From positions 26,784,001 to 26,848,000 of the forward strand of contig OU452201.1 of NCBI GenBank assembly GCA_911728435.2: DNA of 64,000 nucleotides, written 5' to 3'. A model generated the notes under the pieces. It did not search any database and was not told the DNA's origin. It saw only the letters and a list, made by a program, of their open reading frames with translations. Made by a program: the position numbers and the translations under genes. The stretch is from Apoderus coryli. Its lineage: Eukaryota > Arthropoda > Insecta > Coleoptera > Attelabidae. Positions within the stretch are counted from its first letter, which is position 1; every line of letters starts with the position of its first letter. This document shows positions 1 to 64,000 of the stretch, in pieces.

Positions 1-676
1 TTCGAAGGCAACTATGTTGAATAATAAAATCGTCTTATTGAATGACCTTAAATACAACCCCAAAATTAGTAGACACACAATATTACAAATGTAGAAGTAT
101 ATAATTTTTATAATAATCTAAATGCCTATCATACGATGTGAGACAATTTATTTAAATGTGTTTTTAATAATTCTATTATTTCTATAAAGTAATTTGCATT
201 TTTATAGAGTCTTCTCTGCTTCTATCTATATTTAAAATGCTAATCTAATATCTTTAGGCTACATTGACAAATAATTGTAGTATTTAAAGTAGCACCATGT
301 TCCAAAATTACATTCGGCAGCCTCTATAGATCTTGCTTGATCAACCCTAATATTATATAAACTCAATTTCCATTTAAGGAAAATAACAAAGAACAATTAT
401 AAAAACGGATTAGGTTTGTGGTAAAACCAATACACTAAAATTGTATAAAAAAAATTGTTTGTTATAATTAAAAAGCAGCAAACCTTCTTCTTGTGATGTC
501 GATTTTCAGGTCTGCTAGTCAAGCGCATTTTTTTTGTTAATGTCATGTTGTACCGACCCCGTTTATCGATGTTTAGTCAATCTATTTCTTTAACGTTTTT
601 TACGTCTGTTGCTTTGGTCTCTAAGGTCTAGCTATATGATATCATTAACAGCTGATGTATACGTCAGATAGGGTTA
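1..676. other. AT-rich stretch, no gene recognised
   Basis: No reading frame resembles a protein family I know, and I see no RNA gene or long repeat. Confidence 0.6.
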
Positions 677-1625
677 TACAGGGTGAGTCACGAGGAACTG
701 TACATACTTCTTCCATCAGTAGAGGCACGTTAGGGGATTATCAAATGACCATTAAAAAATGTCTACTGGTTTTGATTATTAATATACAGGGTGAATTATG
801 GATTTTCACCAAAACAATGTTTCGTCATATAATTTCAATGATTAAGTCGACTTGTCTCATTTTTTATAAAAGTGTGTATTAGTGTCTGGCAACTAACTGA
901 CATATTCAGAATTGAAGCAATCCAGGTCCGTCTTAGAGAAAATTTGTGGGACTGCTTCATATTCAACACTTCACCCTGTATATGATATTTCAAAAATCTG
1001 ATATAATTTTTCAGAGGGCATAAATAGACAGTTAGACCTGGGTATTTGATTTTTTTGTTACACTCACCTCACATTTCCAATTAAAGATTCATTTTAGAGT
1101 CAAATTGAATATTGGCAATAATGAAATATCTTACGGTATAATAATGTTTAGTTATTAAAAAGAAATCTTCAAAACAAACAGAAACGACACACACTGTGCT
1201 CCAGTATGGTAAATACCATAATTTGATTTGATTTACAGGGCCTGATTTAAAAATGGGGCGTATCTGGTTCATCCCAATAATTCACCATGTATGTAACTTT
1301 TTCCACCCGTAATAGACAGAAAACAGATAAAAAAAATTTATAATAACTTAGTTTTTTATTTGTTTGAGGAAAACTCATGTGTCTAATTATTTTACTTGGA
1401 ATGAAATGAACAAGCCAGGGAAATGTTTATTCATAAAATAAATAATAACAACGGAACAATAAAACAGTTTTAACAATGTAGAACAATATGGAATAAAGTA
1501 AAAAACAATTTAATGAATATTTCGATTATAAAGGAAGTTCAAAATGAAAACCATCTACCTCAATACACTTTTCTTGACGGATATTCAAATGTGTAATGGA
1601 CTTTCTGATTGTCAGTGGGTCATTT

Positions 1626-2023
1626 CTAATATGGCAACAGGTGAATAATTATGTTAATGAGCTGTTGTCGCGTGTTTATATTTTCTTCGTAGACCAACTC
1701 TTTTAATCGCCCCCAAATGTAATAATCAACAGGGTTATAGTCTGGGGATCTTGGTGCCCATGGAATAGGACCCACGCGTCCTATCCATCGGTTTCCATAA
1801 ATGGTATCTAAATGCTGGCATACATTCCGATTACAATCGGCAGAAAGAGAAAATCCTGGCTCCGAAACATTAGAGAGTGGACAAATCTCAGCGTTGGAGA
1901 ACTGTTCCATGTTGCAAAAGACAGAGAAGAATTTAGAAAAGTGGTCGCCAACCTTCTGTGAGAAGACGGCATGAAAAGAAGAAGATTCCGATTACAATAA
2001 TGAGACACATGAGCTTTCCTCAA
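1626..2023 (-). pseudogene. Tc1/mariner (DUF4817-type) transposase remnant, C-terminal half
   Basis: Read on the - strand, AHVSHYCNRN continues after an insertion as VCQHLDTIYGNRWIG, then GPIPWAPRSPDYNPVDYYIW and LKELVYEE. This is the block around the last catalytic Asp (SPD.NP.D..IWG.LK..VY) of the insect transposases annotated with DUF4817. The frame is interrupted by a 147-bp retroelement fragment at 1838-1984. The N-terminal half and first catalytic Asp are absent, so it cannot encode an active enzyme. Confidence 0.8.
1838..1984 (+). mobile_element. 5'-truncated RTE-like LINE 3' end with 14-bp target-site duplication
   Basis: The + strand encodes WLRNIREWTNLSVGELFHVA and then KDREEFRKVVANLL before a stop. 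This is the C-terminal tail pattern (LRNIR.WT...V.ELF..A.DR..FR..VANL) common in insect RTE-type endonuclease/reverse transcriptase proteins. The piece is flanked by the direct repeat ATTCCGATTACAAT at 1824-1837 and 1985-1998, the target-site duplication. Removing the insert and one repeat restores continuous transposase reading on the other strand, so the retrotransposon inserted after the DNA transposon. Confidence 0.85.
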
Positions 2024-2717
2024 AAAAATAAGAAAACTAGGTTACTACAAATATTTTTTATCTGTTTTCTGTTTATTACGGGTGAATAAAGTTACATACA
2101 GGGTGAATTATTGAGATGAACCAGATATGCCAGATTTTTAAATTCGGCCCTGTAAATCAAATCAAATTATAGTATTTACCGTACTGGAGCACATTCTGTG
2201 TCATTTCTGTTTATTTTAAAGATTTCTTTTTAATAACTCAACATTATTATACAGTAAGATATTTCATCATTGCCAATTTTCTATTTGACTCTAAAATGAA
2301 TCCTTAATTGGAAATGTGAGGTGAGTGTAACAAAAAATTCAAATACCCAGGTTTAACCGTCTATTTATGGCCTCTGAAAAAAATATATCAGATTTTTTAA
2401 AAATCATATACAGGGTGAAGTGTTGAATATGAAGCAGTCCACAAATTTTCTCGAAGACGGACCTGCAATTTTTCAATTCTAAATATTATGTCAGTTAGTT
2501 GCCAGACACCAATACACACTTTTTAAAAAAATGAGACAAATCGACTTAATCATTGAAAAGATATGACGAAACATTGTTTTGGTGAAGATCCATAATTCAC
2601 CCTGTATATTAATAATCAAAACAAGGAGACATTTTTTTATAGTCATTTGATAATCCCCTAACGTGCCTCTACTACTTATGGTAGAAGTATGTACAGTTCC
2701 TCGTGACTCACCCTGTA

Positions 2718-3585
2718 TGTACAGGGTTGCACAAAACGTTGCTAATAACTATTGTGACAATAACTATATTATTTTTCAATAAATTATATAGGTATTGTAG
2801 GCATTTAATTAGTTAGAAAATTAAGGTTCGAAATATGAAGCTGCAATTGCCAGTAGAGCCACGGTAAATATTCGTAATATTCTAGGGATCTAATGGATAT
2901 CGAAACGTTTATAAACGTGTGAATTTAAAAGCTTTGTTCACATTTGTTTTAGTGGTCCATTCCTAGAGGGCAATACTATATAATATCATTTCACAACTTT
3001 TGATTTGGAGTGGATTCATATCACCTTCACGGTCCGCAGAGCTCAAATTATGAAGTGTTTCTTAAATTTTGGAAATCAAAACAGTAAAATATTAATGTAA
3101 GGAACACAGACATTTATTTAAAATGCCTGTTGTACTTGTGTGAATATCTATCGTTGTATTTATAATTGTACTATTTTGTTTTTATTGTGTAATTTGGAAT
3201 CTTTATACAAGAAGCCATCAGCTTTTAGCGGATTTTATTGTGTTTTCTTCTTTATGCTGCAAAGATGACTTAATAAAAAGTCGAAACTTCGGCAAGGGAG
3301 CAATATTGTTTTTCCTCAACGACCTAAATCCAACTAGTTCAATCGCTAAGATTTATAAATCTTTGCCTAAGCTATATATAAGCATATAGCAAGGTTAATG
3401 CTTATATAGTTGCGTACCACATGCCATAAACGATTTCGTATTTCGAAAAAACGTCCATATTAAGGGCGTTCCTTAGTGAAGCTTTACTGAAGGGGAGGGG
3501 AACGAAGCAGCAATATTAGTTTACAGTAGCTTAGTCCAGGTTAGGCCAAGTTAGGTTAGGTAGGTTAGCTTAGGTCAAACAGAAC
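2718..3585. other. No gene recognised; short TTAGG-like run near the end
   Basis: Nothing in this stretch resembles a known coding family. At 3538-3580 there is a degenerate GGTTAG/TTAGG-rich run of about 40 bp. Confidence 0.55.
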
Positions 3586-3589
3586 TTCA

Positions 3590-4140
3590 CTGCCCTCAAA
3601 ATCGGCGACAAAGAAGTTGGAGACATCCAGATTTCATGTGGAATCCCACAAGGGTCAGTGCTAGGACTGTGTTTTATGACCTTTTAATAATTCAATATGG
3701 GGAAGGAATGAAATATATCGGATACGCGGATGACCTAGGAGTGCTGGTGGTGGAGAACCACTTACTAGAACTAAGATACAGGGTAGAAAAAGCCCTACAC
3801 TCTGTAAGTGTTTGCATGGGATAAAATGGTTAAATCCTTACTCCAGAAAAAATCAGAATTTATTACACTGGCTAGTAACCACAAATATCGCTGCATTTAT
3901 TGTAATATTCAGGATACACCAGGACACACGATCTTAGTTGGCGAGCGGTGAAATGAATCGCGATCGATACATAATGGAAACAGCCCTTGGAGAAAGTATA
4001 GATGAAACCAATGTGATGCAACTGATGTTCTCTATTAAAGTAAAGCGGACGCAATACACGATTACGTCAAGAAAGTGATGAACGAAAAATAATCCGAGGA
4101 GAGAAGACATCAAGCAAACGAACCCCTAATCATTATTAAA
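3590..4140 (+). pseudogene. R1-clade-like non-LTR reverse transcriptase fragment
   Basis: The frame begins GDIQISCGIPQGSVLG, the RT palm motif, and continues with YIGYADDLGVLVV, the catalytic YADD. After an internal deletion it resumes in the C-terminal zinc-knuckle region (CIYCNIQDTPGHTI...ER). The GIPQGSVLG/YADDLGVLVV combination and the C..C....DT..H tail are typical of R1 or related telomere-associated LINEs. Stops and frame changes show it is dead. The endonuclease half is missing. Confidence 0.75.
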
Positions 4141-4690
4141 TGGAGAGGAAAGTAGGGCGATTACCTAAAAGCGAAATCTTTTTGAATATCAGCATATTTA
4201 CGTGTAAAAAGCCTGTAGAATGATGATTATGCCTATTGTTACTTGATATAAGTCATTTTTAAGGAACTTATTAATTTGACCTCTGCGAACCTTGAAGATC
4301 ATACCGATCGACTCCACTCCAAAAGCAATATTACAGCATCGCCCTCTAGCGGTGGACCCGTAAAACAAATGTTGAAAATTTGGTAAAAAGAGAAAGTCAG
4401 GGAAAAATAAAAATATATTTATTTTTAATGTTTCAGGCAGGTGTTCGAAAATTCATACATTCCTTAACATCTTAAATAAGAAAGGGCAACCTAATCTTTA
4501 ATTTCTACTATATTTAGTAAATGGTCAATTCTTCTTCTTCTGAGCAAATTTGTGTGAACCAGTTTTCAGTTTAAGTTGTGCTGGAGAAACTGAAAGCCTG
4601 ATCAGCGAAACAGTGTAGCAAGAATCCAGACAAATTGTTCTGGAAGGCGAACGAAAATTCTAGGAAGAATTTATTAATATTTATAGGTTT
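4140..4690. other. No gene recognised
   Basis: Short fragments only. Nothing has coding or RNA structure that I recognise. Confidence 0.5.
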
Positions 4691-4819
4691 CACTAATTCA
4701 ACGTCTTCAGCCTTCCGTATATTTTAGTCTGGATATTCTTTAGTCTTGACGTTCCATAGACATGAATATGGAACTATCCAGACTAAAATATACGGAAGGC
4801 TGAAGACGTTGAATTAGTG
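4691..4819. repeat. Perfect 45-bp inverted repeat with nested hairpin
   Basis: Arms 4691-4735 and 4775-4819 are exact reverse complements over 45 bp. The 39-nt loop contains a second perfect stem, GTTCCATA (4751-4758) with TATGGAAC (4767-4774). The absence of mismatches suggests a recent origin. No flanking target duplication is obvious. Confidence 0.9.
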
Positions 4820-6540
4820 GATAACTGTGTAGATTCCGCAGAGAATTAAAAAAATTTCAACATCACAAAAAAGGAATGAGAGCACTGACAATCTATATTC
4901 TGTTTTAATGCCACAAGGACAACAATTAGCGCTGCCAGCCAATGTTAACTCTCTCAGAGCAAGCACACAATACCAACAATTCATTTATTGCTGATTCATA
5001 CAACGTACAAAGTACAATGGAATACCTTCAAGCCTAAAAGTGCAAGCAGGATTACAACCTGCTGCTAATGCATAACAGAAACATCTCAATCACCATAGGC
5101 TGTATTGTCTTAATATGTGAATTTCCCTATTCATGGTCACACTTTCACAGCAGAGAAAAATCTGTTGTATAGAAACAAAACTGATCGATATCAATAAAGC
5201 CGCAAATGACACCGGGCTTCATTAGATCTCGGAGTCGAGCTTGAATCGCAACATGTATATCAGCGTGTGTGCGTAGCTTAAGAGAAATGAAGTGTATTTT
5301 TAGAAAAGAATAGGTATAACTACCATAAACTGTTTAGATTATTCTCTTATAAATTTCGACACAAGACACAAGTAACAAAATTTATTAGTTCCGTACGAAT
5401 CTATCGACCAATTCCAATATAAGAAATCAGATAAAAGAACTATGTAAGATATAACTGAAATTCTATACAATATATTATCGTATATTGGCGATGACAGACA
5501 AACGAAATATTTACAAAAAATGTGGTCAGCACCCCAATGGTCAACGCGTTTATAAGAAAAAAATAATCTATTCAATTTGTGCGAAATCCTAGATTCTTAT
5601 TTTTATAAATGAAACAACATAAAAGACGTAACAATTCTTGCATGAAATATGGTACCTTTATAATAATAACAGAATATGTCTAAAGCCGAAGACTTTTCTA
5701 TTGTTACATTGAATCTAAGATATGTTTATTCAGAAGAATACATTAAAAAGAAGCCAGTGTATATCATTGTATATAATATAGGGACCCTTTATGGATTGTG
5801 CAATAAATATTTCTAGATATACATGGATATACTTCTGAGGTTATCTTGATAAAAAATATAACATCACAATTGGTATCTTAATCCCTAATATCTAATCTAA
5901 GAAATTATATTTTTCTGCTACGGCATGGATAAGGAAAAACTCATGTAAAGACTTCAATAAAACTTACTAAATGTCGATTTACATTGGCTGTCAGTGAATA
6001 GACCTACTTGTCTCAAACTAAACCTAATTTTAGGATAGGTAAAATGTATTGAATTATTCTTAATACTTGTTGCAATTTGTCAACACTATGAAAAAATTGG
6101 ATTTTATTGTTTCCATAAATATGAGAAAGTAATCCCTTGCAAAACACCAACATTGGTAAGCAAGAAAATATTTTTTTTAAATAGAAGGCGCGATAATAAT
6201 AAATTATAATAGAAGGTTGAAAGAAAAATATGACAGTTACTTAGGCAATAATTGCCATAAAATGAGAACGTTGTAAAGGTGAGTAACTGCTGACGGTTTT
6301 GAGCAGTAGTCATTAATAAGTTGAAGATTTCTATGTTTTTTAAATTTTTGTCAAATTTCCAAAATATTTAGGATGTATAAGTGGTAGAAATTGTCCTGGA
6401 AGTTACAAAGCCCTTGTTGCTAAAAAATCTAAGAATTTTTATAAATAGTAATAATAATAACGTTATTGTCTAACAGGTAGGCATAATCCAATTAGAAGAC
6501 AAATAACAATAATTCTTGTAATACAATATTCAACAAGATA
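4820..6540. other. Long AT-rich stretch, no gene recognised
   Basis: Reading frames are short (under about 80 codons) and resemble nothing I know. I see no clear repeat. Confidence 0.5.
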
Positions 6541-6542
6541 TA

Positions 6543-7840
6543 CAGGGTGACATAGAAAAAAGTACATTGCATAGTGCCACACAATAGAGGACACTAAAAT
6601 AAGCAAAAAAGTTCCCATTAACACGGGTCCGCAAGGCCTTCGGTTAAAAGTTACGGGGTGTTGAATTTTATTTATTTTTTTTTGGGTTTTTTTGAATATC
6701 TTTAGCCAGATACACAAGAAATTGATAAAATGTGGTATACAGCGGTTTTTTTATCATGCTAAATTCAAATATGATCTTAGTTTTGTGATTACTGATAGAG
6801 GGCGCTACATACAGGGTTCCATCCCTATTGAATCCGTCGTAACTTTTTTGCTCTACACTGTATGTTATTTTCGACTGAAAAAATTTGTTATCCCTTTTTT
6901 TATACTTAAGAGAGGTATACCTTGTCCAAGTCGCTAGAAGCAATGGTTCCAGTACAAATGCATTTAAAAGCCGACAATGCACGCAAATTATTCAAAATTA
7001 TTCAAAAAGCGCCAAAGAACCCTTTGCAAAAACAATGATAAATACTTCAACAATTACATTTTGATGGTATGATGAAAAATATGATTAATTAAAACAAAAC
7101 TTTAAGTTCAAATTGTTGCCCTTGTACTTCAATACATTTTGCCATCCTCGTTCTTAATGATTGACGGCATCTTTGAAATATTCCTGGGTTATTACGAAAT
7201 CTGTTTGCCGATTCCACAATTCTTATCCATAATTGTTCTTCATTATGTATTTCTACTGCATAAACTTCATTTTTCATAAATCCCCAAAATGAAAAATCGA
7301 GGGGATTAAGGTCGGCACTACGAGCTGGCCAGTGTACGTATTTCCAAATCTCCTGTCCAAATATTCCCTTGCCACTCGAGAAAATTGAGCTGGCGCCCCA
7401 TCATGCATGTAATACTTTCTTCCAATAATGGCCAATGGGACATCCGCTAATAATGTGTTTAAATCATTCTCCAAGAAATTTCGATACAGTACACCTGTAA
7501 ATCGATTGGGCAATCGAAATGGGCCAATTAAGTATTTGTCGATTATACCTGCCCGCACATTAATAAAAAACCCATATTGGTGACTTCTAGTTACAGTAAT
7601 CACAAAACTAAGATCATATTTGAATTTAGCATTATAAAAAACCCCTGTATACCACATTTTATCCATTTCTTGCGTCTCTGGCTAAAGATATTAAAAAAAA
7701 CCCAAAATAAAATTAAAATTCAACACCCCGTATATTTTAACCGAAGGCCTTGCGGACCCGTGTTCATGGCAACCTTTTTCTTATTTTAGTGTCCTCTATT
7801 GTGTGGCACTATGCAATGTACTTTTTTCTATGTCACCCTG
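6543..7840. mobile_element. Tc1/mariner-type element with about 250-bp TIRs
   Basis: The left end TA-CAGGGTGACATAG is inverted at the right end as CTATGTCACCCTG. The arms run about 6543-6806 and 7590-7840 and match closely, including GGGTCCGCAAGGCCTTCGGT and its complement near 6625 and 7745. The interior holds a frameshifted transposase on the - strand. Length is about 1.3 kb. The right-hand TA target is mutated to TC. Confidence 0.88.
7089..7666 (-). pseudogene. Tc1/mariner (DUF4817-type) transposase, frameshifted
   Basis: The longer frame reads NVRAGIIDKYLIGPFRLPNR, then FLENDLNTLLADVPLA and YYMHDGAPAQFSRVAREYLD. MHDGAPAHFS is the hallmark second-Asp motif of this insect transposase group. 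A frame change near 7300 separates the third-Asp region, after which the last 60 residues (KNEVYAVEIHNEEQLWIRIV...RCRQSLRTRMAKCIEVQG) continue in another frame. The N-terminal helix-turn-helix part is missing. Confidence 0.85.
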
Positions 7841-8220
7841 TCGAAATTATATTAAACTTCTAAAGATAAATTTAATTACTTTTGTTTTAAATGTATAAAC
7901 TTGTCACACCCTATATATTTTATTATTTTATATTTAAAATTTTGCCATATAAACACTAAAAATATTTTGCTATTAAATTGTAATTAATATTCAACTCCTA
8001 AATAAATAATTGTATAAAACATTTTTGTAAAAATCAGAATTATTGGTTGAACGATTGTAAGATATGGATATATAATAAACAAATATGAGTACCTGCCGAC
8101 GTAGTGTGTTTTAATTAATTATTTTTAACTACAGCGAACTTTATACCAAAACTAATACTAAACAAAACGCTAAGAAAAGTCAGTACATTACAAAACTAAA
8201 TGCTTAGAAACATATTGATG
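7841..8220. other. No gene recognised
   Basis: AT-rich spacer between the TIR element and the 3' end of the following LINE. Confidence 0.5.
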
Positions 8221-9790
8221 TAATTGAAACAAACAAAAAAAAACTCAAGACAAACATTTATAGCCCTAGATCAATTATGAAAATATTAACACTAGTTTTA
8301 AACATAATCAAACTTATAACAAAAAAATTTACTACATCTGACACATTATATTGATTACATAAAACACATGCCCTAGTTAATGGTGCTCTACTTTCGATAT
8401 TGGTGCGAAACCGGTCAAGTCTAAATAGATGTGAATTACGTGCATTAAACTGCGGCACGTTAATGCTCACCAACTCTAGGAGATGAGGACAGTCAATTAG
8501 ATTGTTAATAATTTTAAATAGAAATATTTGGTAGGAAGTAACACGTCAAGATCACAATGACTGAAAGTGAAAGGTTTCTAGTAATGTATTATGGTTATAG
8601 TCTCTCTCTGGAAAGTATGCATGCGTTTTATAATGAAGAAACCTGAGAAACTTTCGCTGTACATATTCAAGTTTATCTATATGAATGTGGTAAATTGGTG
8701 ACCACACTACAGCTGCATACTCCAGCCTTGACGTTACTAATGAATTATATAGGTTAGTAAGACAATTAATGTTAGTAAAGCTGGTATAGTAGATAGAAAT
8801 ATAAATCCTAGGGTGCGTAGACATTTCTTGGATATCTCGTGGATATGATCATTAAAAGTTAGTTTATTGTCAACAATAACTCCCAGATCCCGAACGCTTG
8901 AACAAATTTCCAAAGTAATGTTATTAATGGCATAATAAAATAAAAACGACTCGTCACCCCTCGTGATTCTTAGACACTTGCATTTTTCGATATTTAGAGG
9001 TAATTTATTTAATACGCACCAATCTTGCAGATGTAGAAGATCGGACTGGAGCGCATGACGGTCCCGCAATTCATTAATAACACGATATAGAGATACAATA
9101 GAAATTTACTGAAAAAAGACTGAGCAAAGTCATTAATGAAAATAGAAAACAGCAGTGAGGCTAAATTACTGCCCTGTGGTGATCGACTAGTGACAATAAA
9201 TTTCAAGGACTTAAAACCAATATACTCAACAAACAACTTGAAATCAAGTCGGACGAAACCCAATAGACCTTAGTTTCAACTTGAGCAATGCCTCCAAAAA
9301 GTCAGTATCAGTTACATCAACCTGCTTGCTCGAGCTTAGGTAGGATATGCATTTTGCAAGAACACAGCTAAATTGGTTTCAGTTGATCGCTTTTGGAAAA
9401 ATCCATGCGGCTTCAATATGATTCGATTCTTTATCTGATGAAATATCTTGTCATATATACACATCTCCAAGACCTTCGAAAAGCTATAGAGTATGGATAT
9501 AGGCCGGTAATTTTTTATCAAGTTTAGCTCACCTGCCTTATGTATGGGACAAACACGTGCGACCTTCCACATTTTGGGAAAAACCTTGGACTGAATTGAC
9601 TTATTCAATAGTATGCAGAGGGACTCTGCAAAGGCAAAAGCACAATCCCTAACAACGAAGGCCGGAATATCATCGTAGCCCGATGTCATCCTAGAAGTCT
9701 TCTTAAAGAATTCTCAGAATGTCATCATTGTCAAAGTAGCCGATGCGAACCAATTCAACAGCATCACAGGGACTCGTAAAATCCACGGGT
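8221..9790 (-). pseudogene. Jockey/CR1-like LINE reverse transcriptase, multiply frameshifted
   Basis: Read on the - strand, the order is RT fingers and palm (ARVCPIHKAGELNLIKNYRP, then FSKVLEMCIYDKI, 9689-9336), the PQGSNL motif (9263-9009), the thumb region (LQSDLLHLQDWCVLNKLPLN, RDLGVIVDNKLTFNDHI, 9069-8737), the C-terminal SRLEYAAVVWSP block (8824-8552), and a final helical tail (8473-8258). The frame shifts at least four times. The expected Y/FADD catalytic motif, which should follow FLLY near 9090, is deleted. The endonuclease domain and ORF1 are not present. Confidence 0.85.
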
Positions 9791-9804
9791 CCAGAGGAAA
9801 AAAA

Positions 9805-10725
9805 AACACTTTCAAAATAAAAATAAAAAAGAAAATGTAAAAAATTTTATATTTAACTAGTTGAATTGGTGTTAAAAAAACACGACAAAAATTAATGTAC
9901 TATAGGCGTCCGTGAAAATTCTATAAAAGGGTCAGAAAAAAATTGTATCCGTGATAACTCAAAAACCACTAAACGGATTTTAACCACATTTGGTACGAAA
10001 ATACTACAGGATATTTATAGGTGGTGATTAACATTGAGCATAGGCAAGGGGTTTAAAAAAGGGTTCAAAAATTTAAATAATCATAGTTCTTAAACTTAAC
10101 CGAAATATAAAATAATTTATAGTGTGCATTTACCTAAACAATTAGACCACGTTGACATTCGAAAAAAGTGTAAAATGGTGTAAAAAGGTTAGAAAGAACG
10201 AATTTCTTAAACATAGCAGAAATATTGACTAGTTATTTATAGCTTTGATAGAATATAACCTAAAAAATGTTACATAAATGAACTGGTTCAAACAGGCGTT
10301 CGAAAAAGGGTCAAAAACGAAAAAAAAAATGTTTTTCCAAATATAACAGAAAAATTGGCTACTTATATATAGCTTTGATATAAGATAACCTATAACATGC
10401 AGCATAACAATTTTGTTTACATAGGGGTTCGTAAATAGTTGGAAAGGGAGCAAAATAAATTTTATAATAAAAAAAAAAAATCAACTATTTTGCGTACAAG
10501 AACTTGGCCTAGAAGATCTGAAATATAAAATATGTACGTATAAATAGTGCCTCCAAAGAGAAGAAAAATGAGCAAAACCCGATACTTCAAAAAAATAGCT
10601 GATGTCTGAAACAAAACAAACATTTATTAACTTTAGATAAATGACAAAAAGGTCATAAAATTATTACTTTTACACTTATATATGGAGAGCTATTCGTGTC
10701 TCGAGGGCAACAGTTTATTTTTATT
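9805..10725. mobile_element. Helitron-like non-autonomous repeat with internal degenerate tandem units, copy 1
   Basis: This begins in an AT-rich lead and contains ACCACTAAACGGATTTTAAC followed by several degenerate roughly 110-130 bp units, each with a GGCGTTCGAAAATAGTGTAAAA-like core and an AAACATAGCAGAAAT-like stretch. It ends with GGAGAGCTATTCGTG, a CTCGAG hairpin, then CAACAGTTTA. The same order recurs at 29131-30715, and its tail at 25580-25735. The 'cannot meet target, acts on ACGGATTTTAACCAAATTTGG' type of sequence is common in insect Helitron-derived repeats, but I do not see definite Helitron ends, so the class is uncertain. Confidence 0.6.
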
Positions 10726-11795
10726 AGAAAGCTAGCTAGCGTCTGAAGCTCCAATAGAAAGTAAACTTTTAGATGAAAAACTCCTATTTTCTTATATACC
10801 AAAATTCTTAAACGACTTGTATAGATGCTGTTTGTATTTTTCCTTTTCGCCTATAAATTATAAAAGTTTCAACACTCTTTTCATATTGCTCAATATCTGA
10901 AGATTTCCTCCTGTTTATTGAACAATTTTGGTAACAGTAAAATAAGCAGTGTATTTACAGTCTCCTTCAACCTGTTTCTAATTTACATAAACCTAATTTT
11001 TCAAAATATTATAATAATTACATGTTGAATATGTATGTTAAATTTAACATAATATGATTATGGATGGTTGTCGAAATGCGACAACAGCTAAATGGTTGTA
11101 AACTCAATGGTATATCGTACATAAAGCTAATTATCGCTCTTTTTTTTAAATTTTTTAACTACCCACTATGCTCAGCTTCTTATTATAATTACCTCACATA
11201 AAATTCACAATTTATTGCAAATTGAAAGCGGAAGACTTTTTAAAGACATTATTTGGTTCTTAATATACTGATGCGATATTTTTTTTACATTTCTTTCTCC
11301 TTCGATGTGTGTTCTTGGTCTTAATGAATTCCATAATATACACTCACTCACCGCAAGTCCTGTGGCCGAACATACGCATATATTTATTGAATTGTAGAAC
11401 AGATACTACATGAACTTTAAAAAAGCATATTTATTGCTCTTTCTAAATTAAGTTGTTTGGCTTGATTGGTTGACTTTTAACGGCTGATATAAACAAGACT
11501 TTATCGATTTTTTTAGAATACTATCTTGTTTCATTTTCTGCTTTAAAAACTATATACAGTTTGTCCTTATCAGGATAAACTTGCTTCAATTTCGTATGTT
11601 GGGAGGACCCATTCGGTCCTATTGCTGTCGAACAAAAGAAGAATCGAAATATCATCGACTATCCTACGTTTGATAAATCAGCTATTTTTAAAACGAACAC
11701 TTATATTGCAAAATTACATCAAATTATAGTTAATTGCTGATAGAAAATATTTTGACAACTATCTTTTTTATAATAATTTTGATATGTCATATGCC
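10726..11795. other. No gene recognised
   Basis: AT-rich sequence without recognisable coding or repeat structure. Confidence 0.5.
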
Positions 11796-11799
11796 TACT

Positions 11800-12614
11800 A
11801 TTTAAGAAAATGTTTATCCAATACTGGCCGTAAACAATCTGAAATCAGGAAAAAGATGCTGGGGGCTAAATCTGGACAATACGGTGGGTAGGTAAGCAAT
11901 TGCTGTTGCGTCTTTGCCTGCCTTGGATTCGGTTCGTCGATTCTGTGTACTCAACTGACTATTTTTTGGATTCTGGTGTGTAATAGTATAGCCATTGTCC
12001 ATTGTCACATAGCCACGATAGAATTCCAATGTATTGCCTCTGAAGCGTCAATTCGGTGTTGTTTTTGGTCGACTGTGAGCTCACGCGGCACCCACTTTGC
12101 ACAGATCTTTCGCATACCCAAATTTTTGTGTAAAATGGTAAAAACACTACCATCTGATATCCTTACAATGTCAGCTTGCTCGTGCACCTTCAATTTGCAA
12201 TCGGTCATAACCAATTTGTGAATTTTTATGACACTTTCTGGAATAACAGCCTCATTTGGGCGTCCACTGCGCTCTGCATCATTTGTGCTAGTATAAGACC
12301 ACGTTGAAATTCAGCACCATTTGTCTCGATAGAGCAGAGTTCGGATAATGTTTATCAGGCCATTGTTTGGTTTCCACTGTATTTTTTTCATCAAAAAGCC
12401 ATGCTTTATCAAAACTCAAAATTCACTTTTTTCCATTTTTTTTTTCAATATCAAACGCTGCTTCACATAAAATGCTATAACTCACGAATTAATAGTCAGA
12501 TTGCTATCAAATTTATATACGTATCGTTTGAAGGTTAGTACTAAATAAAAATCATATGGAAAAAATTCTAGTAACGCCATCTATGTCTCATCCTATGGCC
12601 TTTTTGAATGACCT
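11800..12614 (-). pseudogene. mariner transposase relic, copy 1, with one intact terminal repeat
   Basis: The terminal repeat GGCCTTTTTGAATGACCTAA (12595-12614) is a mariner end in inverse orientation. Inside it, the - strand encodes LFDEKNTVETKQ, then DCKLKVHEQADIVRISDGSV (second helix-turn-helix), WVPRELTVDQKQHRIDASEA, YVTMDN (first Asp region) and PPYCPDLAP (third Asp). About 90 residues between the first Asp and CPDLAP are deleted, several frameshifts occur, and the 3' end of the element is missing. A second copy is at 43810-45358, and a short relic of the same family is at 18466-18512. Confidence 0.88.
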
Positions 12615-12645
12615 AATAGATGCCACCAGTGCTGCTCATCAAAAG

Positions 12646-12665
12646 TTAATAATAATAATAATAAT
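12646..12665. repeat. (AAT)n microsatellite
   Basis: Six to seven tandem AAT units lie immediately before the RLE-type LINE fragment. Confidence 0.85.
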
Positions 12666-12666
12666 T

Positions 12667-13512
12667 TGCAGTGATCGAGGCAGATATAAATTTGACCACA
12701 CTTAATTTAAAATCCCGAGAATCTAACCCAAAAACACACCTTACCACCAACGATGATAAAATTAGGATATGGTCAGGAAGCAACTCCATGGAAGATTTTA
12801 CAACTCCGTTCAAAACAATAACGTTGACAAATCCCTCTCTTTTATTTGGGCTACAAAAGGTTACCTCCATCCTGAAACTGAACGATTCTTAATGGCCACG
12901 CAGGACCAAGTTATAAAAACACGAAATTATGTCGAATACATACTGGGAGAAGCCCTGAGTTCTGATAAATGCCGCAAGTGCGGAGCTGTTTCCGAAACTA
13001 TAGATCATATTCTGGGATCCTGTAACACACTAGCAAGTACAAAGTACTTGACTTGACACAATCAAGTAGCACATATAATCCATCAGAAAATACTCATAGA
13101 CAGAAATATGAAAACCGAAATTGTCCCCTACTACAAATATGTGCCAAACGAAGTTGAGGAAAACGATCACTTTAAAATATATTGGGACAAAACAATTTAC
13201 ACCGATCATACAATAGAACACAATCGTCCTGATATTACATTAATAGACAAGAAAAAACACACAACATATCTAATTGATGTCTCTATATCAGGAACACACA
13301 ATCTGCAACAAAAACATACGGAAAAATTAAACAAATACCAAGCGCTTCAACATCAAATAAAGCGCATCTGGAATATGAGGGAAGTGTACATAATACCTAT
13401 AATACTATCGTCGATGGGAGTAATACCGAAAAATTTGGAAAAGAACCTAAAAACGATTCAAATCCCTATTACCGTAAGTGAGAGGAGATGCAGAAAGCTG
13501 CGATACTCGTAA
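12667..13512 (+). pseudogene. RLE-type (R2/NeSL-like) LINE C-terminal fragment
   Basis: In order, the fragment has a RT-distal helical region (FIWATKGYLHPETERFLMAT), a zinc knuckle CRKCGAVSETIDHILGSC (C-x2-C-x8-H-x4-C), then PYYKYVPNEVEENDHFKIYW and NRPDITLIDKK...YLIDVSI. The last part matches the RPD...DV core of the restriction-like endonuclease that ends R2- and NeSL-type LINE proteins. It closes with IIPIILSSMGVIPKNL and a stop at 13512. A frameshift near 13056 separates the knuckle from the nuclease. The reverse transcriptase itself is missing. Confidence 0.75.
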
Positions 13513-13966
13513 CATTGTGAGATCTTTCTTGGCTGTTGGCAATGCTCATAAATCTTGAAACCTTGTTTTCCGATTCTAAAGCAAAATATACCCTTATGGT
13601 GAAAAAAAAACAATAGCTTAATAAATATGTGAAAAATTAAATAATTCTAAGAAATTGTAACACACCAAGATTCGATTAAAGATCACTAAGATAAAAACTT
13701 GTCAGTAATCTCAAATCAATCACGAATGCATTCCGTTCATCATCATCCGTTCCGATTATAGTACATTCTCGTTTCTCACATAAGTTGCTAATTTGATATT
13801 GATTACATTATAAATAACATTCACAAAACGACATAAAGAACAATACTCAGTCAAAGCACGAATTAACAAAACCAATACAAAAATCGATTCAAAACAGCAT
13901 CAAACCCTCGAATTAGACAGCCGTGCATTATCAGTTGAGTTTTGCAATTAATGATAGTTTATATAA
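13513..13966. other. No gene recognised
   Basis: AT-rich sequence between the RLE-type fragment and the hammerhead-bearing Penelope end. Confidence 0.5.
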
Positions 13967-14180
13967 TTTACAAAACAAAGACGTCTATTCCACAAAATGT
14001 TTTATTTTGATGTTCACTTAGCCAAACATGTTTCGGAACTCACTGTTCCATCATCAGCGGCATTAATAAGCCTTACAAAAATCTTACCTAATGTCTAAGC
14101 CGTATACATGGATTTTCGGAACATGAACACTAAAATATACAAAAGAAAAATAATAGTCAAGCAGTTATACAATGCTAACA
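13967..14180 (-). mobile_element. Penelope-type terminal repeat with hammerhead, copy A
   Basis: On the - strand this reads a roughly 90-nt lead, the hammerhead motif (14061-14021), about 30 nt, the conserved box GTGGAATAGACGTC, and TTTGTTTTGTAAATT ending at 13967. The end AATTTACAAAACAAAGACG is identical to the left boundary of copy B at 41225, which marks it as a true element junction. Upstream in this orientation lies a Penelope GIY-YIG frame (15960-15460), so this copy probably is the 3' terminal repeat of that element. Confidence 0.75.
14021..14061 (-). ncRNA. Type I hammerhead ribozyme motif, copy A (intact core)
   Basis: The - strand reads GCCG, CTGATGA, T, GGAAC-AGTGA-GTTCC, GAA, ACATGT, T, TGGC. 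This supplies stem I (GCCG/TGGC with one G-U pair), the invariant CUGAUGA and GAA, a perfect 5-bp stem II, a palindromic loopless stem III (ACA/UGU), and U at the predicted cleavage position. One extra U separates CUGAUGA from stem II, as in every copy here. Hammerheads in Penelope terminal repeats are known in animals. Activity is inferred from structure only. Confidence 0.8.
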
Positions 14181-14447
14181 AAACCACTTACAATTTTGTG
14201 AAAACTATTCAATAGTATAAAAACAATCAATGAGGTCAATTGATAAAATTTAGAAAACTTAAAAATTAATTACACCAATTGCAAACAGTAAATTTCATAG
14301 TGAATGATTTAATGTAAATGTTTTTTCTTGTAAATCATTTATATTAAAGATCTTTGAAAATATATTTTTCTACGACTGTCTTTAAATGCCTTTATTATAT
14401 GTTCAATCATGATGTGACAATGTAGTACATTGTAATGCTGTTTATCA

Positions 14448-14510
14448 TTTATCCGTGCGTAATAATAGTTACTAGGCAACTAGTGGGAAATATCATTACG
14501 CACGGATAAA
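14448..14510. repeat. Short perfect inverted repeat (16 bp)
   Basis: TTTATCCGTGCGTAAT at 14448-14463 is the exact inverse of ATTACGCACGGATAAA at 14495-14510, with weaker pairing outside. It resembles the end of a small MITE. Confidence 0.8.
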
Positions 14511-14825
14511 ATTTCATTGTGTAATCAATTGTAATGACAAAAGTAGCGGCGGGCATGAAAAATCACCATAGCAACGCCGAAAATACAAACACCAAATTGA
14601 CAGTTTCGGTATTTATAATTAATAATAATTATAATTAAGTATTTCGCTAATTTCAAAACACATAAACAGTGATAGTGAATATAGTTTAACACCACCAAGT
14701 CAATTTAATACTTCTAATTTATCGTATTTATGCTTATACGCTAACAAGGGTAAGTTTCGAAAAACAAATATTTCCCTAAAAATTATGTTAATTTTATTAA
14801 AAAGTATTAAAAGAGTCGTAGAAAA

Positions 14826-14959
14826 AGTATAGTGTGAAACTCACATGAAATGACCATTTCCTACTCGTATGATTTGCAGCACTCGCCTGCGGCTCATGCT
14901 GCAAACGATCATACTCGTAGGAAATATATGTCATTTCATGTTCGTTGCACAATATACTA
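14826..14959. repeat. Hairpin-forming inverted repeat, about 60-bp arms
   Basis: The arms 14826-14886 and 14889-14959 carry ATGAAATGACCATTTCCTAC and its near complement, meeting at a G+C-rich centre (GCACTCGCCTGCGGC). Mismatches and a few indels occur. It lies within the 3' region of the Penelope element and is probably a nested MITE. Confidence 0.8.
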
Positions 14960-15199
14960 TTATGTAGTTCTGATTTCAACCAAATTCGGTGTAGTGTCAG
15001 GTTTTTATAAATTTGGAGTGTCTAGTTAAACCCGGAAGTTAGTTGAACAAAATTCTACATTTACAAGAAGTAACGTTGAAAAAAAGGGGTGCCTAGGCCT
15101 AATCGTTCGAAGACAAACCCCTATATGTATGTTTGAAGTGGTAGGGATATTGGAGTAATTAATCTATCAAATTGATACAAAAGCCTGAAAACACAGACG

Positions 15200-15290
15200 T
15201 AAGCACTGCGCTACGAGTAGGTGTGGTTAGGGTTGGTATGAGGGTTGGTGTTGGTGTATTAGCGAAAGTTGGTGTTGTGCTGGGTGTAGC
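15200..15290. repeat. GTTGGTGT-rich degenerate minisatellite
   Basis: GGTTAGGGTTGGTATGAGGG is followed by GTTGGTGTTGGTGT-type units over about 90 bp. It is strongly strand-asymmetric (G/T on +). Read on the - strand it lies after the Penelope stop codon. Confidence 0.7.
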
Positions 15291-15459
15291 AGGAGATATA
15301 AAGGAAGAATAAGAATAGTTCGTCAACTGTCGTTGGAGTGATATGTCAACATGTCGTGACGCTGAATGTAAAATGTGAGGTTATGTGTGAAAATGGGGTA
15401 CTTGTTATTGTTAGAGGACTATGAAATGGGTGGAACTGAACGCTGGGAATTAAGTATGA

Positions 15460-15960
15460 ATGTTAAACGACGTCGAAGAACGGTAGGCAATCGAACTCTA
15501 GTTGGTCGTTGACACAGGTATAATTAGGGTCATGTTTGTAATTATTAATTTCTAGGCCCTCCAACACATTCAGTAGGGTGCTTTTAGGGCAGGAATTGAG
15601 CATTTTGGAGTTGGTATGTATGGAAAATGAGTGCCTGTCATTCACAATGTGGTTAGCAAAGGCCGAGGTGCTATTGATCTCGTCCACGTTATCTCGGGTA
15701 GCTTTATCTATGGTTTTGGAATGTTCTTTGATACGAGTTTCGAAGTTGCGGCCAGTTTGGCCTACGTATATGGTGTCCTATATAAGTGAGTGCATAATAT
15801 TTGGTTGCTCTGACTGTGTCATGCAAGGTAAGACCTTTGAAAGTGTGTTTGGTTAGGTGTTTGTAATAGATTTCATTAATGGTAGAAACTGGATAGTGGT
15901 TGGACTTGGCAATGTGGTGAATGGTTGACAGTTCATTGTTAAAATCAACTTGGGACATTG
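15460..15960 (-). pseudogene. Penelope-like element: linker and GIY-YIG endonuclease domain
   Basis: On the - strand the frame begins FNNELSTIHHIAKSNHYPVS, the region just after the Penelope reverse transcriptase thumb. It continues TFKGLTLHDTVRATKYYALT and, after a one-frame shift near 15780, DTIYVGQTGRNFETRIKEHS. IYVGQTGR..E.RIKEH is the signature of the GIY-YIG endonuclease that ends Penelope proteins. Next come ANHIVNDRHSF, a histidine-bearing motif, and LLNVLEGLEIN, the Glu-containing helix, before the stop at 15463. The reverse transcriptase core is missing: a LINE relic abuts at about 15965. One frameshift and one stop make it inactive. Confidence 0.88.
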
Positions 15961-15965
15961 CTGTT

Positions 15966-16505
15966 TATATAATTATTTATTAACCACACATTTAAATGTT
16001 TTCTGAATCCTCTAGTACGGATCTTTGGTTGTAGTCAACAGGAAGTAGATTAAACAATTTCTGGCCAATACTTATACATATAACTTCTTTGACCTATTGT
16101 TAAATATGGCCTAGGTAATCTAATATTTTCACCAGCCTTATATCTAGTACTGTAATAATTATGAGATATGTTACTGTCTAGCATATTGGTTTTTGACATG
16201 TGGAGTAAAGAACTTTTATAAAACAAGTTTTCAACGCTTAGCATGGAAAATCCCTGTAGATCTGATTCCCCACCCCATCCTACAATTCCGTAACATATTA
16301 GTGATTGTACTAAAGCGTAATACGAAATGAGCAAATTTTTCCTGTCAACTATCTTACCAAATTGCCTAAATAAATATATGAAGGATCGTATTCTCTTAAC
16401 TAAAGACAGGACATGCAAATCCCACCTCAAGCTACAGTCCACAATTATCCCCAAGTACTTTATATTATATATGTTCTATGTAAGACCCAGAGATCCCTAT
16501 CATCT
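15966..16505 (-). pseudogene. Jockey/CR1-like LINE reverse transcriptase C-terminus
   Basis: The - strand reads MGIIVDCSLRWDLHVLSLVK, then LLISYYALVQSLICYGIVGW, matching the thumb and post-thumb block LG+..D..L.W..H...+...+...Y..LV.S...YGI..WGG. It ends with TRYKAGENIRLP and SYMYKYWPEI, the conserved tail of this group. It is 5'-truncated. Its 3' end lies where the Penelope frame begins, so one probably inserted into the other. Confidence 0.8.
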
Positions 16506-16564
16506 GATAGTTTGATACCGATATAATTGTAGTTAGAAAATGGCACATATTTTTTTATATTTTT

Positions 16565-16770
16565 GTATTTGAGCAATTTGTAAGTAAAGACTCCTGCTTT
16601 ATGCGGTTTTAGTGTGGGCAATAGGATATAATGGAGCTCTACTTCGTGTCCCGCCATCGTTTGTGAACTTTGTTTTTCCGTATGCTGAAACACCACATGT
16701 CGCAATAAATATTTATACATCTTGTTATCCAATTTTCTATTTAATATAACAACTGTATATATACTCTCTC
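16565..16770. repeat. Dispersed repeat, copy 1 (see 35455-35675)
   Basis: Both copies contain GCCATCGTTTGTGAACT, a TGGAG(C/T)T(C/G)TTAC(T)TC(G/T)TGTC stretch, and a CACTAGATGTCGC/CACATGTCGC segment in the same order and orientation. The class is unknown. On the - strand copy 1 reads as a 90-codon frame with no recognised domain. Confidence 0.7.
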
Positions 16771-17730
16771 TTTATACGTAACAAGGAAGTTTTAAAAAAT
16801 TGAAGATTGCTAATGAAATTTGTATTGATTGCATTATTTATTTAAATAATTTGCATCTTTCCCACGATCAAAAGAGACAATTGCTCCAAATATGTTTAAT
16901 GCAAAAGTATATATACTCTAAAACCATCGTAATAAATTATTTTGCATGAGACAAAACGTAAAAAAACATCAAAGTCAATCGGCGAAAACAAATCTTCTCA
17001 TTATCGGATAATTGTTTGTATATATTTTTTCCTTTCTTACAATTTAATCGTATAACGTTAAATGAGACGTTTTCGCTTGGTGACTTTGCACTTTGCATAT
17101 TGACGTTAATTACAGTCTCTTTTTACCTAAAGACATATCCCCTTTTATCTTACAAGTACCATAATGATTACAGGCCATTACCCACGCTTTATCGGTTGGC
17201 TACGTACAAAATATATTGACGGTTTTATTTATTTGTTAGTATACTATAGGCTCTCCAGAGTAGATATATTGCAATTAAAGTTTCTGTATAGTAACAAAAG
17301 CAATAAACTAATTAGGAAAGTAATAACTATATTTAGCATGTAAAATATAACTATTTAAAACTTAAGGAACAATTAAAAGGAGTACGGATTATGCAACTTC
17401 GCATGCGCTTAACTATTGATATGACAGTAACAACTTTAAAACCTTTTTTAAAAAACGTCAATCAATTCATTCCTATTTCGATTTCTGTCGAAGTGTTTAG
17501 AAGATAATAGATTATTTGAAAGAATCGTATAACAATCATGATATACAAAAAGAAAGACAGGATAGCGTAATAATGTTAGTTATTAAAAAAATTATTAAAT
17601 CAAAAAAAATCCATAAAGAATGGTGAGTTGTTCATACTAATACAATTACTTTCAACACGTGTTCACTAATAAATATATTTCTAGACCTCAATAGAATTTT
17701 CTGGACCACTAATCTATAAGTTTCCCTTTT
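16771..17730. other. No gene recognised
   Basis: AT-rich stretch without recognisable coding or repeat structure. Confidence 0.5.
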
Positions 17731-17875
17731 GCCACTGATGATTGAACTGGTTTAAGTTGCGAAACATGTTTGGATGATTGATATAAATTTGTATTAAATT
17801 TATTTTTGTGGAGATTCGACTTTTATTTCGTCATTGAAAATATACAACTCCACTTAAGTATGGATTATTTTTTCA
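17731..17875 (+). mobile_element. Hammerhead-bearing terminal repeat, copy G (slightly decayed)
   Basis: GCCACTGATGAT starts the hammerhead (17731-17774), whose GAAACATGTTTGG half is intact. Stem II is imperfect, with AACT pairing AGTT inside mismatches. It is followed by GTGGAG (17808-17813), the exact complement CTCCAC (17848-17853), and the family 3' end ATGGATTATTTT at 17859-17870. Confidence 0.75.
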
Positions 17876-17909
17876 AATTAAATTAGGGAAGTTTTAAAAA
17901 ATTGTATTA

Positions 17910-18175
17910 CAATTGAAGCGCTTGGCGGAAAAAGGTAACAAGCCACACTTGTCATAAAAATGAGAAAACTATCTTTGACTGTTGTTCTTAATGAAAGAAA
18001 GTGATCTGTGTTTAATCTTTCGTAATTAGATAATAGGTGTTTTGTAGTAGTTTGTAAATTTCCTTTTACGATTAAAATATTATATTGCATATTTTGCACA
18101 AAAGGCAATAAGCAACATCAGTATTTAAAATTGCGACATGTGGCTTGCTACCTTTTGCCGCCAAGCTCTTCAATT
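17910..18175. mobile_element. MITE with about 38-bp terminal inverted repeats
   Basis: Left arm 17910-17947 (CAATTGAAGCGCTTGGCGGA...) is the near-complement of 18139-18175 (...CCGCCAAGCTCTTCAATTG). The interior is about 190 bp with no coding potential. No clear target-site duplication is visible. Confidence 0.8.
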
Positions 18176-18465
18176 TGAAATCTGCTTTCAGATTGGGGTT
18201 ATCTTTGTGATATTTGAGATAATGAGGGAAAACCGAAATGCTGCATTTTGAACTTTTGCGTGAAGCTTGGAAATATAGGTAGTATGGTAATATGCGATTA
18301 GGACACCTTTATTAGGAGAATTTAATGGAGGTAAAAATAATTTTCTAGCTTCATTTGTTTTCGACATATTCACATAAACTTTGTATTTTTTTATGGACGC
18401 CATCTTGTTTTTTTGTAATTTTGGAAACAGTTTTGCAAGAGGTTTTCATTGATTTATGTAAATGT

Positions 18466-18512
18466 TCGTGTAGAATGGTAAAAACACTACTCTCTGATAT
18501 CTTTACGGTAGG
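18466..18512 (-). pseudogene. Small mariner relic
   Basis: GAATGGTAAAAACACTACTC and TCTGATATCTTTACGGTA match the mariner copies at about 12132 and 43972. Confidence 0.7.
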
Positions 18513-18519
18513 TAGTTTC

Positions 18520-20290
18520 AAAATGAGTGGGTCTGTACCGGACCCTCCACTGCGACCAACGAGGGTCTATTATTGTGGCTCATACCTATTCATAGCAGCT
18601 CAATCTTCTTAATGAAGTCGATTATTTTCGTTGATAGAAGGGTTACTAAGCGAATGATAGAGAGAACTTCAAAGATGTTTCTATGATCCTTCTGTCTCAT
18701 TCTATTCAATGCGTGCGTGAGTTTTTTTATCTTTCTTCATTCGATGAAAATAAAATTAAAATATGTTAGATTGTTGTTTGTATTTTGATTTTCAGGAGAT
18801 ATTCAATATATTAATAATTATTATTAAATTATTAAAGCTTCCATATAATAAAAAAATGTAATTGTTCTTTAATCTACAAACGTCATTTTTGACATAAAAC
18901 TGTTGGAGATAGGTATTAATAGTTATTTAAAGAACAAGTGTATTAATAATGGCGATTAACAATCGAGTTAATGTTCGAGATTACAAGTAGCATCAAAAAA
19001 AATATATAGGGTCCTATTTAGAATAAGGCAGTTGACACCCCCGGTATAACCGGAAGTACTAGACTTTTAAAAAGATCGACCTAAGTACTACACCAGATTT
19101 TCAGATTGTTCCACGGTGTAGTTTCTCCATAATCGATCAAAACCGGTATATGTGACTGACCCTTGGATTGACCTAAAGACACTAGCGTTCAAAAAAGTTA
19201 ATGCAAACAACCAGCAAGTTTAGTTTCTGATTCACGCATAAGGAAATTCTAGAGGAGGTTCGCGAGGTTTTAAGAGCAGCGTACCTATTAAAATAGGTTG
19301 GAAGAACTGCAAGTAAGGGTTGCTTTTTAAATATAAGCAATGGCATATAATTTGTAAAAAATAGCTCGAAAATTCTCTTCAGTTCTTTACATAACTACTA
19401 ACAAGATTGATGTAGGGTTTTGAGTGAATGAGGAAGGGAAAACCAGTTTTGAACTTAGACCTGGTTGCTCAGTTCATTAAAGCTCTAGCCAAAGAATATA
19501 ACATCGGCTGCCACTAATATTCACTGTAAATCAATTTCTAATTGCAACTCCTGGACGAGATAGCTGAACCCGTCCAGGAACATAACAAATCTCGATGTAA
19601 ACCTAGTAAGCCAATAGCGAATTCTCCAAAAACACTGGACGTTGATTTGGTAAATATAATTAAAAAATCAAATTTAATAATTTCTCTTGTTATTTGGAAC
19701 ACACTGTACAATTGCGCTGATATATTCGGACATAAAATGCATACGGTATACAACAGACAGGTTAACTTTCGGACCAGTTTTATTTTATTTTTACGACTAT
19801 TTAACCTGTATCGCGTCTGTTTCAAAAATTGAAACATAACTTTGACTGATCTAATTACAACCATATCCGAAAATGTTGAACATAAAAATTATTATACATC
19901 AATAAAAAAATGTAATGATGTTGCGCTTGTAATATTTTCCTGAGGTCCTAATTAATTTCATACTGTATGCGTGTGTGTGTGTAGACGTAAAATCAAAACT
20001 TCTCAATAAAATATTGAATTAGTTCTGAAGTTCCTACAAAAGCAAATAACGAATGAATATTTGAAAATAGTGTGATCCCTAAGTGTGGTCCGAAACATCG
20101 TGATATATTTCCTTGAAATGTTGTAATAATGAAAGTTTGATAAATTTCAATTAAACAACTTGTAGACTCTTGAAAATATCACAAAAGAAATACTCATAAA
20201 TTAATAAGATAAAAATAATTTTAAGAACAAATAATTACCCAAGTTCATTAATTAACAGATGTCTAAATTCTCTTCTGCAATCAAATACTA
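18520..20290. other. No gene recognised
   Basis: A 96-codon frame at 19542-19832 has no domain I recognise. A CCGAAACATCG segment at 20091 resembles the hammerhead GAAAC half, but the other half is not present. Confidence 0.45.
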
Positions 20291-20295
20291 ATAGT

Positions 20296-20480
20296 GCTAT
20301 GATGACCGAAAGTCGCAACGACTTTAAATATGTTAAATTTTCTTTTATTGAGGGTCTGTCCTATATTGTGAAACGGATCTTATCGGACACAAAAATCAAA
20401 TTGGCGTTCTACAATTTAAATAATTTGGATGGTTTATTGTATACAAGGTTGAAAGATAACCCAGTAAACACACATACGTT
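20296..20480 (+). pseudogene. Penelope-like element fragment (post-RT linker)
   Basis: The frame reads YVKFSFIEGLSYIVKRILSD, then TKIKLAFYNLNNLDGLLYTR and LKDNPVNTHT. Penelope proteins carry this pattern (Y.+GLS..I...+....+.+.F.....L...F...KD......S.VVYKI) between reverse transcriptase and GIY-YIG. The frame stops exactly where an AACGT-rich repeat begins. It is on the opposite strand from the element at 15460-15960. Confidence 0.72.
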
Positions 20481-21230
20481 TTTTAAACGTAAAATCAACG
20501 CTTCATTGGTTGATTAAACGTGTACGTTTAAAACATTACCGTTTTATTTTGGTACAAAATAACACCGTTTTAATTCAACGTTTTTAATACAAACATTTCT
20601 GGCCAAAATCTAACTTAAGAAAACTTTTAGATTAATATGACGTTATTTTGAATGTGAAATTTATTATATTAAAATACGGTTTTTTAACATACTTTCTAAC
20701 ATACTGTTTAACTATATTCAGCTATTCACATGTTTTGTTAACGTTTTAATAGTATATTAATAGGTCTAATAAAATTAACGTTATTTATACGTTAAAACCA
20801 ACGCATAATAAATTAATCTTAAGTAATAGAAATAAAAAACGTTTTATTGTGGTATTTTTCCTAACGAAAATATAACAGTAATTATCTTTATGTTAAAATA
20901 ACGTACTAAGCGGATCGCATGTTTGACGTTTATCAATACGAGTTTTTAACGTTTCTCGAAACCAATAAAACGTGTAGGAACCAACCTTTTACTAGTGTAC
21001 TCAACTTTCCAAATTCGACAGCGTAAGTGACTGTCACTGTCAGAACCAATACGATGATATGATACCCACCTTTTTAAAAACGCCGATTTATTAACCGTGA
21101 GAAAAACGTGTTAGAAAAAACCGACCTACATTGGTCATTGTTAATAGTGTAAAAAACGTATTTTTAAAACGTTATTTTTCACTAATAAAAATGTGGTTTG
21201 TTAAATCGCGGGGAGGAATCCTATTGGTTC
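20480..21230. repeat. AACGTTTT-rich repeat block interrupting a Penelope frame
   Basis: Over 750 bp the motif AACGTTTT or its complement AAAACGTT/AAACGT occurs many times on both strands (for example 20516-20545, 20578-20586, 20948-20960, 21170-21176). AGAACCAATA recurs inverted as TATTGGTTCT near 21045 and 21222. This looks like subterminal motif repetition of a non-autonomous DNA transposon, but I see no exact ends. Confidence 0.6.
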
Positions 21231-21239
21231 TGACGGTCA

Positions 21240-22270
21240 GACGATCACTAACTCCATTTGATTTGATATTCGAAATACCTATTTTTTTGCATTAAACTAA
21301 ACGAATGTAATCCCCCTTTTACAATAGTAGTGCGATTAGTTTCATCAACAATCTCGTGCTTATAGTTTATAGTTTTTTACTAGAAAATCGACTAGTAAAA
21401 AATTTAATAATAAGGTTCAAGAAAACTTTCAAGAATAATAGTTTATAGTGTGTGTGATTTTTGGAACTAGACATTATACCTAAATGTTTTATATAGGTAA
21501 ATACCATAAAAAATATGCCCTATTTAATTTAGCGGATATTTCCGTGCTTCGTCTAAAGATGACCATTATTAGTAGACCATAACCTATAATAAATTTTGCC
21601 TTTGATAAATCGGAACTCGAACACAAATTTGACGATTTAATATATACATATTTTGTGCAATTCCTCTAATCTTGCAGTTTTACCGGAAATCGAGATTAAC
21701 CGTTTTTTACCCACCCTTAAAAACTCACCCCCTCCCCCTTCCCGATCGCAGGTCGCCCGTAATTTATTTTTCCTCCCATTTTTGTTATATTCTCTACCTT
21801 TTCCAATGGGTTTCATCCTACTATAATTTTTTTTGGTCTCAAAAATTACCGTGCCTGGTCTATATTACAGAATTCTACAAAAAAAGTCAGAATTCTAAAA
21901 AAATATTCCGTAAGGCCCTTCTACGATTTTTAGGATACCATACAACATCTGTATAGTAAATTTTGATCTCTTACAAAACCAACTAAATAATCTTATAACG
22001 CTTTAAGTTTTAGGTTATTTTAAATCAGATTTTATTTAAAACTAGATTAGAAATTAAAAATATCAAATTTTTAATCAAAAAATACAAGCGGTAGAATAAA
22101 AGTAGTGGTGAAGATATACTGTACCTACTTTTGTTTAATGTCAATTTATTAAACAATATTTTCCAAGTACTTAGACTTTTGATATTTGATGCCAATCGAA
22201 CCTTTTCCTAGGTTAAATTACCAGTATAATTACATGATGTAGTTACTTAAATTGATAATATTACAGAAAA
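21240..22270. other. No gene recognised
   Basis: Short frames without known domains. A C-rich run (CACCCCCTCCCCCTTCCC) lies near 21727. Confidence 0.45.
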
Positions 22271-22276
22271 TACAAA

Positions 22277-22992
22277 ATAACAGGTGCATGGGCAAATTTG
22301 AGGTTAGGTACCGCAGTGCGTAATTTTATCGCTAAATCCGAGAGTCACGCTACTGTTGCTGACGATAGACCAAAACAATACGCTCGTAGTGGCCATAGTG
22401 ATGCAAACATAGCCGCTATACAACAAAGTGTTGAGAATGATCCTGGGACATCAAGTAGTAGACGTTCGCAACAATTGGGCGTAACCAGAGGCGCTCTGTG
22501 CAACATTTTGCATAAATATCTTCATCTTCACACTTATAAAGTTCAACTCGTTCAGAAATTAGAACCGGCCGACCATTGTTCGCGTCAAACGTTTGTGAAT
22601 TGGCTGTCTGAAAAACTAACCGAAAACAACATCACATTTTCCAACAAACTCATCTCATGTCAGTTAGCCTACTTGTTCTTGTAAATTAACGCCACTGGAT
22701 TATTTTCTTTGGGGTCATTTGAAAGACCGGGTTTACGTGAACAAACCACAAACAACTGACGCTCGCATTGACGAGATAAGCGAAGCTTTGTTGCAAAATG
22801 TGGTTCAAAATTTTGTGAAAAGAGCGGATGTCTCCCGACGTGCTAGGGGTGGACGTCTGCCCGACATCATATTCCGTTATTAATTCCCATATTATTTCTA
22901 CTTTATATTGTTGTCAATAAAACTGAATTTGTCGAAAAAAGTGTATTTTTTAGCCAATTTACTCCCTAACCTCAAATTTGCCCACCCGTTAT
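22277..22992 (+). mobile_element. Internally deleted Tc1/mariner-type (DUF4817) element with TIRs
   Basis: The left end ATAACAGGTGCATGGGCAAA and the following TTTGAGGTTAGG are inverted at the right end as CCTAACCTCAAATTTGCCCA and CCCGTTAT. The + strand frame 22298-22684 reads HSDANIAAIQQSVENDPGTS, SQQLGVTRGALCNILHKYLH and HTYKVQLVQKLEPADHCSRQ, which is the helix-turn-helix half of the DUF4817 transposase group. A later out-of-frame piece includes a KTGWTSARHHI-like tail. The catalytic core is deleted. Confidence 0.85.
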
Positions 22993-23760
22993 TTATGTTC
23001 CAATTTGAAATCAAATATTAAAAATATTTACCCACTATTAGAAATAGTATAATATAAATTAAATTTTGAAAGAATTTCAAAATAATCGTGGGACTGTGTA
23101 AAAAAGAACACAACCGCACACTGAATAGTTTTTTTGCAGGAACTTGCGAATTTCTACTAAACCGAAGTTCACCACAACAAACATTAAGACCAGATAATAT
23201 ATAAGTCACCTAAATTATAGTCGCCACTTTAAATAAATGCCAATGTTTAAACGGATTTATGCCTGATCGGATTGCAATTCAAATCAAGTTAGCTACCGGT
23301 GAGGAGAGGAAGAGAAAACGGCAAAAGCATGGCTCACTCGAATAAAACAGTAGTGATTGGACATAAACAATGTTGTCTTGATTAGGGAATAAATACAAGA
23401 AGAACCTCAGCGCCACGGTGGTCCAAAACCATGAGACAATTCAATTAAACTCAGGATTATTTCGTCTCTCAAATGGTTTTTGTGTTTCAGATGTTCGGCT
23501 TTTTTGCTATCTAGTTTATTTTTGTCTTTTTTCAATCTGTATACTGTGCAGATTAAGACATTTTGCTGTCGATTCGCGATACACTTTACTTTCTTAATAC
23601 CTGTACATATTTTACAAAATATCGCTTCCTTATTCTGGCTTTTGCCGGCATGCTTAAAGTAATTTTGAATATGTTTATACGTAATTTTTCTTTTGCACGT
23701 GTCGAACTGATTAATAAAAAGTGTATTAATAGGTGTGGGAAATAGTTCAGTTGACGAGAC
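22993..23760. other. No gene recognised
   Basis: AT-rich stretch with short frames only. Confidence 0.45.
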
Positions 23761-23763
23761 ATT

Positions 23764-23890
23764 TTATACAGGGTGGCCAAAAAATGGGTCAGTCCATTAA
23801 TAAGCAAAATGAGTTGCAATATTCTTATGCCATTTTCCATTTTACGGCCCAATATCTGCTAATATACAGGGTTTTAAAGTTTGATTTTTA
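23764..23890. repeat. ACAGGGTGG-type transposon end fragment
   Basis: TATACAGGGTGGCCAAAAAATGG at the left and a second TATACAGGGTTTTAAAG about 100 bp later resemble the ends of the long-TIR elements at 679 and 6543. No transposase is visible. Confidence 0.5.
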
Positions 23891-24383
23891 AAAAACATTT
23901 TCACGCATCGGATTTATATGAAACTTCGTACAATTTATTTACAAACATTTTGCTATCCTTGATAACGGTCGATAAAATTATTGCAGGGTCAGAGGGTAGA
24001 AAATCCCCCCGTAATCTAAATGAAGTAGCATGTTTTTTTAACTTTTTCTACCTTAAAAACATGCAGCTAAAGTTGTAATAATATTTTTCGCCTGCCTGCA
24101 CATAAACAGAGAGACCATTTAGCGCCAGCTCGTTTTATACACAGAAAAAATAATTTGCTTGGTTTAAATCGCTAAGTTTCCATTCAAGCATATGTTAGAT
24201 TTGTATATCCCCGATAATATATCTATTTCAATGTAGATTATCAAATTCTCAATGGTATTAATTTGAATGGAGCATATGAATATTTAGTTTTAGGATGCCT
24301 GAATACACATTTTAAGAGTAATTACTACTTATTCCAAAAAAATGTAGTCTTAAATTAAATAAACTGGTTACTCAATCATAACA

Positions 24384-24760
24384 TACAGGGTTTAGAATAA
24401 AGTATAGCGTCGGATTACATTGAAAATTTAATATGCTTATATTGAGAATATGAATTCTCAAAGCAAGTATAGAATTAGCGTATATTAAACATTTGGTATG
24501 ATTATTTTGAGAATAAGAATTCTCAAAGTAAGTATAGAATTAGATTATATTAAACATTCGGTATGATTATTTTGAGAATATGAATTCTCAAAGTAAGTAT
24601 AGAATTAGATTATATTAAACATTCGGTATGATTATTTTGAGAATATGAATTCTCAAAGTAAGTATAGAATTAGATTATATTAAACATTTGGTATGACCAT
24701 TTTGAGAATATGAGCTCATACAGGCTTTAGATTAAAGTATAGCATCTGATTATATTGAGA
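24384..24760. repeat. 65-bp tandem repeat, about five units, each with an AATTCTCAA palindrome
   Basis: GAGAATA recurs at 24444, 24509, 24574, 24639 and 24704, an exact 65-bp period. Each unit carries TTGAGAATATGAATTCTCAA, an imperfect palindrome. The array is bracketed by two near-copies of ACAGG(G/C)TTTAGA(A/T)TAAAGTATAGC at 24384 and 24719. The inner units are nearly identical, suggesting recent unequal exchange. Confidence 0.92.
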
Positions 24761-25011
24761 ATATACGTTCGTAAAGAAAATCGATGGATTATTTAAAAAA
24801 AAAATAAAATACGAGTTCAAAATACAAATTTATGAAATATACAGAGACACCTCTGAATATATAATAACAATACATATATTAATAACAATAATTATTATAT
24901 TATATTTGTGTAGGTACCTACTGTACTGTGCCACACGATCACAGAAAAAAAAACAAAAAAAAGAAAAAACAACCGTGTTGCGTGTCTTATCTCTAAATTT
25001 TTGTATTAATA

Positions 25012-25455
25012 ATTTTTAGGTTTTTTTTTTTTTTTTTTTTTTGAAAGGGTCCGTACGACTTAAGTCCCCGGTTTCACTGCAGCCTCATGGGCTTATTGTG
25101 AAAAATCCCCGTATATTATGCCACCCAATCCAGCAGCCCTGTACCCTCCACTAACTTGTGGAGTTCAGTTATGTGTTGGGTGTCAATATCTGCTGGCGCA
25201 ATCAGCGAATGCCCAAAGATAGCGTGTCTTCTTCGTTGTAGAACTACACACTCACATATTACATGGTAAGCTGTTTCAACTGCCCCATTACACAATCTGC
25301 ATTGCAGGTCCCCATTGTACAGCCCCATCTTATTTAGGTGGTCTCTCAGAGCGCAATGCCCAGTAAGGAGTCCCATAGTTATTCGCATCTGACTCCTGCT
25401 TAATGATAGCAGTTTTTCAGTGCGTTTTGTTGCGGCACCAGGTATTTTTAGGTTT
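25012..25455 (-). mobile_element. 5'-truncated LINE with poly(A) tail and 12-bp target-site duplication
   Basis: On the - strand it ends in a run of 22 A (T at 25021-25042) after ACCGGGGACTTAAGTCGTAC. The direct repeat ATTTTTAGGTTT at 25012-25023 and 25444-25455 brackets the insert. The frame 25388-25116 reads MGLLTGHCALRDHLNKMGLY, CRLCNGAVETAYHVICEC and LQRRRHAIFG, the zinc-knuckle end of RNase H-bearing LINEs (I/R1/LOA-like). The tail motif CCGGTTTCACTGCAGCCTCA recurs at about 48205. Confidence 0.88.
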
Positions 25456-25579
25456 AATAATAAAGTACTTATTTACATAATATTTTTGGCTAGTAGCTAC
25501 AGCACCAATCGACAGAAAAAAACTAACAAAGTAACAAACAAAAAATTCAAAAATAATTCCAGTCTCTAGCCAGATCTGA

Positions 25580-25735
25580 TGTGTTTTGCGTACAAGAACT
25601 TGCCCTAGAAGATCTGAAATATAAAATATGTACGTATAAATAGTGCCTCCAAAGAGAAGAAAAATGAACAAAACCCGATACAACAAAATATCTCTCTAAA
25701 ACAAAACAAAAAATTTATTCAATTTAGATGAATGA
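25580..25735. mobile_element. Helitron-like repeat tail, copy 2
   Basis: GCGTACAAGAACTTGCCCTA, then GAAGATCTGAAATATAAAAT and TAGTGCCTCCAAAGAGAAGA match 10490-10640 closely and 30510-30590 partly. Confidence 0.8.
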
Positions 25736-25845
25736 GAAATAAGTATCTATTAATAAATCCTAAATAAACTTGAATAATATTGCACACAAGAACTACAGGA
25801 AGATCCACTGAGAACAGGAACCTATTTTGTAATTTCCGAGGGAAC

Positions 25846-25851
<6 letters not shown>

Positions 25852-25891
<40 letters not shown>
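25852..25891. repeat. Poly(A) tract of 40 bp
   Basis: An uninterrupted A run that may be a retroelement tail, but no LINE coding sequence lies directly before it. Confidence 0.9.
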
Positions 25892-25893
<2 letters not shown>

Positions 25894-26420
25894 ATGGAAA
25901 TACCTACCTACCCATCATTGAAAGTTTTTTTTTTTTATACCAGCCCAACTCTAAGAACAAACCAAACAAATGCATCATGAAACGGGAATCATTTAACTTT
26001 TCCTTGATAATAAACATATTTTTTGTAATCTTACATGGGAATAAGTAAAAATGAATCCAGTTTAGCCTTTGTTGGGTCAACATGTGTATTAGCATGTACC
26101 TACAAGTTTTACAATACCTACCCACAAGTACCTAGATTTAGATTACTTTATAAAAAGCTCATTTCTTATTTATATAATAATTAAAGTTTAGAAAATATTG
26201 TTTATTCTGAACGTATAAATTTTGTTATTAGATACGTAGGTAAACCTACTTCTGGTGTTAAAATGAACTCTTTATAAGTAATCATTAAAAAAAAGCCCCG
26301 GGAAACAAATGCCACATTAGATCCGCACATTTAATAATAATTATTGCTACTTGGTAGATAGTGTTTTAAGATACTATACTATAATTTTCATATTCCATTG
26401 TAAAAACAAAATTCACTTAC

Positions 26421-26502
26421 CTTTGAACACTTGAATTATGGAGTCTGGACAACCCCATTCTTTAAGAAGTACTTCCATTTCCTGAGCGTTTTGTTCCTCC
26501 AT
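26421..26502 (-). CDS. Putative first coding exon of an unidentified gene
   Basis: On the - strand an ATG at 26502 opens 27 codons, MEEQNAQEMEVLLKEWGCPD followed by SIIQVFK, and ends in AAAG|GTAAGTGA, a strong splice donor (exon phase 1). The short acidic helical start followed by LLKEWG..D.I..F resembles the SAM-like N-terminus that many insect proteins share, but the domain is too short to name. The next exon is not identified in the window. I do not know the function, and the exon could also belong to a transposon-derived gene. Confidence 0.5.
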
Positions 26503-28140
26503 AACACACAATAATATATTTTGATTTTTTATTTTATATTATTTATTTATTAATTTAACGGTTATATAGAGGTAAAATTTAAAATGTATTACAAAAACTT
26601 GAGACGATTTTTTAATTCTATAACTAGGTATAATACATCAACTATACTATATTTAGGATAAGAATGCTTCAAATGTTCGTTTCTCAACAAAAACATCAAA
26701 GTAACGCCGATATTTTTCAAGTTGGGACTTCCCCGGTCTACTCGGGAGATCTCGGCTACGAATTATACGTAGGTTAGGTATGCAACTTGCAAAAAATGCA
26801 TGGTCACAAAATGTAAAAGCATGGGCTATGTTGCCAGTAGCTCCATTTAAGTTAAATAAACATTGCAAGTACTTTTTTAGATATCCAGGAAGAGGATTCA
26901 TTCCAAAGGAATAATTCTTAGTTATAATAGTTTTGTATATAAGAACTAAAGCTAAGGTGTAATAACCAAATTAGATTATGTTTGCTAAATACTTCTATTA
27001 GTTGTTTTCACACTATTAAAATAACAAATTGTCCTCAAACAACAAATAACTTTATGGATACCACTAGCAAAATATGGAGAATCGAATTAATATTGTATGG
27101 TTGCAGCAAAATAAATATACCTATTTACCTTCTTACATTGTCTTTATAAAAACAATGCTTCTTATTATCACTTAGGGCAACACTGTGCAATATGCTTCAT
27201 TGGAGAATATAGAGTGCGACCGAATCTCAGATCAAGATCAAAATGAAATGACGAATTTTTGAAATGAAAATATTTTATATTTGAATCAAATTTATGGCAT
27301 ATTCAATTTGAGTATACGAATATCCTTATTATAAGCTGCTGTGGTCTTATTTAAAGAACACTGAATATTTAATATAAGAAACCATACATTCTTAAATCAA
27401 GGAGGTCGGTCATTTAAACAGAGAATGTTTGAATGTTCTAATGAAAACTATTTATTTAAAGTGAACATTTTTGTTGAATATATGGAAATCTACATTTAAG
27501 CATTTCAAAATTTTCAATTTAAAATATTTTACTTCGAATGAGAATAAAAAGTCTTAGAACAAGTCAAAAAAAATAAGAATATTGAAATGTTTAATTTGAG
27601 AATTTGCTTTTTTCTGTGTATTTTTTTTCATAGATGGCGCTGCTGTTAGATTTCCAAAAATGACGTTAACATCACTAGTTTTCACTAACTTAACTTAATG
27701 TGCATTCCATCTAGAGGATAAGTTGACAATTAATTGAGAAAGTTTACTTAGGTAGTCGTCTGCCATTCCGCTAAACTCATTTAATCATTTAAATTTGTCC
27801 ATTATTAATTAGTAATCACTTTTTAATTATTATTGTACTACCGAAATATACCTAAAATTCTAAAATCAAATTTCTATAGCGTACACGCTCAGATAATAAT
27901 TTGACAGTTTCTTTCTACATTTAAAATACTCAACATTGACATGTGAGCCTGTCACATAAGTTAATCTGATCTGAGTTTGTCAAAGGATAACGCCTCTTAT
28001 CATGTACGTCAAAAAATACTCCCATTCATTCCTGTCAAAAACTGTCAGTCCATAACAGTAATAATTATTTATTAAAATAAAGTTCTTTTGGTTTAATATT
28101 GTAGTATGAAGAGGCAGGCGAAAAACAGTTGTAAATACCA
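26503..28140. other. No gene recognised
   Basis: An 82-codon frame on the - strand (26901-26653) has no domain I recognise. TTTTTTCTGTGTA at 27609 and TACACAGAAAAAA at 24136 are matching inverted short motifs of the kind found at MITE ends, but they are too far apart to pair as one element. Confidence 0.4.
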
Positions 28141-28143
28141 CTG

Positions 28144-28170
28144 GCGGTAAAGCAACGAATGCTTTACCGC
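28144..28170. repeat. Perfect 10-bp hairpin at the 5' edge of a LINE relic
   Basis: GCGGTAAAGC (28144-28153) pairs with GCTTTACCGC (28161-28170) across a 7-nt loop. Confidence 0.8.
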
Positions 28171-28180
28171 TCTTAATATA

Positions 28181-28865
28181 CTATTTCTATTTGGTGCAAA
28201 GACAATGGACTCCGAATTAACCCGGATAAGACACTTTCTTTGTGTTTTGGCAATGAACGGAACTGTAACAATATTAAGCAGAATCATAGGGTTCTCGTTG
28301 ATGGCGTTGCTGTCCAGTGGTATTCAAGTGCTCGTAACCTTGGAGTTATTATTGACGACAATCTCAAATTTGGGTTGCAATGTGCTTCTATATATTAAAA
28401 ATGTTTTTTCAGACTTAGGTCATTCCATCATTTGAAACATATTCTTGACGAAGGAACTAAGTTGAAGCTAAGTCGCTGATATATCCGCATATAAAGTACT
28501 GTTCGCAAGTGTACTATCGTTTTGTGTCTAACTTTAATCAAAACAAAATTCAAAGAATTCAAAACGCTTGTGTTAGATTTGTTTGTAACGTTCCTTACCG
28601 GGCTCATATATCACCTTTTTTGATTGAACTGCATGAACCTAGGATGAATCTTAGGACTGAATATTTGTATATGATGATGCTGTACAGGATTTACACTTCG
28701 AAGACTCCCAAGTATCTTTTTGAATTATTAAGGCGGCGATCAAGTGTGCATAATGTGAATATACGTTTTGACAATTTTACCATACCGCAGCATTCTGGTA
28801 GTATCTACTACTATTATGCTATTAAAAGCAACCCTCAAATCTTTGAGGGCTGCTTTTAATATGCT
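28181..28865 (+). pseudogene. Jockey-like LINE reverse transcriptase C-terminal half
   Basis: The frame from 28181 reads WCKDNGLRINPDKTLSLCFG, then SARNLGVIIDDNLKFGLQCA, which is the RT palm-thumb junction. After frame changes it continues 28509-28859 with NKIQRIQNACVRFVCNVPYR, IELHEPRMNLRTEYLYMMML and TSKTPKYLFELL. It is 5'-truncated with at least two stops or frameshifts. A related copy lies at 44094-45010. Confidence 0.82.
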
Positions 28866-29130
28866 GCCCCATATTTATTGAACCTAAGCAATTTCAAGAT
28901 AATTTAAAGGAAATGTTGTTTAATTGAGACAGTTGCTCTGTTTTGTTTTTTAATGTAATTTTTTAATGTAATGTAATTGAACTGTTTTTGTTTTCTTTTG
29001 TTACTTTATTGTTTTTATTGTGAATTAATTAGTTATGTTGGAAATATAGCCTTGAACCAAATCTCTTACCTTTTGCACAAAGTTGGATAAGTAGATTACA
29101 GATTGTAATATCGCAATGTATGTTATTTTT

Positions 29131-30715
29131 AGCTCTCCATATCATATATGTAATATATGTATATATGGAGACTATTAGTTTCATGAAAAAAAAAATGTTT
29201 TCATTTTACCGGAAATACGTGTTTTTGGTCATTTTATACATAAATAAGTAGTTTTAAAAAAATGTCTGTCTGTATGCACGAAAACGCTAAAACCACTTGA
29301 CAGATTTTAACCAAATTTGGTACACAAATACCATAGGACATGGCAAGGAGCTGATTAGATTTTGGGAAACATTGAACGTAGGGAAGGGGTCTAAAAGAGG
29401 GTTCAAAAATTTAAAAAAATCATAGTTCTTAAACTTATCCGAAATACTGCATAATTTTTTACGCATTTAATTGAATAGAACCTAAAATATTGAACATAAA
29501 ATATTGGACCACATTGGCGTTCGAAAATAGTGTAAAATGGGGTTAAAAATATTTTTAAAAAAACGTACTTCTTAAACATAGCAGAAATATTAACTAATTA
29601 TATATAGCTTTAATACCAGTAGAATATAACCTATAAAATGTGTCATAAAGAACTTACTTTCATAGGCGTTCGCAAATAGTGGAAAAGGGGTCAAAACATA
29701 AAAAATATATATTTCCTAAACTTATTCGAAATATGGAATAATTTTTCATAGTTGTGATGTGAGAATATAACCTAAAAAATGTACATAAAAGAATTGGTTC
29801 ACTCAGGCGTTCGAAAATAGTCTAAAGAAAGGGTCACAAACGAAAAAAAATGTTTCCCAAATATACCAGAAAAATTTGCTAATTATATATAGCTTTGATA
29901 TAAGGTAACCTAAAAAATGCAGCATAAAATTTGTATTTACATAGGCGTTCGTAAATAGTAGAAAAAAGGGTAAAATAAAAAAAAATGTTAATGTAATTTT
30001 TTTTTTATTTACCTAGTTGAATTGGTGTTAAAAATACACGACAAAATTAATGTACCATAGGCGTCCGTGAAAATTCTATAAAAGGGTCAGAAAAAAGTTG
30101 TATCCGTGATAACTCAAAAACCACATAACGGATTTTAACCACATTTGGTACGAAAATACTACAGGATATTTATAGGTGGTGATTAACATTGAGCGTAGGC
30201 AAGGGGTTTAAAAGAGGGTTCAAAAATTTAAAAAATCATAGTTCTTAAACTTATCCGAAATATTGAATAATTTTTTGTGCGTTTAATTAAACATAACCTA
30301 AAATATTTAACCTAAACAATTAGACCACATTGACATTCGAAAAAAGTGTAAAATGGGGTAAAAAGGGTAGAAAAAACGAATTTCTTAAACATAGCAGAAA
30401 TATTGGCTAGTTATTTATAGCTTTGATAGAATATAACCTAAAAAATGTGTTATATATATTATAATAGTGTAAAAGGGGTCAAAATAAAAACATATATACT
30501 TCCTAAAAGACCCGAAATATAAAATATGTATGTATAAATAGTGCCTCCAAAGATAAGAAAAATGAACAAAACCCGATACTTAAAAAAATAGCTGATGTCT
30601 AAAACAATACAAAAATTTATTAAATTTAGATAAATGACAAAAAGGTCATAAAATTATTACTTTTGCACTTAAATATGGAGAGCTATTCGTGCCTCGAGGG
30701 CAACAGTTTATTGTA
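29131..30715. mobile_element. Helitron-like non-autonomous repeat with tandem units, copy 3 (longest)
   Basis: AGCTCTCCATAT at 29131-29142 is the exact inverse of ATATGGAGAGCT at 30673-30684. Between them lie two ACGGATTTTAACCA-type leaders and about eight degenerate GGCGTTCG..AATAGT.TAAAA units. The 3' portion matches copy 1 (9805-10725) through CTCGAGGGCAACAGTTTA, beyond the 12-bp inverted repeat, so the true right end is probably at about 30715. Confidence 0.65.
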
Positions 30716-30779
30716 TTTTATGTTTGTGCAATAAGTGATTCATTTATTTATTTATTTGTGTGAAAACAATCTAGATTAA

Positions 30780-30996
30780 ATTAAAGAAGTAATCCATTAG
30801 ATGCAGTGGAGTGTAATATAATTACAATAAAACAAAAATCATCGTCTCCACTATTTAATTAGTCCATAAATTATGAAATGCCAAAGGGACATGTTTCAGA
30901 GACTCCATCATCAGCCTTGGTGGTATAAAAATGCTCACTTTGTGAAGGCAGAGCTCCCAACAGACTCCAGAGAGAGAGAGATTTTTGTTTTATTGT
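30780..30996 (-). mobile_element. Solo hammerhead-bearing Penelope-type repeat, copy F, with exact 12-bp TSD
   Basis: The 217-bp insert is bracketed by AATCTAGATTAA at 30768-30779 and 30997-31008. On the - strand it carries the hammerhead (30920-30881), the box AGTGGAG (sense; + strand CTCCACT 30846-30852) and its 7-bp complement (30805-30811), then AATGGATTACTT, the family 3' end. The right end GAGAGATTTTTGTTTTATTGT is an inverted repetition of the post-box region, so the copy is partly palindromic. There is no coding sequence. Confidence 0.85.
30881..30920 (-). ncRNA. Type I hammerhead ribozyme motif, copy F (intact core)
   Basis: The - strand reads CCAAGG, CTGATGA, T, GGAGTCTCT (a short stem II with a 3-nt loop, including a G-U pair), GAA, ACATGT, C, CCTTTGG. 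Stem I pairs CCAAGG with CCTTTGG with one bulged U. All invariant core bases are present and the cleavage-site base is C. Confidence 0.75.
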
Positions 30997-31009
30997 AATC
31001 TAGATTAAT

Positions 31010-31952
31010 TTTTTTCCAGCTTGAGGAATAGTTCGTCAGTATCAAATGCTTTAGAAAACTATTTATTATACTATAGCCATGTTTTGTGGTAATTGAGACT
31101 GCGGCGTAGACCGCCTTCGAACATCCAACCCTTCTTCCAAAGACCGCCAAACCCTAAGACGTGACCGCCGTTACAGACTTGTGAGCCAAATAATAGTTTA
31201 ATCTCATGTAATTGATAAATTAGTGCGAGACTACCTACCATCGCAAAGTACTATTATTTATAGATTTGATTCACGTCTAGTCCAGTTGATAAAAGAAATT
31301 CTAAACGATTCTCGATTTTTTGTTCCAACTGGAATCAGTGCGTACAACTTAAATATTCTTCAAATTCTTTTAATTACTCTTTCAACTTATGGGTCGTTTA
31401 TTGTGGTTGTCATAAATTGTATTAGGTTATTTACAATAGTCCTTTTTCGACTGCGAAAGGATAGAATAATTGCAAGACATACCTTTTTTTGTCAGGTAAT
31501 TACGTACTTTTTAATCCTATTGTGTAGAAAATCCCAAGTTAAATAATGCAAATATGGTACAGGTCTGTATTAATATATAAATTTTACCTATCTTCCACTT
31601 ACTGAACCTTATCCAAAAATTTATTATCATAGAATAATACTTTATGACCTTATTATGGTCAACATTTTTCAGGTACACTGAAATTGATTGTTAGGTACTC
31701 CTACTCGTATAAGTAGGATTTTCAAACATGGAATCTGATTAGTATCAGTGCCTACGCTTCTACAGGTTGTTTTTCCCTTACAAGTTTTTTGGATAATTTT
31801 GTTCATATTTTTCTTCTCATTGTATTAAAAGAATTTATTTAAATAAATTATACTTGTTGAAAACGTGAAAAATAGTTTTTAAACTGTAGAGAAATTCAGT
31901 GCTTTGGGCATTTGGAATTTAATTATATCAAACAAATAGAAAAAGTGTTATC
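31010..31952. promoter_or_regulatory. Upstream region of the PHF21A-like gene
   Basis: There is no coding sequence I recognise. The transcription start and 5' untranslated region of the downstream gene must lie in or before this stretch, but no promoter motif can be assigned with confidence. Confidence 0.35.
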
Positions 31953-34900
31953 ATGGACGGTTTGGAAATACCACAAGAATTAAAAAAGGCCATCGAAAAA
32001 AATCAAATAGGAATCAAGAATGCAATCATCCGTCATCATGTAAGTTTTTGATTATTTAATTTCTTAAATCATAAGTTCAAGTTGATTTATTTACGTATGA
32101 AGACAAAATAGTGTGGTTAAAAGTTACTTTTTCATAATTTAGTAAGTAATTAGTTAAAAGCATGATCTTAACAGCTTATTATAGTTTGATTTGTTAGCAA
32201 AGGAAGGTAATGTTTAACCCAATACAAATTTTATACAGAAAAAGTATTGATTAAGTATGGCTATAAAGCGATATTACGAAAAAGATTTTATTGTTGCGGC
32301 ATCAGAATATGATTGGGTATCTATCATATGTATAGGCCGGTTTAGCCAACTAATAATGCATAATGCATAATTTTAGTGCATAATGGATAATTTTTAAAAC
32401 ATGTACCTGTTTATACAACGAATAGTGTTTAATTCATAATTTTCGTTGATAATCAATAAGGTTGGGAACTTTCAACTTTATGCAATAAATATCAATACGC
32501 ATGCGCCGCATGCCTTACATAACCTCAATTTACGAAATAAACTAAAAATTAACAGAATTTTTAATTTGAAAGCTATCACAACAAAAATAAATCCAACACA
32601 AAGTAATAGCATTGTCTTTAAAGACAATGGTAATAGGTTAAACCTGCTGTCTAGTCAATTGTCACTTTACGCTTAATGCATAAAAGTTATGAGTTGTATA
32701 AACACCTATATTTTGTTGTGTATTATCGATTATGCACTATGTATTAAGCATTTTTCTTTATCCATTATGCACTATCCATTATTAGTTGGCTAAACCCGCC
32801 TTATATTTTATTATTAACATATCATCAGGTTTTCAGTTTTCGTTCTACCTAATCATTTTAAGCAATAAAGTACTTTTGAAGTTGTTCTTATGTAATAAGT
32901 AGGTATAAGCTAAAAATTTAGGTAATACAAAATTACATGAAACGGAGTGGTAAATATTATTTAATAATATGACGTTAATTATGAATTAATATATTAATTA
33001 CTTTGCGTCATTCAAATGTCTTAAATAAGGGTTAAAAATCAAGACAACTACATATTAAAAACTTGGATATACCTATAAACATGTTTATGTGTCACATGAC
33101 ATAACTTACCCTTCAATATCATTTTTAAAGTGGTTTTTACACGTCAGAATCCTTCGAGATACGAAGAAGATTTCAAACTTGATGACCCAGATGATTTAAT
33201 TAAATTTTATTGTTTCGACTTATGATTATAATATAAAATAAAACTCTTACGGTATCCTTTTTATTGATAAAAATGTCGTTATCATGTCTGGCAATGAAAT
33301 CTTATAGATACTACTTCTTGCTTTATTCTTGGAAGAAGACATGATGTTTGTTCTACAGCAATATGGCGGGATTTTTTAATTTTAAATATATTTATAAAAT
33401 ACAATAATTTTAACTACTAACTATAAATTATAGCAATAATGTTTTTATTATTATAAATTAAGGATGTATTACAATTTATCTATTTTATACCTATACCTAG
33501 GTATATAATTTTGAGGCTGACTGTTTATACGTTAGCGTCTGTTGGTACCCACGAAACCTTATTCACACTTCTTGTATAATGGATTCTTACTAAAATTTAT
33601 TCATATTTGTCTAGGGGCTTAAATAAAGCAGTAGGTAGCTTTAAAACACTATTGATTCTCGAAGAGTAATCCAACTTATTAAATCCCTGGTTAGGTCTGA
33701 AATGTACATAAGGTTCCATGAAGCTGTAGTTTTCTAGAGGCCATCGATTCCCTAGACCCTGCTAACCGCAACTATTTACCTATGATTTTTCATCATCAAC
33801 TATTTCTCATTTGAAAACTTTGCAAACATTTTCTACAATTGTAAATTCTTACTTACTAATATGCAATGAGAGCTCTTCTTGATTACCTACGTCCAACAAT
33901 CAACAGCACTGGTTTCTGTGACAACTTTCTATTCTAATGTATAAAGGCCACATTAATTACTATTTTTGAACCAATTTTACTATTATTCTGCTCTATTAAT
34001 CCAATAAATTTGACAACATTTTAGGAGCTGTATGAGAAATCAAAAGTTGAAGCCGACAATGACGATATTAAGAAGGAAATGCGCAGTATTGAAGATCATA
34101 TGACAGCATTAGGACTGGAGCAGGTAAATTACTTATAAAATAATATTCAATTTTCATAATTATTAACTGTTGTATTATATTAATTTTAGGAAAAGCTACT
34201 GCATATTTTAAGATCGGAATGCGCAAACATCCATAAAGAAGAAAAAGGTAAAATTGTTAAAAGTCCTAATGAAAAACGACGATCCAATCCTTCAAATGCA
34301 CTCAATCGAGCTAGAAAACCAGACAGATCCGCTTCAAGCTCAAGGAGTAACTACACAACATCCGATGATTCAAATGGCAGAAACTCAACAAACTCAACAC
34401 CGCCACCAGAGCGTCAACCAGTGTTACCACACGATATTACGCAGGAGAAGTTTCTAGGATTTTTTGGACTGGTCACGCTTGAGGAGGTCAAGGAGATGGA
34501 AAAGAAACGCAATGAGAGAAAACGTCGAAGTACCGCCAATCCAAAATACGCGTATCGAAAAGATAGGGCTTTGAATACACAACCGGTGAGTTCTAACAAA
34601 TGTGCGTCTAAACGAAACAGATATATATTTTCCGATTATGTATTTATTTTAGAAACGTAAACGTACAATCTCCCCAGCCAATAAGCGTCAAGCCACACGA
34701 AAACGCCAGAAAACTCAATCACATCCATCCCCAGCTAGTAGTTTGACAGCAATGCCATCTAGATCGCCAAAAACGCACGGTAGCGGTAACAGCGCGATGG
34801 TTAAAGCAGAGGGTGTTTTGGAAGGTTCTACTACTGTTAATGATAACGCAAACTCATTGTATACGTCATTCACGAACCTTCAGAATTTACCGAGTGGATT

Positions 34901-36171
34901 GATTATCGAACCTGGTAGTAGTTCGGGTAGTAGTTCGGAAGATTGTAAGATGTGCGTTATATGCAAGCAACCTGGTAAGTCTCTTTGATTTTTCTATTTA
35001 TGTAGATTGAGGATAATATTTAATCCTGTAATAATTCTAATTTTACTGAGTAGAGATCCTACACCGCAGGTAGTTAATCCAATAAACAGCCAATCCATGA
35101 TAGATATCTATGAGATATCCATAAATTATTATTATTTGATTTGCTTGAATTAGTTATAATCCCACCAAATTATCATTATTAGTTTCGGTTTGAAAATATT
35201 ATCTCCATTTATTTAGGGCTATCTTCAAATAGCGTTATACGTCAATTTTAATAAAAGGATGTGTCATAAATAAAACGAGAGACCGTATTATTTATTTAAG
35301 AAATGCTTGTTACATAATACCATGCTTTCATCAGACGCGCCGTTTCGTTCATCCACAAATCATCAGTGGTTATCGGCAGGCAGTGTGACCCAAATTTCCA
35401 AAGCATGGTAATGGGAAACAAATTTCCAACATAATTAAAAGTCTTGTTACTTTATGTAAGAAGCAATTCGTAAATAAACCTCCCGTCAGGGAATTCGGGC
35501 GTATCTAGTGTTCGCAATATGATTTAATGGAGTTGTTACTTCTTGTCCGGCCATCGTTTGTGAACTGTGTGTCACCAGGCATATTGCCTGCTCACACTAG
35601 ATGTCGCCAAAAATATCTTGTTGTCACCTATTATTTATTTTTGCGGATATATCCATTTATACTCTCTAAGTATCTTGAATATCAGTAACAGAGTAAATCA
35701 AGCGAGAAGTTATGGCTGAGTTAGTTTTATAGATATGTAGGTACATTTTTCCAGCACTAGCACTAAAAACAATTTAAGCAACCTTCAATATTATACGATA
35801 TTATCTGAAAAACTTTCAAAATGTATCTAAATACTTTGATTCAAATAACATTACACACAATTATTAACCAGCGATATTTCGTAAACCATTTTTAGCTGAT
35901 TCTGGTTTTAGAGCTATGTCGGTATATCAATTTTTTTAAAACGTCAATTTTGGAATATATCCGGCGCTATCTTCAATTTCACACACCACATTTATGTTGT
36001 TAGCCTTATAATAATTTGTTTTTAGGTGTTTTATCCAAATGCGAGAGCTGTACGAATGCATTCCACACTAGCTGCCATAATCCGTCACTAACCCATACAC
36101 CACGACATTGTCCACGTTGTATTGGAAAGGATAAACGTACTGTTGGCGCACCAAATGTCCCATCTGGTTAA
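31953..36171 (+). CDS. PHF21A/BHC80-like PHD finger protein, five coding exons
   Basis: The coding exons are 31953-32039, 34025-34123, 34190-34585, 34653-34974 and 36026-36171, giving 349 codons. All introns are GT-AG, phases 0, 0, 0, 1. Residues 1-85 form a helical, probably coiled region (LEIPQELKKAIEKNQIG, then IKKEMRSIEDHMTALGLEQE) matching the N-terminus of PHF21A. Residues 150-180 (KFLGFFGLVTLEEVKEMEKK, NERKRRSTANPKYAY) match its GLVT...KRQERKRRTTANP block. The C-terminus has a C4HC3 PHD finger: CVIC, CESC, HTSC, CPRC. In vertebrates PHF21A is a subunit of the LSD1-CoREST complex and its PHD binds unmethylated H3K4; the same nuclear role is inferred here. The AT-hook (GRPPK) of vertebrate PHF21A is not visible; basic KRKRTISPANKRQATRKRQK stands there instead. 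It is shorter than the vertebrate protein, mostly in the low-complexity middle. Confidence 0.88.
32336..32802. mobile_element. MITE in intron 1 of the PHF21A-like gene
   Basis: The left end GGTTTAGCCAACTAATAATG pairs with CATTATTAGTTGGCTAAACC at the right. Further in, TAGTGCATAATGGATAA (left) pairs with TTATCCATTATGCACTA (right). The interior is about 360 bp, AT-rich, with many ATAATGCAT-type motifs. No coding sequence. Confidence 0.85.
35341..35369 (-). repeat. Degenerate hammerhead/Penelope-end relic in intron 4
   Basis: The - strand reads CCACTGATGATTTGTGGATG then AACGAAACGG, so CUGAUGA and GAAAC survive, but stem II is reduced to about two pairs. The following GGTCTCTCGTTTTATTTATG resembles the post-box segment of copy D (AGACGTCGTTTTATT). 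This is probably a tenth, old member of the family. Confidence 0.5.
35455..35675. repeat. Dispersed repeat, copy 2, in intron 4
   Basis: GGCCATCGTTTGTGAACTGT and CTAGATGTCGCC match 16640-16710 in order and orientation. The class is unknown. Confidence 0.7.
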
Positions 36172-38500
36172 GTGTTTCATATGTGACAACAGCAGACGTT
36201 ACAGGTTAGAACCATAATACACACACACAACACAGGAGAGATGTCTCTGTCGACAGTACTTCTTGTGGTCGACGTCTTGTTGTTTTCGCATGTGTATGTG
36301 AGGATCATGATATGATACTTCTCTTAGTACTGCTTATCTGGCATTATTTTTATTTCATTAATTAATATGATGTAAACGTTAACGTTTGTAAATGCCACTT
36401 AACGCACTGATTTGGCATACGTACATTTTTTAAGACGGAAACACTTTGTATCTGTCTTAATTTCTTTTCTTTAATTCAATTATTATTTAAGACAAAAAGC
36501 TTGAATTCGGTGTTTTACGCTTTCTAATTATGCCACGTCATTCAAAAGCGTATTTTATGAATGAATCGTCGCGTCGATAGGCATTATTGCAACACTATTA
36601 CGAGCAAGAAATAGAGCGACCTTTTGTTTAAAATGTTTACAACAAATTAATCAATGAAGTTAATCCATTTTTCCATAAAGTGAATTGTCTTAAACCCTCA
36701 ATTCGCCAGACATAACTTAATTTCTTTAGTTTAGATTTTCGGAAATATAAAAAAAATAATTTGAATTATTTCAATTAATTTAACAGCGGAACTGACTCAG
36801 TTACAAAATCGCCATTCAGAACTCTAACGATTTTGTTAAACAATTAGAAAAGCGAACAAGAGGAATTATTGTTGAAAGACTAATGCGCTACCGAAGCACG
36901 TGTTGCTCAAATTATTGAGTTTATTGAGCATTTTAAGATGCCGTTGGATAAAACTGTTGGTTCGTCATAGTTTATTACATGTTGTTTTATTATTTAGTTT
37001 TTAGTTTTTACAATATTTCTAATTAGGTAGTTTATTAATAGATAAGTAGTTGTTCTTCCACGACTGATTGATCAACTTTATTAAGGAATGTATTTTAATA
37101 ATAATAGTAATAATAAGTTTATGTTATTTTATGTAAGTATATATCGATTTTTCAAAAAATAAATACAATAATAAATATGTGTTCGTTTATTATTTCGATG
37201 GTTACAGAATTATTAGTATTTCATACAAATTAAATTTATTGATTTTAATACGAATCAAAAACGCAAAGATAATAAAGAACGAGGCGTAAAAATATCTCAA
37301 AAACTTAGTTCATAATGTTGAGTTCCTTCAAAGAGCATTCAGAAGTTTAGTCACAACTGCAATCATTGATTTTTCCATAACATACTGAATCTATTATTTT
37401 TTTCTTGTAAATTACATAATAGTTATTTATTATACAAGGGAAAAAAGTACTAGATTATAGCTCGAGGTTGTGTTGTCTCCCGACGCGCAGCGGAGGGAGA
37501 CAAAAAAAATTTCGATTTAATATTGAAAAAAGAGAGAAAATTATCCAAATATCTGATAATTTCATTATGTGATTTAATTTAAAAATTGCGAACACTCCAC
37601 CGGAGTCAGTAGAAGCAGCAAAAGTAGGGTCACAAATTATTGCCAGTTTTGATATATAAAGAAAATGTAACTTTTGTATAATAAAATTTCCTAAAATTAA
37701 ATAACTACCGTTACTTATGTGTCGGGCAAAAAAGTACTCACTTTTTTCCCGGGGATAAAAAGTGACATTTTATTACCTGTCAAGATAGTAAATATGTCAC
37801 AGAAAAAACTATATTTATTTCTTTAATAGTAGGTATAATGTTTATTTGTAATCCTGAAATAAGCAAATCAGTACACACTATTATATTGTTACAAATTATA
37901 CAAATATACATAAGTAAATTGGAAAAATGCAAGAAGGTACCTACTTCTTGCATATAAAATGTGCGGCAGCAACCAACAATAAAAAAACAATTATGTCGTT
38001 TTTTATTTTATTTAAACTGGCCGATGTCTGTCAAACCAAAACGAATAGATCATCACTCAACGAGTTATTTTTACTTTTTAGTAGTAGTCCAAGTAGCCGG
38101 TAGGCGAACATAATCTTATTGCTCATTCAGCATGTCATTTATTTTTGATGTCCGTAACGAAACTCCACATTATTTTGCGTTCATGGATTCTGTGTAAGAG
38201 ATGCAGTATGCAGGTTATAAAAACTATGGTTATTTCAATTCAGTGGGTGTTTATGTGTAGGGGTGTGAATAATTTTATGGCATATCGGACAAAATTATTG
38301 GCCTTACATTGGATTTTATTTAAAATAACAGCAATATCGATCTACTTTTATATAATCAGAAGTTCGCAAAGGTCCCTCAAACACAAAATATTAATAAAAA
38401 TAAATATTTTTTCTTATTTATTATTCTTGAACCTTGATCTTCAATTTCTTGTATTTTTCTTTTATTGGGAGAGGTTCACAATCATACACAAAAATTTTTT
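36172..38500. other. 3' untranslated region of the PHF21A-like gene, then intergenic DNA
   Basis: AATAAA occurs at several sites, for example near 37159 (AAAAAATAAATACAATAATA), any of which could be the polyadenylation signal. After that I see no gene. A 137-codon frame at 38145-38558 is low-complexity and not recognised. Confidence 0.4.
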
Positions 38501-38504
38501 TTTA

Positions 38505-39633
38505 AACTATTTCTTTAATGGTTCATATCGTCTTTTTTTTTTTCAACATTTCGACTGACTCAACTTGTCTTTTTCAAGATATTCTAAAATTAATAAGTTT
38601 ACAGTCAGTAACATAAAACACTTAAAAATACAACAATAAATATAATTACATAGATACTAATGTATAAACCATTACGTTAACACAAACAAATACAAAAATT
38701 ACATTACCTTTTCTTTTAATTCACAAACGTATTTTTTTTCTTTTCTTTTTTCATTATTACATTTTCGTTTCAAACAAGTACGTATAAAAAGAAGAAGAAA
38801 AATGAAAGAAATTGAAGATCAAGGTTCAAAAATAATAAATAAGAAAAATTATATGGCATGGATGAAAATATGCCAATGTCTATCTATTCTACAATCAAGC
38901 AGCAATATGGAAAACAGGTATTCAAAATGTGTGTCGATTTTTCTAAACACTTAAAGAAAATCGCTAATCAAAAAAATTGAAAAATAGTTCGACTACGTTG
39001 TAGATGCGAAAATCTTAAACCAAAGTTCCTAAAAACCAATTTACTACATTTGCCACCAATAAATAAGAGTTTGCAAGATCGTTTTAAAAACTTATTAAAT
39101 GATTTCACAAGTAAAATTCTAAAATTACTAATTTCCGATAATTATTACAATCTAAATTTTGATTATCTACACAATCACTTTTTTTGAAAGTGTTTTGAAA
39201 AATCGATACACATTTTGATAACCTGTTCTCCATGTTGCTGCTTGATTGTAGAATAGATAGACATTGACATATTTTCACCCATGCCATATAATTTTTCTTA
39301 TTTATTATTCTTGAACCTTGATCTTCAGTTTCGTTCATTTTTCTTCTTCTTTTTGTACCTACTTGTTTGAAACGAAAATGTAATAATAAAAAAGAAAATG
39401 AAAAAAAATGTTTGTGAATTGAAAAAAAAGGGAATGTAATTTTTGTATATATTTGTGTTAACGTAATGGTTTATACATTAGTATCTATGTAATTACATTT
39501 ATTGTCGTATTTTTAAGTGTTTAATGTTACTGACGGTAAACTTAATAATTTCAGAATTTCTTGAAAAAAACATGCTGAGTCTAGTCGAAACGTTGAAAAA
39601 AAAAGATGACATGAATCCATTAAAGAAATAGTT
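38505..39633 (+). mobile_element. Second Penelope-like element, N-terminal part, with an inverted terminal copy
   Basis: Left arm 38505-38953 and right arm 39180-39633 are inverted copies of about 450 bp at high identity. On the + strand, after a non-coding lead, the arm encodes MKEIEDQGSKIINKKNYMAW and continues into the central unique part KMCVDFSKHLKKIANQKN, then PKFLKTNLLHLPPINKSLQD. This matches the N-terminal Penelope region (..K+++ .NH..F..RC++..++PKFL+). The body after this is lost and replaced by the inverted terminal copy. Inverted terminal repeats are typical of Penelope elements. Stops break the frame. Confidence 0.75.
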
Positions 39634-39648
39634 AGACTTCAAGTGGCC

Positions 39649-39970
39649 CTACATGAAAAAATCCAGTGCGTTTAAAACCGGGAATCGTACAGGCGATACG
39701 TGAGGTCCACCTGGTCCAATCAAGCGATTTCCGTATGTTTCTGTTAAAAACTCATGAGCAACCCGACTAAAATGCGCTCGTGTACCACAGTGCATAAACC
39801 ACATTGCAATTCTTATTGCCAATGGTACGTTTTCCAGAAATTCAGGTACCCTGTGTTCCAGAAAGTTGCGATATAACTCTACGATAAGTCTTCCTGGTAG
39901 AAATACCGGAATTGAGCAGTCATTTACAATTCCAATCCAAACGTTCAACGAGAACTGATGATTGAATTTT
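39649..39970 (-). pseudogene. Tc1/mariner (DUF4817-type) transposase fragment
   Basis: The - strand reads NVWIGIVNDCSIPVFLPGRL, NFLEHRVPEFLENVPLAIRI, then FMHCGTRAHFSRVAHEFLTE and YGNRLIGPGG. This matches the transposase at 7274-7666. The catalytic HDGA motif is mutated (MHCGTR). It begins right beside the inverted Penelope element. Confidence 0.82.
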
Positions 39971-40028
39971 CGTCACACCATAAATGGTTATTATGAAACT
40001 TCCTTATTGCATTTGAACAAAATCAACA

Positions 40029-40332
40029 TCAATAGTCGACGAATTTCAACAATTTTGTCCAAAAGCCATTGACCGCCTTGGATGTGGTATGAATATAACA
40101 AATTGTCCATAACCCGGGATTACACGCGCGTGATATTATATTCGACTTCATGCCAGGTATTTCCTTCTTCATATATAACAGTATCATCTGCAAACGAGAT
40201 AACCATTCCACGGAATTCCAAAATAAGTAGCTCATTTAGATATATGTTAAATAATACTGGACCTAGAACTGAATGCTGATGATGATGAGGACGAGTAGGC
40301 AAAACCTCAACAGATTTTTTCAGCCACTTCAT
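40029..40332 (-). pseudogene. LINE reverse transcriptase fragment (palm)
   Basis: The - strand reads SVLGPVLFNIYLNELLILEF, then GMVISFADDTVIYEEGNTWH. GSVLGP.LF.IY.N.L and the catalytic FADDT are standard LINE RT palm motifs. The lead before it is shifted by a HHHQH-coding GAT repeat. It is truncated at both ends. Confidence 0.8.
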
Positions 40333-40489
40333 GGGTATGCAATCGACAGCAATAGTTTTTTTCCGTGGTGGTTTCTTTTTTATTTGGAAACTTCCTCAAC
40401 AGAACCAGGACAAGACGTAAATAGATTTCTATTGAAACGAGACTTGAACCTCTATGAAATTATTGTAGAAAAATATTTACAATAGATCT

Positions 40490-41212
40490 AGGCAACTACA
40501 GTAGGATTAGAAATAATAGTGGTATTGTGGTTGATAATTATTGCATTTTGTGCCTTTTTTCGTTTAAATTTAAAGAATCCTGTGTCCTAACGCAAACTCC
40601 TAAGGATTATTAATTTTATACATAATTTGTACCTTCGCAAATTTTTATCACAAATGATGCTAATTATGTGCGGTTAAAAATCATAAGATTAATTTATCTG
40701 CCTCATATAGTACCTAGTCATTATAAGGTTAAATAAAATCTTACTGGATAAAATAAAAGCATTTCGTCAACATGCCTGTTAGTGTAATTAAACTGAGCAA
40801 CTCCTAATTTTAGTTGTTGTGTTTCTTATATACCCACTGTAGAGATCAATATCGCGCGGAAATTTTAATCAAGTAGCTCGACACACGGCTATTATTAATG
40901 GAGTATAGACCGAAATTTGCACTGGCTCGTACATAATATTGCTACTAGCATATTATGTTTTATCTAAGTGTGTAAAAGTTTTTCTATAACTTGGGTTGGA
41001 GCAAGTTGAATCGTCTTTGACCATTTATCACTTTTTCATGCTCCCCTGCAAAAAAAAATAATGTTTTGCAACTTTGAGTATTATCGAATGTATAAAACTT
41101 TTCACCAAAGTCGGTCTTCTCTCGCGAAAACAATGATTATACAGTGAGGAGCAAAAGTCACGCATAAATTTAAAACTTCAAGGATACTGGGTCGATCGTG
41201 TACTATATAAAC
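40490..41212. other. No gene recognised
   Basis: ACAGTGAGGAGCAAAAGT at about 41140 resembles the outer end of Tc1-like elements, but no transposase follows. Confidence 0.4.
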
Positions 41213-41224
41213 GTAATTGAATAT

Positions 41225-41483
41225 AATTTACAAAACAAAGACGTCTACTCCACAAAATGTTTTATATTGATGTTCACTTAGCCAAACATGTTTCGGAACT
41301 CACTGTTCCATCATCAGTGGCTTTAATAAGCTTTTACAAAAATCTTACCTAGTGTCTAAGCCGTATACATACATTTTCGAAACATGAATACTAGAATATA
41401 CAAAAGAAAATCAGAATTGTGGAGTAGACGTCTTTGTTTTGTAAATGCATCCTGCTCCTCGTCGTAATGGATTATTTCAGAAG
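41225..41483 (-). mobile_element. Solo hammerhead-bearing Penelope-type repeat, copy B, with exact 12-bp TSD
   Basis: GTAATTGAATAT at 41213-41224 and 41484-41495 brackets a 259-bp insert. The left end (AATTTACAAAACAAAGACGT...) and the segment at 41418-41447 (...ACGTCTTTGTTTTGTAAAT) are exact inverted repeats of about 29 bp. After the right repeat the element continues to GCTCC and ATGGATTATTTCAGAAG, the family 3' end on the + strand. The hammerhead is on the - strand. Hence the copy joins an inverted terminal repeat to a normal 3' end, as in Penelope elements, with no coding sequence. Confidence 0.9.
41281..41321 (-). ncRNA. Type I hammerhead ribozyme motif, copy B (intact core, best pairing)
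   Basis: The - strand reads GCCA, CTGATGA, T, GGAAC-AGTGA-GTTCC, GAA, ACATGT, T, TGGC. Stem I extends to five pairs (AGCCA/TGGCT). Stem II is perfect, stem III is the loopless palindrome ACA/UGU, and the cleavage base is U. Sequence is identical to copy A except for one stem I base. Confidence 0.85.
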
Positions 41484-41499
41484 GTAATTGAATATGTTT

Positions 41500-42500
41500 T
41501 ACTTATGGAGCTCTCTGTATATTATTAGTTTTTTGATTATATAAAGCCAACGGTGATCGAGATATTTACTCTGCTCCGTGCAGTTCATGATATAAGACAG
41601 CTGTAATTCTTATACAATTTCAGGGCATAGGCATTTTCTTGAATTCATACCAGAGTCTCTTTTTTAAATTTTCAATACTGTACGGATTATCCCACGATTT
41701 GCGCTGCCTAATTTATGTGCATAGTGCGCCTCCGTTTGCGCTCCGACCAAGAATTGAGAGAGAGGAAGCAATGTAGATTTTTCATATAATGTGTCAAAAA
41801 TAGTATAAAATTGTAAAGCTGGCAACGTTGCTGTCGGCCAAATAGTTACAGCGAAGAGCGTGTTATTCTACTCAATTCTTATTGGGCTACGTTAACTTCA
41901 GTCTGTGTGGCGAACCAAAACCATGGGGAAATCACCGAATTCTTGTTTACTTCTGTATTTGTATCTTTATTTGACGAAGTCCATGTTTCTAATCGCATAC
42001 TAGCTGCTTTGTTTTTGATTCTTAATTTTTTTTAAATTTTCACTCATATTTTGACATTAACTGTCAAACGTATATTATAAGATAATACAGAACGTGACCC
42101 TCAGTTTAATTTTTTTTCTCTCCAATAAATACACTGCAATCACGGCACTAGAAGCACACAAACAATTCTTGGGCTGCGGTTCCGAAAATTCGGATCGAAG
42201 GACCAAAATATTTGGTATCGAGGTTTTACATAGAAAATTATAATTCTAGATTCACCACGAAATAAGTGGACTGTATTTTCAGAAAAAGAGTTATGAATAT
42301 ATAATTATTAATATTTCACGAAATATATTTTTTGACAGAACAGCAAGTTCAAAATTTCTTTATCTTATATCCTTGGGAACGAACTAATTTATACACTATG
42401 TTACAATACTATCTTATGGTAACACTATAAAAAAATCAGAAAACTTCGTTGTATATAGAGTGATATTTTACAGAAAAGGTAAAAAGAAAATAATTCTGTG
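41500..42500. other. No gene recognised
   Basis: Short frames only; no repeat identified. Confidence 0.45.
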
Positions 42501-42565
42501 GGATTTTGTTTAATTTAACAGGGCCTCAGTCTAATGCAGTAGCACCAGACCGTGGCATATTTTTA
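42501..42565. mobile_element. MITE end, partial copy (family of 59208-59598)
   Basis: TTTTGTTTAATTTAACAGGG then CCTCAGTCTAATGCAGTAGC match the left arm at 59247-59300 almost base for base. Confidence 0.85.
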
Positions 42566-42570
42566 ATATT

Positions 42571-42695
42571 TGTTTCTGGATTTTAATAATAAAAACATTT
42601 ATCTGCAGGACAACAACTATTCATTTTCCATTTGAAATGGAATGAATAGTTGTTGTCCTGCAGAGAAATATTTTTATTATTAGAATCCAGAAACA
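42571..42695. repeat. Nearly perfect 60-bp-arm palindrome
   Basis: TGTTTCTGGATT...AATGAATAGTTG... folds around about 42632 with a loop of only a few bases. The core CTGCAGGACAACAACTATTC and its complement are exact. Other mismatches are few. It directly precedes a GAAGAAGGCAAG...CTTGCCGAAACG motif. Confidence 0.9.
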
Positions 42696-42719
42696 AATAA
42701 AAAAAAAATAAATAAGATT

Positions 42720-42760
42720 ATCATGAAGAAGGCAAGATGTACCTTGCCGAAACGACCAGT
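42720..42760 (+). repeat. Hammerhead-like GAAGA-hairpin-GAAACG motif (second type, degenerate)
   Basis: ATGAAGA, A, GGCAAG-ATGTAC-CTTGCC, GAAACG has the order core-extra base-stem II-GAAAC seen in the hammerheads of this window. The first core base is A rather than C, and stems I and III do not pair. It may be a relic of another Penelope family. Confidence 0.35.
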
Positions 42761-42769
42761 TCTAGGAAG

Positions 42770-43800
42770 ATCTCAAAATTTCTTTTCAATTATGCTTACC
42801 GTGGTCTGAGAAATCCTAGTGTCAGGATATTCTGCGTTATTAAAGCGTACTTCCTATTGATTTTTAGTTCGATCACAACTACACAACAGCCTATCATGAT
42901 TAATATTTCATTTCGTTGAGTGTCGCCTGAATTATTTATCTTGTTTTGTCAATTTTAATTTATGCAGCAGACAAAGCAATCGATGTTTTTATCTTATTAT
43001 TGCTTTTAAAAATATAATATCACTGTTTTATTTGCAACAATTGACAAGAAAGTTAACACCAAGGGAATTTTAACAATTGAATATTATTTTATGAGTGCGT
43101 TTTGTGCAAGAATAAAACAAATAGTGGATTTTCAATGTAGGATGTTGTCTTGAAATCGCCGCGGTTAATAATTGCATACACATCATATTTGTCGTTTTTT
43201 CTGTAATATTATTAGCTAAGTATTCAATCGTCATTTGTGCAATTGTATCGTATTAAGATCTGAATGATATATTATAGTAGGAACCTGGTGGTCGCAAAGT
43301 ACATAATTACAGCAATAATTACCGTAATTTATTTCTTTATTAACTACAATAAACACGTATTAACGCCCTATCTTCGTAAGGTAATAAATGTACTTTATAC
43401 CGTATTGCATGTCGTGATATTACTTTGGTAATATTATGGTCGAACGTAATTTATTGCATGGGTAAAACAGCTTAAAATGAACACTTTAAATTTAGTGTTA
43501 GAATATTTTTAATGAGATATTTAATAACTTTAGAAAAGTTAAACCACAACCAAATATATGTATATATATATACAATGTGTCCAAGTTAATGATCCAACTT
43601 ATATTACATACATATTATACATTTAAATAGGAACAATGTTTTCACCTGATGCAATGTAAATAATATGCCCAAAACTTTGAGCTTAATCAATAGAACTTTC
43701 AGTTTTTAGTCATTGTACTTCAAATTATTTTGACAAAAAAAAATACTCAGAATTAACCTAAAAGGATATTACAACTTAGAACTTCAGAAAGATTTTGTAT
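42770..43800. other. No gene recognised
   Basis: AT-rich sequence with a (TA)n-rich run near 43556-43575. Confidence 0.45.
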
Positions 43801-43809
43801 ATTCATTCA

Positions 43810-45358
43810 GGAACTACTATTGTCACATATCGACGAAAGAATTCCATTTTATTGCCGAATAACAGCGCCAAACACTCCTATAAAGCATCAATTCGTTGTT
43901 GTTTTTGGTAGACTGTGAGCTGACGCAGCACCTACTTTGCACAGAGCTTTCGCATACCCAAATATTCGTGTAAAATGGTAAAAACACTACCATCTGATAT
44001 CTTTACAATGTCAGCTAGCTCCTGCATCTTCAATTTGCGATCGTTCATAACCAATTTGTGATTTTTTTTATGATTTCTGGAATAACAACCTCATTTTCTG
44101 AGCTTCCCAGTGTCGATACGGCGAAGAATCTTGGAGTTCTTTTAGACACTGATCTTAGATTTTCCTTTCATGTCAAGAAGCTTTTACAAAAATCTTATCT
44201 ATCACTTAAACTTCTATATTCTAATAGACACATTTTAAACAAAAGACATTGTGTGATTCACTCGTCCTTTCTCATTTCAATTATAGCGATTTTATTTATG
44301 GACCGTGTCTAGATTATTTTTATAAAAATCGCATTCAACTAGTTCAAAATACATGTTCTAGATTTATAAATAATCTTAGGAAGTACGATCATATATCCCA
44401 TACTTATGTAAGTCTAATGTGGTTGAAAATGGATAACCGTTGGCAATTTCGTTTGGGTAATTTTCTCTTTAATATTCTTAAGTGCGGCAATGCCCCTGCA
44501 TCTATAAAAAGTAGACTGAATTTTAGAACTTCAATTCATCAACTGAATATTAGATATCCCAATAAATTAACTCTAACTCGTCATCATACTGCCTTATATC
44601 GTAGATCTTTTACGTATAAAGCCATCAGCTTATACAACTCATTGTCTGGTGATTTGACTGAGCTTAGTAGTTTTGGGGGTTTCAGGAGACTTTTTAAAGA
44701 TTTTCTTATTAGAAGTCAGCAATAGTATAATTACCTGTCTGATCCACACATGTCTCCTTATACTTAATGGTCATTGTAACTAAGAGTGTTGAGCGTGATT
44801 TGCCTGCTTGTTAATATTTTCTTTTTTATATTCTGTCTATGGTCTGGTTAAGTAGAATAGCCAAGTGAGCTAGACTTCGCCAGATTTTAGCTGCACACAA
44901 AGTTTTGCAATTTTATTGTTGTTACTGATACTTAAGTTTTGAAAATTGTATTTGTATATTTCTTGTATTCTATAAATTGTATTTGTATATTTTTTTGTTT
45001 CCTACCAATAAAGCCCATTTATTATTATTATTATTTGGGCGTCCACTGAGCTCTGCATCATTGGTGCTGGTTCGACCATACGTTTAAATTCAGCAATCCA
45101 CTTCTCTACCATTTCTCTCGATGGAGCAGAGTTCGGATAATGTTTATCAAGACATTGTTTGGTTTTCACTGTATTTTTTTCATCAAAAAGCAATGCTTTA
45201 TCAAAAGTCGAAATTCACTTTTTCCATTTTTTTTTTCAATAGCAAACGTTGCATCACACAAAAAGCTATAACTCACGAATCAATAGTCAGATTGCTGTCA
45301 AATTTATACACGTATCGTTTGAAGGTTAGTACTAAATAAAAATCATATGGAAAAAATT
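43810..45358 (-). pseudogene. mariner transposase relic, copy 2, split by a LINE
   Basis: The two halves, 43810-44095 and 45029-45358, together match mariner copy 1 at 11990-12570. Both carry GTAAAATGGTAAAAACACTA with CATCTGATATC, and the distal half carries GCGTCCACTG(A/C)GCTCTGCAT. On the - strand the distal half reads LFDEKNTVKTKQCLDKHYPN, then SREMVEKWIAEFKR, the first mariner helix-turn-helix. The split is at CTCATTT. The outer terminal repeat and catalytic core are missing. Confidence 0.9.
44096..45028 (+). mobile_element. 5'-truncated Jockey-like LINE inside mariner copy 2
   Basis: The frame reads SVDTAKNLGVLLDTDLRFSF, then (44249-44725) LVLSHFNYSDFIYGPCLDYF, NRIQLVQNTCSRFINNLRKY and FTYKAISLYNSLSGDLTELS, ending in a stop. 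This is the palm-thumb to C-terminal part of the RT protein. It ends with AATAAAGCCC and a (ATT)n tail at 45008-45028. ATTT is shared by both junctions, so the target duplication is at least 4 bp but blurred by the tail. One frameshift near 44280 splits the frame. Confidence 0.88.
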
Positions 45359-45359
45359 C

Positions 45360-47320
45360 CTAACCTAATACATACAAATGCAAAAGGTATTTGTCTCTCT
45401 CACAGCTTCAGACAATGGCAAAAATCATTTATGTTGCTAAAATAAATATTTATTCAGGTTATTATAAGAGAACAATGTAGGTAGTACTCATGAAAACTAC
45501 TCCAGAGATGGGAGTTCGATTCACCGCATGATTTATATTATTCTGTATTTTTCTGAATTTTAGAATTTTATTTTAAATATAATATACACTTAGTTGTCTA
45601 AAAGTTTTTATAAAATATATATAAATATAAAATTAAAGTACTTGATTATGAATTAAATTTCTAGTACACAGCCCTAAATCCGGCCGGTTATATTATGCGA
45701 AATGAAGTATCATGTAAGATCTAATCCACAGGAATATAGTTTGAACTAGGCAAGGAAAATTTGACTTAAAAAGGTGGACATCAACTTATTTACTGTATTT
45801 TATTATATTACGTAGGCTAAAATTAATCCCTGGCCTTCAGCGTGAAACACTTTGTATATCCACATAGGTTTATAGCTAAATTTACTTTCCTCTAAAAATC
45901 TATTTTAGTTCATATAAAGAAAAATGTCATTGTTAAAAGGAAATACAATGCTCCGTCATCCAATTTGATTATAACTGTTGTTTGTTACCTCAGTATAAAA
46001 TGCACAAAATATTGTTTATTTACATTGGCATTTTTAATGACTTTACGTGTGTTCTGCTCGCGATCACGAATCAACTTCAAACATAAAAATTCAAATAGTA
46101 ACATGCTTTTAGGTACTGACCATAAGTACATGGGTAATGCTTAACAAAAAAAAAACAGAAGCAAAATATACGCATGGAGTACCAATTTAAAATTATTCTG
46201 AACGCATTGTCGACCTATATATAATAGACTTTTGAAAAATGACACCGTACACCTTTCGTCTAAGTACAAAGATTTATACACGGTGGATAGGCCGCAACCA
46301 AAAATTATATATTTAATTTAAAGAAGTAAACAGAAAATAACTAACTTCGGTTATCCTAAAGTATCCGTCACCAAATAACATGAAAAGCCTAAAGATTATA
46401 AACATCCAGATAAAGGACAATGAGGATCTGTCAAAATATAATTTTCTATATTGGGAAAGACCCTCCTTGACACTGCTGTCGTGCATCTGACAAATGTATG
46501 TATAATTATTATGAGTTCAAAAATTCAAAAGTTTATGACATCATGTATGTTATACAAGAAGAAACTTATAAACCCATCCAAACCAATATTGAGGCTTAAC
46601 CAGATCTTGTCTAGTCTAATATTCAACACTGCTTACCCTAGGTCTTTGGAAATATTACCAATAGGGTTTGTTCACATCAAACAGGAGCTAGAATTATTTT
46701 ATCGATTGTAATAAAATGAAAACCCATTGAGTATGGTGATGCCTTTATCAATATGGTGATGCTGTTATATCGTACTTTTCTTAAAAAGACGGTCCTAAAA
46801 GTACCCACACATACCCCGGAAATACTCAAAGGAAAAACTCTATAGTGCTGTACTTTAGGATTTTGCAGAACTGAAGTTTACCATTGGATTTGATGTTTGA
46901 GTTTCAGTCCTCCCAATCGGCAATATAATTGAGATAAGCTTTCTTAGCAATCTTAGGCTAAATAGAAGAAAATTGGCTGCTCGCAACTCATTTAACTAGT
47001 GACGCTAAACATACCTAGACAAATTTCCCCACCACACAGGTGATACTATCCCGATTATATTTAACTTTTTCATTACCATTTACAATTTCTTGTTTATACG
47101 CAGAGTTAACCGCACTATTTTGCCTTACCCTAGTCTGCACTAATGATCTTAGAGACGGCGTAGGTCTGACGCTCGTCTTGATCTCCAATTTTCGTTCGTA
47201 ATTTAATTTGTTAAAGCTGTTGTAAAGAACAAAATCCACGATACCTGTCTTCGCCGATAGAAAATACTTACATAAACACTTAAAATTGAAGCCACTACTT
47301 ATTATTACACATTTTCTAAA
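45360..47320. other. No gene recognised
   Basis: The frames at 46451-46711 (+) and 47329-47015 (-, 104 codons) have no domain I recognise. Confidence 0.4.
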
Positions 47321-47890
47321 ATAATCCATATCCAGAGAGGAGCGGTGAATTTATATTCAAATAAAACTACGTCTGCTCCACAAAACATTCGTACATGTAT
47401 TCATATTATTGAAGAACAGTCAGACATGTTTGGAGGTCGTCAGGTCTCATCATCAGTGATATATTAGTTACAAGGAAATTCCATTATGTTAAAGTAATAG
47501 TAAAGAAACATCAAGCATTCTTTGAAAAACTTTTATATGAAAAAAAAACAGGATTCCTATAATAGCTTAATTATCATTATTATCATATAATTATATTTTA
47601 TCACAATGGTGTTGTGGGCTTTTTCTTATTTGTCATTACGATTGTTTTAATTTCAATCCGTGATGCTTGTGCGAACTATGGTAGAGATACTAAAATCTTG
47701 AACACACCATAGTGCAAGTTCTGCCTAAAAGGCAAAAAATCACAAACATATTGAAGCTTACGATTATTAATTAGTTTTCTGAAAAATTCTTTGAGGTAGT
47801 TTTTGTGAACAATTACGGGCTGCGTGGATTTTAGAATGTAAAATTATAGGAATCCTGTTTTTTTTATATAAAAGTTTTTCACAGAATGCG
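47321..47890 (-). mobile_element. Hammerhead-bearing Penelope-type repeat, copy C (mutated core)
   Basis: The - strand carries TCA-CTGATGA-T, a stem II with GAG/CTC closing, CAAACATGTC and TGA (47459-47420). The invariant G of GAA is C, so cleavage is unlikely. The 3' stem is GGAGC (box, + strand GCTCC 47375-47379) with GCTCC (+ strand GGAGC 47339-47343), followed by ATGGATTATTTT. Toward 47890 lie 47-bp inverted arms, 47514-47563 and 47843-47889, around a 280-bp loop. Confidence 0.75.
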
Positions 47891-48201
47891 TGTATGTTTC
47901 TACACTTCGAAATTTAATTATCGATTATATATTAAAATTTTGTAAATTTTAAAAATTAATTTGAATGCAAAAAAAAACTTTGCAGTCTTTGGAAGCTCCA
48001 GTCGGCCGCAGATTCTGCCAGTACAGTTTTATATGATAGTAGTTCAATATAATCGGGTGGCCTGAACAGTGAACAGTCCAATAAAACTTTTTCACACACA
48101 TGCTGCAGTAATACTCAAGGCCAGGTCCGTGTACTGTTTTATCAGTGAGGTTTTCCAATGAACATGTCCTTTTGTTCTTGGAAATGTCCATGCGACATAA
48201 T

Positions 48202-48246
48202 TCGCCGGTTTCACTACAACCTCATGGGCTTATTGTGCAAATTGTA
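48202..48246. mobile_element. LINE 3' tail fragment
   Basis: CCGGTTTCACTACAACCTCATGGGCTTATTG matches the 3' untranslated tail of the LINE at 25067-25113 with two or three changes. No poly(A) survives. Confidence 0.75.
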
Positions 48247-48293
48247 TATATTTTGAATAAAACAACAAATAAAACAATCCAAAAGGCATATGT

Positions 48294-48487
48294 TAGAAAA
48301 TCCAATGAAGAAAACGAACGTCGGTAAGTTGTAGTATCGCGTTAATGCACTACTATCAATCACCAGTGCTTCGGTAGCTTAATGGTAAAAGCAAATGCCC
48401 GGAAAGCGTGAGACGTGGGTTCGATTCCCACCTGAAGCGAATGATTTTTACAACTTACAGACGTTCGTGTTCTTCATTGGAATTTCT
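48294..48487. repeat. Inverted repeat enclosing a tRNA-like sequence
   Basis: Left arm 48294-48334 (TCCAATGAAGAAAACGAACG, then TCGGTAAGTTGTA) pairs with right arm 48447-48487 (TACAACTTACAGACGTTCGT, then GTTCTTCATTGGA) with two mismatches. The tRNA-like sequence sits between the arms. Confidence 0.85.
48368..48438 (+). tRNA. tRNA-like sequence, 71 nt, isotype uncertain
   Basis: It folds as a cloverleaf: acceptor GCTTCGG/CTGAAGC (one G-U), D stem GCTT/AAGC, anticodon stem AATGC/GCGTG with one mismatch, and T stem GTGGG/CCCAC with loop TTCGATT. Box A TAGCTTAATGG and box B GGTTCGATTCC match the RNA polymerase III consensus. The anticodon loop is CCGGAAA, which would give anticodon GGA, but position 33 is C instead of U and the variable arm is too short for tRNA-Ser. 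I therefore treat it as a tRNA-derived element or pseudogene rather than a standard gene. Confidence 0.7.
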
Positions 48488-48699
48488 ATCGAATATATAT
48501 AGTTATTATTCAACTACAAGTTGACTCACTTTAAGTGAATATTTTCTCTCTATATATAAATATATATTATATATCTACTTAATTCTATTACTAATAGTCC
48601 CATTATTTTTTTTTTTGGTTGAATTTGTTGTTCGAAATTCCAAGTGTGAATGGTTTCTTCATTTATCTATTCAGGTACATCCTCGTTAGTGGTGGCTTT

Positions 48700-49260
48700 C
48701 AAATCCTCATATTATGTATAATGTCTCTCCTTCGACTATTAAAATGTTTTTTTTTTTTATAATGGCTATATATTGATTTTTACGAGCCAGTTTTAAATGT
48801 CCATCCAAAACCTCTCGCAGTTGATATTGTTCTGCCGGATAGTCGTTCGAAACAAATATACCCGTCCCCTTCAAATCTCTACCTTTGGCAAGTATCTCCC
48901 GTTTGTAATAGTTCACAAATACAATATATAGTGGTGTAATTATGTCTTAATGCATTTACCAATTCTGTAGCAGTCTCGAAAATCTAAGGGTGACATATTT
49001 ATTTTTATTTTATCTTTGAACGTCTCCAATAGACCTTGTAAAGTCTCCTCCTGCGTTGTAGTTTCCTGGACAACATAGACGATTAGATTGAACTTCTTTA
49101 TTCTTTGCTCTGCTGTAGCGAATTTTTCCTTTAGAGCAGAACTTTCGCTCAATAGAATGGTGTTGACTCTCTTTAGTTCATTAATTGATATTTCTGTACT
49201 GGAATGCAATTTGTGAATCTCTTGCTTCAGTTCTTCTTTAAGGTCCTTATCTTGTTTTTT
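48700..49260 (-). pseudogene. LINE ORF1-like protein fragment (coiled coil plus RRM-like)
   Basis: The - strand reads ELKRVNTILLSESSALKEKF and AEQRIKKFNLIVYVVQE, then LLETFKDKIKINMSPLDFRD, CYRIGK. In the next frame it continues NYYKREILAKGRDLKGTGIF and VSNDYPAEQYQLREVLDGHL. A leucine/lysine-rich coiled coil, a NLIVYG-like strand, YRIGK and F...R..IL..+..LKGT.IFISND match the nucleic-acid-binding ORF1 protein of insect LINEs. A frameshift near 48940 splits it, and neither RT nor endonuclease follows. Confidence 0.72.
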
Positions 49261-49264
49261 GTAG

Positions 49265-49780
49265 ATGAAAAAAACAACATATTGAATAGTAATTAATTAT
49301 AATTGAATATTTTGTATAATTTGATCTAATTTGTACAATACGTTTCAATTTTTCGTTTTGTTAACCTTCAATTTAATGTCAATGCCAATACGTCAAGGTC
49401 AACTTTCTGAAAAATTTTTGAATGTCATAAAAATAACTAATCATTCTATTTCGAAAACCGCATGGTGCCAATAACAATCTTAAAGTAATATAATTTTAAA
49501 AAACGCCTTGATTAAAATTTCAACGCATTAATATGCGTAAAAAATTCAAAAAACTAATATGCGAATGTGAATGTGTGATTTCAGTTGATTATTTCATACA
49601 TTCTCAATAAACAATTTTAGTTTCTATTTTTATATAAAAAATCTTTTCCACAATGTGGAAAGTAATAAATCTAACACCATTGATATAGTTTATATTATAA
49701 CATCATTAAAATTCTTTTACAGACTTAATAATTTTAAATAACCAAGTACACAAATGTTCAAAATTACAATTTTCTAAATT
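49265..49780. other. No gene recognised
   Basis: AT-rich sequence only. Confidence 0.45.
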
Positions 49781-49781
49781 A

Positions 49782-49910
49782 TCACTGATGATGAGGTTGA
49801 AGACCTCGAAAACTGTTGAATTATATAAGTGAATATTGTGGAGTAGACGACTTTCATTTATAACATCTATACTCCTCGTATGAAATTGATTATTTTACGA
49901 AAACATATTG
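49782..49910 (+). mobile_element. Hammerhead-bearing repeat, copy H (decayed cleavage site)
   Basis: TCACTGATGAT opens the motif. Stem II GAGGT-TGAAG-ACCTC is a perfect 5 bp, and GAAA is kept, but the cleavage base is G and stem I does not pair. It continues with GTGGAGTAGACG. The 3' stem is GGAGTA (49840-49845)/TACTCC (49870-49875), followed by ATTGATTATTTTA. Confidence 0.75.
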
Positions 49911-50344
49911 AATATATTTCAAAATTTGTTGTGACTCCTCACATATCTAAAAGGTAGGAATTAGTAAATCAACTATCTCTCGAGTTGATTATAGGAATTA
50001 AACAGATGGTTAATATTTTTAAACTCAACAAAATAATATTGTCATATACATCTAGTCGCACCATTTTAACCGAACTTGCTCTTAAATCACTTTCAGATTT
50101 TTCACATAAAATAAACCTCGGAGAAGCCTAATAGCGAAAGTAGGGACGTATATTAAAGAACAAATTCTTACAAACCCTTGGGAATCCAAGTCATCACTTT
50201 AAGGTTAATTTTTGCTTTAAGACATTGTTGTTAGACACCTTTCTTTTACATATTGTTTAAGGACAATTGATATAATAGGACGTAATATAATGTTCAGGCA
50301 TAGAAAAGAAAATTATGCCTTACATAATTAAACTTTTATAAATA

Positions 50345-50490
50345 CTCTGAAGTAATCCATCTATCGAGGAGTGAATAGTATGATTTGAATAAAACGACGT
50401 CTACTCCACAAAATGATCTATATTTATACGTTAAAACCTTGTTTTAAATGCCAGACATGTTTCGGACTACACGTCCATCATCAGTGGCTT
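50345..50490 (-). mobile_element. Hammerhead-bearing Penelope-type repeat, copy D
   Basis: On the - strand the order is hammerhead, about 40 nt, TGTGGAGTAGACGTCGTTTT, 3' stem GGAGT/ACTCC (+ strand 50403-50407 with 50368-50372), then ATGGATTACTTCAGAG. I find no exact target duplication. The upstream side (50490-50900) is not recognised. Confidence 0.82.
50450..50488 (-). ncRNA. Type I hammerhead ribozyme motif, copy D (intact core)
   Basis: The - strand reads GCCA, CTGATGA, T, GGAC-GTGTA-GTCC, GAA, ACATGT, C, TGGC. Stem I is four perfect pairs and stem II is four perfect pairs with sequence different from copies A and B, so the stem is conserved while its bases change. The cleavage base is C, the commonest natural choice. 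Confidence 0.85.
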
Positions 50491-50499
50491 AAAGAACCT

Positions 50500-51640
50500 T
50501 ATACAGTATTGTCAGATGTGAGGGTCGTACTTCATACAAATGTTAAGAGAGAGTTTTACATTGGTTTAAACGTTTATACATATCACCTTGTTGGAAATAA
50601 ATTGAGTTTGTTAAATTAATAAATTATAGTTAAATGGTTGGAAATTTGTCAATTATTTTTGTTTTTCTTTCGTGTTTTCTTCTTTTTCTCATTTTTCAAA
50701 AGTAATTAAATTAAAGTTTTACGATCTGGTAAGATCATTAATTCATTTTATAAATACATTGAAATATCTATATGGAAATATAATACATGTGACGAAACAG
50801 AAAGATATTCTAAAATATTGCACATATATTATAAAGAAATCTAGGAAAATTAAATGTAGTGCATTGTGTTCATTCGATACATAACCAAAAAACAGTTTAA
50901 AACTTTGGCCACGTATTTAATACAACAACTTGAAAAACATTGATTTATGCAGCATATCTATGCAAAACATGTCTAATATTTATATCATCCCTGTATAGAA
51001 AATGAGAAGTCATGTTCTCTGAAACGCTCATACATATTGCTCTAATAAAATTGTAAAGAAAAATTACTTGGTACGTGCAGGCTGTAATAATATGAAGTAT
51101 AAAATGCAACACTGACCTTGACACTGTAACTCAGTGTTCAATATGCATTTAATATTATTTATTATTTGTAGCATAACAAAAACTATGTACTTGTAAACTT
51201 CGACATGGCTAGTATCGCTACTACAAATTTCATTTAAGACAGGTATATAATAACCAAGACGTGCTGCAATTTTTCAGTATGCAAACTGGCAATTAGGGAC
51301 CACAAGTACTGGTTAACTTACAAGTGCCCATATGCCACACACAAAGACCTCTTAAAGTAAACAATCAGATTTTGTTTATATGGTTACAATGTCAGTAAAA
51401 AGTTGCAAATATATAGAGATTAATTAAAGAAACGTTCCTATTAAAAGGAGGGGGTTTGATATGGAAATTAATACAACCAGTTCTCATTAAATAATTAGTC
51501 AAAATGACTATCTATGATCTTGATTTTAAAGAAGAAAATTGGGCTAGTCAGTGCCCTGTTTATGAAATTTTAGTTCAGTTGTATAGACCTTAGTTTTATT
51601 GATAGTTACGATAGAAATACCGCGTATCTTCCATTATTAT
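50500..51640. other. No gene recognised
   Basis: A 70-codon frame at 50672-50884 has no known domain. Confidence 0.4.
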
Positions 51641-51649
51641 TTCAAAGTA

Positions 51650-52650
51650 TTATTATTATTAAAGAGCGGAGAAAATGCACAATGCATTTGTTTTCCATTT
51701 TTTGTCTGTTTTGTACAAAACATGCATTTTTTCCAATAATAGAGCATTTATTGCATTTTATTGCCAAATAAAGACCCGAAGTTATCGAAGAGCTAACGAC
51801 CCGTCTTCTGCCGCTCTAATAAATGCAAAAACCCTTTTTTTCTAACCCAACAGTGAAAGAAAATTTAATATTTATAAAAACAAACTATTCTTTTGTACCT
51901 ATAGCACTCACGACATTGTTTCTTTGACAGATTTAGTGGCTTTAATAAATGAATTTGAGGTAGATTGCAAAAAAGTTTCAGGTACTGTTGGGGCTGCGGT
52001 TATAAAAAAATTAATATCAGTAATTAAAAATAACACAGGCTTCAAAATCATAAGAAATATTTCAGAAGTTTTTATAGGCAATTTCACTAATTTCGAAAGA
52101 GAACTGGATTTGTATAAGTTAGAATTTTTAATTAATTAATTAAAACTAAAATACTGTCCGATAACTTCTGTAGATGTTAAGCGAAGTTTTTCCATTTTTA
52201 AACATATTTTTACAGATAGAATTTTCTTTTGGAAAATTTTGAAAAACATTTAATTATAAATTGTTTTTATAACTGGAAAGAATCGTTTGTTACTTTACGG
52301 ATTGTATGTTGTGCAAGTTGCTATTATCTGAATGTATGGTATCAGTGTAAAATTTTTATGTTTTAGATTTTATGTTTTGCATTTTGCTGTGTAAGTTTCA
52401 ATGTGTGTATCTATGAATAAAATACTTTTATTCCGATTTGTTTCATTTATACTTATTCACATAGATCCGTGGCATAGGTAAAAAATTATAGGATTTCTGA
52501 AGAACGGGTTTAGTTATAAAGAAATAGTTCTGGCTTTATTTAAAATAACATTAATTTTCATAATTTTTCATATGATAAAAATGCATATTTGCATTTTTTG
52601 TTCATTTCGATGCATATATTCCAAAAATTTAATGCATTTAAATGCGCATA
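51650..52650 (+). mobile_element. hAT-type element remnant
   Basis: The frame 51924-52139 and its extension to 52253 end in LKYCPITSVDVKRSFSIFKH then IFTDRIFFWKILKNI, the hAT C-terminal dimerisation block (P.TSVDVERSFS..K.I..D). Upstream, DLVALINEFEVDCKKVSGTV is a plausible part of the transposase. A frame change near 52139 separates the two. AAAATGCA/TGCATTTT-type motifs repeat on both sides (51673-51690, 51718-51730, 52583-52620), as in hAT subterminal regions. Exact ends were not found. Confidence 0.7.
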
Positions 52651-54000
52651 TATTAGCGTTTTTAAATTTATTTATTAATTGGAAAATATAATTGGCACAC
52701 ATGCGAACGGCAGCTTTTCACCGGAGAGCAGTCATGAATGAGCTTCTGTGGAATAAAAGGTAAAAGGGCGCCACCAAATTTTAAATTTAGAATATGTTAG
52801 CTAAAGAAAACTTGGAAAATAATATAACAAAAAAATATATACAATTCGTTGTCTCCTGTCTGAGAAAACAAAAGAAGGAATACGGCTCTTAATGCCAATT
52901 TGAATTTTCAAAATACGTGTTATAAAAAAATTGATCGATAATAATTTTTTATTCTGTAAAAAAAACATAAATTAAGAAAATAACCGGGCCAATCCCTAAC
53001 AGAATGCATTCTTTACAACCATCTATAAACTTGATACGGTGAAAAATTGTATATTCTTAATTTAGTTGGATTGTAAACAGTTCTGGTTTTATTTATTTTC
53101 TGTTTCCAATATAAAGCAATTCAATGTATTTTTAATTGTTATGCAAACTCAATTTCATAAAAGAAAAATGATAAACCTGGTTTTCCTTGCATTTCTGTGA
53201 CTTCTTGCGTTGGCAGTCACTGCTTCCGCAAGATGGCTTATATGGGTGGTTGCTGGTGGTGAAACTCAGATCTTCGGTCTTAATGATGATGAAATGTCAA
53301 GCGTTGGTTACTTTTATTTTTATTCGTAATTGAGCGGATATCGTCGCTAAATCTCAAGCGAACAGGCGTTTTAGATTCAGGAAAATTATTTACTATTTAG
53401 GAATACCTGAGCTCGAGCAGAAAAATAGAGTGTTCCCTTAATTTCAAAAAAATATACATAACGATTTTAAACTTACGTGTGACGTAAAATAGGCTCCACT
53501 AAGAAAAATTATTTTCACTGTCTTTTCCCAAAGACAAGAAACAAAATGTTGTTAAGGTTGAGTTCAGAATATTTAATAATTTCAAATCTAAATACTTGAT
53601 ACTGTATTCTATTAGTCTTCACCTTATTCAGAAAACAACTGCCTTCCCTAGCAGTTTTCTACATCTACCGATCTATACCTTCAATTTTATGTTTACAAGG
53701 AAAAAACCACTATCATGTACAGATTTTTAAAATAAACGGTGCGCAAAATAAAATTTAAGTTTTCAGTCAATATTTAAATGCTATAACACTACCGGAAACA
53801 ATTAATTGCATGCCTTTTATGTCTTATTCGAATAATTTGTCCGATTTTGATAGAATTTAACAATATTGTAGATCAGTGCATGGATTTCAGTATTAATGGA
53901 TATACAGAATATTCAAACTATTTTTTTTTTGCACTCCAATAGCGTTAATTTTAACTAATTCACATTAAAGAATTTTCAAAACTAGTTGCAATAACTGAAG
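52650..54000. other. No gene recognised
   Basis: AT-rich, with a G+C-richer island at 53205-53290 that has no recognised coding frame. Confidence 0.45.
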
Positions 54001-54176
54001 CATTGTGTTTATTATAATATAGTGTGTCAGCACTTGGTTAGTACATGTCAACTAACAACAGATGGCGTTATCATATACCAGAAATTTATTAATTAACGAC
54101 TGAAGTTGACAACGCCGTCTGTTGGTAGATGGTGGTATTAACCAAGCGCTGACACACTATATTGTAAGAAACACAA
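54001..54176. mobile_element. Short MITE with about 40-bp terminal inverted repeats
   Basis: Left 54001-54041 (CATTGTGTTTATTATAATAT, then AGTGTGTCAGCACTTGGTTA) pairs with 54139-54176 (TAACCAAGCGCTGACACACT...). ACTGAAG flanks it on both sides (53994-54000 and 54179-54185), a possible target duplication. GATGGCG/CGCCGTC inside also pair. Confidence 0.82.
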
Positions 54177-54519
54177 TGACTGAAGTAAGTAAGTAAGACA
54201 GTTATTTTTTATAAAACTAGCTAATTATTTCAATGTACAATCATGTATTTAATAGAGGGAATCGTAAAATTATTAATGTCACATCCGGCATATTGTAATA
54301 AAAATATTGCATCCGGTCGACCTAAGTATGTTTCGCTGATTAATTATTTATAAAAGTTCATCACTCTAATATCGGTATTGTATCTACTAGATAGACGAAA
54401 TTTGCTGATTAACATTTTTTCACAAAAGCGGTTCGACGTCAGGAACATGTCCAGGACAATTGGATTGGTCGATATTCGAAAGAGTGGAAAATAGTAAAGT
54501 TATAAACATTGGTGTAAGA

Positions 54520-54790
54520 GTAAGTTACAGCAGGGGATTTTTAATTTGCACTTCGGTGTAGTGGAGATTGAAGAGAGTGGTTGGGATTTGGCAGCTCGGA
54601 GAATGAAGTCGCCCTGGAGTTGGAGCACATGTCTACAAATGTTCCGCCAGGTTCTCTTATCACAACTCTCTTTTTTGTGGTCTTCTCTCCAACTTTGGCG
54701 AAGTACACTCTGAGTACCAGAAGCGACAAAAAGCACCAATCTCCCCGTTGAGTAGTGTCTTTCAAGCTTTACGGTTTATTGAACGCGTAT
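54520..54790 (-). repeat. G+C-richer repeat fragment, possibly an LTR
   Basis: The - strand has GTTCAATAAACCGTAAAGCT (with AATAAA) followed by a compositionally distinct 250-bp block that looks like transcribed mobile DNA. Frames exist on the - strand, but they resemble nothing I know. An LTR fragment is a guess. Confidence 0.35.
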
Positions 54791-54929
54791 ACAGTATTAA
54801 TTTTAATTATACATTTTAAATATTTCCTGAAAGTGAAATTACAGAAAAGATCAGCTCTGTCGTCTAAGATGATTTTGATGTAAGTACAAATTTGTATGTA
54901 TTGTATTTAATAATTATTGTCCGTAGATC

Positions 54930-55880
54930 ACCCAAGACGAATTTCGTGAAGGTCGTCCAAAATCAGTTGTTGTTCCGAAAACCATTGATTCTGTGCGCGA
55001 ACTGATATTGTAAGATCGTCATGTGACCTATCAAGACATTGAGACAACCTTAGGCATTAGTGAGACGAGCACAGATTCAATATTGCATAAACATTTGACT
55101 GCCAAAAAATTTTGGTCGCGTTGGATCCCACACAATGTGTCAATTGCTCAAAAAAAAAAGCTCGTGTCGATTGGTCGAAAGAAATGCTCAAAAAATACGA
55201 TCACGGTGGTTCGAAACACGTCTATGACATGGTGATAGGTGATGAGTCGTGGATCGTGGCGTATGAGCCCGAAAGTAAACAGCAGTCGACTGTATAGGTC
55301 TTTCAAGATGAGCCAAATACAACAAAAGTTGTTCACGCACGAAGCACTTCCCAGCAAATGGTCGCCTGTTTTTTCGGAAAAACTGGACATGTCGCAGCCG
55401 TACCACCACCAGAATAACACAGAACAGTCAATTTTGAGTGGTAACCAACCAATTGTTTGCCAGTTGTCTTCCAAGAAATCAGGAAAACCAACCGCCGAAG
55501 ACGGATCACTCTTCACCACGACAATGCGAGCTCTCACACATCGGCTCAAACAACTGCATTTTTGAGCAACCAAAACATCGAGTCATCCGCCATATAGTCC
55601 TGACTTGGCACCGAAAGACTTCTTTTTATTCCCGTACGTAAAAAACAAACTGAGAGGTCAACGTTTTTCGACACCTGAAGAAGCAGTTACTGCATTGAGA
55701 ATACATATTTTGGAGATACCTCAATCAGAGTCGCAAAAGTGCTTCGACAATTGGCTCAAACGCATGCAAAAGTGTATAGGTCTCCATGGAGAATATTTTG
55801 AAAAACAATAAAGTGATTTTCGATGATTAATATTTGTTTTTGTTCTCTAATCCCGAAATATAAAAGGCAACCCTCGTAAT
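54930..55880 (+). pseudogene. mariner (SETMAR-like group) transposase, 5'-truncated and frameshifted
   Basis: The + strand reads DRHVTYQDIETTLGISETST and DSILHKHL, then KFWSRWIPHNVSIAQKKK (helix-turn-helix to WVP..L). The catalytic Asp residues are visible in different frames: GDESWI (codon at 55241), HHDNA (55519) and YSPDLAPKDFFLFPYVKNKL as far as SPDLAP (codon at 55602). It closes with CFDNWLKRMQKCIGLHGEYF and a stop at 55811. GGCAACCCTCGTA at 55868-55880 is the inverted mariner terminal repeat. The 5' terminal repeat and first 60 or so residues are missing, and at least three frame changes are present. Confidence 0.9.
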
Positions 55881-58235
55881 AGTTAAGTAGTAAAATATAT
55901 CTGACTTTCCTTTGTGATTTTAAAATAGTTTTCTAAATCTAATAATGTCACTGTTAACTGTGAGACACGGTTCAAATACAGACCGTCACCCGTCACTCGT
56001 TTACGAGGGAGAATCATTAAGACCCTCTTTTGTGAGCGTGATGTAAGTGGGCGATTCTCGAGTAGGTTTACAAGCCAAGCGAGTAAATTATTAAATCCAA
56101 AAGAATACAATGAATAAATACCAAACACCAATCTTTATTTATTTTTCCTCTAAATTGATATTCTCATACTTATATTATTGTGACACAAGGAGCCTCTACC
56201 TTGTCTCCCTATATTTTCATATACTTATTGTGACAATAAATTAGGATATTATTGTTGAAAATTAAAAAATTAACTAAAAATATATTTGTGTATTTTTACG
56301 TTTAAGAAAATTGGAAATGTAATATAATTTTAAATCATGATGCATAAGTGATAACAAGGCTTATTTTAACCACTGTCCTGCTTTTTGAGAAAGCACCTGA
56401 TAACAAATTTGAAAATTTCGAGGATTTCATACTCGAAGGAATATCAAAATTTACAAAAATGTCGTCCAATTATGACTACGTATTGCAGCTTCAGTTAATT
56501 CAATCATACATCATTACCAGATTTCCAGTAGAAAAAAATATATATTTAATATTTAAAGATACGACAAAGAGTCACTCTTGATAAAAGTTTCTGCCTCTCA
56601 AAAACATATGATTTGTAGAACGAAAATCCCATAGCATATTATACAGTGTCTTCAATAATGGACTTCAAAATAATACCAGTTGGTATTATTTTTTATTTTT
56701 GTGCGAAAATGACATTATGAAAAGTGGTCTAGAAACATCTCTTTAGATATTTGCTTCTGCCAATAATATTTTTTTTCTGGTCGCAGATGGACTTTACAAA
56801 AAAACATATTATGAAGGTCCATTTTCTACCAAAAACTTAAAATACCTACTTTACTTTATTCAAATAACTCATAATAATTATTATTTAATGTAAATTAGTT
56901 GGCATCACAATACTATCTACTGAGCAACAGTTTTTAAAACTCATTATTTGGGTGTTTCGCCACTATTTAATCTAGTCTAGCTACAACAAACATATAGAAG
57001 CCAAACGGTTTTTATTCTAAACACTGTAAGTCAAGCATCATACTGCTACATCAAACAACAAATTAAAAAAAATTACTCGAATGAAAATCTGCAAAAAATG
57101 TTTCAAAGAAATGGTTTGGTTTTGAGATGGTAAACGCTGCTTAAATACATACTTTATGATCAAATTATTAAAGGCTTAGTATTGTTTTATAATTACCACA
57201 GTAAATAGTTCTTCAAAAATGATTTATACGTTGGCAGAGAGAATACGGCAGTGAAAATTGTTGTCCTCCTATTACAGCAGTACCTAGTTTTTACCGCTAG
57301 ACACCCTGGTAATAATACAAGCCACCGGTATGTAATTGATTTAGGAAGACATTTTTTTGCTGCTCCTATTTTTTCCGCTCAAAAGCAAAATGGACGTATT
57401 TTTGCTGAGAATCGTTTCATCATTATATGGCGAGTTCTTCTATGTGGCAAATTTCAAATCAAAACACTATACACAAAACAACAAAAATAAACGCACCAGT
57501 ATTTGATAGCAATTATTTTTAACCGCTTTTTTTCGAAATGTGCCACACCATTATTTCTATTACCAAAGTTTTAAAAAAATCATTGGTGAGAATCAAATAT
57601 CTTTAATACAATAATGCAACTTTAGTAAAACCAACGACAATATTATTAGATACCTGATTTATGTAACGTGGTTGATGATAATAATATCTTCTTGCCTTTT
57701 TATTTTAGAGGTGTTTGAATAAATGAAAGATATTTTGTTAAAAACTTTATTTTTACGTTAAGCGTTATGGGCGTTTAATAGTTTCATTTAATAAATTTAA
57801 AAATTCCTTCTAAACAGCGTTTCAGGCACTAATTGAAAGAAAATTACTTTAAATTATTTTTAAAAACGCCACCTTTTTCCTTTCCTATACCTCTTTTAAT
57901 CTATTTCTGTGTTTGTTTTTCAGAACCATTAAATACAATTTTATAACGAAAAAAAAAAAAGAATCAATTTACGGAACCACCGTATAGATATTTTAAATTT
58001 AGAAGAGCGGCTAAATTATACCTTTGGGTTGTGAATATATTTCACCATTGGTCGTTCTTGAAATTTTCTTCTGACCGTCGAGAACACTGAGTAAAGTTAG
58101 CTGTGGATAAAAATAGACAAGAATATTTCTTAAGAGTTTACTACAATAAGAAAGTGATAATTATCGCATTAAAGCTCATAATTTGGGTATTTCGCACTTT
58201 TTTAAAATTCAAAATATCAACAAAAACGTAAATTA
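55881..58235. other. No gene recognised
   Basis: Short frames only. At 55970-56080 there is a slightly more complex block with partly inverted GAGGGAGAATC/GATTCTCGAG motifs of unknown nature. Confidence 0.4.
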
Positions 58236-58239
58236 AGAA

Positions 58240-58340
58240 ACTTGTCTCTATGAAGTCCTAACGTTTCTGTTCCCGTCGTCAGACGATAAAAATCAAACAG
58301 ATTAGTTCCCGAAACGTTAGGTCTCCACAAAGATAAGTTT
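58240..58340. repeat. Inverted repeat with CTGACGA and GAAACGTTAGG motifs (possible Penelope relic)
   Basis: AAACTTGTCTCTATGAAGTC then CTAACGTTTC on the left pairs with GAAACGTTAGGTCTCCACAAAGATAAGTTT on the right. On the - strand CTGACGAC-GGGAAC precedes CAGAAACGTTAGG, and the + strand has GTTCCCGAAACGTTAGG. Joined, these would resemble a hammerhead-like order, but no single strand holds a complete one. Confidence 0.4.
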
Positions 58341-58349
58341 TTGTTATAA

Positions 58350-58975
58350 AGGGTATCCAAAAATTAACGCAAGATTTGAATTTGCCGCCATTTATGCAGT
58401 AAAGTATTGGCAACCCTAAAAACAAAAAAAAATAGTCAGCTGACAGTTTAGGGTTAGTAGAAATGGAGCGCTATACGATAGAACAAAGTGTCTTGATTCC
58501 AAAAATAATGAAAGCTTGGCGGAATAGTGTTTTAATTTCGACAAATGTGAAGAGATTAATTGAAAAATTTCGGGAGACAGCATCCGATGGAGACGCCAAA
58601 CTCACTGGTCGTCCAAAAACAAGCCGTCCAAATGTCAATATCGAAGCAGTGCGTGAGAGTGTCTGTGGCAATCCAGGAACCTCAGTTCGGCATCGTGTAC
58701 AATAATTGCAAATTGCAAGAAGCTCTCCACAGCCTAGACTCACTAAAGATCTGTGTCTCCATGCTTACAAAATTCAAGTAACACAACAACTGAAGCCTAA
58801 TGACCCAGTACAGCGAAGAGAGTTTGCTGAATGGATTATTCAGCATCATCAAATGAATGCTGATTTTTCGAGCCAAGTCATCCTAAGCGACGAAACACAT
58901 TTTCACCTTGATGGATTAGATAACTTTTTAGTTGACGTTCTTTATGAGAAGTTATATATAGTTTTCATATAAACT
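58350..58975 (+). pseudogene. Tc1/mariner (DUF4817-type) transposase, N-terminal half
   Basis: The frame from ATG 58463 reads MERYTIEQSVLIPKIMKAWR, VKRLIEKFRETASDGDAKLT and GRPKTSRPNVNIEAVRES. After a frame change near 58700 it continues LTKDLCLHAYKIQVTQQLKP, FAEWIIQHHQMNADFSSQVI and LSDETHFHLDG, the first catalytic Asp. It stops soon after, so the last two catalytic residues are gone. The first helix-turn-helix is shortened relative to family members. Confidence 0.85.
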
Positions 58976-59044
58976 AAACCATTGAGTCCAAATAAATGTA
59001 TTCATAATTTTCTAGCAAAAATGGGGCCTACCATCACAAGTTCT

Positions 59045-59155
59045 TTAGATCGTCAATCCTAAATCAGACCAAGGCTGTGATTTACTAATATAATCACGTC
59101 CGTGATTCACTAATATAACCACGGCCTTGGCTTGTTATGATTTAGGATTCACGAC
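59045..59155. repeat. Hairpin-forming inverted repeat
   Basis: AATCCTAAATCAGACCAAGG pairs imperfectly with CCTTGGCTTGTTATGATTTAGGATT around a centre with two ACTAATATAA copies. Confidence 0.75.
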
Positions 59156-59207
59156 TTTTATGAAAAATTAAGAAATTTATGTGTCCGTAAATATAAATGA
59201 TAAATAA

Positions 59208-59598
59208 TTTCGTGGCATAGCGGACTGAATGACTGGTTTTACCTACACAAGGGTTTTGTTTAATTTAGCAGGGCCTCAGTCTAATTCAGTAGGACCAGAC
59301 AGAGGCATGGGTCGACAGATACGGACGAATTCGTTTCGCTCTTATTATGAGCTCGTCAAAGTACCATAGTCGTTGCCCATCTACAATACCGGCCTGCATT
59401 TAATCACAATGAGATATACAGCAGTAGATATCTGTAAACTAGTACCATATACATATACACACAGTAATGCATATCCCACCATAACGAGGCCGATCAAATC
59501 AAATGTCTGGTTCTACTGAATTAGACTGAGGCCCTGCTAAATTAAACAAATCCCTTATGTAGGTAAAACCAGTCATTTTGTCCGCTATGCCACGAAAT
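59208..59598. mobile_element. MITE with about 95-bp terminal inverted repeats
   Basis: Left arm 59208-59300 (TTTCGTGGCATAGCGGAC...GGTTTTACCTACACAAGGG, then GGGCCTCAGTCTAATTCAGT) pairs with 59503-59598. The middle of 200 bp has no coding sequence. A partial relative lies at 42501-42565. Confidence 0.9.
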
Positions 59599-59599
59599 T

Positions 59600-61430
59600 T
59601 TCTTTTATGAAAAGTGACATATATTTCGCTTTAAAATTACCTTAGTTTTAAGAATGCCTAAATCAAAAGTAAGAATTCTTCACCGTTGGTACTAATGTGT
59701 GTATCCTTTTGCAGTTTTCTGTTGTAGTGATAGAGGTGGGTTATATGGACACGTTCCTCAAGTAGGCGTAGACACTTATGTAGACGATCTCAACGGGCCT
59801 TTATAGTTTTTTGATGTATTAGCCAGATATCTATCTTAAAATACGAAACTAGATGGATTTTTGATGGATTATACGACGTAAAAACAATAACCGCGTGACC
59901 GCCTCAAAGGGGTGTCTCTTATTTTGTTTTTCTGCCGTTTCATTTTATAAAAGTGCTTGCGTAGAACTATTTGATATTACAAGACATATCGTCTCACCTA
60001 AATCAGTTTGTAGGTTAGACAACCGAATAAAATTCTGTTTGTTTTAGGGATGGTAATTTGACAACCGTTAGGATGCTAGAAGTGTCTAACATATTTAAAA
60101 AATTACAAAGTAGGATGCATATATGAATTAATAACTGTTCAGATCGTACATTACGGATATTCAGTCATTTATTGAATGTAACTATAATTCTGCTGTATAT
60201 ACAGGGTGTTTCAAAAAGGCGCGGCAATATTTAAGGGGTGATGTGATGGGTTTTCATAAACATACGTCTAAGATACAAGTTTTTTTGTATATAACAGTTA
60301 TATTTAATTGTCAGATATCTTCTTACCGATTTTTTTGAAATTATGAAAAAAGTTGTTGTTCAAATTAAGGACCTTATATGGCCCTAACTAGATCAAAATT
60401 AATTAAATAAATTCTAATTTAATTTTTGAGATAATGCCTTGAGATAAAGCAATTAAAACTACAACTTTTTTATCTCTCGTATTTTGTCATATGTTGCTTC
60501 GTTTACGAGATACAAATTTAAAACATTTTTCAACATACACTGAAAAAAAGATTTGTTTGGATAAAAAAAAAATGGAGTTGAACCAAACAAATATTTCTTC
60601 GGTATACGACAAAAAACCCACGTACTTGAGACGAATATATGATTTATTTGAAATACCCAAGTAGTATTTTTTTGACTTAAATAAATATTCATTTGGCTTA
60701 GTACTTAGGTATACGAGTACTTACTTTTTAACAAGGCCCGAAGATGTAAGGATATATTTGTTTGCTTGAACTAGCTAGAGTTATTTAGAAGAAAGATTTG
60801 TACTTGGCCCAAAGGTACTGCTACTTGGAATAAATAAATATTTGTTTATTCTGAATAAACATTTTTTTATATTAAATGATTTTTTCTATCCAAACTAATA
60901 ATTTGTTCCGGAAAATCTGATATTTTGCTTCCAATAAATACTTTGTTTGTTACAAATAAATATTTATTTCTTCAAACATGTTTTTTTCTAGAAATTAATT
61001 TACAAATATTTTTGTTAATAAAACTAGGAACTGTTTGGATGAATTGTTCAAAAAACACCTACACACGTAATAGTTTGGGCAAAGATTAATCTACACAATA
61101 GATAGTCAGCCCAATGCATTAAAATGAGAACATCTCTAAGTATGCCAGCCACTACGTGGCGTAGACTAGCGTGTAAAGCATAGAGCAGTATTGTCACAGC
61201 CAGAAACCGTTTTGTAGTTTATTAATATCAGAAACAAAACGCAACGTATAACAATTATTTACATCATTTGCAACAGTTATGCACCGACAATGCTGTATTG
61301 TCAGAGAGAGAGATTGATGAAATTCTGTATTAATCTGGAGGGGATACGTAGGGAGGGTAGAAAAAAAAACAAGCGAATGTGGTGTGTGTCGTGCTGTTGC
61401 CGATTCGTCGGTAAAAGAAACACACAGGGT
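59600..61430. other. No gene recognised; transposon-end fragment and AAATATTTGTTT-rich stretch
   Basis: TATACAGGGTGTTTCAAAAA at 60199 is the kind of end found in several insect DNA transposons, but nothing else of the element is clear. From 60540 to 60990, variants of AAATAAATATTTGTTT recur at irregular spacing. Confidence 0.45.
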
Positions 61431-61434
61431 GATT

Positions 61435-61860
61435 TATTACAAGTACAGTATTGAAATAAAAGCCTTATCTCTATGAATTAAATTTAATATAATAATATTT
61501 AATCCATGTCATACATGTTTCAAGACTAGACCAGTCCCATGATCAGTGGCGAACAATCATTAAATGAAAAGCTTTTAGATAGAAACATACTTCTGGCTCC
61601 ATTGTAATAATTTGTTGATGTATATAAAAAAATCTAAATATCTAAAAGCTAAAAGCTTTTGATTTAATTATTGCTCGCCACTGTTTATGGGACTGGTCTA
61701 GTCTTGAAACATGTTGTATGGCATGGATTAATGATTATTAGGTATATTAAATTTATTTCGTGGATATTAGACTTTTATACCAATACCGAAATCAAGTAGG
61801 TATTAATGTACATTATTCTTTGTCAAAATTATAACTCCACTTAAGAATTGACTAGATACT
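61435..61860. mobile_element. Palindromic hammerhead-bearing repeat, copies E and E' (decayed)
   Basis: Two copies face each other. E on the - strand (61550-61508) has GCCACTGATCATGGGACTGG then TCTAGTCTTGAAACATGTAT, with one core mutation (CUGAUCA). E' on the + strand (61677-61722) has CTGTTTA in place of CUGAUGA but the same stem II and GAAACATGT. Between them AAAAGCTTTTAG and CTAAAAGCTTTT also pair. E' is followed by GTGGA (61760-61764) and TCCAC (61836-61840). The head-to-head arrangement is like the Penelope copy at 38505-39633. Confidence 0.75.
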
Positions 61861-62217
61861 TTATCAATTTATTACATATATTTTAAATATTTCACGTAGA
61901 CAATGTGGCAAAGATGTAACAAGATTGTTGTAGATCTTATAATACCTATAATAAAAAAATTATCAGTGCTACCTATATTATATTAGGTATACATATTATG
62001 GTTGTTTTCATACCTACTGATTTTGTTTTGAAGAGAATTACCTAATATATTAAATTAAATTTAATCTTTGGCTGCGTAGTTATTTTTTTTGTGAATATTT
62101 TTTAACTTATTTTGTGTTTTTCTAATTTTAGACTAATTATATTATTTTGTGTTGTGTTTTTTTTTTATTTGAGAAACTTCCTAGTTAGTGACTAAATAAT
62201 TTTTGTGTTTTGTGAAA

Positions 62218-62359
62218 ATGGAAAGAAACAATTCGAAATTAAGTCGTAACCAATGTGCTTTTCGAAATTGTAACAACAGTTACAGAAACAATCGAGAGGT
62301 ACATTTCTTTCGATTTCCTAAAGAAGAAGATCGATGCAGAAAATGGGTTATAAATTCAG
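62218..62359 (+). CDS. First coding exon of a THAP-domain gene
   Basis: An ATG at 62218 opens 47 codons: MERNNSKLSRNQCAFRNCNN, SYRNNREVHFFRFPKEEDRC, RKWVINS, ending in TCAG|GTATAAGT, a good splice donor (phase 1). C-x4-C followed by VHFFRFPKE...R..W is the first half of a THAP zinc finger (C2CH), a sequence-specific DNA-binding domain. The CxxH half must lie in the next exon, which is not visible before the window ends. THAP domains occur both in host regulators and in P-element-type transposases; one exon cannot tell them apart. Confidence 0.72.
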
Positions 62360-62660
62360 GTATAAGTTCCACTTTATAGGTTTAGGTACTTAAATTTTAC
62401 TTCTTTTTAATGTTTCTTCGGGTAAATAATAAGTTCGGTAGGAATAGGGCTTTGGGTATCAAACAAAAAAGATAGAAAATAGAAATTTGACATAGGGGTA
62501 GTTCTAAGCATTTACAAGTTTGTGACGTGTAGCGATTTTCGATGCCGCCCCCGGAGGTATACATGAGGGCGGCGCAATGCCGTTTTAAATATCTCGTTTC
62601 GCTTTCTTGGAAAATAAAAAATTATAACTGATAACTGACACTTAGTACTTAACCCATTAA

Positions 62661-64000
62661 TCCCCAACGTTGCGTAAACGAAACATTTTTTAATTTTTTT
62701 TTTCCAATGTGCCAGTAAAAAAAATACTTTTTTGTTGCTACAATTTTTTCAAAATACAACAAAGACTTTACGTTTTAAGAAATATGTCGACAGAGTTAAG
62801 ATATTTATTTTGTGCGTATTTATGAACTCGCAACATTTTGAGATTTATCATTTCATATATTCGTCAATCTATTTGTCTGACACAGAAACGGATGAGATAT
62901 TTCAAATTATGGATTTAGATTCCCATGATCTTTAGTAAAAAGGGCGTTATATGATATTTTACAAAACATGTATAGTTTTTGCATATCGGATCATTTTTCC
63001 TAATGTTGCGTATACGCAACGTTGGGAATTCCGGTAAGAAGGCGCCATAATGTCGCGCCCTTCGCTGACCCACAATTAGGTAGCATTTATTTTGTTTCTT
63101 ATATAATTTGTGTGTGATTCTTCTTAGTGAGTGTCAACAAAGATACTAAGTTATAATTATTGTGATTTAAAATTATATTATATATAAAATATAAAGTGAA
63201 GCTCTGGAAAATATTGACTTGAAGTAAGTGATAATTATGGTTCTGTTTGTTAATTTTTTTTTAAATAATTTGTTTGGTTATAATGATGTCTTGGAAAAAC
63301 AGAATGCCTTAGTTATCTGCTGAGCTTTTAGCTATATTGGAGGAGGATGAGGATTTACTGCAGACTGATACCGTGGATGCAGTATATATTCCGCCACCCG
63401 TAGATGCACTTACAGACGAAGAGGAGCTTGACGAAAATATATGTGAAAACGTTGAAGATTTATCAGATGTTGCGGGGACCTACGAAATACACGCAAATTT
63501 GCCTGATACTTCTGAAGCCTTAGATGATGAATCTTTACCGTCAAATTCAAAAAAAGCAAAACTATGTGCAAAAAATATAAAAATGAAGTCGAAGAAAACT
63601 CTACCGAAGTGGAGAAAAGAGACCCCAATATATACAACAGGACCACATAATGAAGAAAATAATATCTTGGAACAAATTGAAAACAGAGTTTGTGGAAAAA
63701 GCCCTTTTGAAGTTTTTTCCTTGTACTTCAGTGACGAAGTTTGGGAAAAAATAATATATTATACTCGTAGAAGAAAATATGCTCACGACAATAATAGGCA
63801 TTCATTTGATATTGATAAAACAAGCCTAAAGCGATTTTTCGGCATACTCATTTTTTCGGGATACCATACGGTTACCAGCTACAAAACTCTATTGGTCAAA
63901 AGACAACAAAGCAAGAAGAAGATGCTGACAGTGTAAAAACAACACAATATACATGTGTGCTAAATTTAAGGTGCATCTTCACACAAACTGTTTTGAAATA
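62661..64000 (+). mobile_element. piggyBac-type element, 5' part (runs off the window)
   Basis: A TTAA target (62657-62660) is followed by TCCCCAACGTTGCGTAAACG, and a complementary TTGCGTATACGCAACGTTGGGA occurs at 63007-63028, giving terminal plus subterminal inverted motifs as in piggyBac ends. A transposase frame follows at 63337. The right end is outside the window. It appears to sit in the first intron of the THAP gene, in the same orientation. Confidence 0.7.
63337..63936 (+). pseudogene. piggyBac transposase, N-terminal third, frameshifted
   Basis: The start codon is uncertain: a related lead (SAELLAILEEDEDLL) precedes the ATG at 63337 in frame. Residues 1-100 are acidic (DEEELDENICENVEDLSDV) as usual for this family. 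Then PLPKWRKE-like LPKWRKETPIYT, SPFEVFSLYFSDEVWEKIIY and KTSLKRFFGILIFSGYHTVT match the start of the piggyBac DDE domain. Near 63885 the frame breaks: the expected LYWSKDNKARRRC continues in another frame before a stop. The catalytic Asp residues would lie beyond the window. Confidence 0.82.

Follow-up and report, generated by a model that had tools for sequence, protein, structure and literature searches.

Hammerhead ribozyme sequences dispersed through an Apoderus coryli genome window very probably lie in the pseudo-LTRs of Penelope-like elements

The main family of hammerhead ribozyme (HHR) sequences dispersed through the window, the 64-kb stretch of DNA analysed here, very probably resides in the pseudo-LTRs (pLTRs) of Penelope-like elements (PLEs), a known association that appears here in thousands of copies within one genome. 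A sequence-only reading of the window had listed Penelope terminal repeats among the places where animal hammerheads are known and had left the family itself unplaced; the former holds for the main family, and the HHR-ORF-HHR layout together with the PLE-linked copies now supplies the placement. The findings point to a genome with PLE ends in the thousands and many open PLE reading frames.

The one complete element fetched (L030) carries an HHR at 732, an 859-codon RT/endonuclease ORF and a second HHR at 4217, giving a period of 3,485 bp from HHR to HHR. About 120 nt separate its first HHR from the start codon downstream, and the ORF begins MDYF. An anole-like arrangement, with the ATG inside the HHR serving as the PLE start codon, was rejected for this element, as its open frame starts downstream of the HHR. 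The RT domain is present, RVT_1 being matched in the L030 ORF at E 3.8e-12 and in L025 at E 6.3e-8, and the L030 translation contains FRYVDD. A C-terminal endonuclease was also found: GIY-YIG exceeds the Pfam cut-off in the L027 frame (E 9.8e-5), and in the frames of L024, L025, L026 and L030, where Pfam GIY-YIG gave no match, YVGQ/YIGQ..R..EH is present by eye. Many stop-to-stop frames of 850-887 aa, in tandem and head-to-head, were found by a PLE protein search among the 106 candidates scored out of 3,268 at first look, and tandem or partial tandem copies sharing pLTRs make up the C15 array, where the step is about 3.3-3.5 kb. When 16 divergent PLE copies were picked from this search by protein match only, an HHR lay downstream on the same strand in 14 of them (about nine distinct HHRs, E 1.4e-15 to 3.1e-11); the motif was absent from the other two within the 1.4 kb fetched.

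In the window, CTGATGA-N6..20-GAAA occurs seven times against 0.64 expected (100 shuffles, largest 4). Complete minimal type I HHRs, defined by stem I of at least 4, stem II of at least 4 and A..U/H17, number three (50484, 41317 and 14057, all minus strand) against a mean of 0.005 and a largest count of 1 in 200 Markov-1 simulations. A covariance model (R1) built only from copies on another contig, C1, recovered nine of the ten earlier-listed loci as one family, at E 1e-17 to 0.055; it rests on 25 of the 36 distinct C1 HHRs, and the 11 left out include several with weaker stems. Its matches are strong at 41282-41319 (E 9.6e-18), 50451-50486 (E 2e-16) and 14022-14059 (E 4.1e-15), intermediate at 17733 (E 3.3e-10), 47420 (E 1.2e-6), 61509 (E 3.7e-5) and 30888 (E 1.3e-4), and weak at 49783 (E 3.4e-3), 35353 (E 0.014) and 61679 (E 0.055), the last being non-significant by itself and accepted because it is the inverted partner of 61509. 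R1 and the motif counts above shuffles and simulations bear out the earlier claim of a dispersed type I hammerhead motif family, whose coordinates were correct. Three of its four supposedly complete loci stand (14021, 41281 and 50450), the fourth, 30881, having no more than 3 bp in its stem II; five of its six decayed relatives likewise belong here (17731, 47420, 49782, 61508 and 61677, with 61508 and 61677 proving to be two halves of one head-to-head inverted pair), and 35341 belongs to another element, a 337-bp tandem with a type I HHR.

Stems I and II and the type I hammerhead core, CUGANGA ... GAA, are present in the main family. All three complete window copies, and nearly all other listed copies, have an additional U separating A9 from stem II; the decayed L014 copy has A in its place. 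Across the 428-Mb genome, a strict motif pattern that, like the loose scan of the fetched loci, excludes G at H17 gave 2,364 matches (1,191 + 1,173), and the reversed-pattern control gave 0. In stem II of the 36 distinct C1 sequences, both sides are changed in 32 cells, compared with 10.4 in shuffles (0/500), and two of the five measures in the same test were not unusual (pairs changed on both sides, 234/500 shuffles; pair types, 60/500). For the fetched loci, with 35 distinct HHRs, stem II averages 4.8 against 2.5 (largest of 2,000, 3.4) and stem I 3.8 against 3.4 (largest 3.7), the fifth stem II pair being open in 16 of the 35. By these comparisons, stems I and II remain paired while their sequence changes, and the earlier observation that stem II differs between copies yet stays paired is confirmed by the C1 covariation and the fetched-locus stem lengths.

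Stem III is another matter. On inspection, the main family has only the palindrome ACAUGU between GAA and H17, with at most one or two monomer pairs; the stem III of the sequence-only reading was not found, and the palindrome stands in its place. The main family showed no stable monomer stem III hairpin, which assigns it to the minimal PLE variant and not to the classical type I form. The palindrome centre is nearly invariant, reading CATG in 66 of the 69 matches, some of them overlapping, of a loose scan, with one CTAG variant; the scan required a single spacer letter after A9, before stem II, and counted overlapping loci (L025, L028) repeatedly. Because this centre hardly varies, helix III pairing is without covariation support beyond the one CTAG variant, and the U found in the spacer of 69/69 matches is uninformative on spacerless copies because the scan required one spacer letter. 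The palindrome would fit cleavage as a dimer; when each of the seven window copies was cofolded with itself, only one (14057) formed the expected dimer, in which ACAUGU is paired.

Rfam hammerhead families gave no match in the window at gathering score or E<=5, and none at E<=1 against the motif beside PLE coding sequence (L026, L027, L030). The main family did not match RF00163 Hammerhead_1 even at a relaxed E-value; the core CUGAUGA...GAA and stems I and II are common to both, whereas the stem III hairpin is absent here. Taken literally, the silence of Rfam on the window is the outcome that the sequence-only reading had said would speak against its motif; as a refutation it is invalid, because Rfam misses the motif beside PLE coding sequence too. 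Wherever they were tried, the Rfam hammerhead models missed these PLE hammerheads.

The window copies of the main family are PLE ends or fragments, three of them bounded by 12-bp target duplications (TSDs) and some head-to-head. At 13960..14334 (minus strand) lies a pLTR fragment of the GGAAC/GUUCC subfamily with an untailed 3' end and the minimal type I HHR 14022-14059, pieces of the fragment matching the head-to-head pLTR pair L043/L044 at 87-95% identity. Upstream of this HHR on the same strand, 15475..15961 is a decayed PLE coding remnant of the C-terminal RT / GIY-YIG endonuclease, detected by tblastn (it shares 74% identity with the L026 endonuclease frame and 47-49% with P0001) and by Pfam (GIY-YIG E 0.0014, under the cut-off). 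A single PLE across 15961-13960 was not supported; the intervening 14365-14961 matches other repeats. The pLTR at 17723..17898 (plus; nhmmer 100.0 bits, one of the seeds) has a decayed HHR at 17733-17773 and continues to ATGGATTATTTT. Two short PLE insertions on the minus strand follow: 30780..30996, with a 5' inverted fragment, a decayed HHR (30888-30914), a tailed 3' end, the TSD TTAATCTAGATT on both sides (12-bp direct repeats) and a 20-bp inverted repeat; and 41225..41483, in which an untailed pLTR with HHR 41282-41319 stands head-to-head with a tailed inverted fragment, with the TSD GTAATTGAATAT at 41213-41224 / 41484-41495 (12-bp direct repeat) and a 30-bp perfect inverted repeat. The pLTR at 47311..47464 (minus; nhmmer 55.1 bits), with a decayed HHR at 47420-47458, is followed by ATGGATTATTTTAG (MDYF, the PLE ORF start), and a frame with MDYFRK occupies 47015-47350. 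At 49779..49920 (plus; nhmmer 25.7 bits) the decayed HHR 49783-49816 retains stem II (GAGGU/ACCUC) and has lost stem I. A solo pLTR insertion at 50346..50745 (minus) has the tailed 3' end ATGGATTACTTCAGA, the TSD GTATTTATAAAA at 50334-50345 and 50746-50757 (12-bp direct repeat) and the complete HHR 50451-50486, the same in sequence as that of L027, a locus enclosing a GIY-YIG frame. Finally, 61453..61789 is a decayed head-to-head pLTR pair, also seen as inverted repeat I11, with HHRs at 61509-61548 (minus) and 61679-61721 (plus; nhmmer 30.5 / 28.6 bits).

The copies sampled are often short end-fragments with TSDs of 9-17 bp, and often head-to-head; inverted pLTRs so arranged, with a short TSD and an optional tail, are as in PLEs. 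Among the first 100 matches listed, adjacent matches less than 1 kb apart were head-to-head in 15 of 15 cases. Read by eye, 16 of 18 independent pairs have a TSD, and 22 of 24 head-to-head pairs have one tailed and one untailed end, with two unclassifiable and none concordant. These one-tailed/one-untailed pairs suggest two coordinated RT start sites, and the pattern bears on how PLEs integrate; the relevant part of an in vitro study describes two RT start sites and no strand difference (PMC11167929). It is conceivable, if rather unlikely, that two fixed, non-equivalent internal RT starts, one per target strand, form an obligate pair, every head-to-head insert then having a single tailed end and a single untailed one, which together with the palindrome would suggest a dimeric RNA-protein complex whose two template RNAs, held partly by the dimeric ribozyme, are copied into both sides of one break.

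In the mechanism we propose, a tandem PLE transcript would carry two or more HHRs, each without a usable stem III hairpin, and ACAUGU would let two of them pair mutually, the dimer being cut on the 3' side of the C, U or A immediately before the 3' arm of stem I. Both target strands would be nicked by the PLE protein, which would begin reverse transcription inside the RNA, either a short way ahead of the start codon or within the ORF, 5-8 codons in, and copy back through an uncleaved HHR. Such both-strand copying would yield head-to-head inserts tailed at one end and untailed at the other. The element may profit from the ribozyme through the trimming of tandem RNA into units.

Minimal HHRs were reportedly linked to PLEs by Cervera and de la Pena in 2014. 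Hallmarks of PLEs given in the pertinent sections of PMC3846280 are inverted pLTRs, a 9-bp TSD, an optional 31-bp tail and a pLTR reaching into the ORF, and those of PMC11167929 describe an HHR, a tail, internal RT start and both-strand cutting. As these sources present them, anole Poseidon PAc (PMC11167929) and Adineta vaga Penelope (PMC3846280) have RT and GIY-YIG in one ORF, as here, and Penelope/Poseidon PLEs likewise have tandem or head-to-head pLTRs, a TSD, an optional tail at one end, a pLTR into the ORF and an HHR with stems I and II. The start codon of the anole element lies at the start of stem II and would fit the same A9-U-G letters; unlike it, the L030 HHR does not overlap its start codon. 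Also in contrast to the Penelope/Poseidon examples given there, several subfamilies of HHR are present in this one genome, where strict matches run into the thousands. Minimal dimeric HHRs (Luense et al. 2017, via PMC7761336) are summarised as small type I ribozymes without helix III that are scattered in thousands of copies, in some cases within PLE pseudo-LTRs, and reported as cleaving as dimers (PMC7761336). From that summary we see no difference in kind, the form here being marked by ACAUGU and the extra U after A9, and by its sequence the main family would be this known minimal PLE-linked type I ribozyme.

Metazoan non-LTR retrozymes also carry type I HHRs and are reported in insects (PMC7229834, in the passages that bear on them), and PLEs are named in the corresponding text of PMC7761336 as candidates for mobilising them. 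The main family could be non-autonomous retrozymes, 150-450 bp tandems that have classical type I HHRs and no link to PLE coding sequence: the ribozyme type is identical, many copies are short and non-coding, and one such element, L016, exists in the genome and accounts for the window locus 35341. We nevertheless consider this very unlikely, as the main family occupies pLTRs next to RT/endonuclease frames, pairs of its copies that lie close together are arranged head-to-head and not head-to-tail, the tailed 3' end of the family extends into the PLE ORF start, and L030 has the layout HHR-ORF-HHR. Short (150-450 bp) non-coding head-to-tail tandems were not found in the main family, which, unlike the retrozymes as PMC7229834 describes them, consists of PLEs and PLE fragments.

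The short 41225-41483, with its 30-bp perfect inverted repeat, suggests a DNA transposon such as a MITE, with inverted ends and an incidental likeness to hammerheads; that interpretation was dropped once the repeat was recognised as the PLE 3' end copied head-to-head in inverted form. With TSDs varying from 9 to 17 bp, PLE frames or RT-coding copies between inverted ends, and covarying stems, such a transposon is scarcely credible. The motif might instead be retained for a non-catalytic role, such as recognition of RNA structure by the PLE protein, making cleavage unnecessary. The assays described in PMC11167929 lend this some substance, in that the anole PLE HHR was uncleaved without protein and dispensable for insertion in vitro, where HHR mutants were unimpaired; yet the same account has the anole HHR cleaved with protein present, and here PLE copies whose protein is only 49-57% like the query retain the catalytic core letters together with both stems. 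We hold a purely non-catalytic role to be improbable.

The window also holds a decayed, 337-bp type I HHR retrozyme-like copy of another family at 35292..35618, arranged head-to-head (35292-35381 minus, 35401-35618 plus) and matching the L016 monomer by blastn at 81% / 88%. L016 itself is a short non-coding head-to-tail tandem of 337 bp with a classical type I HHR (RF00163 at 32.3 bits), as in metazoan retrozymes, and in the window this element is matched only by 35292-35618, plus a fragment at 16610-16675. A search of the same genome with RF00008 brought up yet another element, which is type III-like (L001-L003).

The hammerhead ribozyme (HHR) motifs that the sequence-only reading had noted at ten loci in the window belong, with one exception, to a dispersed family of predicted minimal type I ribozymes carried in the pseudo-LTRs (pLTRs) of Penelope-like elements (PLEs). 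The first 100 strict-pattern matches listed, all on contig C1, comprise 36 distinct sequences; a covariance model trained on 25 of these scored nine of the ten as one family in the region of contig C10 that includes the window, with weak scores at 49783 (E 0.0034) and 61679 (E 0.055). The tenth, at 35341 (model match at 35353, E 0.014), was rejected as a member and assigned to a retrozyme-like element of 337 bp, of which it is a decayed copy. The window holds seven copies of CTGATGA-N6..20-GAAA against 0.64 expected, and three complete motifs (stems I and II each of at least 4, with the A..U/H17 joint), where 200 Markov-1 simulations averaged 0.005. These are 14057, 41317 and 50484, all on the minus strand; the fourth locus read as complete, 30881, is not among them. 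The Rfam hammerhead families, proposed as the check, matched none of the three. The feature was correct and well observed, and its kind is already known; what we add is the family placement, Rfam's miss, covariation within one genome and a pattern of one tailed and one untailed end in paired inserts.

The family is abundant in the 428-Mb assembly. The strict pattern CACTGATGATG-N6..16-CGAAACATGTYTGG matched 1,191 times in forward and 1,173 times in reverse orientation; the reversed-pattern control gave none genome-wide. A profile search of 264 contiguous kb including the window returned 27 matches at E <1e-6 (the 15 seed copies counted among them, and some being two halves of one insert) plus one weaker, roughly one every 10 kb. 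Scaled up linearly to the whole genome, that density would correspond to nearly 40,000 profile matches.

Stem II was said to change in sequence while staying paired, and the alignments bear this out. Among the 36 distinct C1 sequences, in which the search pattern itself fixed the stem I letters and the outermost stem II letters, 32 cells were altered on both sides against 10.4 when shuffled, and the covariation score was 0.333 against 0.130 (0 of 500 shuffles in each case). Paired cells made up 90%, falling to 51% or 40% once partners were slid one column; on two further measures this set lay within the ordinary range of the shuffles (234 and 60 of 500). Of 35 sequences, 16 have the fifth pair of stem II open. 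Related sequences without structure can beat such shuffles, so the structural support leans also on stem I outside the pattern-chosen loci, where it co-varies as GCCA/UGGC, ACCA/UGGU, GUCA/UGAC, GUUA/UAAC and AAGG/CCUU. Across 35 distinct HHRs from the fetched loci and the window, stem II averaged 4.8 bp versus 2.5 shuffled (largest of 2,000, 3.4), and stem I 3.8 versus 3.4 (largest 3.7).

The spacer between A9 and stem II was U in all 69 loose matches, a set for which a one-letter spacer was required. An additional nucleotide within a viroid hammerhead core is reportedly the subject of one paper. Because CATG nearly always fills the gap from A15.1 to U16.1 (66 of 69; TATG, CTAG and ACTG once each), these matches have no classical stem III there. 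Judged by its letters, the self-complementary ACAUGU, like the single ACUAGU, can link two HHRs. The HHR-like copy with ACUAGU at its centre (L011:7424-7456, E 0.066 under the covariance model; stem I AGGA/UCCU) may be a version of the dimer joint in which the change is compensated.

Penelope terminal repeats, suggested as a known home of such motifs, are indeed their setting here. All four fetched head-to-head HHR pairs lying 1.2-3 kb apart flank PLE coding sequence, recognized by RVT_1 (L025) or GIY-YIG (L027) above the Pfam cut-off, by a match to the L025 protein (L024), or by 74% identity to the GIY-YIG remnant in the window together with a YVGQTGR motif (L026). In locus L030 an HHR, an ORF beginning MDYF and a second HHR follow one another, with 3,485 bp from HHR to HHR. 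A genome search with the L025 protein, in which 106 of 3,268 candidates were scored, gave many stop-to-stop frames of 850-887 aa. From it we picked 16 PLE copies (49-57% protein identity) blind to the motif: 14 have a same-strand HHR downstream (about nine distinct HHRs), and two, L056 and L058, have none within the 1.4 kb fetched. Among named proteins, those nearest to the window PLE come from two insects, Coccinella septempunctata (42%, covering 60% of the query) and Cacopsylla (31%), which makes an insect-like source probable. PLE clusters at G000:C15:217378-237883 and G000:C101:97395-108175 are tandem, on both strands, with several long open frames, which suggests recent activity.

In the window itself, short insertions at 41225-41483, 30780-30996 and 50346-50745 are each bounded by 12-bp direct repeats, the target-site duplications GTAATTGAATAT, TTAATCTAGATT and GTATTTATAAAA respectively. 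A pLTR fragment (13960-14334) shares its strand with a PLE endonuclease remnant (15475-15961), another repeat lying between them, and a head-to-head pair, now decayed, occupies 61453-61789. Neighbouring HHRs less than 1 kb apart, taken from the first 100 listed matches (all on C1), were head-to-head in 15 of 15 pairs. With the four wider pairs above these make 19, of which 18 are independent (L043 and L044 are near-identical). Direct repeats of 9-17 bp, some of low complexity, lie just outside both ends in 16 of the 18; L032 and L034 have no credible one. The untailed end stops within the loop of a GTGGAG...CTCCAC hairpin downstream of the HHR, and the tailed end continues 5-8 codons into the ORF. 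Read by eye, one end of each kind was seen in 17 of the 18 independent pairs and in five of six further C10-region pairs, L032 and the pair 61555/61672 being unclassifiable. None of the 24 pairs was concordant; if ends were independent at equal odds, 22 of 22 discordant would arise by chance about twice in ten million. PMC3846280 describes the tail as optional on one of the inverted pLTRs, and PMC11167929, on the anole PLE, describes two reverse transcriptase (RT) start sites, alike between strands, with both strands cut and extended. The strict alternation is sharper than the wording of these two sources, as far as a partial search of the PLE literature extends.

The HHR sequences of the window and genome fit the published PLE picture, in which, according to PMC6155905 and PMC7761336, minimal type I HHRs have an unknown role and possibly cleave as dimers. 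In the anole system, as PMC11167929 reports, cleavage occurs only with protein present and is dispensable for insertion in vitro. Inserted ends must have been copied from RNA uncleaved at that HHR, since reverse transcription starts downstream of it. The most likely predicted role is trimming, in which the HHR would cut tandem PLE transcripts down to units.

Other hammerhead elements are present. The 337-bp retrozyme-like element forms a tandem with a classical type I hammerhead at L016:1727-2457, just below the Rfam type I cut-off (RF00163, 32.3 versus 34 bits). Its decayed window copy (35292-35618) is head-to-head, like the PLE inserts, which fits the proposal in PMC7761336 that PLEs move retrozymes. 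Further decayed copies lie at 16610-16675 in the window and at L005:9639-9881. Type III-like hammerheads (L001:1501-1557, L002:1501-1556 and L003:1501-1562; RF00008, 36.3-37.8 bits, cut-off 48.5) belong to another dispersed element in this genome. Large inverted repeats in the window at 718-2673, 6542-7841 and 38557-39581, with arms of 67-359 nt and nearby frames that look transposase-like by eye, are probably DNA transposons, and 48368-48439 matches a tRNA (RF00005, 60.6 bits).
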